From Tribonema minus (lineage: Eukaryota > Sar > Xanthophyceae > Tribonematales > Tribonemataceae): DNA of 64,000 nucleotides. How positions within the stretch are numbered: position 1 is the stretch's first letter; each line of letters starts with the position of its first letter. The stretch lies in contig JAFCMP010000412.1 in the NCBI GenBank assembly GCA_017506865.1, positions 372,001 to 436,000 of the forward strand. The letters are read 5' to 3'. Shown piece by piece: positions 1 to 64,000 of the stretch. The notes beneath the pieces were generated by a model. It was not told the DNA's origin. It saw nothing but the letters and a program-made list of their open reading frames with translations, and searched no databases. A program made the position numbers and the translations under genes.

Positions 1-1335
1 CTGAGCCCTTTCTACTGTGTGTATGGCCGCGAGCCGTCCCTGCCATTCGAAACCTTCCCTGATGAAGTGCATGGTGGTGACTTACATTCTGAGATTGAAC
101 GCAAGCGCGTCAACCTCAAAATGGCACAGAAGGTTATGGATGAGGCATATGGCATCAAGGCGCGCAGAGTTGACAAGGCTAATGAAGCGGTCAAGCGCGC
201 AATGAAGGTTAAAGTTGGGGACCTGGTCATGATCAAGCAGAAGCCTGCTAAGGGACGCTCCAGGAAGCTGGACCCTAAATTCATTGGACCATGGGTGGTA
301 GCAGAGGAAACTGGCGGATCTGGGCTGTCATTTTCATGCCGCATGATGGGGCGCCGGGTGCGTCGCACGCGGGCACATGTGACCAACATGAAGCCTTTTC
401 ATTTAAGGCCAAGTGTCATGGAACTTGACAAGCCCTACGCGGTGCTTAATGAGGAAGACATTAAGCAACTGCCCAAAGATGGCTGGCTAGAGAGGCTGGT
501 AGACCGCCGGTACAACCCCAATGGTTCGTGGGACTACCGTTGGCTGCTCAGAGATGGTACGTTGAGCACATGGAAGACAGAGGACGATGCACTCGAGGTT
601 GCCACGCCTTGGACGCTCGATACTTTTCACGCGCTCTACGAGTTGAAGCATGTGAATGACATGCCTGACTACGCCATGAGGATACCACGGGAGGACCGGC
701 GCGTAGCCACGAAAGAGGCTGCGCTGGCCCTATTCCCGAGAGGTACTAAGGTGGTGCGTGAGGAGCGCGGCGCGCTTAAGCAACAAGTCAAGTACCTATG
801 GGGAACCATCACTGGTTACCTCGCACCGTACTGGCGCGTGCGCTATGAAGATGGTGACTGGGAGGACTTCACAAAGCGGCAGTTGCAATGCGCAATTGCG
901 TTGGCTGAAGCCACTCAGCAGCGCGCAAAGGATCTGGGCGTCACGGTTTCTAGCCCCAAGGTGGTGCAGGAAATGTGCCCTGGGATCCCACCAGACTTTG
1001 GTGCGACTTACCATGGTCAGACCGTGAGAGTCAAAAGTGCAACTGGTTGGAGCCGTGCAGTGCTCAAGGAATACTTGCCCCGGGCCGGCAAGTACACATT
1101 TCGCGTGCATTACAACGGGCACCCAGTCACGCGTTTAATCACCGTGCGGCTGAGGCCTGACTACTACAGCACCGCAGTTACAAGCGAGCAGGCTGAGGCA
1201 GACCCTATGTCCAGTTGGAACCTACTGCTGACCACGGTCGCAGAAGAGGTCCCCTTGGGCCAGGAGTCTGGTCAGGGAGGTTCAGGTTCATACAGTGGCG
1301 ATGACATGGATTTGAGCGATGGTGATGTGAGGTAG
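1..1335 (+). mobile_element. Ty3/gypsy-type LTR retroelement, C-terminal part of pol (partial at window edge)
   Basis: The frame is open from the window edge to its stop. It starts inside the integrase (PFYCVYGREP, the usual motif before the integrase C-terminus), followed by a basic region and a KLDPKFIGPW motif of the integrase C-terminal SH3-like fold. At about residues 150-200 a chromodomain-like stretch (YRWLLRDGTLSTWK) points to the chromovirus branch. The tail of about 230 residues is unusual: it carries two Tudor/SH3-like segments (YWRVRYEDGDWEDF and a second around nt 1000-1180) and ends in an acidic Gly/Ser-rich tail. Family from motif recognition; the tail folds are inferred. What is visible looks whole and fairly young, but most of the element lies outside the window. 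Confidence 0.85.
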
Positions 1336-1575
1336 CTACACCACGCATGTGCTCAGTGGCTGGCCGGCGCTGTGACATGAAGCTATCCTCGAGCTGTGCA
1401 GCGGCGCCTTAAACGAATATTGCGCTGCACAGTACCTATGTGGATACTCTATACGAGGGTCTGTAAAGGTTGGGTGTGGAGGTGAAGCAAATTGAATTAC
1501 ACATACGCTAACGTAGAACTGTAGCAACGTTGATCCCTGTGGTGCTATGCGTTTCTCTGGGGACAGAGAAATCAT

Positions 1576-1915
1576 GAGAAGGGGGAGTTGACACGGGCAG
1601 CTGTATGTAAAGTAAACTATTTATGTAGCCTTCTGGCTTATGATGTTTCAACTCTATTATATTCGGCCGTTATTAGGGCCCAGGGCAATTGGTTCGAACT
1701 AGGGGAACATTGCAGGAAAACCCCTTAACCGGTGAGACCCTTGAGTCTCCCCAGATGAAGGGTTGTGCTTGCAAGGCCTCGGTTCTTGTCAGTCAGCTTG
1801 GATACCACGGCTCCAGGATAGAGACAACTGAAGCCAACAACCATCAACCATCATGGACCCTTCTAAATCAGCCCAAGCCAACGCTGCCCCATCTACAAGT
1901 AAGACAGGCTTAACA
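1576..1915 (+). mobile_element. Possible polypurine tract, short LTR and primer-binding-like site after the pol frame
   Basis: A purine run (gagaagggggag, ending about 1587) is followed at 1589 by TGACAC, the layout of a polypurine tract followed by an LTR starting with TG. A TATAT box-like stretch lies at about 1657, and a CA end is possible near 1687. Directly after it comes TTGGTTCGAACTAGG, which begins like a tRNA-derived primer-binding site (TGG), then a leader and a short Met-started frame near 1853. If read correctly the LTR is only about 100 bp. No second LTR copy is in the window, so the borders are unverified. Confidence 0.35.
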
Positions 1916-2224
1916 TAACAAATATAACCCCAACCTTGTTTCAGTGGCATGAAAAACAAAAGCCATCATCGCTTCCGCGCATGTCCGCACTACCATGACT
2001 TGCAGCGCCCCCCTTGGCACCATCATCACAGTCATCATTGGCACCCTCGATGAGTTTGTAGCTGACGAGGGGGGTGTTTGAGCAGAGTTGCCAGTGCTAA
2101 TATGACATCGTCACTGAAAAAATACATGCAAATTAAAGCTTTCATGGTCAGTTTTGTTTCAAGTGTCATGCCCTGCATCTTTGCTAGTTTTTGCTCAGCA
2201 GCCCCTGATTAGGCCTAATGAAAT

Positions 2225-2260
2225 GACCCCTAATTAGGTGCTTAGGGCTAATTAGGGGTC
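2225..2260. repeat. Perfect 13-bp inverted repeat with 10-nt loop
   Basis: GACCCCTAATTAG at 2225-2237 is repeated in exact reverse complement at 2248-2260. A related CCTGATTAGG/CCTAAT sequence lies just before it. It sits beside the left end of the 2300-2657 repeat unit. A function is not evident; it could be the end of a small transposable element. Confidence 0.6.
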
Positions 2261-2299
2261 AGCAACCCCGCTAGGCCCTAGCGTGCCAACCCTGCCACG

Positions 2300-2657
2300 G
2301 TGCGCCAGGTAGTCATCAGCTGAGAACTGCGCTGCTGCCGCACCCGAAGGGGCACTCATTGTGCCCAAAGCAAAGCGCCCTGGTGGCAAAGGACACGTGA
2401 TACACCAGCAGAGCGATGAGGGAACGGCGTGATGCCTACGGAGCATGCTTGGAACCTGCATCGATGCGCTGCCACTCGCTGCAGCTCCAGGTGAGGCGCC
2501 ATGCACGTGCACCCTCAACACGCTGGTTGCGCCAACTGTCATGCTGCCGCTTGCACGCTCTAGCAGTGTGCTCACGGTCGGGCAACGCAGTGCAGCCAGT
2601 CAAACTTGCAGCAGTACATTTTCTGCCGCCTGAACAGCACCGCAAGTGCTTGTGCAG
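2300..2657 (+). repeat. Long inverted duplication, left copy
   Basis: This 358-bp segment recurs in reverse complement at 8995-9354 with only scattered substitutions and small indels. The two copies are 6.3 kb apart. Both contain long open frames in several phases that mirror each other, but no recognised protein. The boundaries are sharp: sequence outside the unit does not match. It could be a non-autonomous mobile element present twice, or a local inverted duplication. Confidence 0.85.
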
Positions 2658-5600
2658 GTCATGCTAAAAAGTTCCGTGATCGGGTATACACAACACAGTT
2701 TGGGTTAGCAGATCATGAGATATTATTGTGAGTGTGCAATGCATTACTTGTGGGCGAGTCTTGCATGCATTTTTGTCAGGGCTCTGTAGAGAATGGTAGC
2801 CTGGTCAATGACGAAGCAGATGTTAGAGCACTCAGTGCATTCGCCGGGTTAAAGCAGAGCATATTGCAGCAAGGTGAAGGCCGATTGCTAAGGGGCATAT
2901 GTGCTTGAGGCATACTGCATGGTCATGTACTGGTTTTGGATTCTGCATCTCTGAGTGAACACGCTGTGCAATCTGGCTTGGAGTAGTCACCTAATACAGT
3001 AAGCTCTGGATGCTACAAATGACTGTGCTATGGGAACATCTACTACGGGTCTGTTGCACTCCATTTGCGAATAAATCATGTATTCATGTAATGCATATGT
3101 TCTTTGCAGCACGCATTGTGATGCCGCTGCCACATGGTCTGTGAGCTCACGTTTTGGAATCAGCAGCATACATGATAACCCATCGCCTGTTGGCTTCTGT
3201 GTGTATAGTGTCAGCAAGTGTGACCTCGGCAGGTGTTCACACGTCCACATGTTATCAATAGCCCATCGCCTATTGCCTTTATTGTGTGTGGCGTGTCGGC
3301 AAATGAGATCTCGTCAGGTGTTCATGTACAATGCTGCATGCAGCTTGTGCCATGCGATGTAGTACGCAGCTCGACCTCGCAGCAGTGGCTATTCTGTAAC
3401 ATTTACACATCAATCTTTTCAAATTTTCCGCTCATTGTTCTCTGTTTTGGTAATGCCTTCGCAGGATTGCAAGTAGGGCTTGCTTTGTAAGGCGAGCCAC
3501 TGAATGCAAATGTTGACATCAATGGCCAGAGCAGGTGAGGTAGCACGTGAATACAGACTGTGGTGTTTGATCTCAGTCAGCGCTTCTGTGGCTGATAGAC
3601 CACTCTTTCGCTCCACAGCGCCTACGTGCATGTTCTGAATGATGCTCCACTTTTCTTTTTGGGTGCAGCATATGAGTGCTCTGTAGCTGTGACCAGTCTC
3701 TTGCGTGTAAGCATGTGAGCATTATATGCTTCTACATTACATTACGTAGCTTGAAGTAGTTAATGTGCTCATTTGAAGTAGTAGATGTGCTGCACCTGCA
3801 GTGCTCTCGCTCCTTCCCAGCTCGTAAGCCACACCTGTGCTGGTTTGTCACATCTCTGCTGAGCGTCGCTGTTCATGCGAGTTCTGCAAATTTGTCTTGC
3901 GTATCTGCATGCCCATCATGCCAATTGTTACACCCAGAAGCGCACGGCAACTGGTGCGGTTTACACGCCATTGCAAGTAGAGTGTCATGTGCACCTTGCC
4001 AGGCGGATTTGCATACGGGGACTGCCAAAGAGCGCCGCTGTCACTGTCTGTGCTACAACACCACCTTCACCTTCGGGGTGCTCTCGCTAACCGTGACACT
4101 CAAGCTTCAGCTGCATTGGCAAATGACACCTCGCGCCGCTGCCCACCGGCAGGCCGCCGCAGGAAGAAATGGCGCGCTACCTACGTGCGTTCAGCTCTGG
4201 GATGTGCGCTGTGCACGCTGAGCGATGGAGCCAAGGCGCGTGCAAGCGCGCCGTAAGCGCTTGCGCTTCCGTGGCGAGGCAACTGATCGCAGTGGCAGGC
4301 GCAGCTTCTTGAGCACGCCTTGGTCAAATTACGGCTGCGTCATGTTGGCGGCATATTGGTGCGTTCTGGCATGGCGTTGGTCATAGAGCATCGCCATTGC
4401 CATGCCTGGATGATAATGGGTAACTATGAACCGCGTCATGCGGCAGTACGCTCAGCGCTGCGTTTCACCTGTGCACCCACACATGTGCAGCAATGCCGGA
4501 CTGCTGTAGCGACCGCGTGTTACTCCACTGGGGACCCTCGCGCACGAGAGCACGTGTGCACCGTCTACACAACGCCTTGCTCGCCAAGTTTGACATCATG
4601 CATACCAGGAATGCGTGCCGTTGGTGCATGTAAACGGTCAGTTGACATTGGACCATGGCAATTTGGTATCAGATACCGAGCTGGGATAGTGGCAATGCCG
4701 TCGTTGAATTTTTATCGACGGCACCGGTGCTGGAGCGCTGCTGCTGCCACTGCTGCTACACGTCAGATGTGCAGCACTAGGCGCAGTTGCGCACCGCCGC
4801 CTCTTGGCCCCCTTGCGCGCACGTAAACACAGCAGCTGGAGCAGCGCTCGATACTAGCTGAAGCAGCCCTGAGAGCACTAAACACGCGCCTGCACGGCTG
4901 CCCCCTGCCCCCTCCCGCTAGCATGTGCGCCTTGTCCACCGCTTAGATACTCTGACTTGTGACGTCAGCGTGCACTGCCGCTGCTCCGTTGCGGCTCGCC
5001 ACGGGGGTCGCCGCAGAAGCGCCGCCACAGCTGCAGATTACGGCAGCGCTGACCAGTGCAGCAGCGCTCACCACTGCAGCAGCGCTCACCACTAAAGCAG
5101 CGCTCAACGCTACAGCTGTAGCAGTGCTCAACGCTGCAGCTGCAGCAGCGCTCACCACTGCAGCAGCGTTGAGCGCTGCAGCAGCAGCGCTCGCCACTAG
5201 ATGAAGCAGCGCTGAGCACTGCAGGCGCAGCAGCGCTCAATGCACGCCCGCGTCAGCTGCACGGCCTGCACAGTCCACGGTAAATTTGCAGGTGACCTGT
5301 TGTTGACAATTTCACCCTCACCATAGCCGTCCCCGTACTTGCATACACAGGATCGGACTGACATTTTGGCCTCAACGCATTCGGCGCCGCTTCAAGCAGA
5401 AAGCATTACGCCACTTCAAGCAGGAAGCAGTACGGGCAACGCGCGCTCAATGCCGGCACTGCCATTGCCCGCGTCTCGTCGACGCCCCACTTGATGAGAA
5501 TGAGGTAAGCAATTGCGATGAGCTCATGCCGACCATTTCTCAATGCGCCGTTCAGCATGCACATTGATGTGAATTACGCACACAAACATTGGCAGCAACC

Positions 5601-8600
5601 ATGTGTGAAGCACGTGCAATAGAGATCCGACCTTGACCACTGAGCACGCTCCTTGTGAATGCGTAATGCGCACTCCAGGTTGGCAGTTTGGCACTGCCTG
5701 TGGTGGCGAGCGGTGGGCGATGGCAGGTCGTGGAGTAAGCAATCCTGATAGCAACCTTAGGGCTTGGATGTGCTTGCCAGTTTTTGAGTCATTGCACACG
5801 CTGTATTGTGGTCTGCTCTGATGCTTCATCATACACAATGAAGTGAATGTATGCACACGAGTGCTCCGAAGTCTGACTTTGCTAAAAGCTGAACGTCCTT
5901 TTGAACGCAAGGCTCATAGAGTACGTCCCTGCTGCAGTCGCTGGGGAAATGTCATGTGTCGTGCGCAGATAACTCACTGAGCCTGCTTGCTGTGTGCTTG
6001 CGACAGGGAGTGGTGTTCGTAATAATGGCGGCTGCTGCGGCGCGGCCGGTGCAACATCAATGTATGGCTGACGATAGCAGCAGCGACAGCAGCGCTTGCA
6101 GCGTTGGGGCTGCCGCCACCATGCACAGCGTACGCGTTGGCAGTTGCACAGGCATGGACACCGAATAGACGTAGTGGGCAACAGCTGCGGTGGAGCCGGC
6201 AACAATGACGGACAGCGTTTGAGGCAACCTGGCGACTACAGCGGCCATTGCGCTCAGACAATGCCGCAGTTTGCACACGTGACTCCGCCCCTCTCGTGCG
6301 ATGGCAGTAGCCTGCATCACCTACCTATGTTGCAGATGAACGAAAGTTGACTGGTGCTTTGAGCACTGACATGGCGCAGCAGCCAGCAATAAAAAGTATG
6401 GGACTTGCAACCCCGGTGCAACTGTCAAGTCCTCGCCACCTTGACAAGCGTTGGAATTGATGCAGTGCTGTGACCATTTAGCATTTGGCCCTCGGCAAAT
6501 AGCATGCGACCTACAGTAGCAGTCTATGTCCTGGCCCATTCATCAGACTTTAGGGGACATGGAACACTATGTAGAGAAAGAGGCACGCGGCAGCACATTG
6601 GGCAAGAAACCGCAGCCTGAGCGCTTTGTAAGTAGAATTCGCGCCCTGAGCGAGAATTAATAAAAAGTACAATACATTTCTTGCATTGGCGTTCCAATTC
6701 TGTTTGCATGCAGGTTTTCTCTGGAGTGTTGCGCAGTGCCATCATGTCATATGTGTCATGCATGTTTTAAAATGCTTTGATTTGTGTTCCGACTGCTGCA
6801 CGTGTGATGAGCCAGATGCATGGGTTTTGACAGCAATCATCTCTGAGGTCCGTTGAGCAATCTCAGTGGTGCAGGAGTGAATGTACCACGTCAATCATTC
6901 AGGGCATTTGCACCTGAGCGCTCAGTGGCGCCGTTGGTTGGTGATTTTTGTGTGTTTATTGTGTAATGGATTCCTGCTTGCGGGATGTGTTTATTCATTT
7001 TTTGGTTTGCGGTATGTATTTGCTGACATCATGTCTCGACCATGAAAGCATCAACGTTTCAACAGCAAGCCGCACTGCGCCCGCTTCTTTGTTTTAAAAT
7101 ACTTCATTGATGTCTTCGGTCATCAATTCATCAACGTCAAGCAGGTGGCACTGCGCCCACTTGATAATTCAAATACCTTTTTTAAAAAGTAGCATGTTTG
7201 CAGACACAGGGTATTACACAGACATACCAGCAGCCATGTTTCAGCTCATCTACATTGCTTTGAAGGCAGCAGTACAGACGAGTGAGATGCATGCATCAGA
7301 TAATTGCGGACATTTTGCTGCCTATGTAAGGCACCCATCATAAGCAGTGCACCCTTGCGCCACCAATAAAGCACATCAAGCATCAACGGTGCGACAAACG
7401 TGTAGGAGACAAACATCAAAAGTGTTGCCTTGCGAAGTGGAGAGTCGAGTATTTATTGATTCAATTACCAAGTAGTCACTACGACCAGTGCCACGCGCTG
7501 CCATTTGCGGCTGACAAAGCTGCAGGCGCGCTGCATGAGCTAAGGTGCTCAGACTGCACTGGTCGCACATATGGCAGACATGGAGCAGCTACTGTATGCC
7601 GCATGCGTCTCACAATTCGCACCATCTCAGCGTCCAGATAGCAGTCGAAGCTGCGCTTGCGTATGCGCTCTGCGCAGCGGCACACCTGCTGCTGTGTCCC
7701 CTGTCAGTTGCGCGTCATCGACAAGGCCCTTTGCGCTTGTGAACCAACTGAGCAGCATCTTGCGCCACGCCTGCCACAGCAAAGGCGCTGCTGCTGATCA
7801 GGCCACCTCGTTTGCTGTCACCGCCAGAGCGTTCGCCTTAAGCTGCCTCCAGTGGCCCGCATGCTTCGACACGCAGTGCGCTGGTGCGCCAGACCACCGC
7901 CGGCGCCAAGTGCATGCAGCACGCGCCACTGCTGCCGCCGCAAGGTGATGTGAGCTTCGGTGCTAAGTGCGCCGCTTGCCTTCCTTGCCGACCACACGCG
8001 CTGCTGGTATATGCGCAGTGTGCCGCATGTATACCGATGTCAATGCAGGTGTGCCGCATATGTGCCGTCGTCAGTGCAGGTGCCGCCGTTGTCGTTGCAC
8101 GCAGCATACATGCCGCGCGCAATGCTCGCTGCCCACGCGCTTGTACGCGCCCTTCGCAATGTGGCTATTCTGCTGCTGCTGTCGTGCGCGCCCCCAGCAT
8201 ATACTGCGCTAACCAGCTGTCGGAAACGCAAGACAATAGACGACACGCCTAATGAGCAATGTGAATAGGTGTGTTGAGTGACATGTACGCCACATCACAT
8301 GCATTGCCGTGCCCACAAAAAGTCGGCTTCATGGCGTGGTCAGAGTGGACTGAATGCAGGTGCACAATGACCGCTTCTTTGAAGGTAAGGATTGGTACAC
8401 ACGAAAAACTGGTACGGCTGCAAGCTGAGGGCGCCACGTGTGCATGAATGCACTATGAGTGCACAAGGGAAGAAACTGGTGGCAAGATACACACGTGCCA
8501 CATGTACAAGTGGCTGTGAACAAAGTACACGAGTGATGTGGGCGGGCAGTTGGTCATAATTGATGCATTGCGCGGCACAAGCGACCTATGCAACGCCTAG

Positions 8601-8994
8601 CCTACCTTCACAGCAAGAGTCGAGCAGGTGCCCTGCCTTTCCTATGCACCAATATCATTAGTTCCAAGCAAATCAGCAACGCGCACTCACCTTTCTTTGC
8701 CAATAAAAAAGACTATGAAGCCACATGATGTTTCCAAGCGCCATCATGCTGCGCTTGCAAGGTTCTGCAGCAAATTTTCATCCATCATGGGCAAAAACCT
8801 TCCCTTTCGTCAGCTACGAAGCCCATTCAATCTCAGCTCCACCGACCTGCAAGCAGCAGAAAAGCAACAGGCATCAGATAGCGGCTGCAGCCGAAGCAGA
8901 AAGAGTGTCCTGAGGGCACAAGCATCAGCAATACATGTATATACATGTACACAGAGGCCAAGACGTTTGTGTTTGCTTGAATGTGTCGAGGCAG
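2658..8994. other. Gene-free stretch between the inverted repeat copies
   Basis: I see no supported gene here. Open frames are short and lack family motifs or a consistent splice pattern. The stretch alternates between AT-richer blocks (about 2.7-3.7 kb and 6.4-7.4 kb) and GC-richer blocks (about 4.0-5.3 kb and 7.6-8.2 kb). The GC-richer blocks hold CAG/CTG-rich imperfect repeats, the clearest at 5050-5240. Confidence 0.6.
5050..5240. repeat. Imperfect minisatellite of CAG-rich 15-24-bp units
   Basis: Units of the type GCAGCAGCGCTCACCACT follow each other about nine times with small changes. Both strands stay open and read as Ala/Thr- or Ser/Cys-rich peptides, which is a by-product of the repeat. 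A weaker block at 4730-4860 has the same flavour. Confidence 0.75.
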
Positions 8995-9354
8995 CTGCAC
9001 AAGCACTTGCGGTGCTGTTCAGGCGGCAGAAAATGTACTGCTGCAAGTTTGACTGGCTGCACTGCGTTGCCCGACCGTGAGCACACCGCTACAGCGTGCA
9101 AGCGGCAGCACAGTTGGCGCAACCAGCGTGTTGAGGGTGCACGTGCATGGCGCCTCACCTGGAGCTGCAGCGAGTGGCAGCGCATCGATGCAGGTTCCAA
9201 GCATGCTCCGTAGGCATCACGCCGTTCCCCCATCGCTCTGCTGGTGTATCACGTGTCCTTTGCCACCAGGGCGCTTTGCTTTGGGCACAATGAGTGCCCT
9301 TCGGGTGCGGCAGCAGCGCAGTTCTCAGCTGATGACGTGGCCTACCTGGCGCAC
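8995..9354 (-). repeat. Long inverted duplication, right copy
   Basis: Reverse-complement partner of 2300-2657. On the plus strand an open frame runs out of the repeat into unique sequence (about 9244-9456, with the stretch YLAHEIFGPGWRFGTYLAG). It resembles coding sequence more than its surroundings do, but I do not recognise a family. It could be a fragment of a host gene or of a mobile element carried with the repeat. Confidence 0.85.
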
Positions 9355-9853
9355 GAGATATTTGGGCCAGGCTGGCGGTTCGGCACTTACCTAGCAGGAG
9401 CCGGAGACTGTGTACGTGCATTCATGGTTGCGCAGCACAAGAATGGATGGCAGTGAATGTGATACAGCTGCTTTCCTTTCTTGTGACGGCAGCAATTGCA
9501 AAACTTGATGGCACGGTGCCTTGGGGCAGGCAATAGCAGATCCTGACTGCATGACTGCTCTCATCGCCACGTAGGAAGCAGCAGCCTGTCGTTACCCATG
9601 TATATAAGGTTCTATCGAGCCATGCGGACGCGAAAACCAATCACACGTGAGCAACTAGTGGTTGTGCCCCTGGTGGATTGCGTGTGTTCATGTAGTTTTG
9701 ATGAATTTGCCAGTAGGATTTGCCAGTAGCACAGGCCCAAGAAAAGATCAACAAAACTCAACTTCAACTGGAATTTGTGGCGAGTCACTTGCCCTTCCTC
9801 TTAGAAGTTGGAGTCGGAACGTTGTGTGCCCAGAGGAAGCTCACTGCTGCAAG

Positions 9854-12800
9854 ATGGCGGGATCGGAGAATACGGACAAGCATGCCGCTGTGGACGAGGC
9901 AATGCTGAAGCGAATCGTGCAGGGTCTGTTGTCCAGGTACTACCTTGCGTTTCGTCGTGATCGTCAATGAGAGCTCACGAGGTTCCGTGACCTCACGCCC
10001 ATCGTGTTTCCACAGTGAAATGGCATTGCGCTATTTAAAATGTCGACGTTTGCAGCCCGCACTGTAGAATAGCATGTACTCCGCGCAGTCGTGAAAAATG
10101 CTCCGGCTTGACTTGAGATGTATTGGGGGATATTTGAACTAACTGCATTTGGTGACTATTGAACAGCGTCTTGCAATAGATTGAAAGTATTTGTTCTTGA
10201 TGCGGTATTGTGTGACACACAATTGTGCCCTCACTTTACAGAGATGTCTTAGCCAACAGTTCACTTTTAGGCAACTGAGCAAGTAGCGTTGGGGCTGGCT
10301 GTGCTGCTGACCACCTGCATCTTTGCAGTCCTCATCGTTGAGCTAATAACGTAGTGCCGGCTGCCCTCAAGACACTGGTGTCTTTTCGTTTCACCAGCTA
10401 CATGTGCTTGACGGAGCAAACCTGTACGCTGCAAGTGCGCTCTGTCACTGGGTCCTGCACACTCCCCAGGGCCATTGCAATGTACACCTCAGCTCGCGCA
10501 AGAGCTCATCGACGACGCTGTCTGCAAGACAGTATTGTTGCAGCGCACACTGACTGCAATAGCAGGTTGCACTAAGAACTGGTCACCCAGCCTCGCAAAG
10601 ACACATCACGGCGCAGCACACGCCTTCGGAAGCTATTTCCCACGACTGGGTGGGGAGTGTGCTCGCGTGGTCTTGCTAAGGGTTGCATCAGATTCCGCAA
10701 GCACCATTACGCGTAAAATACATCATGCCTGCACCTTACAAACTGCTGCCTTTGAATCTTACACATCTGCCAGTCGTGCACGTATGCGTGGGCCCAGCTG
10801 GAGTCGATAAAACCTTCTGAGACAGGCTGCCACCTCTGAGTTGTTTGTATTCAAAGGCAGCTGCAATGATGTTGTAGTGTCCTGCCACCCCAGAAGGGGG
10901 AAGCTGCCCTGCCGAGTGTGCAAAAGCTATTGAGCTCAGTTGTAAAGCCAGAGTCACCACAATGTTGTCGGTACTGCGCTCAAACTTCAACGGGGAGCTT
11001 CGCCTGAAACAGCGCTCATGCGCCATTCCCTCTGCCCCTGCCTCTGCTTCTTCGCGCGGTGCAAGTCACTCTGGCGTGCAGCAGCAGCAGACCCTGCTGT
11101 CGTAATCTCCAGTCGGGCACGTTGCCAAAAACAGCTTTCATGCGCGTTGCTCATGCGCCTTCGCCTCTTTTGCTGACTCCGGTTCTCCCCCTCGTCACAG
11201 TCACTCCGGCGTGCAGGAACAGACGGTGCTAGAGCACATACACCCTGAGGTCATATTCTACCACTGGGCTGTGCGCACCCGCAACCGCGAGGACTACCTC
11301 AAGTGCTTCCGCCTCTACACGCTGCTCAACGCGTCCAAGCCCGTGTTCAGGGAGATCATCATAGAGGGCGACAAGGCCATGGTGTGGGTCGACCAGCACG
11401 TGCGCTGCAACCTCGTGCCCAGCACGTGGTGGAAGCGCGCGGTCGTGCCGACGCTCGTGATCTTGAAGTTCGTGGAGCTGCCCGGCGGCAGGCTGGTCGT
11501 GAAGGTGAGCGATGGTTGAAATGATGTGGTGCCGCGGCTTATCAGTTGAAGTCTGTGAAGGTGCATCAATGAATTCCTGAGTGCGAGAGTAAGTGTCTAG
11601 CGCGCGATGTGCGGTCGTGCCGACGCTCGTCATGTTGAAGTTCGTGGAGCTGCCCGGCGGCAGGCTGGTCGTGAAGGTGTGTCGTGCCGTGTGGAAACGC
11701 CCATGCATGTGTAGAACTACGTACAACTTATGTCTGCAACTGGAAGTGCTTGAGACGACTGTTCGTTCGCAAGTGTGTTGGAAGCGTGCGGTGGTGCCGA
11801 CGCTCGTCGTATTGAAGTTCGTCGAGCTGCCCGGCGGCAGGCTAGTGGTGAAGGTGCGTCAACGTCCATGAGCCTGATGCATATTATCTGCTTGTGCCTC
11901 GTCAAAATGCCCATACGTGTAAAGAGATAAGTTTGCAGCTGATTAGCTCAGACCACTTGTGTGTGCCTAAGTACGGCATTAGCGGGTGATCGTGCCGACG
12001 CTCGTCATATTGAAGTTCGTGGAACTGCCCGGCGGCAGGCTGGTCGTGAAGGTGAGTGATGGCTGAAATGATGTGGTGCTGCCGCTTATCGGTTGCAGGC
12101 TGTCAAGGCGCATCAATGTTCTTGAGACCATTGTGCGAGAGTGATTGATGTGGAAACGTGCTGCGCGGTCCTGCCGACGCTTCTCAGATTTAAAGTTTGG
12201 AGAGCTGCGAGCTGCGACGGCAGGCAGGCTACTAGTAGTGGTGAAGGTGCGTTAACGGTCCAGACCATAGCGGTAGAGTCCGTGGTAGTTTGAGTATTGT
12301 GATTCAGAAGTTTGCAGAGCCGCCTGGAGACAGTTTGGTGGCGATACGGCCGTAAGTTGATGCACGCACGCAAGTGATGACTGAAACGATATGGTGCCGC
12401 TACCTGGTATATGTTGTACCTTCAAGTACTTCAAACTCAACGTTCACGGATGTACTGCTATGTCCTCATTTGATGACAGTGAGTAGTGATGCTAGAATCA
12501 TGCATAGTCTGGCTGCAGGCGCGCATTGCAGTGGCCTCAGACCCCGCTTTCAGCTCTGCAGAAGTTTGCAACGCTTGCTAGCCTGCTCCATTGAGGCAGC
12601 ACAACAGATGCTGCTGCTTTGAGCAATGAGGTTTCCGCATGTGACAGGGCGTATTTCAAGTCAATGCTGAGCATCCGTTTGCGCACTGACCACACGGCAA
12701 GCTCACCCCCCAAATGTTGCGCTCCCACCTCCCCCCAACCCCCAAACCACCCTGCACCCTCAGGAGCACACCGACCATATCTCGCTGTACAGCTTCATCT

Positions 12801-12979
12801 GGTCCCTCGGCGGCCCGGGCTTGTGGACCTTTGAGAAAATTCTGCAGCCGCTCGGCAACTGGACGTGCTGCAAGCTGATTGGCGCGTACGACTCGTGGAC
12901 GCGCCCCACACGGCAGCACCTCAGCTGGTTCTGGGGGGTGCCCGCGGGCAGCGCGCCGCCGGTAGAGCACAAAAGCTGA
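9854..12979 (+). CDS. NTF2-like (SigF-like) protein, three exons
   Basis: Exons 9854-9936, 11201-11504 and 12764-12979 join in phase (2, then 0) to give 200 residues. The introns are GT-AG, with acceptors TCACAG and CCTCAG. The exon-2 region (HPEVIFYHW, then EIIIEGDKAMVWVDQHV, then LVPSTWW and LPGGRLVVK) reads as an alpha/beta NTF2-type cone. Exon 3 adds HISLYSFIW and FEKILQPLGNW, as in the SigF-like NTF2 proteins of plants and algae. No function beyond the fold is known to me. The short first exon begins MAGSENTDKH and has no targeting signal. Both introns are odd: intron 1 repeats the exon-2 head, and intron 2 holds five extra copies of the exon-2 tail with its donor (separate entries). Without transcripts the first exon is the least certain part. 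Confidence 0.72.
11000..11200 (+). repeat. Upstream echo of the NTF2-like exon 2 head
   Basis: AGTCACTCTGGCGTGCAG at 11064-11081 copies AGTCACTCCGGCGTGCAG at 11199-11216, which spans the acceptor and first codons of exon 2. The sequence before it (TCATGCGCC...CTCTGC...CTTC) is also repeated, so the unit is about 135 bp. In the copy the acceptor dinucleotide is preceded by CA-A rather than C, giving a poorer site. Confidence 0.75.
11505..12400 (+). repeat. Tandem echoes of the NTF2-like exon 2 tail and donor (five extra copies)
   Basis: The last about 65-75 nt of exon 2 plus its GT donor and following intron recur at about 11611-11676, 11779-11853, 11985-12051, 12165-12246 and, strongly decayed, 12300-12352. 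The spacing is 170-200 bp. The first four are followed by GTGTGT, GTGCGT, GTGAGT and GTGCGT. The third also keeps the intron sequence after the donor (GATGGCTGAAATGATGTGGT), as in the original. The first three encode the same peptide as the exon except for I/M/V exchanges. Confidence 0.9.
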
Positions 12980-15900
12980 TGGTGATGCTCAATCTCAGCT
13001 TTGAAGTCTCAGCTTCAACTTGAAGTGGGTGGTCCCCCCGGGCCTCTTCCTCCGCTCCCCGTTCAGCCCACAAGCAAGGAGGGGGGGGGTATGTAGAGGG
13101 GGGATCCAAGGGGGACAATCAGCAGCAGAGGCGGAGTGTGGCGCTGCAGCGCTTGCGTTTTCAGCTTTAAAACTTCAACATGTGGGCTCGGGCCTCGTCC
13201 TGCTCGGGCAGCTTGCACGGCATCAGCCGCGGTACAGCGCGCACAAGGCTGCCCCTTTTGTGCTGATCTTAGAAGGGGGGTGGAGAAAGGGGCCCCGAGA
13301 AACGGATAGCAGGCAGCGCTCAACAGGCAGCTCGCAGACCGCATCAAAAATGGGCGCGGTACATAGAGTGTTGGCATCACATCGCACGGAACCCATGCGC
13401 TGCGGGATGCAGGTACATGTACATGTCAGAGGTGTGTGTTGCAAGTCAGCGCGCTGCTCCGCACCAGTCGGAGCGGGGTGCATGGGCAGCCCCCTGTATT
13501 TGTGCGTACCAGCAACTTCAAGTTGGTCGGTGCGAAATGGCCCTCCACACGCGACTGATTTGTGACACCGCTCAACTGGCATCTCCCGGGCGCGCAGCCT
13601 CGAGTGGTGTTGTGTATAGCCCACGTGTATTTGTGTGCTGACGTGAATGTCACTTCATGAATCTGTTCCATGAATCGGTACATCACATGGTCTCCATGGG
13701 TGCTGATGATCGACCGTGAGCAGGCGCCTGTGTCTTGCTTGTCGCCCTGTTTGCATGTGTAAGTGGCCATTGTTTGCGATAAGCGCGTGATGTAAGTGTC
13801 GTTACAGCTGTGACACTCACTGGATGACAATGCGAATGAGAATGAAGTCCTACGCAGGAAATATGGACATATCTGTCTGCGGGCATGTATGCAGCATACT
13901 GTCTTCAGCATTTCATCAACATGCGGTGTGCACGCTCTACCAAAGCGCAAGCTGCAGCATGTCACAATGCCACTGATGATGCCTGCCTATCTGACAGAAC
14001 CATGGCCAGCTTGCAGGCCTTCTCCACTTTAGTGCAAGGTCACAACATGAAAATCTTCACAATGACAAAGTATGGCATGCACTGAGCACTGGTGTGATCC
14101 TGACTGGTGTACGGCACATCAGCTGCTATGAAAGCGGAGCAGAAGTTGCTGCAAGGCAGTGCCTTTGAGCATCACAGGTTTGCTGTGCGTTGCACTTCTC
14201 ACTGCCATCATGACGGCCGTTTTTGCACCTGTGTGTGCGGTATCGTGCATGAGAACTCAAGGACTATGAACGGCTCTGCAACACACCAAGCGTGTGCCAA
14301 TGTGGCGCCTAAATGTGACTCTCATGCGTTGCATTCCTGGTTTCCCCAACAAATCAACATCGCCACTGCTAGATCTTGCACGAAATTGTGAGCTGTTCCT
14401 GGCGCTTGTAAGTGTGTTTTTTGTGGCGCCCACTACCTGCTTAGGTGGGCCCACTGTCCGCAGTTGCTCATGCTCTCATGGCTCATGCTTTACCTTTACC
14501 GTTTTTTCGCGAGCCGTGATCACATGTCATGGACAGTCTGCTTCAGTGCTTGTGTGCTTGTACTATAGTACTTCATTATACCATAGTAATTGGCCTGCTT
14601 GGTGATAACTTCTTCAATCTGTGTTGCATCTCAATCGAGTTTTCTTCAGATTGCAGCACCATGAGCCAGCCAAATGCGATGCTTGATCTCCGCGATCTGC
14701 AATGCATCATTGTCCTTGGCTACATCAGCTGTTTATTTTTACCTGCTCCAGCTCCAACTCTGCCAGCTTGTCTGCGTGTGCAACCCATGCCGACTGGCCT
14801 TCTGATGCATGTCCAGAAAGGATTCCGATCTACAGGAGTGCAGATGCGGTGGTGCATGACAGTGTCAGTTGGAGAGGGAGTTGGAACGCAAAGCGCACCT
14901 GGTGGTGGCACTGCTGGGGTACAAGTTGAACATGCGTGCTCTAATCACCAGGGCACGCATACATCGCTCCCATGACAACATGGGCTCCTGCACTACAAGT
15001 ACAGTACGACAGCAGGCAGGACAGCCTGCAAAGCTCAGTAGCAGGCGACAGTCAGCTCCGTCGCAGCATTGCACATTTGAGAGCTGCCAGCTGCGAGCGG
15101 TGACAACACAGCCGCAGCAATTGTTCACACAGCAGCAGAGCTACCCTAGCATTTCCTAGCACCTGCAATAGCACCACTCTTGTAACGCGACTCCCGGAGT
15201 TCACCAGCACGACCAGGGGCATGTGTACTGTGGTACGCGGCTCAAAGAGGTGAATGGCGTCAAAAACCTTGACTCTGCTGCTTTGCACCAGCAGCAGCAG
15301 CCAGCACTACTACTCTCACTTACCAAACCATGAAAATTGTACTGAACTTCATTTGCTGACTTCCGCTTGAGGGGCAGAAACGCTATGAGAACATGCAAGA
15401 TATGCAGATCTGATGCCCTTGCAATGAGTGTGCTCACAGCGCATGTGTGAGTCAGCTGACAGCTAGTTTGCCTACATACGCTCCGCAGCTACAGGGCAGC
15501 TACAGTTGGGCCTCCAGGAGGACCTCGTCCGCCGCGGCGCGGCTCCTAAACTTAATGTAGCAGAACCCCCGCTACTGTCCCTACGCGTTTGGTGGCAGCC
15601 TTCAAGTTGTACACCGTGACTTGCTGCGATTCCCATTGCAATCTGCAGCGCGGTTGATAGTGCAGGCCCTAACAGCAACTGCTATCCCGTGATTTGAAAG
15701 GATCATTGCTGATGCTGCGCCCAGATTGAGAATGCTCACGTCCGCATCAACCATGCTGGTCCCTGGGAAGAAAAGTTGTCTGCTCATGCGAACTCATTCG
15801 AGGGCTGAAGTTGAAGTTAAACATGCAATGAGGCGACAATCAAGTGCCAGAGCACGCACAGGCCGTAGCGCTAGCGCACACGCGGGAGCATGCAGCGCAC

Positions 15901-16123
15901 GCATGGACTACCGAAAGCGGGGGGACAGGGATGGGGGGGGGGGGGGGGCGGAAAGGGGGTGTGTGCGCACAACGGAAAGTGACCTAAAGGTGCAAGAGGG
16001 TGCAGTGCTGCTGCAGCGCATACTCAACAGCAGCAGCTCCGGTGCACATGGGGCCAAATGCTGGCGCTGCACGACTATTCTACTCAGAAGGGCGTGCAGC
16101 AGCTGCTGCCAGGGCGTGCCGGT
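12980..16123. other. Intergenic, no supported gene
   Basis: I find no exon chain or recognisable domain. The stretch contains mixed repeats: CTTCAACTTGAAGT at 13012-13025, a G run at 13080-13089, and a C/G-rich block with a 14-G run near 15936-15949. Plus-strand open frames are short and of random composition. It separates the NTF2-like gene from a block of minus-strand coding-like sequence. Confidence 0.5.
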
Positions 16124-16618
16124 TCAAGGTGAAGACAGCTGCTGTGCCTTTGCTGCCCTCCGCGCTGCACTCTTAGCAGCGTCAACGCTCATGACCTTGT
16201 AGGTAACGCCGCCATGCTTGTACTCTTCGAGCTTCTTGCCGTCCGCATCGCACGGCCACCTCACGAGTCTACACCTCTTCGCGGTAATGTCTGATTCACC
16301 ATCATGTTCAGGACACAACAGCACCAGCTGTCCACGCATCAGTTTGAACCCCCCCCCTACGCCCGTGCACGTGCAGGTTGGCTTGCTACCCTTCTTCCAG
16401 GCACCAGTGCACATCCAGCGTATGCTGTCCTTGAATGAGCACTCAAGCAGCAGGTTGCTGTAGTCCATGTCTTGGCTCGTGTCCCTCTGCCCCAGGCGCC
16501 TGGCGCTGTCTGCAGCTTGCTGAGCCTGCCCCGAATGATCCGCGCCCAGACCTGAGATGCACAGTGCAAGTACATCATATCCGTCAATCACGTTCAGATT
16601 TATGTCAGAGGAGATCAC
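16124..16618 (-). CDS. Unrecognised exon-like open frame with Cys/His cluster
   Basis: An open frame of about 164 codons begins directly after a CTAG acceptor-like site and ends in a stop after an Ala/Lys-rich helix (DAAKSAARRAAKAQQ). Its middle has a Cys-rich run (RWMCTGAWKK, PTCTCTG, LLCPEHDGE) that could bind zinc. Amino-acid composition and lack of repeats suggest real coding sequence, probably a last exon, but there is no Met at its start and I do not recognise the family. Other coding-like stretches on the same strand at 18.4-20.0 kb might belong to the same gene or element. Confidence 0.35.
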   Translation of the reverse strand: MISSDINLNVIDGYDVLALCISGLGADHSGQAQQAADSARRLGQRDTSQDMDYSNLLLECSFKDSIRWMCTGAWKKGSKPTCTCTGVGGGFKLMRGQLVLLCPEHDGESDITAKRCRLVRWPCDADGKKLEEYKHGGVTYKVMSVDAAKSAARRAAKAQQLSSP

Positions 16619-18417
16619 CTAGCTGATGAAGATAGAAAGCATGGTCAACAACCTGACTGACCATATCAAGCGCTCACATGCATGCTGGAAACCGTCATGT
16701 GGTTCAATGAGAAGTTGAAGATTGTCACAGGTGCAGTCGCAGCCCTCAGCGGTGCAGCGGTTGGCTGCAGCAACAGTTCGCAGCAGATGCACAGCCCATG
16801 GTCAGTACGGGACTTGAACGTGACAGGTTGAAGTCATCTGGATGCGCGAGGGTGCGGCTTCAGCGGGGACGATGAGCGCGGCGTGCAAAGTCTCAGTGCC
16901 CACACACACCTTCAGCCCCTGGCTGATGACGTGAAAAGGGGCACTTTAACTTCAAGAAGTAGGCACACTGCAATGCCAGGGTTAGAGTTAGGGTCATCCA
17001 TGTGAGACGGCAACCGCAAACGACAACTTCAACTGCTATGCGAGGTCGCGCACGTGCTGGCAGTTGGCTCCTGTCAGCACCCCGCCGTGCGCACAAGCAT
17101 GCCTCAGCGCTTGCTGCAGAGGCGGGGTATGCAAGCAGGTGCTGAGCGCTGCTGCTTTTGCGGGACAAGCCGGCCAGAGGCATGTTGAACTCAACTGTAT
17201 GAGCGTCTAACCCTCTGACCAGCGCATCATCTCACCAGTGGCCCTCCCGTTCTCGCGCCACTTCAAGCACTTGTGGTAGTATTGCTGGCATCTGCAGGCT
17301 GGACTGCAAACAATTGCATCAGTTCAAGCCCGCTGCCGTAGATGAGTTGCGGATGCAAATGCTGATTGGGCACATGGCGTTGTGCGCAGTAAGGCAAGTG
17401 ATTACTTGTGCATGGAAGCCTAGGTTATTAGTTTGCAGTGCCCCTAGCGCGGCGCTGTGATGCGAGCACGCAAGTCAGTCAGCAGCATGCATTCGTGTGC
17501 CGCCGCTGCCGCCCCGTGCCGCTGCGCACTTGATGTTGTCATTGAGGGCTGCTCAACATCTACTGATTAATAAGGGCAACACGCACCTGCACCGCGGGGG
17601 TCGTCCTTGACCTTGTTGGAGTACTTGCCATCGACCCACGCCTGGTGTGCGTCATTGCCTGCACCAGAGGGCAGTGGCATCAGCATGGGCGCAGGCGCAG
17701 TGTGTCACCTCTCTGTACGACTGCAATGCGAGCACGCAAGTCAGTCAGCAGCATGCATTCGTGTGCCGCCGCTGCTGCCCCGCCGCCGTGCCGTCGCCAG
17801 CCGCCGCTGCGCCCAAACACACATCAATTGTATGACAGGCGCCGGTGCGCCAATTGCGCTCCAGCAGCAGCAGCAGCCGCGCGGCAGCTTGTTGACTCAG
17901 GGGTGACGCACCAGAGTTCGCAAACCTGTGAGTCTGCTGACTGATTAAATGGAGAGAAGTCAGCGCCTCCACTGCTGCTGCCGCCGAACCGATCGTGAGA
18001 GGACACTCAAACCTCAACTTCAAATGCGACTGCTACATAACACGAGCGAGGCGGATCGCAGTTGAACTTCAAGTTCAAGTGCAAGCCAGTTAAGGTGTTC
18101 AGCAGAAGGCACGGTCAACTTCAAGCGATGTTGTTCCAAGAGCAGCATTGCTGGCATGTGTGCAGACTCAACTGCACCTGGTCCAGTTGAAGCCCACTGC
18201 AAAAGATCAGTTGGACATGATGTGCTTCAGTTCTGCGACAAGTTACAATAAGATGCCTGCAGCTATACACTCAGTCTGCCAGCACAGACGAACCATGATG
18301 ATCACGCCCGCTGCACAAGTGTCTCCAGCATGCCACAGGTTAACAACACCCACGGGTAGCATGCCTGCGATGCCAACTTTGTCAAGTGTTTACAGAATGT
18401 AACTGTTACAGTCACTT
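16619..18417. other. No clear gene; possible intron or decayed element interior
   Basis: No convincing exon was found. A pair of near-copies is visible: GAGCACGCAAGTCAGTCAGCAGCATGCATTCGTGTGCCGCC at about 17464-17504 recurs at about 17729-17770, a direct repeat about 265 bp apart. CTTCAAGT-type motifs occur at 16950 and 18065-18075. Confidence 0.45.
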
Positions 18418-20022
18418 GTGCGTTCCAGCTCACCTCCAGCGCTTGACGCATTGAACCTCAAGAGCCTCGCCGCCTCAGCCACGGCCTCCACCGACATCCC
18501 AGCAACCCCCTCAGGTGCCCCTGGCAGTCCCAAGTGCTGCAGTAATTTCGCGTCATATTTTGCAAGCCAGCTGAATATGGTTGCTGTAGAGCTGGCGGCA
18601 GCCTCTAGGTGAGGTGCCGCTGCCGCCACAAACGCTGAGAGACCATCGGCGACCTGGCGAGCTGCCAGCAGCCCCATGCCAGCAACGCTGCTGTCTGCGG
18701 ACCTCTTCTTTACAACACCTTCTGTACTGGCGACGTACTGGGTGTGCATGGCACAGCTGATGGGGCACTGCTGGGACAGATGAGGCAGTTGCTGCATGAG
18801 GCTGGGTAGGGCTCTGGGTGCAGCAGGCGTCCCACCCGCCAAGGTGCGTCCCGTCACCGCACGCTGAGCAGCATTGCTGCTGGCATGTACATGTACGATC
18901 TGATAGCCTGCACCACACGTGGCAAAAAGATGATGGCGAGGCAGTGATTATTATAACAGCGCCGCGCTTTCACTGCAACCGTTACAGTAACGGCAGCTTG
19001 AAGTCTCGGTTGGCAGCTTTCATTCTCACGCTGGCTTCATCTGATGATTCACTGTGGTGCCAAGATACCTTCCGATCGTGAAGTCGATAACCGCATTGAT
19101 AATTGGCAGAGCTCAACCAGCACGTGATGAATCAGAACTTCTGTTAAACCCCGGGCAACATGCCGTTTAAGTTTAGGCAGATCATGGTCCACCGTGATGT
19201 GCCATGGCAGACCAAGCATGCATCAGGGCCCGTGGGCAGTAAATTGAAGCTCAATCTGGTGTCATGTCAACTCACCGGCGCAGCGGAGGGCAAACAGGGA
19301 TACCAACAACACACCCTCTGCAGCTTTCCACTCAGGGCTGTCGTGGGCGTGGTCGACGCACTGCCATCTGGCACCTTTGGAGCCCGCCCGTTGTGTGCAT
19401 AATCCGAACACGTTCATGTGCAAGATGCGGTAAGGCTCGCGATGGTCGACACTCAAGACATGCCCCAGGAAGGCCTCGCAGGCATTGGTGACACAAGCTG
19501 TCGTGACCTTCGGGTCACACTCGGATCTGCGATGGACGGCAAGTGAAGCAGCCCAATGACTATGACAGTCGAGTGTTCCTCAATGACATGTGAATGGACG
19601 GTGCCATTGACGCGCACCGAGACAGAAAGCAAGCTCAATGCATGTGAACAAGTTAAGGCATGTCATCACGTACTACTTGGCACATGACACACTTCGCCAC
19701 AGGGGGCGCCTACGCTCAGCTGAGGCTCTGCATGACAGACATACGCTTTCAAATTGTTTGTAAACAAATCGATGATTTCATATCAGCAGAGCACACACCT
19801 GTCAACACAGCCGTGCTGTTGGTTTGGGCACATCAGCAGCCACAGCAGCACCGGCACGTGTCGAGGCACCCCCCTGACCATCTTGCCAAGCCCAGCCTGT
19901 TTGAGTTGGGGCGGTAGGCGGGGGTGGTCAAAGAACGCCGACGCACACTCCTGGACCTTGTTGAAAACCTGCACCTCAATGTCGTCCCAACTCTGACTCA
20001 GAGCCATGCAGCCGAGCGCCAC
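18418..20022 (-). pseudogene. Unrecognised coding remains, minus strand
   Basis: Three stretches look coding on the same strand. About 20022-19810 contains WDDIEVQVFNKVQECASAFF and ends near a GTGTGT donor. About 19630-19268 contains NGTVHSHVIEEHSTVIVIG and SVDHREPYRILHMNVFG and ends at a GTGAG donor. About 18857-18418 is Ala/Leu-rich and helical, with KYDAKLLQHLGLPGAPEG. The peptides are non-repetitive and have a natural composition, so this is probably a spliced gene or a large element gene that is now broken. I recognise no family and do not assign a function. Confidence 0.3.
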
Positions 20023-20869
20023 CTGTTCAAGTTGTCAAGGTGGAGCAAAGTTTTTAAACAGTCATGAATGTGTGGTGCCACAATTGTTTTCTATAGAATT
20101 TTTTTTTGGTTTTAAAAAACAAAACCCAGTGGTGGTTGAAATTCTCCAGGCGAATACTAGTAGTTGTACTTTTATTATAATAGTTGTACTACTTGCGGTG
20201 GTGAATCAGATGTACCCGCCATTATGATACAATATGCATGTGCAACATAATTGACGTGATGGTCAAATAATATTGTCGCAGCGGATGCACTGCAGCCGAG
20301 TCAGACACTCTCGTGGTGTTTTGAAGTGCTGCTGGGTGCATTCTGTCGAATGCAGCATTCTGGTTCATAAAATGATGATGATCGTGACATTGTCACAGTG
20401 GCATCAATTTGAAACTGGAACAACTATAGCGATCATCATGCTGAAACTTTGCAGCATGATGCCATCAGACTGAGTGAGATGGGTTCAAGTTGAACCCATC
20501 TTTTATGCTTGCCAATGGATCACTATTAAAGAAGGTGACGGGTGTTATGGACAGCTGAGAACAGACACTTAGTCTACCAGGCATGACATTCAATGTTGTG
20601 TAGAAACTGTTACAATTTAAACATTTGAACCCTAGTAAGGCCTCTCTGGGCCAGCAGAACTGCGCTGTGCAAGCAGCAGTACACCACCATCACTGTGTCA
20701 CACTGGGCCTTTTAAACTTTGAATGCAAGGCTTACTACTTAGTCTACTAGTAGTAATAGTAGCATATTATCATGACATAATGGCTTCAAGTTGCTGAGTC
20801 CATAAGTACATGTACTTTTTATTAATTCTCGCTCAGGGCGCGAAAAAGCCCAGATGATTGGCATCTAAC
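20023..20869. other. AT-richer gene-free stretch
   Basis: No gene seen. It contains short T and A tracts (20098-20118), an 11-bp inverted repeat at 20478-20500 followed by TTTT, and TACTACTTAGTCTACTAGTAGTA-like palindromic sequence near 20731-20760. It leads into the CTGTATGTC satellite. Confidence 0.5.
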
Positions 20870-21384
20870 TGTGAACTGTATGATATGTATCATACAGTTC
20901 ATGGGCTGTATGTCTCTGTGTGGCAGTCAGTGCATGTGCTGTATGTCATTCAGCGTACATATCATACAGTTCATGTGCTGTATGTCTCTGTATAGAATCA
21001 GTGCATGCGCTGCATGTCTGGTACAGGTGCTGCACGATACAGGCCGTAGGCTGTATGTCCTGTGTGACCTATGATGCATAAGTCACATACAGTTCGTGGT
21101 CTGTATGTCTCTGTGTTTCTGTTGTCCCTGTGTGGCATGTAATGCATCATGGACTGTACGTGTTTCAAGTGCTGTATGTCTGATACATGTCATGGGCTGT
21201 ATGCCCCTGTGTGGCGTGTAATGCATAACTATCATACAGTTCATGGGCTGTATGTCATGTGTGTCAGTCAGTTCATGTGCTGTATGTCATTCACTGCATG
21301 TGCTGTATGTCTCATAGAGTTCATGGGCTGTATGTCCCTGTGTAGCATGCAATGCGTGTGCTGCATGTACGTATGGACTTGTTT
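20870..21384 (+). repeat. CTGTATGTC satellite array, left part
   Basis: Irregular units of about 60-85 bp, built from ATACAGTTCATGGGCTGTATG, TCTCTGTGTGGC and CAGTGCATGTGCTGTATGTC, repeat about seven times. The same repeat resumes at 22037 after a LINE fragment, so the array was once continuous. Confidence 0.85.
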
Positions 21385-22036
21385 GTATTTATAAAGGCCC
21401 AAGGGAGGCCGGGTTGCCTATGCAATCGAAAAGCTTGCGTCAACGCAGCAGCCTAGTCTGCGCTGTGTCCTAGGAGCTTGGATACCGGCGCTGCAACACA
21501 GCCTAGCATTCGCGCTCCGCGTGTGTACGCCATGACGCGACGCCTCCGCCAACTCCCGTGCCAGCGACATGCTCAGCTCAATGAGGATCTGACGCTTAGC
21601 TAACCCGGCCTTGCGTAACACATCTGCCTTCCCCCCCCTCGAGCACAGTGCTGAATGCATTGCCAACTCCTTGACAAAAAGTCTTGTCTGCTTGCCCAGC
21701 CGTCCGTACGACTCCTGCACGAATGGCACAAAAGCCCAAGATGACGTCAAGGTGCCGGTGTGGTGCTTGACCTTCGCGTCCTCCCCCACCCCAGCAGCAT
21801 AGCCGTCCGTGTTCGAGGCATTTGTTTTGCCTGTCAGGTACGAGCTCGCTGTGGGCGCGCGCACACTTGTGTCTAGCACTATTCCCTTGTTACGGTATGC
21901 ACTGCTAAAGTGCAGACACCCTGGGTCAATGACTGTGTCCGCCCGATACCCTGGTACCTTGAAGACGCTAGCATCCTCATTGCGGACAAAAGAGACATGG
22001 TGCTGTCTCAAGATGCGCTGCAGGCACCGTGTACAC
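21385..22036 (-). mobile_element. 5'-truncated LINE with restriction-like endonuclease domain
   Basis: The frame encodes the C-terminal end of a non-LTR retrotransposon. RADTVIDPG followed by GIVLDTSVRAPTASSY has the spacing of the PD-(D/E)XK endonuclease core of R2-like elements. FVPFVQESYGRLG and a helical ELAMHSAL segment follow, which is the usual order in algal and oomycete copies. The reverse transcriptase is absent. Both ends lie in the CTGTATGTC satellite: the 5' truncation point is near 22036 and the 3' tail (TTTATAAATACAAAC on the minus strand) ends near 21385. Typical insertion of an R2-type LINE truncated during target-primed reverse transcription. The coding part is uninterrupted to its stop at 21418. 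Confidence 0.75.
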
Positions 22037-22235
22037 ATCACGCAATTCGTGGGCTGCATGTATCTGGGTAGCATTCAGTACGTGTGCTGTATGTCTCATA
22101 CACTTCATGTGGCTGTATGTCCCTGTGTAGCATGCAATGCATGTGCTGTATGCAATGATTGTATTGTATGTCACCTGCATAGTGTATCACAAAATCATGG
22201 GCTGTATGTCCCTGTGTAGCATACAGTGCAATTGC
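22037..22235 (+). repeat. CTGTATGTC satellite array, right part
   Basis: Continues the units seen at 20870-21384 (GGGCTGCATGTATCTGGGTA, GTGCTGTATGTCTCATACAC, GGCTGTATGTCCCTGTGTAG). It ends near 22235, where unique sequence begins. Confidence 0.8.
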
Positions 22236-22565
22236 TGTCTTGGTGTCTTGGCCTGCCGTCCGCGAGACGTGCATGCTTGCAATGTTGTCATAAAAGGCAG
22301 CACATCACAGGGGAAGACGAGTGTATTGTGTAGATAACCAGACAGTAGCCCCAAGAGTAGGCCTAGAGCAGGCCAATAGTAACCCGAGAGTAGCCCAACT
22401 TGCTATTGTGCTTACGCGGTGCCCGGTTCACCGCCAGACATACACCCGCGGTATCCAGTTCACCGGAACAGCTGCGGGCTGAAACGCAATGTGTTCGAGA
22501 GTGACACCAGTAGGCATGTCAAAGAGGCTGTCTACCCCTCGCGTGTTGAAGTCATTGATGCTCGT

Positions 22566-22883
22566 CTACTTCACAATCTCAGGGTAGAAGTCGTCATCAT
22601 AAGGCGATGCGTCCCCCTTGACGAACCATGGAAGCACACACACATCTCTCCAGCATCCTATGACCTCTCCATTGTGCCTGACGTCCAAATCGAAGTGTCC
22701 CTCCATCCCGTGGAACCCTATGACGATGCAGTGGCAACTTCGTAACGTCTGTTGCTCTGTCCACTGCAAGAAGGCGAGGGCGGCACCCAGTGCTGTCTTT
22801 GCACTTGCAATGATGTCAACCGTGGCCATGTCAACTGTGGCCATGTCCACGACTGTGCTAGTGTCAGAGTCATAATCAGACAT
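22566..22883 (-). CDS. Hypothetical acidic protein, 105 residues
   Basis: The open frame starts with an ATG at 22883. The N-terminus is acidic and repeats the unit DMATV twice (nt about 22813-22850). It continues with an Ala-rich segment, a Cys/His stretch (RSCHCIVIGFHG), an EGHFDLDVRHNG beta-like segment, and an acidic end (DASPYDDDFYPEIVK). No family recognised. It could be an exon, since AG-like sites lie upstream, or part of a mobile element next to the LINE. The 300 bp beyond its stop hold AGTAGCCC/GAGTAGGCC repeats (22340-22400). Confidence 0.3.
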   Translation of the reverse strand: MSDYDSDTSTVVDMATVDMATVDIIASAKTALGAALAFLQWTEQQTLRSCHCIVIGFHGMEGHFDLDVRHNGEVIGCWRDVCVLPWFVKGDASPYDDDFYPEIVK

Positions 22884-24804
22884 GGTCCAGGTTCGTGAGT
22901 ATGGAGTGAGCGAGGGACTGAGACTGCCGCACACAAGATTCGGCAGGGCAATTTAATTTTAGTTTATTTAACAATATACCCCTGCAAACCACAAATCATC
23001 AGGTCAGGTTCAAGTTGAAGGAGACCACGAACCTTTACAACAGATGTCAGGGGCTTCCCCCCAGGGGGGGTGCTTCTGCTGCTCCTTTGGCCTCGCATGT
23101 TTCCATGTTCTCATAAGACATCAGGAGCAGCAACGGCATGAAGTGTATGAAGTGTGTGAGGTTCTCATATTTCAAACGCTTAAGGTCAGTGAGATTCTCA
23201 CATCAGATACAGGCCTGTCTGACCAGGTCGTACACTGAGCAATGTTCTTGTTTTGTAAGGAATCACAACCATGAGACATGTTAAGTCACTAAGTCTCTGA
23301 GGTTCTCATATTTCAGGTGTACGGCGTCAAGCACATGCAGAGGCATGATGAGTGTGCCAGCACAGTCTCACCTCAGCCTACTCTTGTTAACTTCAAATGA
23401 AGATGGCGCAAGCGCAAAGCGTAGCAAGGAAACACATTCTGCATTTAGGTGTGTGTGCGTTGCTGCTACGTGTTGCGCAGTGGTGTGGTGGGAGGCGATG
23501 TCGTGGGCGCCGGAAAGTGGCACTTGTCGGCAATCAAAACATAATGCAAGTAATGTCCTGTCTTTTCAGACAAGTGAATAATTTTGGAAGGTACACATTG
23601 AGCTTGGTTTCCACGCTTCTCTGGCCTTTTTTGTCCCTCACCTGCGGCTTGCCTCTGCCTCTGACACAAAGCCTTGTGTGCATGCGGTTATGATTTGCGT
23701 GTTGAGTTCTGCACTATAATAATTGCATCAGCCTCGGCATTAGCAGCGCCTGTACCAGACTGGCCCAATCAGGCTAGGGCAAGCATGTGTGCAAAACATG
23801 TTGCATCCTGGCAATTGAGAGTGCTGTTTCACATGTCACATTGATACACATGCCAATCCTGAGCACTTTTGTAGAATACGGGGTATACATGTGCCCCCGG
23901 GCTCCTCTGCTTAACATGAGTGCGCCTTAAATTGTGCACTGTACAAGGGTAGCCTGACTGTATGCCGTTAAAAGCCTTTCTGATAATCAGTCGTGCAAAG
24001 GAAGGTTTGAGCAAAGTTCAAGCTTCCCCTAGTCTCATGTGTCTGACCAAACATCAGTAGGATCAGTGAAGCTTGGTGTTTAAGCTTTCCCTATTCAAAT
24101 GTCTCGATCAAATCAGTAGGGTACATGTTGGGTGAGTGGGTTTCAGGTTTCCCCTACTAGTATGTGTAGTACGTGAGTACACATCTTTGTGGCAGCCCTC
24201 CTGTATGATGTTTTGATTTGAAGATCCTGAGTCCGTGAGTCAACAAAGTAGCAAATGACTTCAAACGTGATCACAATACTTAATCTTGCAGAGGTAGACC
24301 ACCTCGCATCATGAGGCTGCACATGGTGAGTACTGATAATAGGGAAGGCTAACGCTCCATCAGGCTGATCTTACCTACAGATTCGAACTTCAACATTGAT
24401 CCACTGTGATTCACAAAAAAAACTAGCGAGCATCATACCTCGCCCACTTAGGGTCAGTCTCTAAAAACAGCTTTTTACGATCAGCACAGGCTCAGGAGCT
24501 TCAATGACTTCATAAAACTTTCAGACTTCAACTTTGTAGCTAGGGTGCATAAGGCGAGTACTCATGTTGGGGAAGCTTGAACCTCTCTCAGCCCGATCTT
24601 ATCCTGATATTTGCCATTCCTGGTAGAGTTTTAAAGATGACTGCATATACCAGGCACATTGCCAAACAACGGCAACTGTTACAGAAGGCAGAACACCAGA
24701 ACACCCTTGCCTCTTCAAAGTATGTGGGGACTCTTCAAGTTGTATTAAAACCTTCCTACTACACACAGCATGAAGCAATTGTGCATCAGGAACTTACACT
24801 CTGA
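22884..24804. other. Gene-free, AT-richer stretch
   Basis: No gene supported. The motif GAGGTTCTCATATTTCA occurs at about 23157-23174 and 23299-23316, and close relatives occur at the 28.1- and 29.3-kb inverted repeats. Two or three near-copies of a block around AGTAGGATCAGTGAAGCTT and AAGCTTTCCCTA lie at about 24020-24160. Confidence 0.5.
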
Positions 24805-25970
24805 TTACTTCCACAGGCACCCGGAGCATGCACGCCACAGCGCCCTAGCCAACTCGTTGAACTGCTGATGTTGTAGGCACGGCGCACGATGCAGTATCAT
24901 ACCCTTGCCAGTGCCCTGGACCGTACTCAAGGCCTGCTTGTGTTGTTGCCCATGTGCCCTATGCCTGTGTAGTAGAAACCGGCAGGGCCATCCTGCACAC
25001 TCTGTGGAGTGCATCACGGGCCACAAATGTTTGTGCTCTGAGTTGTCTGCGCATATACAAGCTGGTGCATACGAGCTCATCACAGTCTGCTGCAAGAGCG
25101 CTATCTGCATATACTGCTGGTGGAGCGCGATCCGCATGTATTGGTGAGGGAGCAGCCCTTGCGTGTACTGCTGGGGGGGCGGCGCTTACATGTACTGTAG
25201 GGGGAGCGGCACATGCATGTACTGCTTGGGGGGCATCATTGATGCTGCAGCCTTTGTAATTGGTGATGCGGCGGTGGAGGGTGCTGTGGAGACGGAGGGT
25301 GCCGACGATGCATTGATCTTTTCTTGCTTACACTGTACATGAGCCAGCACAGCAGCCAGTGTGGCTTGCGACGCTGCCGATGTGGCCTGCGCCGCTGCTG
25401 TGGCCGCTGCCATCTGCTTCATTGCAGCAGTCTGCCGCTGCTGCAGGATTAACATGTAGTAGTATATGCCACAAGGCATGGCGTGCGCCCCCCCACCGTA
25501 TGTGTCTGCACCCCAGCTGCTGATGCCGCCACCGCTGGTACTGCCGCCGCTGCTGACGCTCTCGCTGGCACTAGCAGTTGCCTCCGTCCCGTACCCGTCG
25601 TTGACCCGCTGGTACTTGGACGGGCGCAGGCACGATCTTGTTTCGGAGCTGTCATGCACATGGTCTTCTTTCCCATCCTCTTGTTGCTGTTGCCGCAGAG
25701 GCCGATGACGAAGTCGGGCACAGGCTTTGCTCAGTCAGCGGCTATGGTGGACTGGCTCTGCTGGACTTGCAGCCGCATGGTACGGCACACAAAGAGGCTG
25801 ACCAGGAACATGCGCGTCAGCTCCTTTGGCAGTGGGATGGAAGTGGGGAGGGGTCGTTGAGGTTGCAGGCCCTCCCTTTGCCCTTCCCCATGGACTTCTT
25901 GTCGGCGGGCAAGTCGATGGTCTGGGACAGGCACACATGCAACAATCACAGCATCAGTGTACATCGCCAT
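24805..25970 (-). pseudogene. Unrecognised Gln/Met/Ala-rich coding remains
   Basis: Several adjoining minus-strand frames look like parts of one low-complexity protein. There is a basic segment ending KSMGKGKGRACN, a hydrophobic helix (MFLVSLFVCRTM), and a Ser/Gly-rich linker. An Ala-rich helix follows (KQMAAATAAAQATSAASQA), then a run of QYM/QYT-containing repeats of 9-12 residues (PPKQYMHVPLPLQYM, HQYMRIAL, HQQYMQIAL). The frame is interrupted, so the gene is either broken or spliced. No family is recognised; mobile-element origin is possible given the surroundings. Confidence 0.3.
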
Positions 25971-28109
25971 GCAAAGCCTTGCGGACAGAATGAGTACATC
26001 ACGAGCTCAGACAACAAAGCCATGGCGTTGCACATTCAGCAACTGTTGCAACATGCTTTGCTTTATGAGCACAATGGTTGTCTGGCACTGGGTAGTGGTA
26101 GGCAAAGAACGCAGCAAGGGGATCACAACCTGTTTTTATTGTTGACCATCTACAAACCTGATGTGGTGCACACGCAGGCGAGCGCAGGTCACTTCCAATC
26201 TTGCCAAACTTCAACTTCAAATCTTGCTTGATGCAGCGCCTGGTGTGTCCTTGCTTCACAAAGCGTCAACGCCCACCACAACAGGTACTCGGCGTAGCAC
26301 AACTCAAAGATAGCGAATCTGACAGAAGCCCAAATTCAATAGACCGCCCATCCATTACAGCATCACATTTCGTAGAACATATAGATGTGTATCATTGCAC
26401 ACCTGCACGACACAAAAAGAGGCACTTGATCTGAGTTGTGGGCACAGCTGCCAGCGTTGTCAGTGCACATTTACACATGTGCAATGATAGGGGTGACATA
26501 CAGAACAGCATGTACAGCCTGGTGTATGGCTTGCCGATCTGATTCAGCAATGGCATGGGCCCTAGGCCACACTTCAACATGCACATTGGCTCGACCTCAC
26601 CTGCAGCAGCAGATGACGGGCATTGAATGCGAGCACGTATGATGCGTACGCAGAAGTGGTGGCAGGCCCACCACTTTGAAAAAACTATGCTATTGTGTGG
26701 ACAGCATCAGTGAGTGGGGGCAATGACGAGCACTGTTGTCTTGGAGCTACAATGTTTTGAGCACTGTTGTCTTGGAGCTACAACGTCTCGACATCAGGCC
26801 GCGGTGTTAATGGGGCCTGTGTTAGGGCACATGCCTGTCTCTAGTTGATGGCTGTCACAGAAAGCATGCCTGATTGCAACAGAGCGGGCACAGAATCAAA
26901 AAGACAACAGTGGCATGCTAGTTTGCAATGATTTGACTTTTTCGCCAAGGCATCCGATTGTGAGACCCCAAGCCTGACTACGTTCCGCGTTTTATGACCA
27001 ACGTGGCATTGATTCGGTATGGACACTGCAGCGTAGTGCAATCTCTGCATCAACTCCAAGCTTACTAGCGCTGTCACAGGTAGTGTGCTGCATGCCAGCT
27101 ACAGCCAACTTGGTCCGATTAGGTGATGCTCTGTGCACAAATTCAACAGGAGCAGCACACCACGTACAAGTTCTACATCTGTTCACATCTTTGAACTCTT
27201 CGCCCGTGCACGATGTACTACTAGTAGTGTGTTGGAACATCACATCACAGATCATGCCACATCGTATTTATAAGACACTTGAGCGCTTTTACTTCACATG
27301 GATTGCGCTCTTAACACGCCGTATATGTGCACCGGGGTGCCGCTGCTGCGGCTGGGCTGGGGGAGCTGATCAATCATAAACAGGCGCTTACCTACTTCTT
27401 TTGGAGAAGGCAGCGCCACAGGAGGAGTTTGTCCCTATGAACCTGAGTTGCACAATGTCAGTGGTAAGCTGTGTGTGTACGCTGAACCGCACACCAGGCC
27501 TCGCACACGCACCCCATGTACTGATTGTCCACTTGTCCAACGCCAGACATGCGCTCTTATGATGCTGGACCAGCAATTGATTGGCACACCATGGCCAACC
27601 GGACGTGAACTCCGAAAGCAAGTGCACCATGTGCATGCGCGCACTCGAGGCCAAGAGACAGTTATGCTAAAGGGTTGCTGCAAATTTCTGAAAGGGAGCC
27701 TTCCGCATAAGATTTCTATAAGCGAACGCGCACACTTTGAGTCCACATGTGCATGCCGATTACGAGATACTGAAGTATGGTAGGACATGTGATAGGCCTG
27801 CATAACCTGCAATACTGGGGAGCAGCAGAGGCACTCGATTTGGTGTTTCAGCGATGGTCCATACCTCGTGACATAGCCTTGTACACAACGTCGTTTTTGT
27901 AGGTACCTGTTCGTCGCAGTTGTCCAACGCAGTTGTCCATAGTCAGCTCCTCAGTGACTCTGCCTGATGGACGGACGCCCGTATAGCGCAGTGCCCACAA
28001 ACCTGATCGCATGTGGACAGAACAATCGTAGCACAGAGCAACGCGATGACTTACATTGAGTTCAACTGTGCCTTCCCTGGATGTCCCAGTAGACTGCTTT
28101 GAAATATGA
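25971..28109. other. Gene-free stretch
   Basis: No exon chain or domain recognised. A short direct repeat is visible at about 26724-26787 (GAGCACTGTTGTCTTGGAGCTACAA twice, 36 bp apart). Otherwise the sequence is unique and of intermediate composition. Confidence 0.5.
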
Positions 28110-29383
28110 GAATCTCAGAGCCTATGAACCTTGCCTAGGGATAGTGCACTTTCAGGCCTTACACAACATGGTCAACAGCAACGTTGCCAGACCAATCCAC
28201 ATTCTTTCGTGGCACTTTCGGGGCACTCACGGAGGTCCCTGGAGAAGGGGTGGAGCTCGCCTGGGAGGGACTGTAGAGACACTGTGTAAGGCACAAACAA
28301 AGCACACCAGCTTTAACCAGGGTTCAAAGGCGCTAAGGCGCGGAACACCCTCATCTACTACTAGCGGCGACTGGCACCTGCACAATGACCGGCATTTGTC
28401 TGAGCCTGACTTCGTTGAGCATACCGCAGCCCTGCGAGTGCCACCAACAATGCGCGCATAATAGAGCATGTGTTTCTTGTGCTTGTGCTCAAATACATGC
28501 TACGTGTGCGTTTGGTTGTGTTCTGGTATATGCGTCCTTGTGCTACTTGTGTGCTGTGAGAATGCCTTGCCTGCTTAAGAGCAGTGCGTCAGCCAGCGTC
28601 AACTGAGGCATGCACCTGAGGCTCTTAAATCTGATGTGCTGCTCACTTCTCAAACATGAGGTCAACCACCTGAGGCAGCTATATTGCATTGGGTTCATGT
28701 AGGGTTTCATTGGGCTAATGTATGTAGGGTTTCGTTGGTTTTGTGGTGCTCATGCAGGGTTTTGTTGGACTCATGCAGGGTTTTGTGGGCTCATGCAGGG
28801 TTTCGTTGGGCTCATGCAGGGTGTGTAGGGTTTGTGGGCTCATGTGAGGTTTCGTTGGACTCATGCAGGGTTTCGTTGGACTCATGTAGGGTTTCGTGGG
28901 GCTCATGCAGGGTTTCGTTGGGCTCATGCAGGGTTTCGTGGGGCTCATGCAGGGTTTCATTGAGCTCATGCAGGGTGTCGTTGGGCTGGAGATGAGGTTC
29001 GTATAATTTTAGTCTCGGTAGTCTCAAGGCATTTCTTGTAAAGTCTCTACCGTTCACTCTAGCATAGTATGTACTTCAATTCTGCAAAAAGCAATTGCAT
29101 GCAAAGTGCAAGCGCGCCACACTGCTCCATGCGTGCTGAGTAGTGATGGTGTTCAGCACCACTTTATCATGGACAATCAATTGACCCCTCCCTCTGAGGC
29201 GACGTCAGCCGGTAAATGTTGTCTAAGGCATTACGTCGCACTTTGTCTAGGCTAGGTTCAAGGGCTCTGAGGTTCTCATACTTCACATGAGCCTAGTCTA
29301 GTCTAGCCCTGACTTGGTTGACCATGTTGTGTAAGGCCTGAAAGTGCACTATCCCTAGGCAAGGTTCATAGGCTCTGAGATTC
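28110..29383. mobile_element. 1.27-kb unit with perfect 67-bp terminal inverted repeats
   Basis: The 67 bp at 28110-28176 (starting GAATCTCAGAGCC) are repeated without a mismatch in reverse complement at 29317-29383. The interior has no transposase. It carries a 21-bp minisatellite (28694-28990) and a second, diverged inverted copy of the outer motif near 29264-29290. This is the layout of a non-autonomous DNA transposon (MITE-like). I could not identify a target-site duplication, so a hairpin-forming local duplication remains possible. The identical arms imply a recent origin. It lies 380 bp upstream of the alcohol dehydrogenase start. Confidence 0.65.
28694..28990 (+). repeat. 21-bp minisatellite (CATGCAGGGTTTCGTTGGGCT)
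   Basis: About 13 units of 21 bp, with occasional 18- or 24-bp variants. GTTGGACT, GTTGGGCT and GTGGGGCT versions alternate. The frame stays open on both strands because 21 is a multiple of three; the peptides are a by-product. Confidence 0.9.
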
Positions 29384-29763
29384 ACCAATGGACAAGGAGG
29401 GGTCTTGCACCCTCTGGCCATCCTCAGTGAATCCGCGAAAGGGCCCCACCCCCCCCCCCCAGACCATTCGTGCCCGCCTGTAAAGCTGCCGTGTTCTGCA
29501 CACAGCCGCAGTGCCGAGTTCAACAGTGCACTCCCAATACTTGAAGTCGAAACGCGCAGGACCGGTCCCGGGAATTGGGACTGAATCTTCCTTTCTCCGG
29601 GAATTCCAACGGGGATCGTGTGAGTAGCCGATGGAACGCCAGCTTTGCGGAGCGGAGCGGAGCACATAGTAGAACAGGACACCTCACCTCACGCTGTACG
29701 ACACACACCAGCTTCACAGCACAACTGACAGAAACTCTTTTCAACAATACTCAATTAGCAATC
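29384..29763 (+). promoter_or_regulatory. Upstream region and 5' leader of the alcohol dehydrogenase gene
   Basis: The 380 bp between the inverted-repeat unit and the start codon hold a 12-C run (about 29449-29460), a GAGCGGAGCGGAGC repeat (29658-29671) and a CT/CA-rich leader ending AATTAGCAATC before the ATG. No clear TATA box. Region defined by position only. Confidence 0.35.
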
Positions 29764-32700
29764 ATGTCTTCTGGAATGGATCTGAGCGCCAAGGGCATCC
29801 ACGCCACCAACGCCAAGGGCCCTTTCGAGGCCACATCGTTCACTAGGCACCAGCCTGGGCCCAAGGATGTGGTTCTCAGCGTAAAGTACTGCGGCGTGTG
29901 CCACAGGTGAGCAAGATTGTCAATCTTCCAGTGCTGATTTCGGACGCTTCCAGTGCTCGAATGCTTTGCTCAACGAGCAAGTGACTGCAGCACACACTCA
30001 CACGCGATGGCTCAACTTACGTGTTACCAGCAGTTGGCAACTGTGCCTTCTGATAGCCCTCTTTTGGCCTTCTACGGAACACGATGCTGCTGCTGCGCCA
30101 TTGCTTCACACACTCGCAGTTGCCAAGCACACTCGCAGCCGTGTGCTGTGAGTTTGGATCTCTTTGTCTAGATTGGCAATTGATCACTCGTCACTCTTAA
30201 TGCATCATGACGACTTCGCCGAGTTGTATGTGTGCATAAAGTAGTTCTGTGGTACGCCTTTTAGGCAACTGTGCTCGACTTTTTCTGCAACTCCCAAATA
30301 AGCGCATCTCGGCACACAACACCCACTCTCAGGCTGAAGTGTGTCCCCTGTGTGTGTGTGGTGCGCCCCTTTAGACAGGGCCAATTCCGCTCTACTTTTT
30401 CTGCAACTCCAAATACGCTTTTCGGCAGACACCAACCACTCTCAAGCTGATGTGTGTATCTCTCGGTTGTCCGTGCCATTTCCTTATCTCTACAGTGATG
30501 TGCACGCCGCCAAGGACGACCCGTCGGTGAGTCTGATGATGCGCTTGCCTGCTTCTGATGTGCATTGCTTAAGACATGCTCAATTTGTGGAGAGGTGTTC
30601 AGTTCACATGTCACCGCACACGTGATAAATGCGCAACAGTGATCCTTGCAACAGTGATCCTTGCAACAATGATGTGCAGCGAGCCAACCTCATTCAGTAG
30701 CATTTGCCATTGACTGTGCGCTGCTGCAGTTTTGAGAGGCTCACCACAACTGCGGGTGATTTCTGCGCATTGCCGATCTGCGGCCCCTGCACCCGTGACA
30801 AGGCTCAGCAGCAGCCAGCTCACTCTGAGCACCTGCAATTCCCTCAGCTGTGTCACACTTGTGTTACATGCACCAGTCTGTCAGCACACACCCTTCAGCG
30901 CAGCAGCAGCAGCAGCAACTTTTACTTTCAACACACACTAACCTACACCCACCCCCCCCCCCCCCCCCCCCCCCCAGCCCGAGAAGTTCCCCGTGATGCC
31001 CGGCCACGAGATCGCGGGCGTCGTCGACTGGGTCGGCTCTGAGGTCACCAAGCTCAAGCCCGGTGACCACGTCGGCGTTGGCTGCATGGTGGACTCCTGC
31101 CTGGACTGCGAGTTCTGTAAGTTGAGCAACGAGCAGTACTGCGCCAACGGCTGCACCATGACGTACGGCGGCGAGCCCAAGCATGGCCGCGCCGGCAGCG
31201 AGACGACGCGTGGCGGCTACAGCACCAAGATGGTTGTTACGGTGAGTAACGTAGTGGACTTTTTTTGATAGAGTTATCATGAACACCCATGCTTCGAGCG
31301 TCAAAAGGTGTGCACACAGAAGGTTTGTTGCCTACTGTAGATATGGTGGCACTGTCTGACTCGAAGCCAATGACTGCAGCAGCGGCGTCCACGGTTGTTG
31401 GTGGAAGGCACTGCGGCTTACCATCCCTTGTCACCAGATGTACGATTTTTGAATCTTTTTTGTTTGAAGTGTCGTGAAAAGAATACTCAGCAAGAAGATG
31501 GGCATACTGTGTGTGCGGGGCAATTAGCTTTGCTGCTTAGCTTTGCTGAATGTCCCTGGGACATGGATGCGAGGAGGGAACTCAATTGCTTGCAATGCTG
31601 ATGGGTTAATGCAGAGATGGTGGGCTTTTAAATGGGTCTTCTGGTGTGCAGACAAGTGCTGATCATGTGTGCCACTCGTGCGCATGGTCTCGGCTCAAGT
31701 GGGGCTGAAACCACCATGACTGAGTACTTGGTAATCTTTGACACTTACATGTTGTGCTGAACCTGGTACGTCTCCTCTTGACCTCGGTGCTCATCTTCAA
31801 CAGGAGCACTTCTGCGTCAAGGTCCCCAAGGACCTTCCCCTGGAGGTTGTGGGCCCTATCCTGTGTGCGGGTGTGACTGTCTTTGACCCCCTCGTGCACT
31901 GGAAGGCGGGCAGTGAGCACGTCAAGCACGTCGGCATCGCGGGCGGCGGTGGTCTCGGCCACATGGGCATCAAGCTGGCTAAGGTGAGTACTTGTCATGC
32001 TCTTGAGAGGTGGCATGTACTTCAAGTATGCATAATTGAAGTGGCTTACGTGGTTGGCCACATAGGCATCAAGCTGGCTAAGTGGGCACTTGTCGTGTAT
32101 GTATACATAATTGAAGTGGCCAACATGATTGAGCCAGGCCTGTGCAGGTCCAGCTTGGGTTAAGTGCTGTGCTGAGCACGTATGTGTCGGCTTGGGATTA
32201 CAGCAAACCAGCATTGCCTGCTGCTGTGTTAATCACAGTGAATCACAATTGCGTAAACGGCATCACAATAAGTTTACTCAAACTTATGCTGGTCATGGGG
32301 GTGCTCTGTGTTCAACTCTCAACTCTCTTGAGTGTTCCTTATCCGTCAACTTCTCCCGTTATGATGCTAACCCAGTCTTTTCCACTTACCTACATGAATG
32401 TTTGCAGTCCCTCGGCTGCGAGGTCACCGCCATTACTTCCTCTCCCAAGAAGGTTGATGCCCTGAGGGAGCTGGGCGCTAGCCGCGTCATCGTCTCCTCC
32501 GACGAGGGTGCTATGAAGGGTGCTGCCAAGTCGCTGGACCTGATCATCAACACCATCTCCGCGCCGCACGACATCATGATGTACCACGCGCTGCTGCGCC
32601 CCAACGGCACACGTGAGTGACCCGACTCGTGTGACTGACTCAATGACTCAAATTGCTGACAAATTAGTAAGCACACGTGGCGAACTGGTGATGTGTTGAT

Positions 32701-33660
32701 CGTGCTACTGTGTGCTTTTGTTTGGCTTGTGGCATCTTGTTTTTTGAGTTGCTGCGGCCCAATGTCACGCGTACAATGGCATAAGCACACCACTGCTGCT
32801 TGCGGTTACTCACAACATTTGGCCTTACCTTGGGGTTTTCGTGTCCCAATGTTACTCGCATGGTCTTGCTCCATGGTCTTGGGGACTTGAAAGGGGGTCT
32901 TATGTGCCGTTGCGTCCACTTGCTCTGATTCAACATAACTTTCCTAAACTTTTCGTCAACTGTTTGTACCTGTTGCGCAGTGGTTCAGCTGGGCCTTGTG
33001 GGCAAGCCCCACTCGGTCTGCCAGGTCCCCATGCTCATGTCGCGCGCTGGCATCAGCGGCTCTCTCATCGCCGGCATGAAGGCCACGCAGGAGCTCATTG
33101 AGATCTGCACACGCGACAAGATCTGGCCCTCCGTTGAGGTTGTACACTGCAACCAGGTGTGTGCGCACGCGTTCGAAGATGTCTTGTTTTCTTATATGAG
33201 TGTTGACTGCCACAGCAACAATGTGTGCATTTGAAGTTGCACAGTCTGCAGGCTCCCCTCAAATGTGAAGTTGAACATGGGCATCACACCTCTCATTGAA
33301 GTAGAGAGGTTTAATTGCAATTGTCACTCATGTGCTGTTAACATCAGCTGTAGTAGGTAGGATATCAAGTAGTTGTGTGTGACAAGGTAATTGTGATGCA
33401 GGTGTCTTTGTCTTGTTTGTCATCTGGTTGATATGTTGAATGATAATACTTGGTGGCCACAGCAGTAAGTAATATGTCATGATACACAGCGCACAGCTCT
33501 GATCACTTGCTGACAGTCTTTTGTACTTCTCTAACTACTCTCATTTGTGCAGATCGACCGTATCTACGACGAGCTCATGAGCAAGTCTTCCATGCCCAAG
33601 CGCTACGTACTCGACGTCGCCAACACCATGGATGAGTACTGCTCGCAGAAGCAGCAGTAG
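29764..33660 (+). CDS. Zinc-dependent NADP(H) alcohol dehydrogenase, cinnamyl alcohol dehydrogenase type, seven exons
   Basis: Exons 29764-29906, 30496-30526, 30978-31241, 31804-31983, 32408-32612, 32981-33156 and 33553-33660 join in phase to 368 residues, the usual length. Catalytic zinc ligands are C46 (CGVCHSD), H68 (PGHEIAG) and C167. Structural zinc is bound by C99, C102, C105 and C113. The Rossmann motif is GGGGLGHMG (about 193-201), and TSSPKK after the second strand fits NADP(H) over NAD(H). The family interconverts aliphatic or aromatic aldehydes and alcohols in the cytosol; there is no targeting peptide, and the true substrate cannot be read off. All introns are GT-AG. Exon 2 is only 31 nt. 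The acceptor of exon 3 follows 24 consecutive C. Intron 4 contains a second copy of the exon-4 end. Confidence 0.95.
30241..30480 (+). repeat. Tandem duplication inside alcohol dehydrogenase intron 1
   Basis: Two copies of an about 115-bp unit (CTTTTTCTGCAACTCC...CACTCTCA-GCTGA-GTGTGT) lie head to tail just before the acceptor of the 31-nt exon 2. They are about 80 percent alike by eye. The unit does not reach the exon. Confidence 0.75.
31285..31462 (+). repeat. Dispersed repeat in alcohol dehydrogenase intron 3 (copy also in the pirin gene)
   Basis: About 175 bp match 59478-59650 in the same orientation, for example CCAATGACTGCAGCAGCGGC and GGTGGAAGGCACT-CGGCT-ACCATCCCTTGTCACC. Translated in one plus frame, both copies give a similar peptide (MTAAAASTVVGGRH versus MTATAATTVIGGRH). 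They may therefore be fragments of the same mobile-element gene rather than a SINE. Confidence 0.75.
31950..32125 (+). repeat. Echo of alcohol dehydrogenase exon 4 tail
   Basis: The end of exon 4 plus intron sequence (GGCCACATGGGCATCAAGCT to 31983 and on to CATAATTGAAGTGGC) is repeated at about 32050-32125. The copy reads GGCCACATAGGCATCAAGCTGGCTAAG. The copy's donor position reads GTGGGC instead of GTGAGT. Unit length is about 100 bp. Confidence 0.85.
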
Positions 33661-35529
33661 ACATGCACCCCTACAGCCCCAAAGCACAAGTCTCCTTCAC
33701 CTGGAGGTTTGCCTTTACATGCCAGCAGTTGTAAACGCAGTTGGCAAGTTGGATCGTTGGTATACCGAAACGCTGCAAAGCCTGTACACTGTACCACTCT
33801 CCTCCCCTTGCCAGCGCTCACAGAGAGCTCGTGTAGAATCCACTAGGTTCTCTGCAGCTTGTTGCCTGCAGTTGACTCAAGTTATATGACCGCTGTAGCA
33901 ATATAGGTTGTGGATACATATTGCCGCACTGAAAGTATATGTCTATCAGGTATGTACAATCCTTCCTTTATATGTTGTGCCTGCGCCGCCAGCTTTGGCT
34001 TTGGTAGCCAGCCATGTGCACATTGATGGTCAAGAAATGCATTCGCTTTTTTGTGCAACCTCTTCCTTTCTTTTTTTTTCTTCCTGTATTCTTTTTCCTT
34101 CATCATGTGCATTGTGTGCACATAATTCTGTTATGCACAAGGCATCAACTGCTATGCATAAGGCAAACAATGTAAATGACCTTTCATGAGATGTTGTCCT
34201 TGAATGTGATTAAATAGATCAATTGTATATATATGTGCAGTCAATGCTTTAAAGCTGTCGAATCAAATTTGCAGTGGATTTATGTGTGCATGCGGAAGAG
34301 GTTAATTAAACATGTAAGCCGTACACCAATGTAGACAGCATGAGTAAAATGATCTAAACATGGCAATCCTGTGCAGATGAGACTGTTGTGTTGATGCAAA
34401 AGAAACAAATTATTTAGGCAAACCAGCCTTTCTTAGGTTTCATAAATGAATGATGCACCAAAAGTATTGAGAGATACCTTCACAGATTATGTTTGTGTGC
34501 AAACAAACTGGGATAAGGTTGTCCCACATGTGCGATAACATGCACAAGCAAGCATTACAGTACCATACGCAGATGTTTAACATTTTTAAATGGTGCAAGA
34601 GCTATGTATTCCCTCCACGCATCCATGTTGTGCATCCATGGCTGCTTTACAATCGACAAACTGTGTGAAAAAAATTTGATCCCACTTGCTCAAACTCTGG
34701 TGCGATCATTGAGTGTTTCTTGGTTTATTACGTAGGTGTGTACGCCACAAATTGTCGCATTTAACTTTTATGTGGACGACTTCTGAAGAAATTTGTGTTG
34801 CAATGATGTATCAGATGTTGAAGTGAACAGCGTGGGTGTAGATCTCAGAAGAAGACTGGAACTGTGTTCTCGCTGGTGATGAGCAAATACACTTGTAAGG
34901 TCACAGTGCAACGTAAATGCAAGCACCTGCATATTTTGCACCCATCTGTTCAGGAAGCCTTGGACCTTCTTGCGTTGCGTAATTCGCTTCGTCATGTATG
35001 TCACCAGAAGTATGTTGTGATGTGGCAAAAGTAAGAGTGCCGTTGTCTCGTGTGCCTTTGCCGTTTTGTTCATTAATCATCTTTTGGGGCGCCAAAACCT
35101 CGGATGGTGGAAATCAGGCTTGCAATACTTGCGCGATGTATTGTCATACTGAGTATGGTCGACAACGTTGCATTTACTGTACCAGCATGCTGTAGAGACG
35201 GCAGTTTTTTAGACAAGAGATTCACTGCACTTGCTGAGCAACGCAGCTGCTCCCATTGAGCGCGTTAATGCCAGCCTATGCAAAAGCAAGCAGCGCAAAG
35301 TCACCTTACATAAACTTGGTCGTGTGCAGCGCGCAGAAGAGCCAGTGTCACATTGAAATCATACAGTTGTACAGGTGCGCAGAGTGCCGCCACAGCACGC
35401 CAGCAGCAGCGCTCGCACAGAGCACATAAATGTGTGCGCCTACCACTCTATCCCCCCCCCCCCCCCCCCCCCGCGCCCCTAACACACTCAACCCCCCCCC
35501 CCCTTCCAAACCCCTACCCCCCCCCCAAT
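33661..35529. other. Convergent 3' intergenic region
   Basis: No gene. This is the most AT-rich part of the window, with T- and A-rich tracts (34068-34100, 34668) and TATATAT at 34228. It lies between the ends of two convergent genes and should hold both 3' UTRs. A C-rich block with runs of 18 and 10 C (35453-35527) ends just at the stop of the protease gene. Confidence 0.6.
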
Positions 35530-38500
35530 CTACGTTCCCCCCGGCATGCCCCCCCACCGCAGCGCCCCCTTGCGCCGCGCGTAGAACAGCACGTACGCCT
35601 GCGGGCTCACAGCCTGCTGCGTCGCAGTCTCAAACACGTGGCCGTCATTAAAGCCGTACCACTTGCCGCTCAGGGGGTTGCGCGCAGTTGCGGTGTAGTG
35701 ACCCCCCCTTAGCGTCCCCGAATGCTCGCTAACGGCAAAGAGGTCGTAGACGGGGGGGGCGTCCGCGTGAACGGGGGCGCCACAGCGGCGCAGCACGTCT
35801 GACAGGTCGAGGTTTTCGACGGGGAACTGCACGAGATCGTCGATTTTCTGGCGGTGGATGAGGTACTGGCCGGGCAGGTACTGGAAGCGCTTGAGGTGGA
35901 GGATGAGAACGTCCGGGGTGGTCCAGATGTCAAACTTCTTGTACGCCTGGCAGAGGGGGGGGGGGTTGGGGGTGGGGCGCGATGCAAGTGAGCTGAGAGT
36001 TGAGACCAAGGCGAGGCGAGCTCAGGGTAGCACTTGACTGAAACTGGGGGGGGGGGGGAGATGTGTACAAGCTGTTGGCAGCACCAAGGTACACTTCAAT
36101 TAGCGTTCTGGATACAGCACTTCAAGTGCAGGACAAGGATGTCAGCACGCGTGCAGATAGTAATCTTTTTGTACGCCTGGCAGCAGCACGTGGGGATGGG
36201 GTGGGGGGGGGGGGGGGTGAGACCGGTTCATGCTGTAAAGACCACTCAATGCGCTTCAAATGCTTTGTAGAAGCATGAATACAGGCAGTAACACGCTTGT
36301 GGTACAGAGGTGTAGAATGTTAGGTATGGCACAGGGGTATTGCTTTATGTATGCGCGCCTGTGAGCACGTCAATTATGCGGAGCGGGCACGGCTAGAGTT
36401 GCGGCTCGAGAACTGCCACACTTGAACTGCCGCACTTGCGCTTGTGAATGAAGTCGAACTGCAAAGCGCAGCGCTGCTCTTTTGTCCCTTGCCGGCTTGT
36501 GCTCCTTACATGGGGCTTGGAGTGAAGATGAGCGTTAGTTTTGCTTTTGGCAAGATTAGGCTCGCCTGCTGTGCTCCTTGCTCCTGGCAAATTTACTGGT
36601 TGTGTGCTCATGCTGCGATATATGGCGTTGTTGTGCTTGCCTGCTTGTGCTCCTTGCAGCTGCTGCGGTACCACTGATCGTCTCCCCATGCTGCAATATT
36701 CGTCAAGTACTTCAATGGCGTTGGCGTTAATGCTTGCCTGCTTGTGCTCCTTGCAGCTGCTGCAGTACCACTGGTTGTCTGCGCCGAGCTGCTCCCTTTC
36801 CAGGAACTTCTCAAAGCAGTCCGCGAGCGGTATGGCGCGCTTGCCGCTGCCGTCTTCCGCCTCGCGCGCGCCCTACAATCAGCAGACACCGTAGGTAAGT
36901 GGTGCGTTATGGCCAATGTATGTTTTCAAATGACGATACATGGATAAATCACTTTACACGCACTTCTGTATACTTCGATTATTTGAAATTTTGAAGCCCG
37001 TATTTATAAAAGTCCAAAGCAAGCTGCCAGCGTTGTGGCGCCCTTGCCGCTGTCGCCTTCTGCTTCACGCGCGCTCTGCTTGCAGCGCAACACCGCAGGC
37101 AAACGGCATTATGGCTAATGTATGTTTTTCAAATGACCATACTTCGAAATAAATGAACAAAATTATGGCCGATGTGGTTTTTCGAATGACGATACACGGA
37201 CAAATAACTTCATGCGCACTTCTGCACATTCATAGTGAGGTGTTCTTGAACCACGAGTCTGCGCCACATTGCAAGTGACGTCACGCTGTGCGCAGGGCCA
37301 TAGTTATGGGTATCAAGGCGGCTGCGTAGTTACATCATATGCAACATCACGCTGCACGCAGGATCAGAAATGTGTAGAGTCAGGAATAGCTCAGCAGGGG
37401 TACCTACTCGCCTGATCCCTCACGTGTATGGGCATCACGAATTGTGCAAACCTCCATACCTGTACGCTCACATGCTCCTCGTTGCGCGTGAGCGCTTCCT
37501 CAGAGTATTGGGGTACCTACATTTCTGAATGCATTATATTTCGAGTGTGAGAGTCAGGACATCGCGTGACGCCCATGATACCTACACACCCGTACTCTTA
37601 CGCTCGCGGGCTGCACCTCGCGCGTGAGCGCCGTGCGGGTCGCCTCGCCATAGGTCTATACGCCTCGTATCAGTAGTCCAAAGTATTCTGCACACTGAAC
37701 GTCGCGTCACACTGCGCGTCACGTCACACTGCGTCACAATGCACACAGGGTCAGGACGAGTCAACTGAGAGCATGGTTATTATGGCATTGTGCGATACCT
37801 ACATACCTGTAGGCTCGCGTGCTCCTCCTCGCGCATGAGTGCCTCCTCATCCGCCGACACTGTGCTAATACCGATGTACCTGCACACTCATGATTATATT
37901 AGGGTAAGGGTAATAATCAGGGCGGGGTACAATACCTATTTTATTAGGGTATGGGTTTCCATTAGGGCATCGTACAATACCTACATACCTGCATGCTCCT
38001 CCTCATACATGAGCGCCTCCTCATTGCGCTAATATAATACCCATGTACCTGCGCGTTAAAAATCATTTTAGGGTATGGGTGTCAGCACATTGTGCAATAC
38101 CTACATACCTGTACACTCGCGTGCTCCTCCTCACGCGTGAGCGCCTCCTCGTCCACGGCGGCAGCGCCGCGACGGCTTAGGTACACTGTGATGGCCTCGC
38201 TGGACTTGAGGTGGGGAAAGGGCTCGTCACTGGGGGTAATCTGCGGAGCGGCGAGGGCGCACATGAGGGGTGAGTCGCACTCTGAGTCACAGTCGTGAGT
38301 AGAGCGCGTGTGTAATTTGCAGCTGGGTCAGCTCCGCACCCCACAGTGCAAACGTGAGTGACGTAGCAAGGGTAGGTGTCGCTAATCCTAAACTAACCCT
38401 AATTGTAACCTAATCTCAACTCCAACCCTAATCCTAGCCCTGACCTTATCACTAATGGAGGTGGCCAACTGGCTCGTTGCTCAAAGCGATATGCAGTAGA

Positions 38501-41500
38501 AGCACTGGCTCGTTGCTCATAGCGTTGTGCAGTAGCAGCGTTTTCACTTGTAGAGATATGCAGCTGCAAGGGCGTGAGTCCCACTCTGAGCAAGGTAACA
38601 ACAAAGGACAGCGCGTGTGTGCAGTGTGTACGTTCCACACTGTCGCTGAACTTCACCAGCGCTGTGACTGCTCAGCTTCGTCTGAGCATGCATGCCACAC
38701 GCAAGCGCACTCTACCGCCCTGGCATGCACTGATGATGTAAGGGCACAAAGGGACCCAACCTCACATGCGAGGACGTGCAAGCCCTAGCCCTGACGCTAG
38801 CCCTAGTGACATTGCCAATTGTAAACATGCGGAATGAGTCGCACTCCTGAGTAGCCAGTGTGTGGGCGCATCGGCGGGGGCAGCGGCCATCGCACACGCA
38901 CTCCGCAGTGCGGGCGCGCGACGTGACGCTCGGTTGGTGAGGTGGCATCGCCATGCGTTTGGCGGCGCATGCGGCAAGATTTCGTACCAGAGGTGCTCGC
39001 GAGCCTCATTGCAACGACCTGCGTCCTATGCTTACCTTCAATCCTGGCCTAGCCTTACCCTCGCCCTAACCCTAACTAGCCAGCGCAAGTAGGCGTGATG
39101 ACAGTAGATCGTGCTGCCTATACCATGACCTCACAGCCGGCGCTGAGGCGGACACGGCACCACGTAGCGGCTTGTAGATATGGGGGGGGGGGGGGGGGGG
39201 TAGGCTACAGCGATCTGGAGTGACACCGGAAACTTGGTTTTTCTGGTAGGGGTTGCGCCGCAGCAATTGTGGCAGCCAATGCTGGCACGTCTTGCTGCAA
39301 GTAGCAGGGGCGGTCCTGTTGCGTTGACCACCACACCATCATAACGGTCGCGTCTCAGCCTCGGTCCTCCCAGGTCCGAGGTTCAGTTCACCAGCACGTG
39401 TTGCGTCTGTTGAGCTCAGCAAGCGGCCACTCTGGGCGCAGCCCTCGCGCCGCAACAACGCTGTAAGATGGAGCAGCAGGGCGTCTCTCATAGCAATGCC
39501 GAGTAGCCGTCGCTAGCGCCGCATGTGGCAGAGGGCAGGGAGAGGGTACCCCATTTTCTTAACTTTCCCTCATCAACCTCGACAACATGAACGCGACCAC
39601 GCACCTCGCGCCGCGTCCTGTTGACGGTGCCGTGCAGGCTGCCGCTGATGTCCGTGACGTACACGCGGTACAGCGGCTCCTCCGCCTCTGCCTCAATCAC
39701 CGCCGCCGCCGCCGCCACTGGCCCCGCGCCGCCGCCGCCGCCGCCGCCGCCGCCATCAAGCGGCTGCGCTACGGCTGACGTCCTCACGGCATCCCACGGC
39801 GACGGCACGTGCGGCACGATGGCAGTGCACGCGTCGCCGCCGCCGCCGCCGCCGCCGGCAGCAGCGGCGGCGGCGGCGCTCGCGGCAGCATCCGCGATCG
39901 CGACGGCGGTGGCGGCGCCGCTGCTACCACTGGTCTCGTGGTGCTGCGGCACGTCGGCGCTGGCGGGGGCGGCGGACTCGTCCTCCATGGACGCGTCGTT
40001 GTCGCCGCCGCCGCCGCTGCCATCGCCGCCGCCGCCGCCCGCTTCACCGTAGAGCACGTCGGCGGAAGCGTCTTCGCCGCGCGGCACCTCTGCGCTGCCC
40101 GGCGCCGCCGCTGCTGCCGCCGCCGCCGCCGCCGGCGTTTCTGCGTCCACGTCCATGCCATCCGCGTCCGCGGCGGCAGTGTGCGGCAGCGGCGCGGTGA
40201 CGCCTGCCGCCGCCAGTGCCTCCGCGGCGGCGCCGGGCGCAAGCATACCGGCGACTTGACGCGCAACGATGGCGAGCACGGCGCGCGCGGTGGCGCCCGG
40301 CGGCAGCGCCACGCGCGTCGGCAGCGCAAAGAGCTCATGCGCCGTGCCGTACGCATACGTGGAGGTGCGCGGCTTGGCCACCAGGATGTCGGCCTCCTGC
40401 GCGCCGCCGCCGCCGCCGCCGCCGCTGTGCGCATCGCTGCCGCCGCGCAGCTCCGTCAGCGGGCCCGGCGGCAGCGGCGGCGGCGGCGCGGGGCCGACGA
40501 TCGGCGACGCCACTGCGGCGGCGGCGGCGGGGGCGCTGACGCTGCCGCTGCGCGTGCGCGCCACGACCTCGTGCTCGTACTCGCACACGATCGTCGTGTC
40601 GTTGTCCTTGATCTCGGACACGGGGTACGCGTCCTGGAAGCGCTTGAAGACGCGGTGCGCCATGACGTCCGCCACGGCGAGGCGCTGCGGCGGCGGCGGC
40701 GGCAGCGCAGCGCTGCTGCCGGTGCTTCCGCTGCTGGCGGCAGCGGCGGTTTCGCTCAAAGCGGCGCTGACCCAGGCCTTGAGGTCGGCGACAGTCGCCT
40801 CGGCGGGCACGGTTGCGACCATCTTGAGCGGGGGCGAGCCGAGCGGCAGGAGGCGCACGAGGAGTTTGATGCGGCGTACCGTGTCCACGGGCAGCGGCAG
40901 GCTCAGGCATGTGTACGCGTCGAACGTGATGCTCTCGTAGCTGCACGGTGAGGGGGGGGGGGGGGTCAGGGGGCGGGACATTGGGGCTACGGCTCGGGCA
41001 TGAGCGTGAGGGAGGCGCCTAGGATTGGGGTTAGGGCACGCATGCGCATCGCCCGTGATGCCCTCAGAACTTGAATGTTCAGCGGTTCGAGTACGCGGAG
41101 GGGCGGTGTGTGTAGTTTTGAGATGGAACAAGTTTGAGCCAATGTCGGCGGTTGTGGCTTCGCTGTGCAAAGCTGAGAAGCGGCCGTCGGAGGAGGTCAA
41201 GCCGATACAAGCGGCCGCAGGCTCTGTTACATGACACAGATCAGCGGGAGCACCGCACACGGCGCTCAAAGTGCGCGCAGTCAGCCTGATGCCGCAGTCA
41301 TGCGCGCCAGTCACCCGACCAACCACTTGCAAGAGGGGCATCCACTCATCGCCAGCAGCAGATGATGACAATCGATGTCGCGATGGCAGCACGCATCACT
41401 GCCTCTGGAACTCACAACGACTTACTTCGAAGCACAACAAAAGAGAAACAACATGCGACGCTCACGCGTTTGCGTTTCGGACACGTGCCATCCTCCGCGG

Positions 41501-44500
41501 TCGCATGGGGTTGATCCATATGTGGTGTGTAGTGCATTGCTGAAACTAAGCTGGTGGGGCTCATAATCACATGGGGTTGGCGCTTTCCCGAAATGTCAAC
41601 CCTAAACCCTGAAATCAACCCAACCGTAAGCCGCACGGCCGCGGCACATTGGTGTGAACAACAACGAGGCGGTCACACTGTGTCCGCTCATAAATGCAGC
41701 GTTCATCCAGCTCTCATAGCGCCATCCGCTCTACCGCTCAGCTGTACAAGCCACCGATCCATTGGCCTGGCAGTTTCACGCAAATGGCGCTGCAACTGGC
41801 GCTTGCAAATGGCCTGGGAGTTGCAGGCAAATGGCGCTAAAAAGGGCGCCTGCAAATGGCACTGCAAACGCCATCTGCCCGAACCTGACAGGTGAATGGA
41901 TCTGCGGCTTGTACTGCTGCGCGAGAGAGGGGGTGGTGATGCAGCTGCCTCTGAACGGCGGCTATGGGCAGACACAGCGTAGATGCCTCCTTGTTGCTCA
42001 CACCAATGTACCACGGCCGTGCAGACGTCACACAAACGTCACAAAAACACCTAACACGCGCCACACTTGCAAAAGTTGATGCCTGCTGCTCACTCCCTTG
42101 CACGCGGGGCACGTGCCGAGGCTCCCCCCCCCCTTCCCTGAGCCTCCATCCTTAGCCCTAGCTTCAGCCTCATGGGTCATGCTCTCGCGCGCACGCCTTC
42201 ATGCTTAACCTTCAAGTACACACATTTATTATTATACGACACACGCTGTGCACTCACGTACATCTGACCTGCAAAACGCCCAGCGCGCGCCATGGGATGG
42301 CCCAAACCCTAACCTCAAACCCTAAGTACATCTGACCTGACCTCAAGCAGTAAGTCACAAAACTTCCACCTCTCGCCACCCCGCAAGCAACGCACACGCA
42401 CACGGCGCACTCACTTGCACGCGGGGCACGTGACGTGGCTGCGCAGCAGCCCGTGGCAGCGATCAACCAGCACCGAGTCGTTGCGCAGCAGGTACCGCCG
42501 CCACGAGTCTTCCGCAACGACCGCGTCGGGACGCCCATCGGACTCCACCGCCTCCACGTAGGGCTTGCGGCGCACCCGATTAAGGTCTTCGTGGAGGCCG
42601 TCGAGAAGGAAGATCATAAGCTCCTGGGAGTCCTGCTGCTGGTAGCCGGCGAACGCGGGGGCGTGCTCGCCGATGACCTGGGGGATGGTGGGGGGGGGGA
42701 GGTAGGTAGGGGTATGAGTGAGGTAAGGCGGGTGCGCAGTGCTCAGTAGGGGTAACCGGGGCCAGTGTGATTACTATGGATTCAGCATGACTACTGTGGA
42801 TGCATTAGTAGGGGCTTCAGGGTTCAGGATAGGGTCAGCACTCTGGCGACGGACACACAACATGGTTCTATTGCATCGGAGTCCTCTGGTATGCGACGAA
42901 CACGGGGCGTGCTCACCAATGAACTGGGTAGGGGGTATAGGTGAGGAAAGGGGATAGGTAGGATGCAGTGCTCAGTAGGGGTCAGCACGGGCTCTCATCG
43001 CCACGACCACGTGTGTGGAGGCATCAGTAGGGGTCTAGTCTAGGCGTTAGGGGTTAGGGTGGGAAGGAGCACTTGCACGACAGACACAAGTTGTTGACTG
43101 GCGAGAGTCCTCTTGTGATGCGGCAAGGGTGGGGGGGGTGCTCCATGGCCTGACAGGGGGGTAGGAGTATGGTCAGATGGGGTATAGGTATTGGGTAGTT
43201 GCAGGCGCTGGAGAGAGCAGTGCTCAGAGGGTAGGTACAGGTATAGGTGAGGGGTGACTGCGGGATCAGCAAGAGCAGTGCTCATAATGCTACACTTTGA
43301 GGTTACATCTAGGGCAAACCACTGCAGACCTGCATGCTTGGTAGTGCTTTCAAAAACTGCACATGTACGCACCCACTTGAGCGCGGCGCGCGCGACCTGC
43401 GCGCAGCGCCCGTCTCGCATGGTGCCGTTTGTAATTTGCTTGTGAAAATGGTTTCCTCCTGTACATGAACTATGTAGCAAATTTCAGCAAAATGGGTTCC
43501 TTCTGTACACGCACTAGCAAATTGCAGTGGGCCGTAACCCTACCCCTAGCCCTGATGCTAGGGCACTCACCCGCTTGAGCGCGACCGGCGCGACCTGCGT
43601 GTAGCGCCCGTCCCACAGGTTGTGCACGAGCTCCATGTGTATTCAAGTTGCCACTAACCTCAGATAGAATCCTTGTGACAACCACTGCGGAAATGCGTTT
43701 ATTATTGATGGTGCTCACAAAACTGCACATGTACGCACCCGCTTGAGCGCGGCCGGCGCGACCTGCGTGTAGCGCCCGTCCCACAGGTTCCGCACGAGCT
43801 CCGCGTACGCGCGCGCCATCTTGCCGTCGGCGCCGAGCGCGTTGTCCTCGTTGAGGTCGACGCTCCAGCCGCCGCTCTTGAAGTACGCCGTCAGCGCCCC
43901 CGTCGCGCTCAGGCACTGCAGCATGCTGTTCATGAAGCACGTGTTGCCGAGGTTGTGGAGGCCGACGGCGCCCGGCTCCGCGGGCGTGCCTACCGTATTG
44001 CCGCGCTCCCCCCACGAGTACCCTCCACTGCTGGTGGAGGAGAAGGTTGAAGTGGCGGCGGGGAGGGCGCGCTTCTTGGCCGTGCCGAGCGCGCCTGCGG
44101 CGCCGGCGAGCGCTGACGTGTGCGTGCCCACGGGCATGATGTCGTCCGAGTCAAAGGCCACCCAGCGCGCCTCGTCGCGCGTGGCGACGCTGACCTTGAC
44201 GAGCGCGCGCGCGTTGTCTGCGCGCACAGTTAGTGTTGGGCGGTTGCGGCAGCGCAAACAGCGTGGGTCAGGGCGCGCGCACAGGCGGTGGGCAGGTGTG
44301 ATTTCACTTTATGATGAGTGCATACTTTGAAGTACATACATCATCAACAGGAGCAGGCCGCCCAGCGCGCCTCGTCGCGCGTGGCGACGATGACCTTGAC
44401 GACCGCGCGCGCGTTGTCTGCGCGGGTGCGCAGGTGCACATGGTCGGTGGTTGTGATATCACGGCAGAATGGCTCAGGGCACGTCAAAGGACTTCTGTCC

Positions 44501-47500
44501 GTAGTTTTGTTTTGGTAAAAAAATGCATTGTTTGTGAACAAAATAATCATACGGGCGGTATACTTTTGATGTCTGCGCAGCGACGGTGGGCGGTTGCAAC
44601 ATTGCAGCGACATGGGCGCAGGGCGGGTGCAAGGTGGTAGGCAGGTGCAGTTTCACGACATCATGGCTCCGAATGCGACCCTGTACATGGTCGTGATTCC
44701 GCGCCATGATGAGTTCGTGCACTTCGGATGGTCTACGCACACTTAACAGGTGCAGCATGTTCTCATGACATCACCTCAAGACGAGGTGTGCAGGGCGCGG
44801 TAGGCAGGCTTCGGTACGGTGCGCAAAGGTGGATGGAGGCGTGCAGCGCAGATGTGAAGTTGAAGCTGAAGTTGGTTGTGATCTGGAGCGGCGGGTCCTC
44901 ACCATTCAAGACAGCACGTCTGGCCTGTGGCAGGCAGCGTCGGCCTACGTGTGATACGCAATGCTGAAGTTGACAGCACCATGTTGAGGTTGCTGCAGGA
45001 GGGCTCTCACCTGTCAAGTGGCCTGCTTCTGAGGCGTGCAAAGCTTGCAAACCCTGACCCTCACCGCAGCACATGCGATGCACGTCCGCCGTCAATGCAA
45101 CAATCGTGAGAACGCACCATGTGATGCTTTCATACCTCGTTGGGCGTACGCAGGCTAACCCTAATCCTAACCCTAACCCTAACCCTAACCCTATGAAAAC
45201 AGTGGGTTGGTTTATGCTGCCGCTGCCGCCGCCACCACCAGCAGTGGTGGGAGCGGCAGCTCTGGTCAGCACATGCTTCCATGGTCACAACCCCACTCAC
45301 TACACCTGTTGCCTTGCACACGACCCTTGGCCCTGACTTAGATGACCATACTCAGACCCAACCTTAGCCCGCATTGATATTTCACCTTGTCATTGAAAAA
45401 TAATCTTGCAGCGCAGGCGGGGATGCCCCTGGTCAGGCCTTCACCGTACCTACCCTTACCACTCCCACCGCTCCCATCAGCCATCGGTCCACCTCCCCCA
45501 TAACAGCCGGGTACCAGCGCACCGCGCCCGCGGGCGGCAGCGGGATGTCGAGCGCCATCGCCTTGGCCTACGCTGATACCTACCCTTACCCTATGCCATA
45601 TACCCCCACCCCTCACCTTTGTCAACCTCCGCCACAACGGCTGGATACCAGCGCACCGTGCCCGCGGGCGGCAGAGGGATGTTGGAGCGCTGCTGCCTTT
45701 GCCTACACTGATACCTACCTACCCCATGTACCCCCTCACCCCCTCACCTTTGTCCACTTCACAGCAGGGTACCAGCGCACTGCGCCCGCGGGCGGCAGCG
45801 CGATGTTGAGCGCTGCTGCCTTTGCCTACACTGATACCTACCTACCCCATAAAATCTACCCCCTCACCCCCTCACCTTTGTCCACTTCCTCCACCACAGC
45901 AGGGTACCAGCGCACCGCGCCCACGGGCGGCAGCGGGATGTTGAGCGCTGCTGCCTTTGCCTGCACTGATACCTACCCTTACCTTACGACACTTACCCAC
46001 CCCCCCCCTCACCCCCTCACCTTTGTCCACTTCCTCCACCACCGACGGGTACCAGCGCACCGCGCCCGCGGGCGGCAGCGGGATGTTGAGCGCTGCTGCC
46101 TTGACTTGCGTCGACGCCGGCATGTACGGACAGCTCATGTCGACTGGCGTGCCCACGGCCAGGGCGCTGCGCCAGTCGGCTGTGTACGTGTGCAGCGGCT
46201 GCAGCGTGTCGGCGTGCACACGCATGGAGAGGTCCCACTTGCTGCTCCAGCCCTTGAAGTGGACGGTGACCTAGTGTTAGGGTTTGGGTACAGGGGGGAG
46301 GGGGGGGTGAGGGGGGGGGGGGGGGATGCAGAAGTGACCATTGCCATTGCTGCGTGCCGCATGTGAATATGGTTGTTGGTGCTGGCAGTGCTGACGGCAC
46401 AGCTGCACAGTCTTGGCCAGCCTGAGAGAGCATGTCAAACTGCAGTAGTGCTCATGCTGCGCTGTCGTCTGGTCGGCCAATGACGCGAACCGAATGTGCC
46501 AGGCCACCTGTGCCTGAGTCAGTACCAGCACACTAGAAGGGGAGAGACGTCGATTGAAACTTAACCTCATTGAGCGCCAGCACTTCACGATACGCCCTCA
46601 ACCCAGTTGCCCATACACCGCTGACCAACATTGAGAACACCCCAGCAAGCAACTCCAGAGGAGCAAATCTCAACTCTTTAGCGCCGAGTTGACGTCAACA
46701 CTGATGCGCTCAAACTCCTTGCTTTCACCATCTGCGCGTGCCAGCATTTTCAACTTCAACATAACTTTTGGTACTTCGAGAAAACTTCGCCTCTTTCGGC
46801 GCCGGCGTGAGCACGGCGATGACGCTCTCTTGCCCCAATTGCTCGCGCCCAGCAAGCGCTGCGCATGTAGAGAAGAGCAAATTGAAGATCCAGCTGAAAC
46901 TTTACCTCTTTCTCCTTTGCTTCCGGCTTGTTGAAGCCCACGATGACGCTCTCAAACCACTTGCCCTCGTTGTCTTTTGCGTCCACGAGATCGCCGGGCT
47001 GGAGCTCATCGCGCCAGCCGTCGGTGATGGCGTGCCTGGGGAACAGCCCCGTTACGGGGTCCCTGACTTCCACGAGGACCTGCAAGGGGGCGGAGGGGTT
47101 GTCAGCAGGTCGCAGCAGTGCTTCACGTGTCAAAAAAGAATAAAATGGACACCAACAGCTGTCGTCACGCCGCCAAAAGAAGCAGCCATTGTGAATGTTA
47201 TTATTTGTCGTTCTGTTCTTAAACGTCCACGCGCAAGCTCGGAGTTCATGACTGGTCACCTGCAAAGGGTGTCAAGTCGCCAACCAGCGCACCCTTGCAC
47301 CTGACTCCCCTCCCTGGATACTCAGCGAATGAGTTGGGCTTACATAGGGTTGGCATCGTCTCTGAGCGACAGCGTTGTTAATGCCGGCACTTTTGGGTAT
47401 GTACGTACATGCGTACGCTGTAACAGCCGGAATCCTGTTACCGTGCCGTATTACTGGCTAGGGCTAGCATAATGTTGAAGTTGATCACTAGGTTATCATA

Positions 47501-50500
47501 ATGTTGAAGTTACTAAGCAGGGTTGAACTTCCACAACTAGGTTTAGACATATAAGCACATTCTACCCGCAACAATATGACTTTTCGCTTTTTCATACTCG
47601 CTCGCGGGTTGTTTTGACAAAGGCCGCTGTGCAGCCGTGTGCGTGCTGTGAGCTAGCGATAAGGGCTCCAAGTGGCAGCGCAATTTCTGCGACTGCGCAT
47701 CTGGTGGTCATGAGCTCACGGTTTCTTGTGCATGTCGTGCTCGTGCTCTCGCACGACTCTCGCACGATAAGATGCAAAAGCGTCGACGACGACGAGCAAT
47801 GGCATCAGCCACAGAGGCGCGCTGTCGCTGAGCGCAAGACAGGCTGCACGTGTAGCTGCTGCCGGCAAGGCAAAGCAAGCAGGTTTACCACAGTTTTACG
47901 GCAACACACACAGCGGACAGAGGGCTGCCAAGGCGAATGCATGAGGCGCTACCGTACTAGCAGCACACAGTCTGCACTCAATAAACGGTCCCAGCACCAG
48001 CATCAGACGACATAAGACAGAACAAGCAAGGACTATGGGGTTGCCCATTGAGGGGGTAAAAAGCACTGCCAGGGTTGAGTTAGGGTTAGGGCTAGGGTTG
48101 GCTAACCCTAGCTAACCCTACTGCTAGGGTTAGCCGGTAATACGGTAATACTCTGAAAATCCTACAAACTCCCCTGTTACCTTGTACGTACGTACTCCCC
48201 CGTACGTACGTCATTAACAACACTGCTGAGCGATGCCGCACGTGCCGGTCGCCAGCCACTCATGCTCACGCCCCCTTGCTGTCTGAGGGTTGGAGTTAGC
48301 ATTAGCATGGAGTAGGGTTAGGGTTTGGGCCCACACCTCATCCACATCGCCGGCGGCAGCAGGCACACAGCAGGAGGTGGGCGCGTCAAGATCTTCTTCA
48401 ACGTACCCCCCCCCCCCCCCTGGTACTCTCTGAACGCATCGGCAAAACCCATGAACTTCAGAGCTCGAGTTGACATATACTGTCATTAAACTCATGTTCA
48501 GCACTTGCGCAAAGCGCTCTGGCGCAGCATGTCCAACTTCAACTTCAACAAGTGTATATTCAGCGCTCAGCAGCATCTTCAGCGCTCAGCAGATTCTGCC
48601 CACTTTGAGCCACTTGACCGTGTACCGCTTTGCTGTAACAACCATCGGCCATTGATAGTAAGACATGGCAACAATCTGTTCATCAGAAGTCACATTAACC
48701 ATTGGATATGGAGAGCGATGCTCCTGCTTTGTTTGCAAAAAACAAAAAAGCTGAAGCGGGAAGTCGCCACAATAAGCATTGCCTTTCTTGCACGCAGTCC
48801 CGCAGCCGCACCACAGGAGAACTTGCAGCAGGCAGGACGGTTCTACAAGGCCACTTCTTGAGCCTTCAAGTTTGGGTGGCGGTGTGCCGCACCTCAACTC
48901 TCCCCTAGTCCCCAGCCACATCGCTACAGTAGTTTTTTGGCACATTACACTTGTGACGTCCACACTTATGACTTCATGTACGTGGGTTCAGCACGAGTCA
49001 GGTTTAGAGCTGAAATGATTTCTGGGATTGGGGACCGCACTTCAACTCTCCCCCCGTTACGACCTCACCATTGACATGTACACATGGCACTGTAGCATCA
49101 ACAAAAACCATGTTTCTGTGCTAACAACAACAACAACTCATATACGGTCGCGTTGGCATTTTCAGTAGGACGAATTGGACTAGGCTTGAACTTAGCCGCG
49201 CCCCAACTCTCCCTCTGGTATCATCCATGTAGACGAGGAGAGCTTCGTTGCTACGAGTTGATGTTGAAGTTAGCATGTTTGAGTTGAAGTTAAGGTTCAC
49301 CGCATCTTGAACTCTCCCCTGGTAGTCCCTCCAGCCGTGTCACAGTTGAAGCAACGGTGCGTAGAAGTTGAATTTAGGATTGTCCGGATTGAAGTTAGGG
49401 TTCACCGCACCTCAACTCTTCCCTGGTAGTCCCCACTCTCCAATGGTATTGTAGCTTTAGAGCGGATTAAAGTTCCATTCACCGCACCTCAACTCTCCCC
49501 TGGTAGTCCCCCAGCCGCGCATCCAGCGTCTCCGACAGGTGCTTGGCGAGCACCAGCCGCCAACCATCAGGTGGCCGGCCCGTTCCGGGAGCGCGCCGCT
49601 GCACAGGAGCGGTTACAGGCTCCGAAACTGCCGCCGCCGCGTCGCCCCCCACCATCACAGCATCGTGGTCCTCTGCTATCGTGTCTGCATCAGGCGCAGG
49701 CGCCGCGTCGCCGCCGCCTGCTTGCGCGGTTGCCAGGCCAAAGGGAAGGGGAGAGGAGAGGGGGTGGGTGATTGCGGTGCCGTGCTGGAATGGTTCCGAG
49801 TGCGTGCTGCCATGAGCGCATGGCTCGAGCCGTTGCACGCCGCTGCGCTATGGTTAGCAGATAGCCAGTGCCGCTGCCGCCGCTGCCGCCGCTGAAGCTG
49901 CCTCCGCACCGCCCGCCCCTTCCTGCTTCTGCTGGTGATGCTGTATTTGACTCATGCTGCTACAGTAGGTGAACGTCACACACGGCGGCGGCTTGGATGC
50001 AGCACGTGTGCCCGTGGCTTTGTGTCAACCATAGCCCAAACCCTAGCTCAGCCCTAGAGCTGTCGCCAGTGTCAACGTCCACGCCGCCTGCCGCCGCAAC
50101 TGCGCACTGTATTTGTCGCTGACTGCGCTATGGCCAACGACTGCGCGCCAATAACACGCTTCAAGTCGCAAACACACGACCACCGTCATGGCAGATTCGC
50201 GCTCGCGACACCTTCACCCACGCCGCCACTCCAAGCCACATCGCGCTTGCAACGATCCTGACACCTCTGATCCTTGTCCGTGAGGCACGGACGGTTGCCG
50301 CAATGGTTTCAGGGGTAGAGTTGAAGTTAAGGTCAACCCATTGCCCCCTCTTGTGGCCTCTGCTCAACAGCACTGATCAACGAAGACGTGGTCACCGTGC
50401 CGCGCAGTTTGCTATGCGGCCAACACACTGACACAGAGGCGAGACCAAGACCCCGAGGTGCGTCGGCGCTGCCATGACCTCTATATAGACACATGGCGCG

Positions 50501-53442
50501 CGCGCGCTTGCAACACGTTGCCAGCGGCCGACGTGCACGCTGCTACGGCTTAGGGTCAGGGTTAGGGTTAGGGCTCTCGCTGCGCTGCAAAGGCGCTGGA
50601 GCACGCAAAGCTGGTACTCCCCGCGGCACGAGCGCTGCCGCATCCTCTATGCACACGCGCACGCACCGCCGTCGCCGCCGCCCACTGCGAGCTCTGCCCC
50701 ATCCACTATGCACGCGCTGCCCGTGGTCTACGTGCGCGCTCGCTGCTCATGAGAGGCGCCAAAGTACGCAAGGCTGGAATTCACCGCCGCAGGAGCCCCG
50801 CCGCATGACCTGCACACACGCGCACGCACCGCCGTCGCCGCCGCTCTGCCACACGCGCTACGCCAGACTACACGTGCGCTCGCCGCGCAAAAGACACGCC
50901 GAAAGGCTTACGACCAGCAGCATGAGCGCTGTCACATCATCTACACGGCCCTGTACGCACCGCCTTCGCCGCCGTCCACGTCCATGCCGTCCGCCGCCGC
51001 CGCCGGCGCCGCCGTAGGCGAGCCGCGCGCCCCGCCCTCCTCCGACGACCGCGGGCTCTCGTCGCTAGAGTACACGCCGCCCTGCGGCACCATGTGCCAC
51101 CCGCCGTTGCCGCCGCCGCTGCCGCCGCCGCTGCCGCTGCGCGCGTCCGTCGGGGACGCCGCCTCCTCCTGCTCTGCCGCCGCCGCCGCAGGCGCTGCTG
51201 CGGCTGCTGCGGCAGGTGCGGGCGTTGCCGTGGACATGTCCGCCGTATCGAAGATGTGGTCGGCGAAGCGCACGCTGATGCGCGCGTCGTCGTTGTTGGG
51301 CGCGCCGAGGCGCTCCAGGACGGTCGCGCGCACCTGGCGCACCGTCTGCGCGCGCGAGAAGAGCTGGTGGCGCCACGCGGCAGCGTCGCGCTGCGGCGGC
51401 GGCGCCGCGCCGTCCGCGCCGCACAGCGCCCACGAGAAGCGCAGCGGCCACAGCTCCACCTGGCGGGGGGGGGGGGGGGGGGGGGCGGGGGCGCGCATGG
51501 GTTCAGGCAGGGTTCAGTCAGGGTTCAGTCAGGGTTCAAAGGCAGTGCCTGCGCCTACGAGAGGCGCAGCTGTCACAGCTCCACTTGGGGAAGGAGAGGT
51601 ACATGCGTGGGTCAGCCAAGGTTCAAGCTGGCTTCGCTCACAGTTCAGATGAGGTTCAAGGCGGTGGCGCCGCGCCGTTCATGCGGCACAGCGCCCGTGA
51701 GACGCGCAGCGGCAACAGTTTCGCCTGTGGAGGACAGTCGCTGGTGTTGGATCAGCAGCGCGCACGCACATCAAGTGCGCTACCATGCCATACATACACA
51801 CGTGTGCGCGCTCACCGTGGGCACGTGGTTGTCGGGCCCGCCTATCTGCCTCTCGATGACGGCGCGCGGGAAGTGCGGGCCGCCGCCGTACCACCCCTGC
51901 AGCTGCTGGTACGCGCCCTGCGGCAGCAGCACAAAGTCGTAGTGCTCCTCCGCGTCGCGCCGCAGCTGCGCCTTCCCGCCCTGAGCGCTGCCGCCGCCGC
52001 CGCCGCTGCTGCTGCTGCCGCCGGCGTCGGTCTCCGTGTCCAGCAGGTCCTCGTTGCTGATGGGTCCGGGGTCGGGCGGCACGTCAACTTCACCTTCGTC
52101 GGCGCCCGGCGCGGCGGCGGCGCTGTCCGCGCCGGCGGCGTAGGCCTGCCAAGCGCTGTACCATTTGCGCGATATCGGGTACCTGAAGGGGGGGGGGGTA
52201 CAGGCGGGGTGTGTGTATGTGGGTACAGAAGTGGCGTGTGTAAGGTGGGTCGATGTATGGGCCTCGCGTCCGTCAGCTGTGTGCTGGATAGTGGGGTCAG
52301 GCAGCACGTCAACTTCATCTGGGGCGCAACGAGGAGCTTCCGCCGGCCATGCGGTCGCGTTGAGCGCGCTGCAGCGCTGTGAAATACGCATTACGCGACA
52401 CGTGTAGCATTATGCCAATGGCGCAGGTGACTGTGTGCAGACAGTGCGGCATGTCAATGTTATCTGAACCAGCAAAAGTAGCATTGTCTGTGCTGATGAC
52501 GGAGGCCTGCCTGCCACTCGCTGTAAATCTCGTGGAGTGGCAGGCCTGAAGTGGAGCTTAGAGGGCTGGAAACATCTGGTGAAGCAGAAGTGACAGATGT
52601 ACTCCCCTTTGTGCAGCCATAATGGCAATTTGCTGCTGCGAGGTGTAAATGTAGCAAGTGTAGACAAAGGCATGAACGTGAGAGGTAACTTCAATTCATC
52701 TCTCAAGTTTGCATTGACAGCGGCCAACATGTGTACTCAGGAGGCGAAATAAACTCACGATGATGGGTCTGCAACTCAGCTTGTGAGAATAATTGCTTAC
52801 TCTTTCAATTAGAAAAAAAAAAAGCGAAGCAGCGGCAAACCTCCATCAACATGCTTGCAACAACTTCACAGGTAATCAAAGAGAAGATTGACAGGTATAG
52901 ATCACAGCCCTGATCCGAGAAAACAAGTTGTTATCCACAAAGATCATACGGAGCTTACGAACATAAATGGGTACAAAGACAGAAGAAAAGTGTTGGCGTC
53001 GTGTAGCACGGCTGACCACGCCGTATTCTTTCAGCAGTTTCGATACTGCAAAAAAGGGGTTGACACACTTGTGAAACTCGTGAAACTCCTAGATCCGCAT
53101 TCACTAGACGATAGTGGCGCTGCTTACACAGCAATGGCCCCACAAACACTGCCAGCGACGTGGTTGTTCTGCTGCGCGCGGATCAAAAGTACGAGTCGAA
53201 CGAACGGAAGATGCCGCCGAACAATCTGCACACAAATGACGGGATGTAGCCTGCCAATCAGCTGTTGACGCGTTGAGAAGACAACTATGACCATCACAGT
53301 GGCGATTCAATGCTGCTCACCATGTCTGGCCTGCCCTCAGCTTGACATCCTTCGTCATTCCCTCGATGATCTCTTTCTGCCTGTGAGCGGCAGGTGCCTG
53401 TAGACTGGGCGACGCATTGCGCGACCTGGGCGGGACCTCCAT
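35530..53442 (-). CDS. Ubiquitin-specific protease, DUSP-UBL-Tudor-USP architecture, twelve exons
   Basis: Exons, in coding order: 53442-53321, 52182-51816, 51459-50961, 49717-49488, 47079-46906, 46270-46021, 44217-43739, 42677-42415, 40940-39605, 38240-38109, 36872-36738, 35946-35530. All phases agree and give 1467 residues. Domains: DUSP about 38-170 ([26 protein letters not shown]); split UBL about 170-425 with an Ala/Gly/Ser insertion ([13 protein letters not shown] marks its end); Tudor/MBT-like about 430-505 ([19 protein letters not shown]); USP from about 633. Catalytic residues are C641 (LGNTCFMNS), H1412 ([10 protein letters not shown]) and N1429/D1430. The zinc-binding pairs CPAC and CSSC are present. 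Closest to USP4/15 and plant UBP5-type enzymes, which remove ubiquitin from proteins. A low-complexity insertion of several hundred residues (exon 9) interrupts the catalytic domain. An in-frame ATG at 53571 is an alternative start. Confidence 0.9.
36120..36225 (-). repeat. Upstream echo of protease exon 12 head
   Basis: TTTTTGTACGCCTGGCAG and the flanking G run (36202-36215) copy the acceptor and first codons of exon 12 at about 35935-35966. The preceding exon portion is also recognisable (GTGCAGGACAAGGATGTC against GTGGAGGATGAGAACGTC). The copy retains an intact CAG acceptor after a C-rich tract. Confidence 0.8.
36476..36737 (-). repeat. Echoes of protease exon 11 tail and GC donor
   Basis: The sequence GCTTGCCTGCTTGTGCTCCTTGCAGCTGCTGC around the exon-11 end (36732-36763) recurs almost unchanged at about 36636-36668. 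Weaker copies lie at about 36557-36595 and 36487-36515. The copied donor is the same GC-type (GCAAGC on the coding strand), so the GC donor predates the duplication. Confidence 0.85.
37455..38108 (-). repeat. Four tandem echoes of protease exon 10 tail and donor
   Basis: The exon-10 end (38109-38155, CTCGCGTGCTCCTCCTCACG with the ACATACCTGTA donor region) recurs at about 37985-38035, 37803-37858, 37583-37637 and 37459-37506. Each is preceded by the same intron start (GCAATACCTACATACCTG-like). The spacing is 120-220 bp. Several copies keep a GTA(T/C)G-type donor. Confidence 0.85.
42091..42125 (-). repeat. Echo of protease exon 8 tail
   Basis: CACTCCCTTGCACGCGGGGCACGTGCCGAGGCT copies the exon-8 end CACTCACTTGCACGCGGGGCACGTGACGTGGCT (about 42409-42441). 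In the copy the donor GTGAGT has become GGGAGT. It lies about 310 bp downstream on the coding strand. Confidence 0.8.
42678..43235 (-). repeat. Upstream echoes of protease exon 8 head
   Basis: The block spanning the exon-8 head, acceptor and the intron behind it (GCGGGGGCGTGCTCGCCGATGAC ... GGTAGGGGT ... GCAGTGCTCAGTAGGGGT) recurs at about 42890-42990. It recurs again, more diverged, at about 43090-43230. The first copy has lost the CAG acceptor (CTGGGT in place of CTGGGG keeps only part of it). Confidence 0.75.
43362..43738 (-). repeat. Two echoes of protease exon 7 tail and donor
   Basis: CGCTTGAGCGCGACCGGCGCGACCTGCGTGTAGCGCCCGTCCCACAGGTT at about 43571-43620 copies the exon end at 43739-43790 with one difference. 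A more diverged copy lies at about 43370-43420. The near copy is followed on the coding strand by a consensus GTGAGT donor, better than the GTGCGT used by the exon as modelled. Confidence 0.9.
44218..44840 (-). repeat. Upstream echoes of protease exon 7 head
   Basis: GCCCAGCGCGCCTCGTCGCG through GCGCGCGCGTTGTCTGCGCG at about 44350-44425 copies the exon-7 head and acceptor at 44158-44224 with few changes. Further copies of the intron part (GGGCGGTTGC...GTGGTAGGCAGGTG) follow at about 44585-44655 and 44790-44825. The near copy keeps the CAG acceptor. Confidence 0.85.
45153..45194. repeat. Interstitial telomere-like repeat (CCCTAA)n
   Basis: Six head-to-tail CCCTAA-type hexamers, one of them TCCTAA, lie inside intron 6 of the protease gene. 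This is the purest of many TTAGGG-like patches in the introns between 38 and 64 kb. Confidence 0.9.
45484..46020 (-). repeat. Four tandem echoes of protease exon 6 tail and donor
   Basis: The last about 75 nt of exon 6 (ending with the peptide [14 protein letters not shown]) and its GTGAGG donor recur at about 45871-45960, 45744-45828, 45612-45703 and 45484-45568. The spacing is about 130 bp. The first three keep the GTGAGG donor and the reading frame. The most distal copy has lost the donor. Confidence 0.92.
46690..46905 (-). repeat. Diverged echoes of protease exon 5 tail
   Basis: CGATGACGCTCTCTTGCCC at about 46818-46838 and CTGATGCGCTCAAACTCCTTGC at about 46701-46722 resemble CGATGACGCTCTCAAACCAC and the following TTGCCC in exon 5 (46940-46962). 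Weaker than the other echoes. Confidence 0.5.
47080..49487. other. Intron 4 of the protease gene
   Basis: This 2.4-kb intron holds a telomere-like patch (48073-48133, TTAGGG in both orientations) and a 14-C run at 48406-48420. At its 3' side it has repeated copies of the exon-4 tail (next entry). No independent gene is supported; a short exon-like stretch at 48340-48415 does not fit the UBL continuity. Confidence 0.6.
48887..49487 (-). repeat. Echoes of protease exon 4 tail
   Basis: CACCGCACCTCAACTCTCCCCTGGTAGTCCC at the exon-4 end (about 49480-49511) recurs at about 49390-49421 and 49297-49332. Shorter or more diverged versions lie at about 49195-49220, 49027-49045 and 48885-48910. Copies are followed by AAGTTGAAGTTA-type intron sequence. 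Several keep the GTGCGG donor. Confidence 0.8.
50625..50960 (-). repeat. Two echoes of protease exon 3 tail and donor
   Basis: GCACGCACCGCCGTCGCCGCCG at about 50660-50682 and again at about 50830-50852 copies the exon-3 end and GTGCGT donor (TACGCACCGCCTTCGCCGCCG at 50954-50974). Flanking CTATGCACACGCG-type sequence is shared by the two copies. Unit length is about 150-170 bp. Confidence 0.8.
51460..51740 (-). repeat. Two upstream echoes of protease exon 3 head
   Basis: GAGAGGCGCAGCTGTCACAGCTCCACTTGG at about 51559-51589 and GCGGCACAGCGCCCGTGAGACGCGCAGCGG at about 51680-51710 copy the exon-3 head (51410-51462). They share the following GGTTCA-rich intron pieces. The first copy has CCAAG in place of the CAG acceptor. 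Confidence 0.8.
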
Positions 53443-54035
53443 GGCCGCCGCTGACCGCTTCACCCCTCTCTCTTCCAGTATAGTCACCCTCGTCTCGTGT
53501 CTTGGCGAGATGGACTGTGAGCGCCAACGTCGCGCCGGCGCCTGCCCCCCATTTTTTTTTCTCCAGAACAAAGATTAATAAGGGGGGGGGTCTCTCGAGT
53601 TGCAAGTCAATTTTGATTTTACTGTTGGGGCGGGCGGGGGGGGGGGGGGGGGAGATTCGAGAGGCGATGACATCTTTGGGGGTAAAAGATGGCATGACAT
53701 GGGGGTTGGGATTTGACGGCATCACAGTTGAAGTGCGCGTCACAGCGAAAACATACTTTCTGCTGCACTGAAACCGCACCAGAAAGCTCAAGAAAGGCCA
53801 AGAAAGCTCAAAAAGCTTCAATCACAGGTGTTTGAAAAATTGTTTTTTAAAGAAAGCACGGACTGCCCAGATCTGTACAGCAAAACAAAACACTGCACAA
53901 CACGACGACACAACGTACCGCCCTCTCACCCCACAGCTGTAGTGGAGTGGCGGCAGCCTGGCCGAATTCATGCCCCACTTGCATGCCACAAAGTATACAG
54001 AAGTACGCCAACACATGGAGTATGATGTATACATG
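53443..54035. other. Intergenic between the coiled-coil gene end and the protease start
   Basis: About 590 bp. It holds the protease leader, a T9/G9 stretch (53554-53590), a 16-G run (53637-53652) and GAAAGCTCAAGAAAGGCCAA direct repeats (53783-53815). No gene is supported. The promoter of the protease gene and the 3' end of the coiled-coil gene must both lie here. Confidence 0.5.
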
Positions 54036-54242
54036 TCAAAGGCCACCGCACGACGGCGGCACCCACGTCCTGCGCCCGCGCGCGTCCCACGCCGGCACCT
54101 CCGTCACCACCTTCTTGCGCGACGCCGCCGTCTGCAGCATGTACGTGCGCGGCGCCGCAGCGGAGGCCGCGCTGCGCCGCGGCAGCCCGTCGGCGCTGCG
54201 CGCGCGCCTCAGCCCCTCGCGCGACCGGTCGCGCTGCCGCTG

Positions 54243-54273
<31 letters not shown>

Positions 54274-55636
54274 GCGTGTCCCCACCGCGCGTCGTCACCT
54301 GCAACATCATCGTTCCGCAGCGCGCCCCCTCCGAAGCTCGCGTGGGGCCAGCGATCGCTGTCCGAGGCGGCCGCACCCCAGCCATCGTTCGCCGACGTGT
54401 GCAGCGCTCCACGGAGCGGCGGTTCCCGGAACGGTTCGCAGAACGGTTCCGCAGCCCCTGCGTGGTCTCCGAGCGACGTCTCAGCGGCGCCAGCCAGGCC
54501 CACTGACCGCGACTCAAACACGCCGCGCACTGCTGCACCCGCCCCAGGCCAGTCCCCGCTCTTCCCGCTCTGCCTCGCTGCTGCTGCTGTCGCCGCCGCG
54601 CCCGGCGCCGCGCAGCGCAGCAGCTCGTCGCGCCGCCGCATCCACAGCTCCACGCGCTCCGCCCGCGTCATGGCAACGCCGCCGGCGCCGCCGCTGCCGT
54701 CGCCGCCGCCGCTGTGATCCGCGCCGCTGCCGCCGCCGCCACCGCCGCCGCGCCACATCGGCGGCGTGGACGCTGCAGCGCCCGCCACAGCGTGCAGCGC
54801 GGCGGCATCCGCTGCTGCCGCCCCGCGCGCCGACCCCGGGCTGCCGTACGGAGGCACCAGCGTGTCCTCGCGCTGCCACGGCGAAGCGGCCTCCTCGCAG
54901 CCGCGCTCGGCGCGATCGCGCCGCCCGTCGTCCCCGCCCCTGTGCGGCGATATATCGCGCAGCGGCGGCGGCGGCGGCGGCGAGCGCTGCAGCTGCTGCT
55001 GCGCTCGCCTGCCGCCGGACACCGGCGACCCCGACCACCCCTCCTCTCCAAAAGTACCAGCGCCTGCGGGGGAATGCTGGCGGGTGGCGCCGTGGCCGTC
55101 GCCGCGGTGGCGGTGCGGCGGCGGCGGCGACGCGGCGCTGGCGGCGGTGCTGCCGGCGGCGGCTGCGGCGGCGCGGCGTGTGCGCTCCTGCTGGCGCTGC
55201 AGCGCGCGCGTCAGCATCTCGGCGGCGGCGAGCGTGGACTCCGCCTCCTCCGAGCGCAGCAGGCACGAGTGCAGCAGGCCGCTGGCGTCGCTGGCGGCGG
55301 CAGCGGCACCGTCGGCGGCAGCGGCGGCGGCGGCGGAGGCGCGCACGCGCGCCGCCGCCTCGCGCTCCCACAGGCTGTCGCGCGCCCTGTCGCGGGCGGC
55401 CTCCCGCTCGTAGTTGGCGAGCGCTGTGTTGAGCTGCAGGTTGTGGCAGGACGCGGTGCAATGTGGAGTACAGGTTGGCACTGGCGATGCGGAAACGCTG
55501 GAGTGCAAGGCGGCAGCACGCTAGCGCTGCGCGCTCATCCAAGGGCGGGTGTCGCAGGCTGCGTGGCGATCTGTACTTCTGGCAAGGTGAGTGTTGAGCA
55601 TACGCAGTGACGCGCCAAGACTGCAAGCGCTCTTGC

Positions 55637-55679
<43 letters not shown>

Positions 55680-57501
55680 CTCCATTGCCGCGGCACGTAA
55701 CTTCCAGCTTCCAAACCTGAGCATCCCGTATGCACACCGGCGCGTGCCACCGCAGATGGCAGACGTCAGCAGCATCGGCAGCAGCAGCGGAGTGACAGCC
55801 CGGTTCTGATTGCTGGTGCAGGTGCGCTGGATGTTGGCAGCAGCGACTACTCTGCATCATGACAAGCGGCGACACGCTTCGCTCGCGCCGCGACAAGCTA
55901 CAGTATAGGTTACCTGGCGCCAGAACCACCACGCACGCGACACGCGCGCGCTGTACACCCGCAGCAGCGTGCTCCGCAGCAGCAGCGCTCCGGCCCTCCG
56001 TGCACGCTCCGGGCTCCCCTGACACGTGCACACCCCCTTGGACCCCCCTCTTGCGCCCGCTGGGCTGGTAGATTCATCGTTGGCGGTTTCGACGGCTGCA
56101 GCCTGTTGCGGCGGTGGCATGACGGTGGAAGAAATGAGAAACGGCAAGCTCGTTGTAGTGGAAGATGTTGAGCATGGAGGGAAAGCTTAGGGTTAGGGTT
56201 GGGGCTGGTCTCATCATGTACAGTCAACATCGTGTTGCAGTGGACGTGCCAGAGCTGCTACCGCCATGAGCGCATCTGTACTATGGCGGCGCTGTCATGC
56301 GACCATCCTGCTGAGAGCACTTGCGGGCGACCACATGTGCCTTGTGCAGCCGCGACTGACATCATCACGCAATCGACCTGCCGGCGTTGGCCCTTCCATG
56401 GCTTTTGACAGAAGAACCAATGCAACCAAAAACCTTGCAGCCAGGCTCGACCGGACACCTATCGCAGGAACACAGAAGCGATGAGACACAGCTTCGAACC
56501 AGCAACGCCTGTTCATTACATCACTTGCCTCCGCTTTGAGCTTGTCCACCAGCTGACTAAGCATCACCACCTCAGCTTCCGTCTCCATGACCTGAGGCAG
56601 GTGCGCGACACAGGAGCCTAAGCGACAGGTTGCGCATACGGGCTTCTGTAGTTCAGCGACAGCGTGCGAGAGCTGACACTTGTAGACCAATTTCTGCAGC
56701 GCACGGGAATTAATCGGCATAACAGTCAAGGCTTTTGGCCTTGACACATCTACATGCAAAATATGTACTGACAACGGTGCAGGCGCTGTACTAACCACAG
56801 GCTACTGAAGTGTTTGTTTATACTTGATATGATGCATTGGATATCGCTGAAGAAGTTGGCGACTGATCTTGAAGCAGTGGTGTCACGCCTGCAAGTGTGC
56901 CTGCTGTACGGCTGGAGTCTCTAAGGCAACTGAGGTTACGCGGTGATGTTCACCAACTCTATGCATATTGTTTGAAGAACCAGGCCGTTAAGAGCAGCAG
57001 CATCAGGTCTGCAAGAACTTCACCTTTGTCGCCTGCAAGCACGCAGGCAGCTCTGCCCAACACACACACCTTGTCACTTTTCGCCTGGAGCTGCTCGCGC
57101 AGGCCCTCGTTGTCCAGTTCCGCCCACCTCAGCCTCTGCGCCAGCGCCTCCAGAGTGGCCAGCCGGTTGCTGCTGCCCACATACGAAGCCAACGCCTCCT
57201 GTCTCCCCTGCGCTTCAGGGCTAAGGAGTGCTTCGACGCAAGTGGTGAGCGCATCTGGCGCCGCGTCGTGTAGCTCCTCCGCCTTCGGCTCGGATGCTGC
57301 GTCCGCCATGGCGTGCTCATTTTCACCGCTACATTCGCAGTCATCGTCTTTGTCGGAGCAGTCTGAGTGGAGCATGCTCACAAGCACAGCTCTCAGGCGC
57401 TCGTTCGAAACTTGGTCGAGGAGCGCGCTGTGCTTTCGCTGTGTTACTGGCAGGTTTGTAAGTCCTGCAACTGCAAGACTCATTTCGCTGCCTTGCGCCA
57501 T
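54036..57501 (-). CDS. Coiled-coil, low-complexity protein, three exons
   Basis: Exons 57501-57070, 56693-56529 and 55433-54036 join in phase 0 to give 664 residues. Residues 1-200 are helical and charged, with coiled-coil patterns (ALAQRLRWAELDNEGLREQL; VVMLSQLVDKLKAE). Between them lies a four-Cys cluster (KPVCATCRLGSC). The third exon starts LNTALANYERE and continues helical. It then becomes an Ala/Gly/Pro/Ser-rich chain with a poly-Gln run (encoded at about 54245-54271) and ends with a conserved-looking basic tail (AASRKKVVTEVPAWDARG). I do not recognise the family; a cytoskeletal or centrosomal role would be a guess. The donor of exon 2 is GC (GCAAGT). The start was chosen as the first ATG after the last upstream stop-free region, 147 bp from the divergent pirin gene. 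Confidence 0.6.
55638..55678. repeat. (CAG)n microsatellite
   Basis: About 13-14 uninterrupted GCA/CAG triplets in intron 2 of the coiled-coil gene. A separate CTG run at 54245-54271 lies in its last exon and encodes Gln. Confidence 0.9.
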
Positions 57502-57648
57502 GGTGTTGCTACGGCCCAGAGGCCCTACCTTGGCAGCCAGAGTGCTGTAATCAGGCCTCGCCGACAAGAAACTGCTGATCAGAGGCCAACGAGCGTAGCG
57601 TCACCCTTGGAACTTGGAAGAACTTCCCGAAGTTGCCGAGAGAGAGCG
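57502..57648. promoter_or_regulatory. Short divergent intergenic region
   Basis: Only 147 bp separate the modelled start codons of the coiled-coil gene (-) and the pirin-like gene (+). The two genes probably share a bidirectional promoter. No TATA box is visible; the leader of the pirin side is purine-rich (GAAGAACTTCCCGAAG). Inferred from position. Confidence 0.4.
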
Positions 57649-60600
57649 ATGAAGGCGCCAATGCGTGCGGCTGCATGCTGTGGGTGCCTGCTGCTGCAGT
57701 CTGCTGGCGCTTTCGTGACGTCGGCAGTCAACGCGCATGGGCGGCTCCGGGTGAGTGCTGCAGCACACATTTTGAAGCCAACTCATCTGAGCATTCTGGT
57801 CGCACCAAGATCTTGTCTACGCAGTGGACGCGTCTCTTTTTCTTGTTCCACACTCACACAGACCGCATGGTCGTGCGCATGTTGGCGTTGAATCTGATAT
57901 CCAAGCAGCATGTTGACGCTTGCATCATGTGTCATTTCTGTTGCCTCGATTGCTCATGCCCTCACCTTACATATGTCTCTTTCTTGTATTTACCACCAAC
58001 TTGCAGCAGCAGGTGCGAAGCGTTGCCCCATTGAGCTCCACGCCAGCTGTGCAGGTTGAACCAGCCGAGCGACAAACAGGCACCCAATACAGGACGATAT
58101 TCAGGGTTGAAAAGGGGCCTCGGCTACCCATATGGCCTGTCCAGAATGGCGTCATCATTACCATTCTCGACTTTTTAGGTGAGAGTCATGTCGACGTCAT
58201 GCTGGGCCACTCTAACTTGCCGAGTGTCACGCTCTTTTGGTGTGACTGCCGCAATGTGGTGATGAGCATCCCTACAAAACAGGCGCACTCTTCTGCCCTG
58301 GCTCGCTAGTTTTGACCTAGATGCAGTGACATCGCAAGACACGCAAGCCAGCACGATTTGAGTGATGTGACCATAATCGTAAGCTCACGTTGGTGCCATC
58401 AACATGCGTCCTAGCTACTGTGAACTTCAACTTCATGTGACTGATGTACACAACAATCACACACGATCGCCGACGTCAGCGCTGCCTACCCGCAACCAGG
58501 GTTAAGACAGTGTCATTCACCAAATGAGTGTGGTGATGACGCTGCCGCACCTTGGGCGTACCTCAACATAAAGTTGCACTGATGGATGCTCAACACCAAC
58601 TATGTCTAGACTTGGAGTATGTTCATTTCAATGCACTGAAAGTTTTACAAAGCTAATTGAGTTGAGACCACGGTGAGCTCACGGACGCCCTCGGCATCTC
58701 CATCGCATCCCAGCTGTCATGTTGGTCACTGAAAGATCTCAAGTTGCTGGCGTCGTGGCCGGCGCAGAAACAGTGCACACAAGACATTGAACCAACACGT
58801 TGAGATGTAGACTGGGCAGACACCGTCGTCTACATTGCTCTGTAACGCCATGTTCATTCGCAGGTCTCAAGTCGCTGGCAACATGGCTGGAGCAGAAGTG
58901 TGGCGGGCGGGTGTGCCCCATGATCACATCGGAGGAAGCACAGGCAAGTGCACTAATTATATTACAGCCTATGTACATATGTACCATGGTGGACAGTGCT
59001 CAGCAGCATTAGTGCAACGTTGAAGTCACGTCATGTACTTCATGTCATGTTAGATGTGCTGCCTGAGCTTGTGTTTATATACTCCATGTGTGTATGTCGC
59101 AAGTACCAACAATGACTGGCTCGCAATCAGTCAGAGCATCTCCACTCGTGCCGCAACCGCAATATACACGGCCGCGCCCACGCAGAGCACAAACATGGTG
59201 CGGCGTTTCAGGGTAGACCATTGCACAAGACTGCCCCGCTGCAACTCTGGAACCATGTGAAATTCACAGCAATTCTCAGACTGGAACCGCGTGAAATTCA
59301 CAGTCGACGGCGAAGGCAAAGGGAAGTGTGAAGAAGAGTGTACGCACGCGGCATGTCTGGGGATTGCCCAACGCTGTAGGGCACAACCGTGTCGCCACTG
59401 CGTGCAGATCCACCGGCGTGTGCGCCCGCCTCCGTGACGCATGCCAAGCAGTGGGCTGTGCTCAGCAGCGTCAGTGAAACGAATGCTCAAAAGCTTGCAA
59501 ACAGAAGTCTTTTGACTGCTGTGGATATGTTGGCACTGTTTGACTCGTGGCCAATGACTGCAACAGCGGCGACCACAGTCATTGGTGGAAGGCACTTGCG
59601 GCTGACCATCCCTTGTCACCTAGAGCTCTACGATCTTTTGATTCATTTCCATGAAACATCCTCCGCCAGTGCCGCGACCGCAATGTACGTGGCTGAACTC
59701 ACGTAGTATGGCTTGCAGAGCCGCAATTGCGGGCCTCTAATAGGCTGCCTACATTGCTGAACCGCACACGTTGATCAGCGGTCGACGGTGCTGAGAGGCG
59801 TCTTTGAAGCATCCAAGGGACATGTGTGCGCTTCATGTAAGGTATACTCTCGAGTACATTATGTGCGTGTCTTCTCTGCTTACGGTTACAAAGAGGGTTT
59901 GGGGTAGCTTGCCCTGTGATAGTCGCCGAGGGCGGCACAGGCAGCTGCTGGACACAAAGGTGCGGGCGTCGCAGTTACATTATGGCAGTATGGCAGTAGC
60001 ATCCTGGCCTGCCTTAGATTTGACAATCTGACATGACACACCTTTGCACTTTGGGAGTGGCATCGGACTCCTTGCCATGTTGCGAGCGTGCACAGCGCAT
60101 GCACCGTCCCCTTTCGCCTCTGAGCCTACTTAAATCTGACTCAGATCCTGACTTGCGACTTGACGGCTCGCGTGCGCAGGGCCTCTCGGACCCCTTTCTG
60201 CTGCTGTTAGGGCAAGCTCAGGGCAGGAAATTTCAGTCTCAAACCTAAATCGGTGTCCCGTGATACCTCTTGTGTGCGCTACTCGTGCCTTCTGATTCCG
60301 ACTTGTGCTTGACTGATCAATCGCGTGCAGGGCCTCTCGGACCCCTTTCTGCTGCTGGCCCACCACAACCACGCGTTCTACCCACTGGACCCCTTCCGGC
60401 CCATCAGCAATCTGCTGCTGCCGGAAGGTTTTCCCAGGTGAGGGTGTTTGGTGACGTGTTCGATGTGCTTCGGGATGTTGTAAACTGTCCACAGTATAAA
60501 GTGAAGTTGATGGTGAAACATGGTGTAGAAGCACTGCTGTCTAGGCACACTTGGCGATCGCGCAGGCCTGTTGCAGTTGTGAGTGTGATGGTGATAGGTA

Positions 60601-62440
60601 CTACTTTTCAAAGTCACAGAGCTGTGCTTCAGCCGTGTAATACGCCCGAACAGTAACGAGCGATAGGTGTCATACGCCAAGCTATCAGGCATTGGTGGGC
60701 CGATCTCAGGGCCTGCGCTGTGATGCATGCATGCAGCCAATTGTACAATATGAGCATATGTATAGTTTATCTACTTAGTAGTATATATATATACATACGT
60801 TCTTTACGGTTTATCAATGCACAGCGCGGCGCCGCCTTGCTGTGGCTGCAGGCTGCCGCTGCTTTTTCGCCCTGGCAATGCTAAGCACTGCCTGTATCTC
60901 ATTGGAGCACTGCTGCGCTGCGCGGAATCGCCGAGCGCTGCCCTGTCCCGCTGTAAGCGCTGCTGCTGACGACCTGCGTTTTTCGCCACTGTCATCGCGC
61001 CTCTGCTACTAGCGCCACTGCGCTGCTGGATGCTTTTCCCTCAGCACGCTGCGTCCATCCTTCACGAGCGCTGCTGCTGATGGTCTGCGGTTTTGCCGCC
61101 GCGCCGCTGCCGACCGCTGCCTGTATCTCATTGGAGCGCTGCTGTGCTGCTCGACGAGCGCTACCCCGTCCCAGTGTGAGCGCTGCTGCTAATGACCTGC
61201 GCTTTTCGCCGCTGCGCCGCTGCCATCGCGCGCGTGCAGCCATCCCCACCGGGGGTTTCAGACGGTGACCTACGTCATGGAGGGGGGCATGGTGCACCGC
61301 GACAACCTGGGGGTCAAGCAGACGTACGGCGCGGGCAGGCGAGTCCACGTGCAGTACAGCCATTCACTTGAGTCTGTACTGTCATGTACTGTGCCATTGC
61401 TGGCGATGGAGAGTCACCTTTGCGCGACACTGCGACATGCGCGTGTGCGAGCGTCGGCAGCCCTAACCCTAACCCATGCAGTCGTGCCTTTGCTGCGCCT
61501 TTCCATTCATCAGATCACCGGCACGCGCTGCTCATGATGACATGGCATCCCCCATGATCGTGTCTGACTTGAAGTTGGCTGCATTGCTGAGCGCTGCTGC
61601 CGTGAAAGTCCCCCACACCACCACCACCAACAAACAACTACTTGTATGTATACGCACATGTCCAGTCAGTAGCATGTCACAGGCGCCGCCGTTCGACCAA
61701 CACGAAACAACCACTTGTGTGTATACAAGCAGTCCAGTCAGCAGCATGTCACAGGCGCCGCCGATTAGCCTCACTTGAAGTTGGCTGCATTTGCTGAGCG
61801 CTGCTGCAGCGTGCACTTTCTCGACACCACCAACACCAAACAACTACGTGTATGTATCCTGACATGTCCAGTCAGTAGCATGTCACAGGCACAGGGTGCC
61901 ACTCTGGCCTCACTTGAAGTTGGCTGCATTTACTGAGCGCTGCTGCAGCGTGCAGGTCCTCGACGCAGGCTCCGGGCTGATGCACGAGGAGATGTGGTCC
62001 ATCGACCCCTGGAAGCGCACGGGAATTGAGATTTATCAGCTATGGGTGAGAGCAAAATGCACTTTTGTCGCGTTTTGGTTCACGTGGCGGTTCTGTTGTT
62101 TGCGCGTACTGAATGATACTTCAAACAGTGCATGCATTGCTCTTCAAGTTTGCGCACTTCTGACAACGTGAGGTGATGATTCCTGTGCATTTTACGTGCA
62201 CATGTACCAGTGTGCCTACCCCACACAGGACGCGTTCAAGCTCTTCAGCAGAGTAACTTGGGCGCAATGTCATCAAGTCCTTCAGAACAGTAATGTGGGG
62301 CGCTGCTCCATTGCCTGCTTGCTGCTTGCTTGCAGGTAAACTTGCCAGCGCAGCACAAGATGTCCAAGGCACGCATCCAGCTGCTGGGGGAGGGCACAGA
62401 CACTCCGCTGCCGCGTGTGACTCTCCCCAGCAAGGCAGAG
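57649..62440 (+). CDS. Pirin-like protein with complex-plastid-type N-terminus, at least seven exons (3' end not found)
   Basis: Exons 57649-57750, 58007-58178, 58864-58943, 60331-60437, 61240-61338, 61949-62045 and 62336-62440 join in phase to 254 residues. Pirins are iron-binding double cupins. The ligands are visible as H155 and H157 (HPHRGF) and H199 and E201 (MHEEM); LWVNLPAQHKM is the usual segment after domain 1. The stretch IWPVQNGVIITILDFLG...GGRVCPM before DPFLLL is typical of the algal subgroup. Residues 1-20 are hydrophobic and Cys/Leu-rich and end in SAGAFV, like the ASAFAP cleavage site of complex-plastid proteins, followed by a Ser/Pro/Gln-rich, acid-poor stretch. The second cupin half is missing and probably lies beyond 64000. 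Donors of exons 3 and 5 are GC. The exact function of algal pirins is unknown. Confidence 0.85.
58738..58863 (+). repeat. Upstream echo of pirin exon 3 head
   Basis: GATCTCAAGTTGCTGGCGTCGTGGCCGGCGCAGAAACAGTG at 58738-58778 copies the exon-3 start GGTCTCAAGTCGCTGGCAACATGGCTGGAGCAGAAGTGTG (58863-58902). Unit length is 125 bp. The copy lacks the CAG acceptor (GAAAG precedes it). Confidence 0.85.
59478..59650 (+). repeat. Dispersed repeat in pirin intron 3 (copy of 31285-31462)
   Basis: Partner of the repeat in intron 3 of the alcohol dehydrogenase gene, same orientation relative to transcription, about 75-80 percent alike by eye. It is the only long sequence shared by introns of two different genes here. 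Confidence 0.75.
60129..60330 (+). repeat. Upstream echo of pirin exon 4 head
   Basis: GCAGGGCCTCTCGGACCCCTTTCTGCTGCTG at 60177-60207 is identical to the acceptor and first 27 nt of exon 4 (60327-60357). The preceding intron sequence is also shared in diverged form. The copy keeps an intact CAG acceptor. The unit is about 150 bp and looks very recent. Confidence 0.95.
60855..61239 (+). repeat. Tandem repeats before pirin exon 5
   Basis: A block with GCACTGCCTGTATCTCATTGGAGC, GAGCGCTGC and TAAGCGCTGCTGCTGACGACCTGCG (from about 60880) recurs at about 61110-61205 (CTGCCTGTATCTCATTGGAGC, GTGAGCGCTGCTGCTAATGACCTGCG). The period is about 230 bp. The 3' part of the unit adjoins the exon-5 acceptor. 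Confidence 0.8.
61560..61948 (+). repeat. Two upstream echoes of pirin exon 6 head
   Basis: ACTTGAAGTTGGCTGCATT(T)...CTGAGCGCTGCTGCAG, which leads into exon 6 at 61949, recurs before 61812 and before 61602. The nearer copy continues CGTGCACTTTCTCGAC, matching the exon start CGTGCAGGTCCTCGAC and keeping the CAG acceptor. The farther copy reads GCTGCCGTGAAAGTCC. All share TCCAGTCAGTAGCATGTCACAGGC spacers. Confidence 0.9.
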
Positions 62441-62640
62441 GTTAGTAGGTTCGCACGGCACCATATCTGTAGCATCCGCACCTAAGGTGTCTGTCCATGG
62501 AAGTGCCATGAATGGGACTGGTGCACCGTTGTTCTGCCTCGTGTGGTGCTCTTCAGCAAGCTGAATGCACCTGGAAGTATGTGATACAGGCGCTTTCCTG
62601 CCGCATGTGACTCTCCCCAGGAAAGCAGAGGTAAGTAGGT
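62441..62640 (+). repeat. Echo of pirin exon 7 tail with a stronger donor
   Basis: CCGCATGTGACTCTCCCCAGGAAAGCAGAG at 62601-62630 copies the exon-7 end (62411-62440), unit 190 bp. The copy is followed by GTAAGTAGGT, the original by GTTAGTAGGT. The following intron sequence (TGCACG-CACCA, ATGGGA-TGGTG-ACCGTTGTT) is duplicated as well. Confidence 0.92.
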
Positions 62641-62644
62641 ATTG

Positions 62645-63395
62645 CACGACACCAGATTAATATGATCCAAACCTAAGGTACCTGTACGTGCAAGTGCCAT
62701 GAATGGGATTGGTGAACCGTTGTTGCTGCCTTGCATGGTGCTCTTCAGCTGAATGTATTCCATGTGCTTCACTGGCCGACAGAAAAGGACGCTGCGCTTC
62801 TAGTCACAGCAGAAAACGAGCGCGCCTGGGACGTTTATCCGGCGTCACAACAAACTTCACATCATGTCGCACCGTCACCTGTTCTTGCTGGTACACAGCA
62901 TCTTACTTACCAGCTGCGTTCAGGAGATGCTTTTTTTGTTTTGCAGCAGTGCTCCGCACCACGCCGCCAAACGCTTTGGCAGACTCTTCCGCGTCGCATT
63001 TGAAGCTGCAGACCTGCACACACATACTACATGCTCTTGTGGATGGCAGCACTTGCTGCCAAAAGTGATCGATACCTCACTAGAACAAAGTATGGTCTGC
63101 TGCTACATTGCTGTGTTGGCGATGGTCCCAAAGTTTGTGAGAACGACGACAGTACTTGTACATGCGTGTTAGTGCACTTGGCGTAACTGCTGTACTAGTG
63201 AACAAAGCCTGGAACATGCGCGCGCTGTGCATGCTCCGCATACCTACCATGTTAACACAATGCTTTGGAGGGCTTTCCCGCGTCCACAGCGCTGAGAGTT
63301 AAGTTAGGGTTAAGGGTTAGGGATAGGGCTATGGCTATGGCTTAGGGGGCTGCAGACCTGCGCACACTGTATGCAGTAGTGTCAGCGTGTACCGT
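62645..63395. other. Probable continuing intron of the pirin-like gene
   Basis: No exon of the missing second cupin half is recognised. A telomere-like patch (AGTTAGGGTTAAGGGTTAGGG) lies at 63300-63320. The rest is unique sequence. Confidence 0.4.
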
Positions 63396-64000
63396 AAATC
63401 ACGGGGTATAAGGCAGTGCCTCTGTATAAGAAACGGGTATCTTATACGGCGTATAAGACACCCGTTTCGTATAACATTTTGACAGGCATGTATGTAAGAT
63501 ACTAGGTTTGCCGTATAAGAAACGCCCTTTCTTATACACCGTATAAGAAACCCTTGCGTGTAAGAAAGGGGGTTCCTTACGCGACGGTATAAGAAACCCC
63601 GTACCTTGTGCAGCAAGCAAGGCAACTTTCGAATTGTAGCAAAGCACCAACGACAGGCATGCAGCAAGCAGTGCGTGAGCTTGGCAGGCCCTCGCTTGCG
63701 CTTGCAGCAGGCTCTGGTGCTGGTCATCTGATTCACCATCGCTGGTGGCGCTGCTGCTGCTGCTGCTGCTGCTAAACCGGCTAAACCAGCTGCACTACCA
63801 CCGGCGGCATTCATTGTTCAGCCGCAATACATACCACTCACTCAGTCTCACCCCCGCTCTCAACTTCAAGACCCCAACACCGTTGGTGACGCATACGCAT
63901 GCATGCGCGCATGTACGCCGTATAAGATTCCTGTTTCTTATAGCATGTTGACAGTTGTGTATGCAAGATACTAGGTTTGCTGTATAAGATACTCCCTTTC
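63396..64000. repeat. GTATAAGAAA-type repeat, in direct and inverted orientation
   Basis: Between 63407 and 63603 the core GTATAAGAAAC(C/G) or its complement occurs about ten times, partly as palindromes (TCTTATACGGCGTATAAGA at 63440-63458). An about 85-bp block (CGTATAAGACACCCGTTTCG...TAAGATACTAGGTTTGCCGTATAAGA) at 63450-63533 recurs in the same orientation at about 63918-64000, at the window edge. It resembles a subterminal repeat of a DNA transposon or a satellite; no coding sequence. Confidence 0.8.

Follow-up and report, generated by a model that had tools for sequence, protein, structure and literature searches.

Why should the ends of exons, together with their splice sites, recur in the introns beside them? 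In many genes of the yellow-green alga Tribonema minus we observed decaying extra copies (echoes) of an exon's last or first 30-90 bases, splice site included, in the adjoining intron. The sample is one region of one genome: the window, a stretch of 64 kb, and an extended sample of 294 kb (C412:172001-466000) that includes it.

Boundaries and gene models

The window test covered 29 boundaries in the genes for an NTF2-like protein, alcohol dehydrogenase (ADH), ubiquitin protease (USP, with a Tudor-like part) and pirin, and in the gene at 50.9-52.2 kb. An echo was called there when the intron side held a same-orientation copy of an exon end that passed an empirical threshold of 1%; the two boundaries of a 31-bp ADH exon were left out. 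The pirin boundary was read by eye, and most boundaries outside ADH, USP and the NTF2-like gene were taken from a gene finder self-trained on the 294 kb, which recovered 7/7 ADH exons. A Pfam scan gave a match in 8 of 10 predicted or joined proteins, and domains spanning a junction in the BK channel, the kinase and USP support the predicted boundaries; the two pieces taken as parts of an aquaporin-like protein and of a second kinase had no match. The gene finder itself labels several echoes as exons.

Gene 71, whose sequence reads as that of a probable ankyrin-like repeat protein, has repeats in the protein itself and was excluded from the flank-score and per-copy sets; it is still counted in the codon-position, BLAST-boundary, indel and match-end, and uniform-depth tests. 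Five boundaries were dropped from the codon-position set at the mapping step. Echo counts at the BLAST level are lower bounds, because the low-complexity filter hid some echoes. The echo at 44355-44424 was missed by BLAST and detected only in later alignments.

Echoes in the window

The preliminary description had reported such echoes at about 20 boundaries, with up to five copies each. Their existence was confirmed, both in the window and in the 230 kb of flanking sequence, with smaller counts: at the 1% threshold 13/29 window boundaries had at least one echo, for 25 copies in total and one to four per boundary. Two window copies, at 46817-46829 and 62534-62560, are very short. An echo was found at 1 of the 10 tested ADH boundaries and at 12/19 in the remaining window genes.

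The following features were mapped in the NTF2-like and ADH genes:

11217..11504, +, NTF2-like exon, tail and donor echoed (gene finder; protein P0241)
11611..11679, +, NTF2-like echo 1, exon tail and GT, 67/69 identical
11775..11856, +, NTF2-like echo 2, exon tail and GT, 73/82
11981..12059, +, NTF2-like echo 3, exon tail and GT, 72/79, intron flank similar too
12163..12228, +, NTF2-like echo 4, decayed, 50/67
31804..31983, +, exon 4 of ADH, echoed at its tail and donor
32050..32082, +, echo of the tail of ADH exon 4, 99-bp period

The intron flanking NTF2-like echo 1 is unlike the real one. In the ADH exon 4 echo the donor is altered, reading TG in one alignment and GTGGGC in the other.

The USP region, the 51-kb gene and the pirin gene gave the following features:

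35530..35946, -, USP exon for the C-terminal catalytic part, with a weak head echo (Pfam UCH, gene finder)
36105..36183, -, head of exon 35530-35946 weakly copied, 59/83
36738..36872, -, USP exon echoed at both ends, apparent GC donor (gene finder)
36634..36694, -, echo of the tail of exon 36738..36872, 55/62
36560-36607 and 36488-36510, -, weaker extra tail copies of exon 36738..36872
37015..37077, -, echo of the head and AG of exon 36738..36872, 50/63
42411..42677, -, USP exon, head echoed (Pfam, protein P0121)
42088-42123, -, weak tail echo of exon 42411..42677
42878..42928, -, echo of the head and AG of exon 42411..42677, 44/56
43739..44217, -, USP exon echoed at both ends (Pfam, P0121)
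43565..43634, -, echo of the tail and GT of exon 43739..44217, 66/70, flank dissimilar
43365-43427, -, second tail copy of exon 43739..44217, 54/63
44355..44424, -, echo of the head and AG of exon 43739..44217, 67/70
46021..46270, -, USP-region exon, Tudor-like, with echoes of its tail and donor (gene finder)
45487..45955, -, array of four Tudor echoes (45868-45955, 45740-45820, 45609-45697, 45487-45555), flanks related
50961..51459, -, predicted exon, head echoed (gene finder)
51551..51588, -, echo of the head of exon 50961..51459, 33/38
51660-51727, -, second head copy of exon 50961..51459, 56/68
62337..62440, +, pirin exon, tail and donor echoed (by eye; Pirin domain on the neighbouring exon)
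62598..62638, +, echo of the pirin exon tail, then GTAAGTAGG, 37/41

The tested USP boundary at 42411 is an open-frame end; in P0121 the exon stops about 4 bp short of it.

Identity to the exon varies widely among these copies, in keeping with the wide range of ages first proposed. Assemblies are well known to go wrong at tandem copies, but here divergence between copies reaches about 30%, includes indels and is widely spread in many genes, which makes an assembly artefact barely credible.

Frequency of echoes at splice boundaries

In the 294 kb an exon-end match was found at 35/150 boundaries, compared with two in reverse complement. At the BLAST level, 32/179 boundaries had an echo, or about one boundary in six; circular shifts gave a mean of 6.5 boundaries and 0/5000 shifts reached the observed number. 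Under the same rule, echoes were scored at 2.1% of intergenic positions more than 300 bp from an exon, at 5.6-6.3% of intron positions more than 150 or more than 60 bp from an exon, and at 1.2% of positions inside exons, so that boundaries are enriched about 3-fold over intron positions and about 8-fold over intergenic ones. The recurrence of echoes in unrelated genes and their several-fold concentration at splice boundaries are thus supported. Detection bias was rejected as the sole cause of the enrichment, as simulation yields only 1.2-fold. Longer retention of copies, as well as more births, may be its source.

One explanation, a precise form of the idea in the preliminary description, is copying directed to splice boundaries, in which duplication is concentrated at exon ends or an exon end is copied only up to the site; breaks at exon edges tied to chromatin or splicing are a possible route. 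Per kb of opportunity, the density of echoes is highest at boundaries (0.84, n=23), compared with 0.26 in introns only (n=6) and 0.13 in intergenic DNA (n=23), beyond what the detection bias gives. The number of exon segments with a match also falls with distance from the site, from 35/150 at 0-60 bp to 8/149 at 60-120 bp, 3/121 at 120-180 bp and 1/87 at 200-260 bp. In the uniform-depth test the exon depth of echoes was 18-87 bp, against an expectation with 34% above 90 bp (KS p=7e-6); in the per-copy set it exceeded 90 bp in 2/45 copies. The gap to introns, however, rests on six intron-only clusters and is 3-fold by positions, and it would be up to another 2-fold smaller if either copy can be lost. 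With the flank evidence below, we regard directed copying as rather unlikely.

Orientation, polarity and extent of the copies

Among window repeats, 69/73 pairs were local and 4 lay further apart; within 3 kb, 66/69 were direct. The 294 kb held 196 direct and 12 inverted local pairs (within 3 kb), and copies were mostly spaced by about 90-250 bp. Orientation and locality were thus largely as first described, with 0/29 window boundaries matched in the reverse-complement control. As to polarity, 32 cases have the tail downstream or the head upstream as claimed, and 3 run the other way. We rejected polarity as evidence of targeting, as geometry and selection suffice: when a duplication spans a boundary, the mRNA stays as it was only while splicing still uses the outer site, and the copies that survive are therefore of this kind.

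At one boundary, most copies share similar exon breakpoints (82/82/82/73, 64/64/53, 64/64, 50/50 and 35/33 bp), the exceptions being 81/72/91/55 and 65/34 bp; this similarity points to one founding duplication per boundary. Of the matches, 8/34 end more than 4 bp before the splice site (6-31 bp), which counts against the best reading given below. The splice dinucleotide is intact in 36/45 copies, in agreement with the description of many echoes as retaining GT or AG, and is lost in 9/45.

Splicing and coding potential

Two proteins bear on whether the copies are used. In P0241, a protein from an RNA assembly of the NTF2-like gene, LVVK is joined straight to EHTDH; in P0121, a submitted USP protein, AALKR is joined straight to VIGEH, with the 44217 end outside its coverage. 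The echoes are apparently removed with the intron in splicing. Mismatches between echo and exon by codon position were 23/369, 38/363 and 62/371 (6.2, 10.5 and 16.7%), which fits a constrained exon paired with an echo free of constraint. Exon duplication giving mutually exclusive exons, in which a whole exon with its two splice sites is copied and used in mRNA, found no support in the depth of the copies (more than 90 bp in 2/45) or in the proteins of two genes, which skip the echoes.

Echoes could instead be functional and under selection, as alternative exons, poison exons or decoy splice sites. The exon part with its GT or AG does outlive the flanks, and several echoes are called exons by the gene finder. 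Against this, GT/AG retention is by our estimate about as the divergence of the exon part predicts, mismatches by codon position look like those of a copy free of constraint, the kinase echo reads into a stop, and the echoes are skipped in the proteins of two genes. Functional echoes are therefore quite improbable, and the decoy or alternative splice use suggested earlier is unsupported in the two proteins and the codon-position set examined.

Exon part and intron flank

Half of the echoes (17/34) have an intron flank related in the tandem-consistent direction at z>=3.5, a value that unrelated flanks reach in 1.0% of cases at donors and 2.8% at acceptors. Such flanks favour a local duplication across the boundary, count against directed copying and are predicted by plain neutral tandem duplication under purifying selection, with only a better detection of exon-anchored pairs. 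This simpler explanation accounts for polarity, direct orientation, the codon pattern and the GT/AG losses, and fits about half the cases; clean flanks are found in NTF2-like echo 3, the Tudor array and boundary 163919 (z=36.7).

The youngest echoes do not follow it. At exon identity of at least 94% (after rounding), the 70-bp flank scored z<5 at 8/9 boundaries, or in 9/10 copies when counted per copy; among simulated neutral tandem copies of this class, 8/9 has a probability of 0.001-0.002. At 84-94% identity, the median flank z was 6.6 (24 copies), compared with 17-22 simulated. Flank homology is wholly gone in several young echoes, such as those at kinase 147072 and USP 43738, and for these exon-limited copying fits equally well. 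Moreover, the exon part carries too few indels (0.94 per 100, compared with 1.5-4 simulated at comparable divergence), and too many matches end near the site: 37% end at most 6 bp past it, compared with 6-12% in the pooled simulation and 12-59% in old simulated classes (per-copy divergence >=0.18), which carry 14.5-22% exon mismatch against 11.4% observed. So abrupt a loss of homology at the splice site is beyond what neutral tandem duplication gave in simulation. As the enrichment also exceeds the simulated detection bias, we consider neutral duplication alone unlikely.

Among BLAST pairs of at least 94% identity, exon-touching ones were contiguous in 0 cases and had a spacer in 8 (three of these form one family, and one lies on weak predicted exons), while non-coding ones were contiguous in 5 and had a spacer in 3. 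These small numbers favour the best reading below and count against directed copying, since births at boundaries are not visibly commoner. Non-coding pairs of at least 84% identity were partial in 10/17 cases, 1 of those 10 with a related remainder, so that unrelated spacers occur there too; spacers may therefore be a general property, which counts against the best reading.

Our best reading, whose chance we put somewhat short of even, is that local duplications arose across existing boundaries, and that exchange with the real exon, or fresh copying from it, afterwards renewed the exon part. A local duplication would cross an exon-intron boundary already in place, and the extra copy would persist in the intron and be spliced out. 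A single founding duplication per boundary would expand to two to four copies at some. The intron part of all copies would drift apart with time, while renewed copying from, or exchange with, the real exon, held by selection, would keep the exon part of the echo similar; the exchange is proposed from the uneven divergence of exon part and flank. If exchange is anchored in the exon, homology would end abruptly at the splice site and echoes would stay recognisable for long, which would make boundaries look enriched. The limit of about 90 bp could, as one guess, reflect removal by selection of longer copies recognised as exons. The first Tudor echo has 95% identity and a flank that is also related (z 8.8 and 14.3), as plain duplication predicts, and counts against exchange.

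The targeting of splice boundaries raised by the preliminary description is a possibility short of proof, since the enrichment may also reflect longer retention; the sharp homology end and the depth limit of about 90 bp speak for something unusual. That exon ends act as master copies, with a boundary-linked process repeatedly writing their terminal 30-90 bp, ending at the splice site, into the adjacent intron or homogenising such copies with the exon, is a doubtful but arguable proposal. If true, this would happen at about one boundary in six, and new cryptic splice sites and intron growth would keep arising from it. Preferential copying or homogenisation of exon ends would link DNA change to splice boundaries, which to our knowledge no model of intron evolution includes, and would keep providing duplicate splice sites, in an alga that can be cultured and where the idea can be tested.

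Relation to known duplications and intron gain

In being direct and at short distance, the echoes have the properties of small local tandem duplications. Intragenic duplication involving splice sites is reportedly known, and the echoes are alike in that respect; they differ in that no new exon or intron was seen to form and the exon share is mostly below about 90 bp. Patch-mediated repair in rice is another source of small tandem duplications, and we know of no concentration of break-repair tandem duplications at splice sites. Those made by Pol alpha-primase fill-in are also direct, adjacent, short and local, but this mechanism, in the part of the source available (PMC8355091), does not predict a homology end at the splice site.

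The echoes could also be traces of intron birth, by AGGT tandem duplication or by introner-like insertion with target duplication, models that predict direct repeats near splice sites. Comparison of each donor with its own acceptor window in 36 introns showed no clear excess of target-site duplication or donor-acceptor likeness (0/36 at p<=0.02, 3/36 at p<=0.05). Only 4 of the 73 window pairs are distant, with no dispersed family seen there. In addition, the position of ADH intron 4 is common to a paralogue (L023) in which BLAST found no comparable echo, so that in the one gene with a paralogue the intron is older than the echo. On this small sample, an origin in intron birth is thus highly improbable.

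As far as the accessible text goes, intron gain by tandem duplication (PMC3443670) likewise involves a copy that spans an exon-intron boundary and brings duplicated splice sites with it; the Tribonema copies were not seen making a new intron, and recur at about one-sixth of the sampled boundaries, sometimes in several copies. The direct repeats of 4-30 bp described in the excerpt of PMC11782384 are at exon-intron borders and relate the 5' to the 3' border of the same intron, a comparison for which our similar test was without clear excess. Introners (PMC9860276) likewise involve duplication of intron-related DNA, but form dispersed families, unlike the echoes, which are local to each boundary. 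In the partly accessible literature on the phenomenon and the organism, with few subscription journals covered, no report of this pattern was found. Even in an ordinary reading, the echoes are a concern for annotation, as gene finders can call them exons.

Gene models

Tribonema minus is a yellow-green alga of the class Xanthophyceae. The eukaryotic assembly that includes this contig comprises 158.2 Mb in 554 contigs. The sample is one region of one genome, and its exon boundaries come largely from a small gene finder that we trained on 294 kb (the window and 230 kb of the same contig). All seven exons of the alcohol dehydrogenase gene (ADH) were recovered by this gene finder; one ADH donor was corrected using P0001, a 93% identical protein. 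P0121, the submitted protein of the ubiquitin protease gene (USP), matched the USP exons of the window at 100% identity over 33% of the query. Once echoes, the extra copies of exon ends with their splice sites in adjacent introns, were omitted, unbroken Pfam domains spanned the echoed junctions in the BK-type potassium channel, protein kinase and USP genes.

One USP exon apparently ends at a GC donor at window position 36738, where P0121 reads nine extra residues that are absent from the homologue P0123.

Echoes within the window

At 29 boundaries, the terminal 60-80 bp of the exon (its tail or its head) with 8 bp of intron were searched against the intron side, with the threshold set at 1% from 300 unrelated stretches. 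At least one echo was found at 13 of the 29, with 25 copies in total, and none of the 29 exceeded the threshold in the reverse-complement control. The preliminary description had counted about 20 such boundaries; the echoes and their common orientation stand, but the number at this threshold is 13. One of 10 ADH boundaries is echoed, against 12 of 19 in the other genes. That the copies are local and direct was borne out by BLAST: 66 of 69 local repeats are direct, and just four repeats lie more than 3 kb apart.

Excess at splice boundaries

Across the 294 kb, a repeat copy crosses the boundary at 24 of 165 strong-exon boundaries, extending 12 bp or more to either side. Under a looser rule, 32 of 179 are echoed (9/31 in the window, 23/148 in the flanks). 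Among control positions this rule was satisfied at 1.2% of those over 60 bp inside exons and, in intergenic DNA over 300 bp away from exons, at 2.1%; within introns the rate was 5.6-6.3% at distances above 150 or 60 bp from exons, a figure that includes the echoes' own intron parts. The predicted excess over exon and intron interiors is thus present in this region. In 5000 circular shifts the mean was 6.5 boundaries, and no shift reached 32. Pair density per kb was 0.84 at boundaries (23), 0.26 for intron-only pairs (6 clusters) and 0.13 for intergenic pairs (23 clusters); detection bias alone accounts for 1.2-fold.

Matches to the adjacent intron (p<=0.01) were found for 35 of 150 exon segments lying 0-60 bp from the site, as compared with 8/149 at 60-120 bp, 3/121 at 120-180 bp and 1/87 at 200-260 bp; the corresponding reverse-complement matches numbered 2, 3, 4 and 0. 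The copied part is therefore the exon end.

A direct repeat (72 bp, 85%, spacing 116) at window positions 30273-30457 lies wholly inside ADH intron 1 and includes no exon sequence. Local copying of this kind thus occurs away from boundaries too.

Anatomy and polarity of the echoes

Copies reaching to within 6 bp of the site numbered 45, at 28 of 175 boundaries: 17 boundaries have one copy, seven have two, two have three and two have four. Of the 45, 36 retain an intact GT or AG, and exon depth exceeds 90 bp in only two. For 27 echoes, depth was 18-87 bp (median 50), whereas under uniform placement the median would be 70 and 34% would exceed 90 bp (KS p=7e-6); spacing was 87-251 bp in 21 of them. 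Exon breakpoints are similar among most copies of one boundary, with exceptions, and this sharing points to one probable founding duplication event per boundary. In one BK channel intron, the tail of the preceding exon and the head of the following exon are both echoed.

When a duplication crosses a donor, the mRNA stays the same only if the first donor is still used; when it crosses an acceptor, the last one must remain in use. Surviving duplications are those with the outer site in use; therefore, tail copies lie downstream and head copies upstream. The polarity is as first described, but splicing logic suffices for it and no special mechanism is needed.

Use of echoes in mRNA and protein

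The suggestion that echoes act as decoy or alternative splice sites was not borne out by the two proteins that could be compared. P0241, a Trinity-assembled EukProt protein, is 97% identical (144/148, whole query) to the NTF2-like gene, which has four echoes, and connects both real exons directly. P0121 does likewise at USP junction 43739/42677, its coverage stopping short of the Tudor array and the 44217 boundary. Exon-echo mismatches at codon positions 1, 2 and 3 were 23/369, 38/363 and 62/371 (6.2, 10.5 and 16.7%), as expected if the exon takes mainly silent changes and the echo takes any. Neither these mismatches nor the P0241 and P0121 junctions gave a sign of protein-level constraint on echoes.

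Echoes and intron birth

The reading of echoes as traces of intron birth was not supported in this small sample. Within an intron, the donor window did not clearly resemble the acceptor window (0/36 at p<=0.02, 3/36 at p<=0.05). The echoed ADH intron 4 has a counterpart at the same position in the paralogue (contig C334), a gene in which BLAST detected no echo; in this case the intron predates the echo.

ADH introns 3 and 4 are common to both genes. Intron 1 (window 29907-30495) is absent from the paralogue (L023 8889-9041), a difference that reflects intron gain or loss inside one genome.

Origin of the echoes

Plain neutral tandem duplication, with nothing special at splice sites, predicts that the adjacent intron is related in a given direction. 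This was observed (z>=3.5) in 17 of 34 echoes, compared with 1.0-2.8% of unrelated flanks. However, nine echoes have an exon part with an identity of about 94% or above (30/32, or 93.75%, in one), and in eight of them the 70-bp flank had z<5. In neutral simulation the median z was 27-28, and values below 5 had a probability of 0.001-0.002. The exception among the nine is the first Tudor echo, whose flank is related. For echoes of 84-94% identity, the median flank z was 6.6, with 8/24 below 5, against simulated medians of 17-22. Exon parts also had fewer indels, and more often ended no more than 6 bp beyond the splice site, than simulated, contrasts that would not stand if the echoes were much older than exon mismatch suggests. 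Of 34 matches, 26 extended to 4 bp or less from the site, and eight stopped 6-31 bp short. BLAST pairs of at least 94% identity comprised five contiguous and three spacer-containing non-coding pairs, against no contiguous and eight spacer-containing exon-touching pairs; of these eight, three belong to a single family and one depends on weak predicted exons. This contrast is weakened by the non-coding pairs of at least 84%, 10 of 17 of which are partial too, with a related remainder in one of the 10. Taken together, plain duplication seems unlikely.

The boundary excess and the exon depth limit would follow more directly from copying directed at splice boundaries, but the five young contiguous duplications seen by BLAST, none touching an exon, show no sign of more births at boundaries, and we regard it as unlikely.

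The least costly account, which we favour tentatively and at somewhat less than even confidence, is local duplication across an existing boundary followed by exon-anchored exchange or re-copying. A duplication would span a pre-existing exon-intron boundary, copy number would rise to a few at some boundaries, and the echo's exon part would then track the real exon, itself held constant by selection, while the intron parts drift apart. If so, boundary pairs would stay detectable for longer, contributing to the boundary excess.

Other repeats in the window

Three further repeats were observed:
28110-28176 and 29317-29383, arms of a perfect inverted repeat (67 bp) 1.2 kb apart, immediately upstream of ADH, where local repeats are nearly all direct
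28737-28987, minisatellite, 21-bp unit, 11.7 copies
45155-45193, telomere-like CTAACC x 6.5, within the gene-rich USP region
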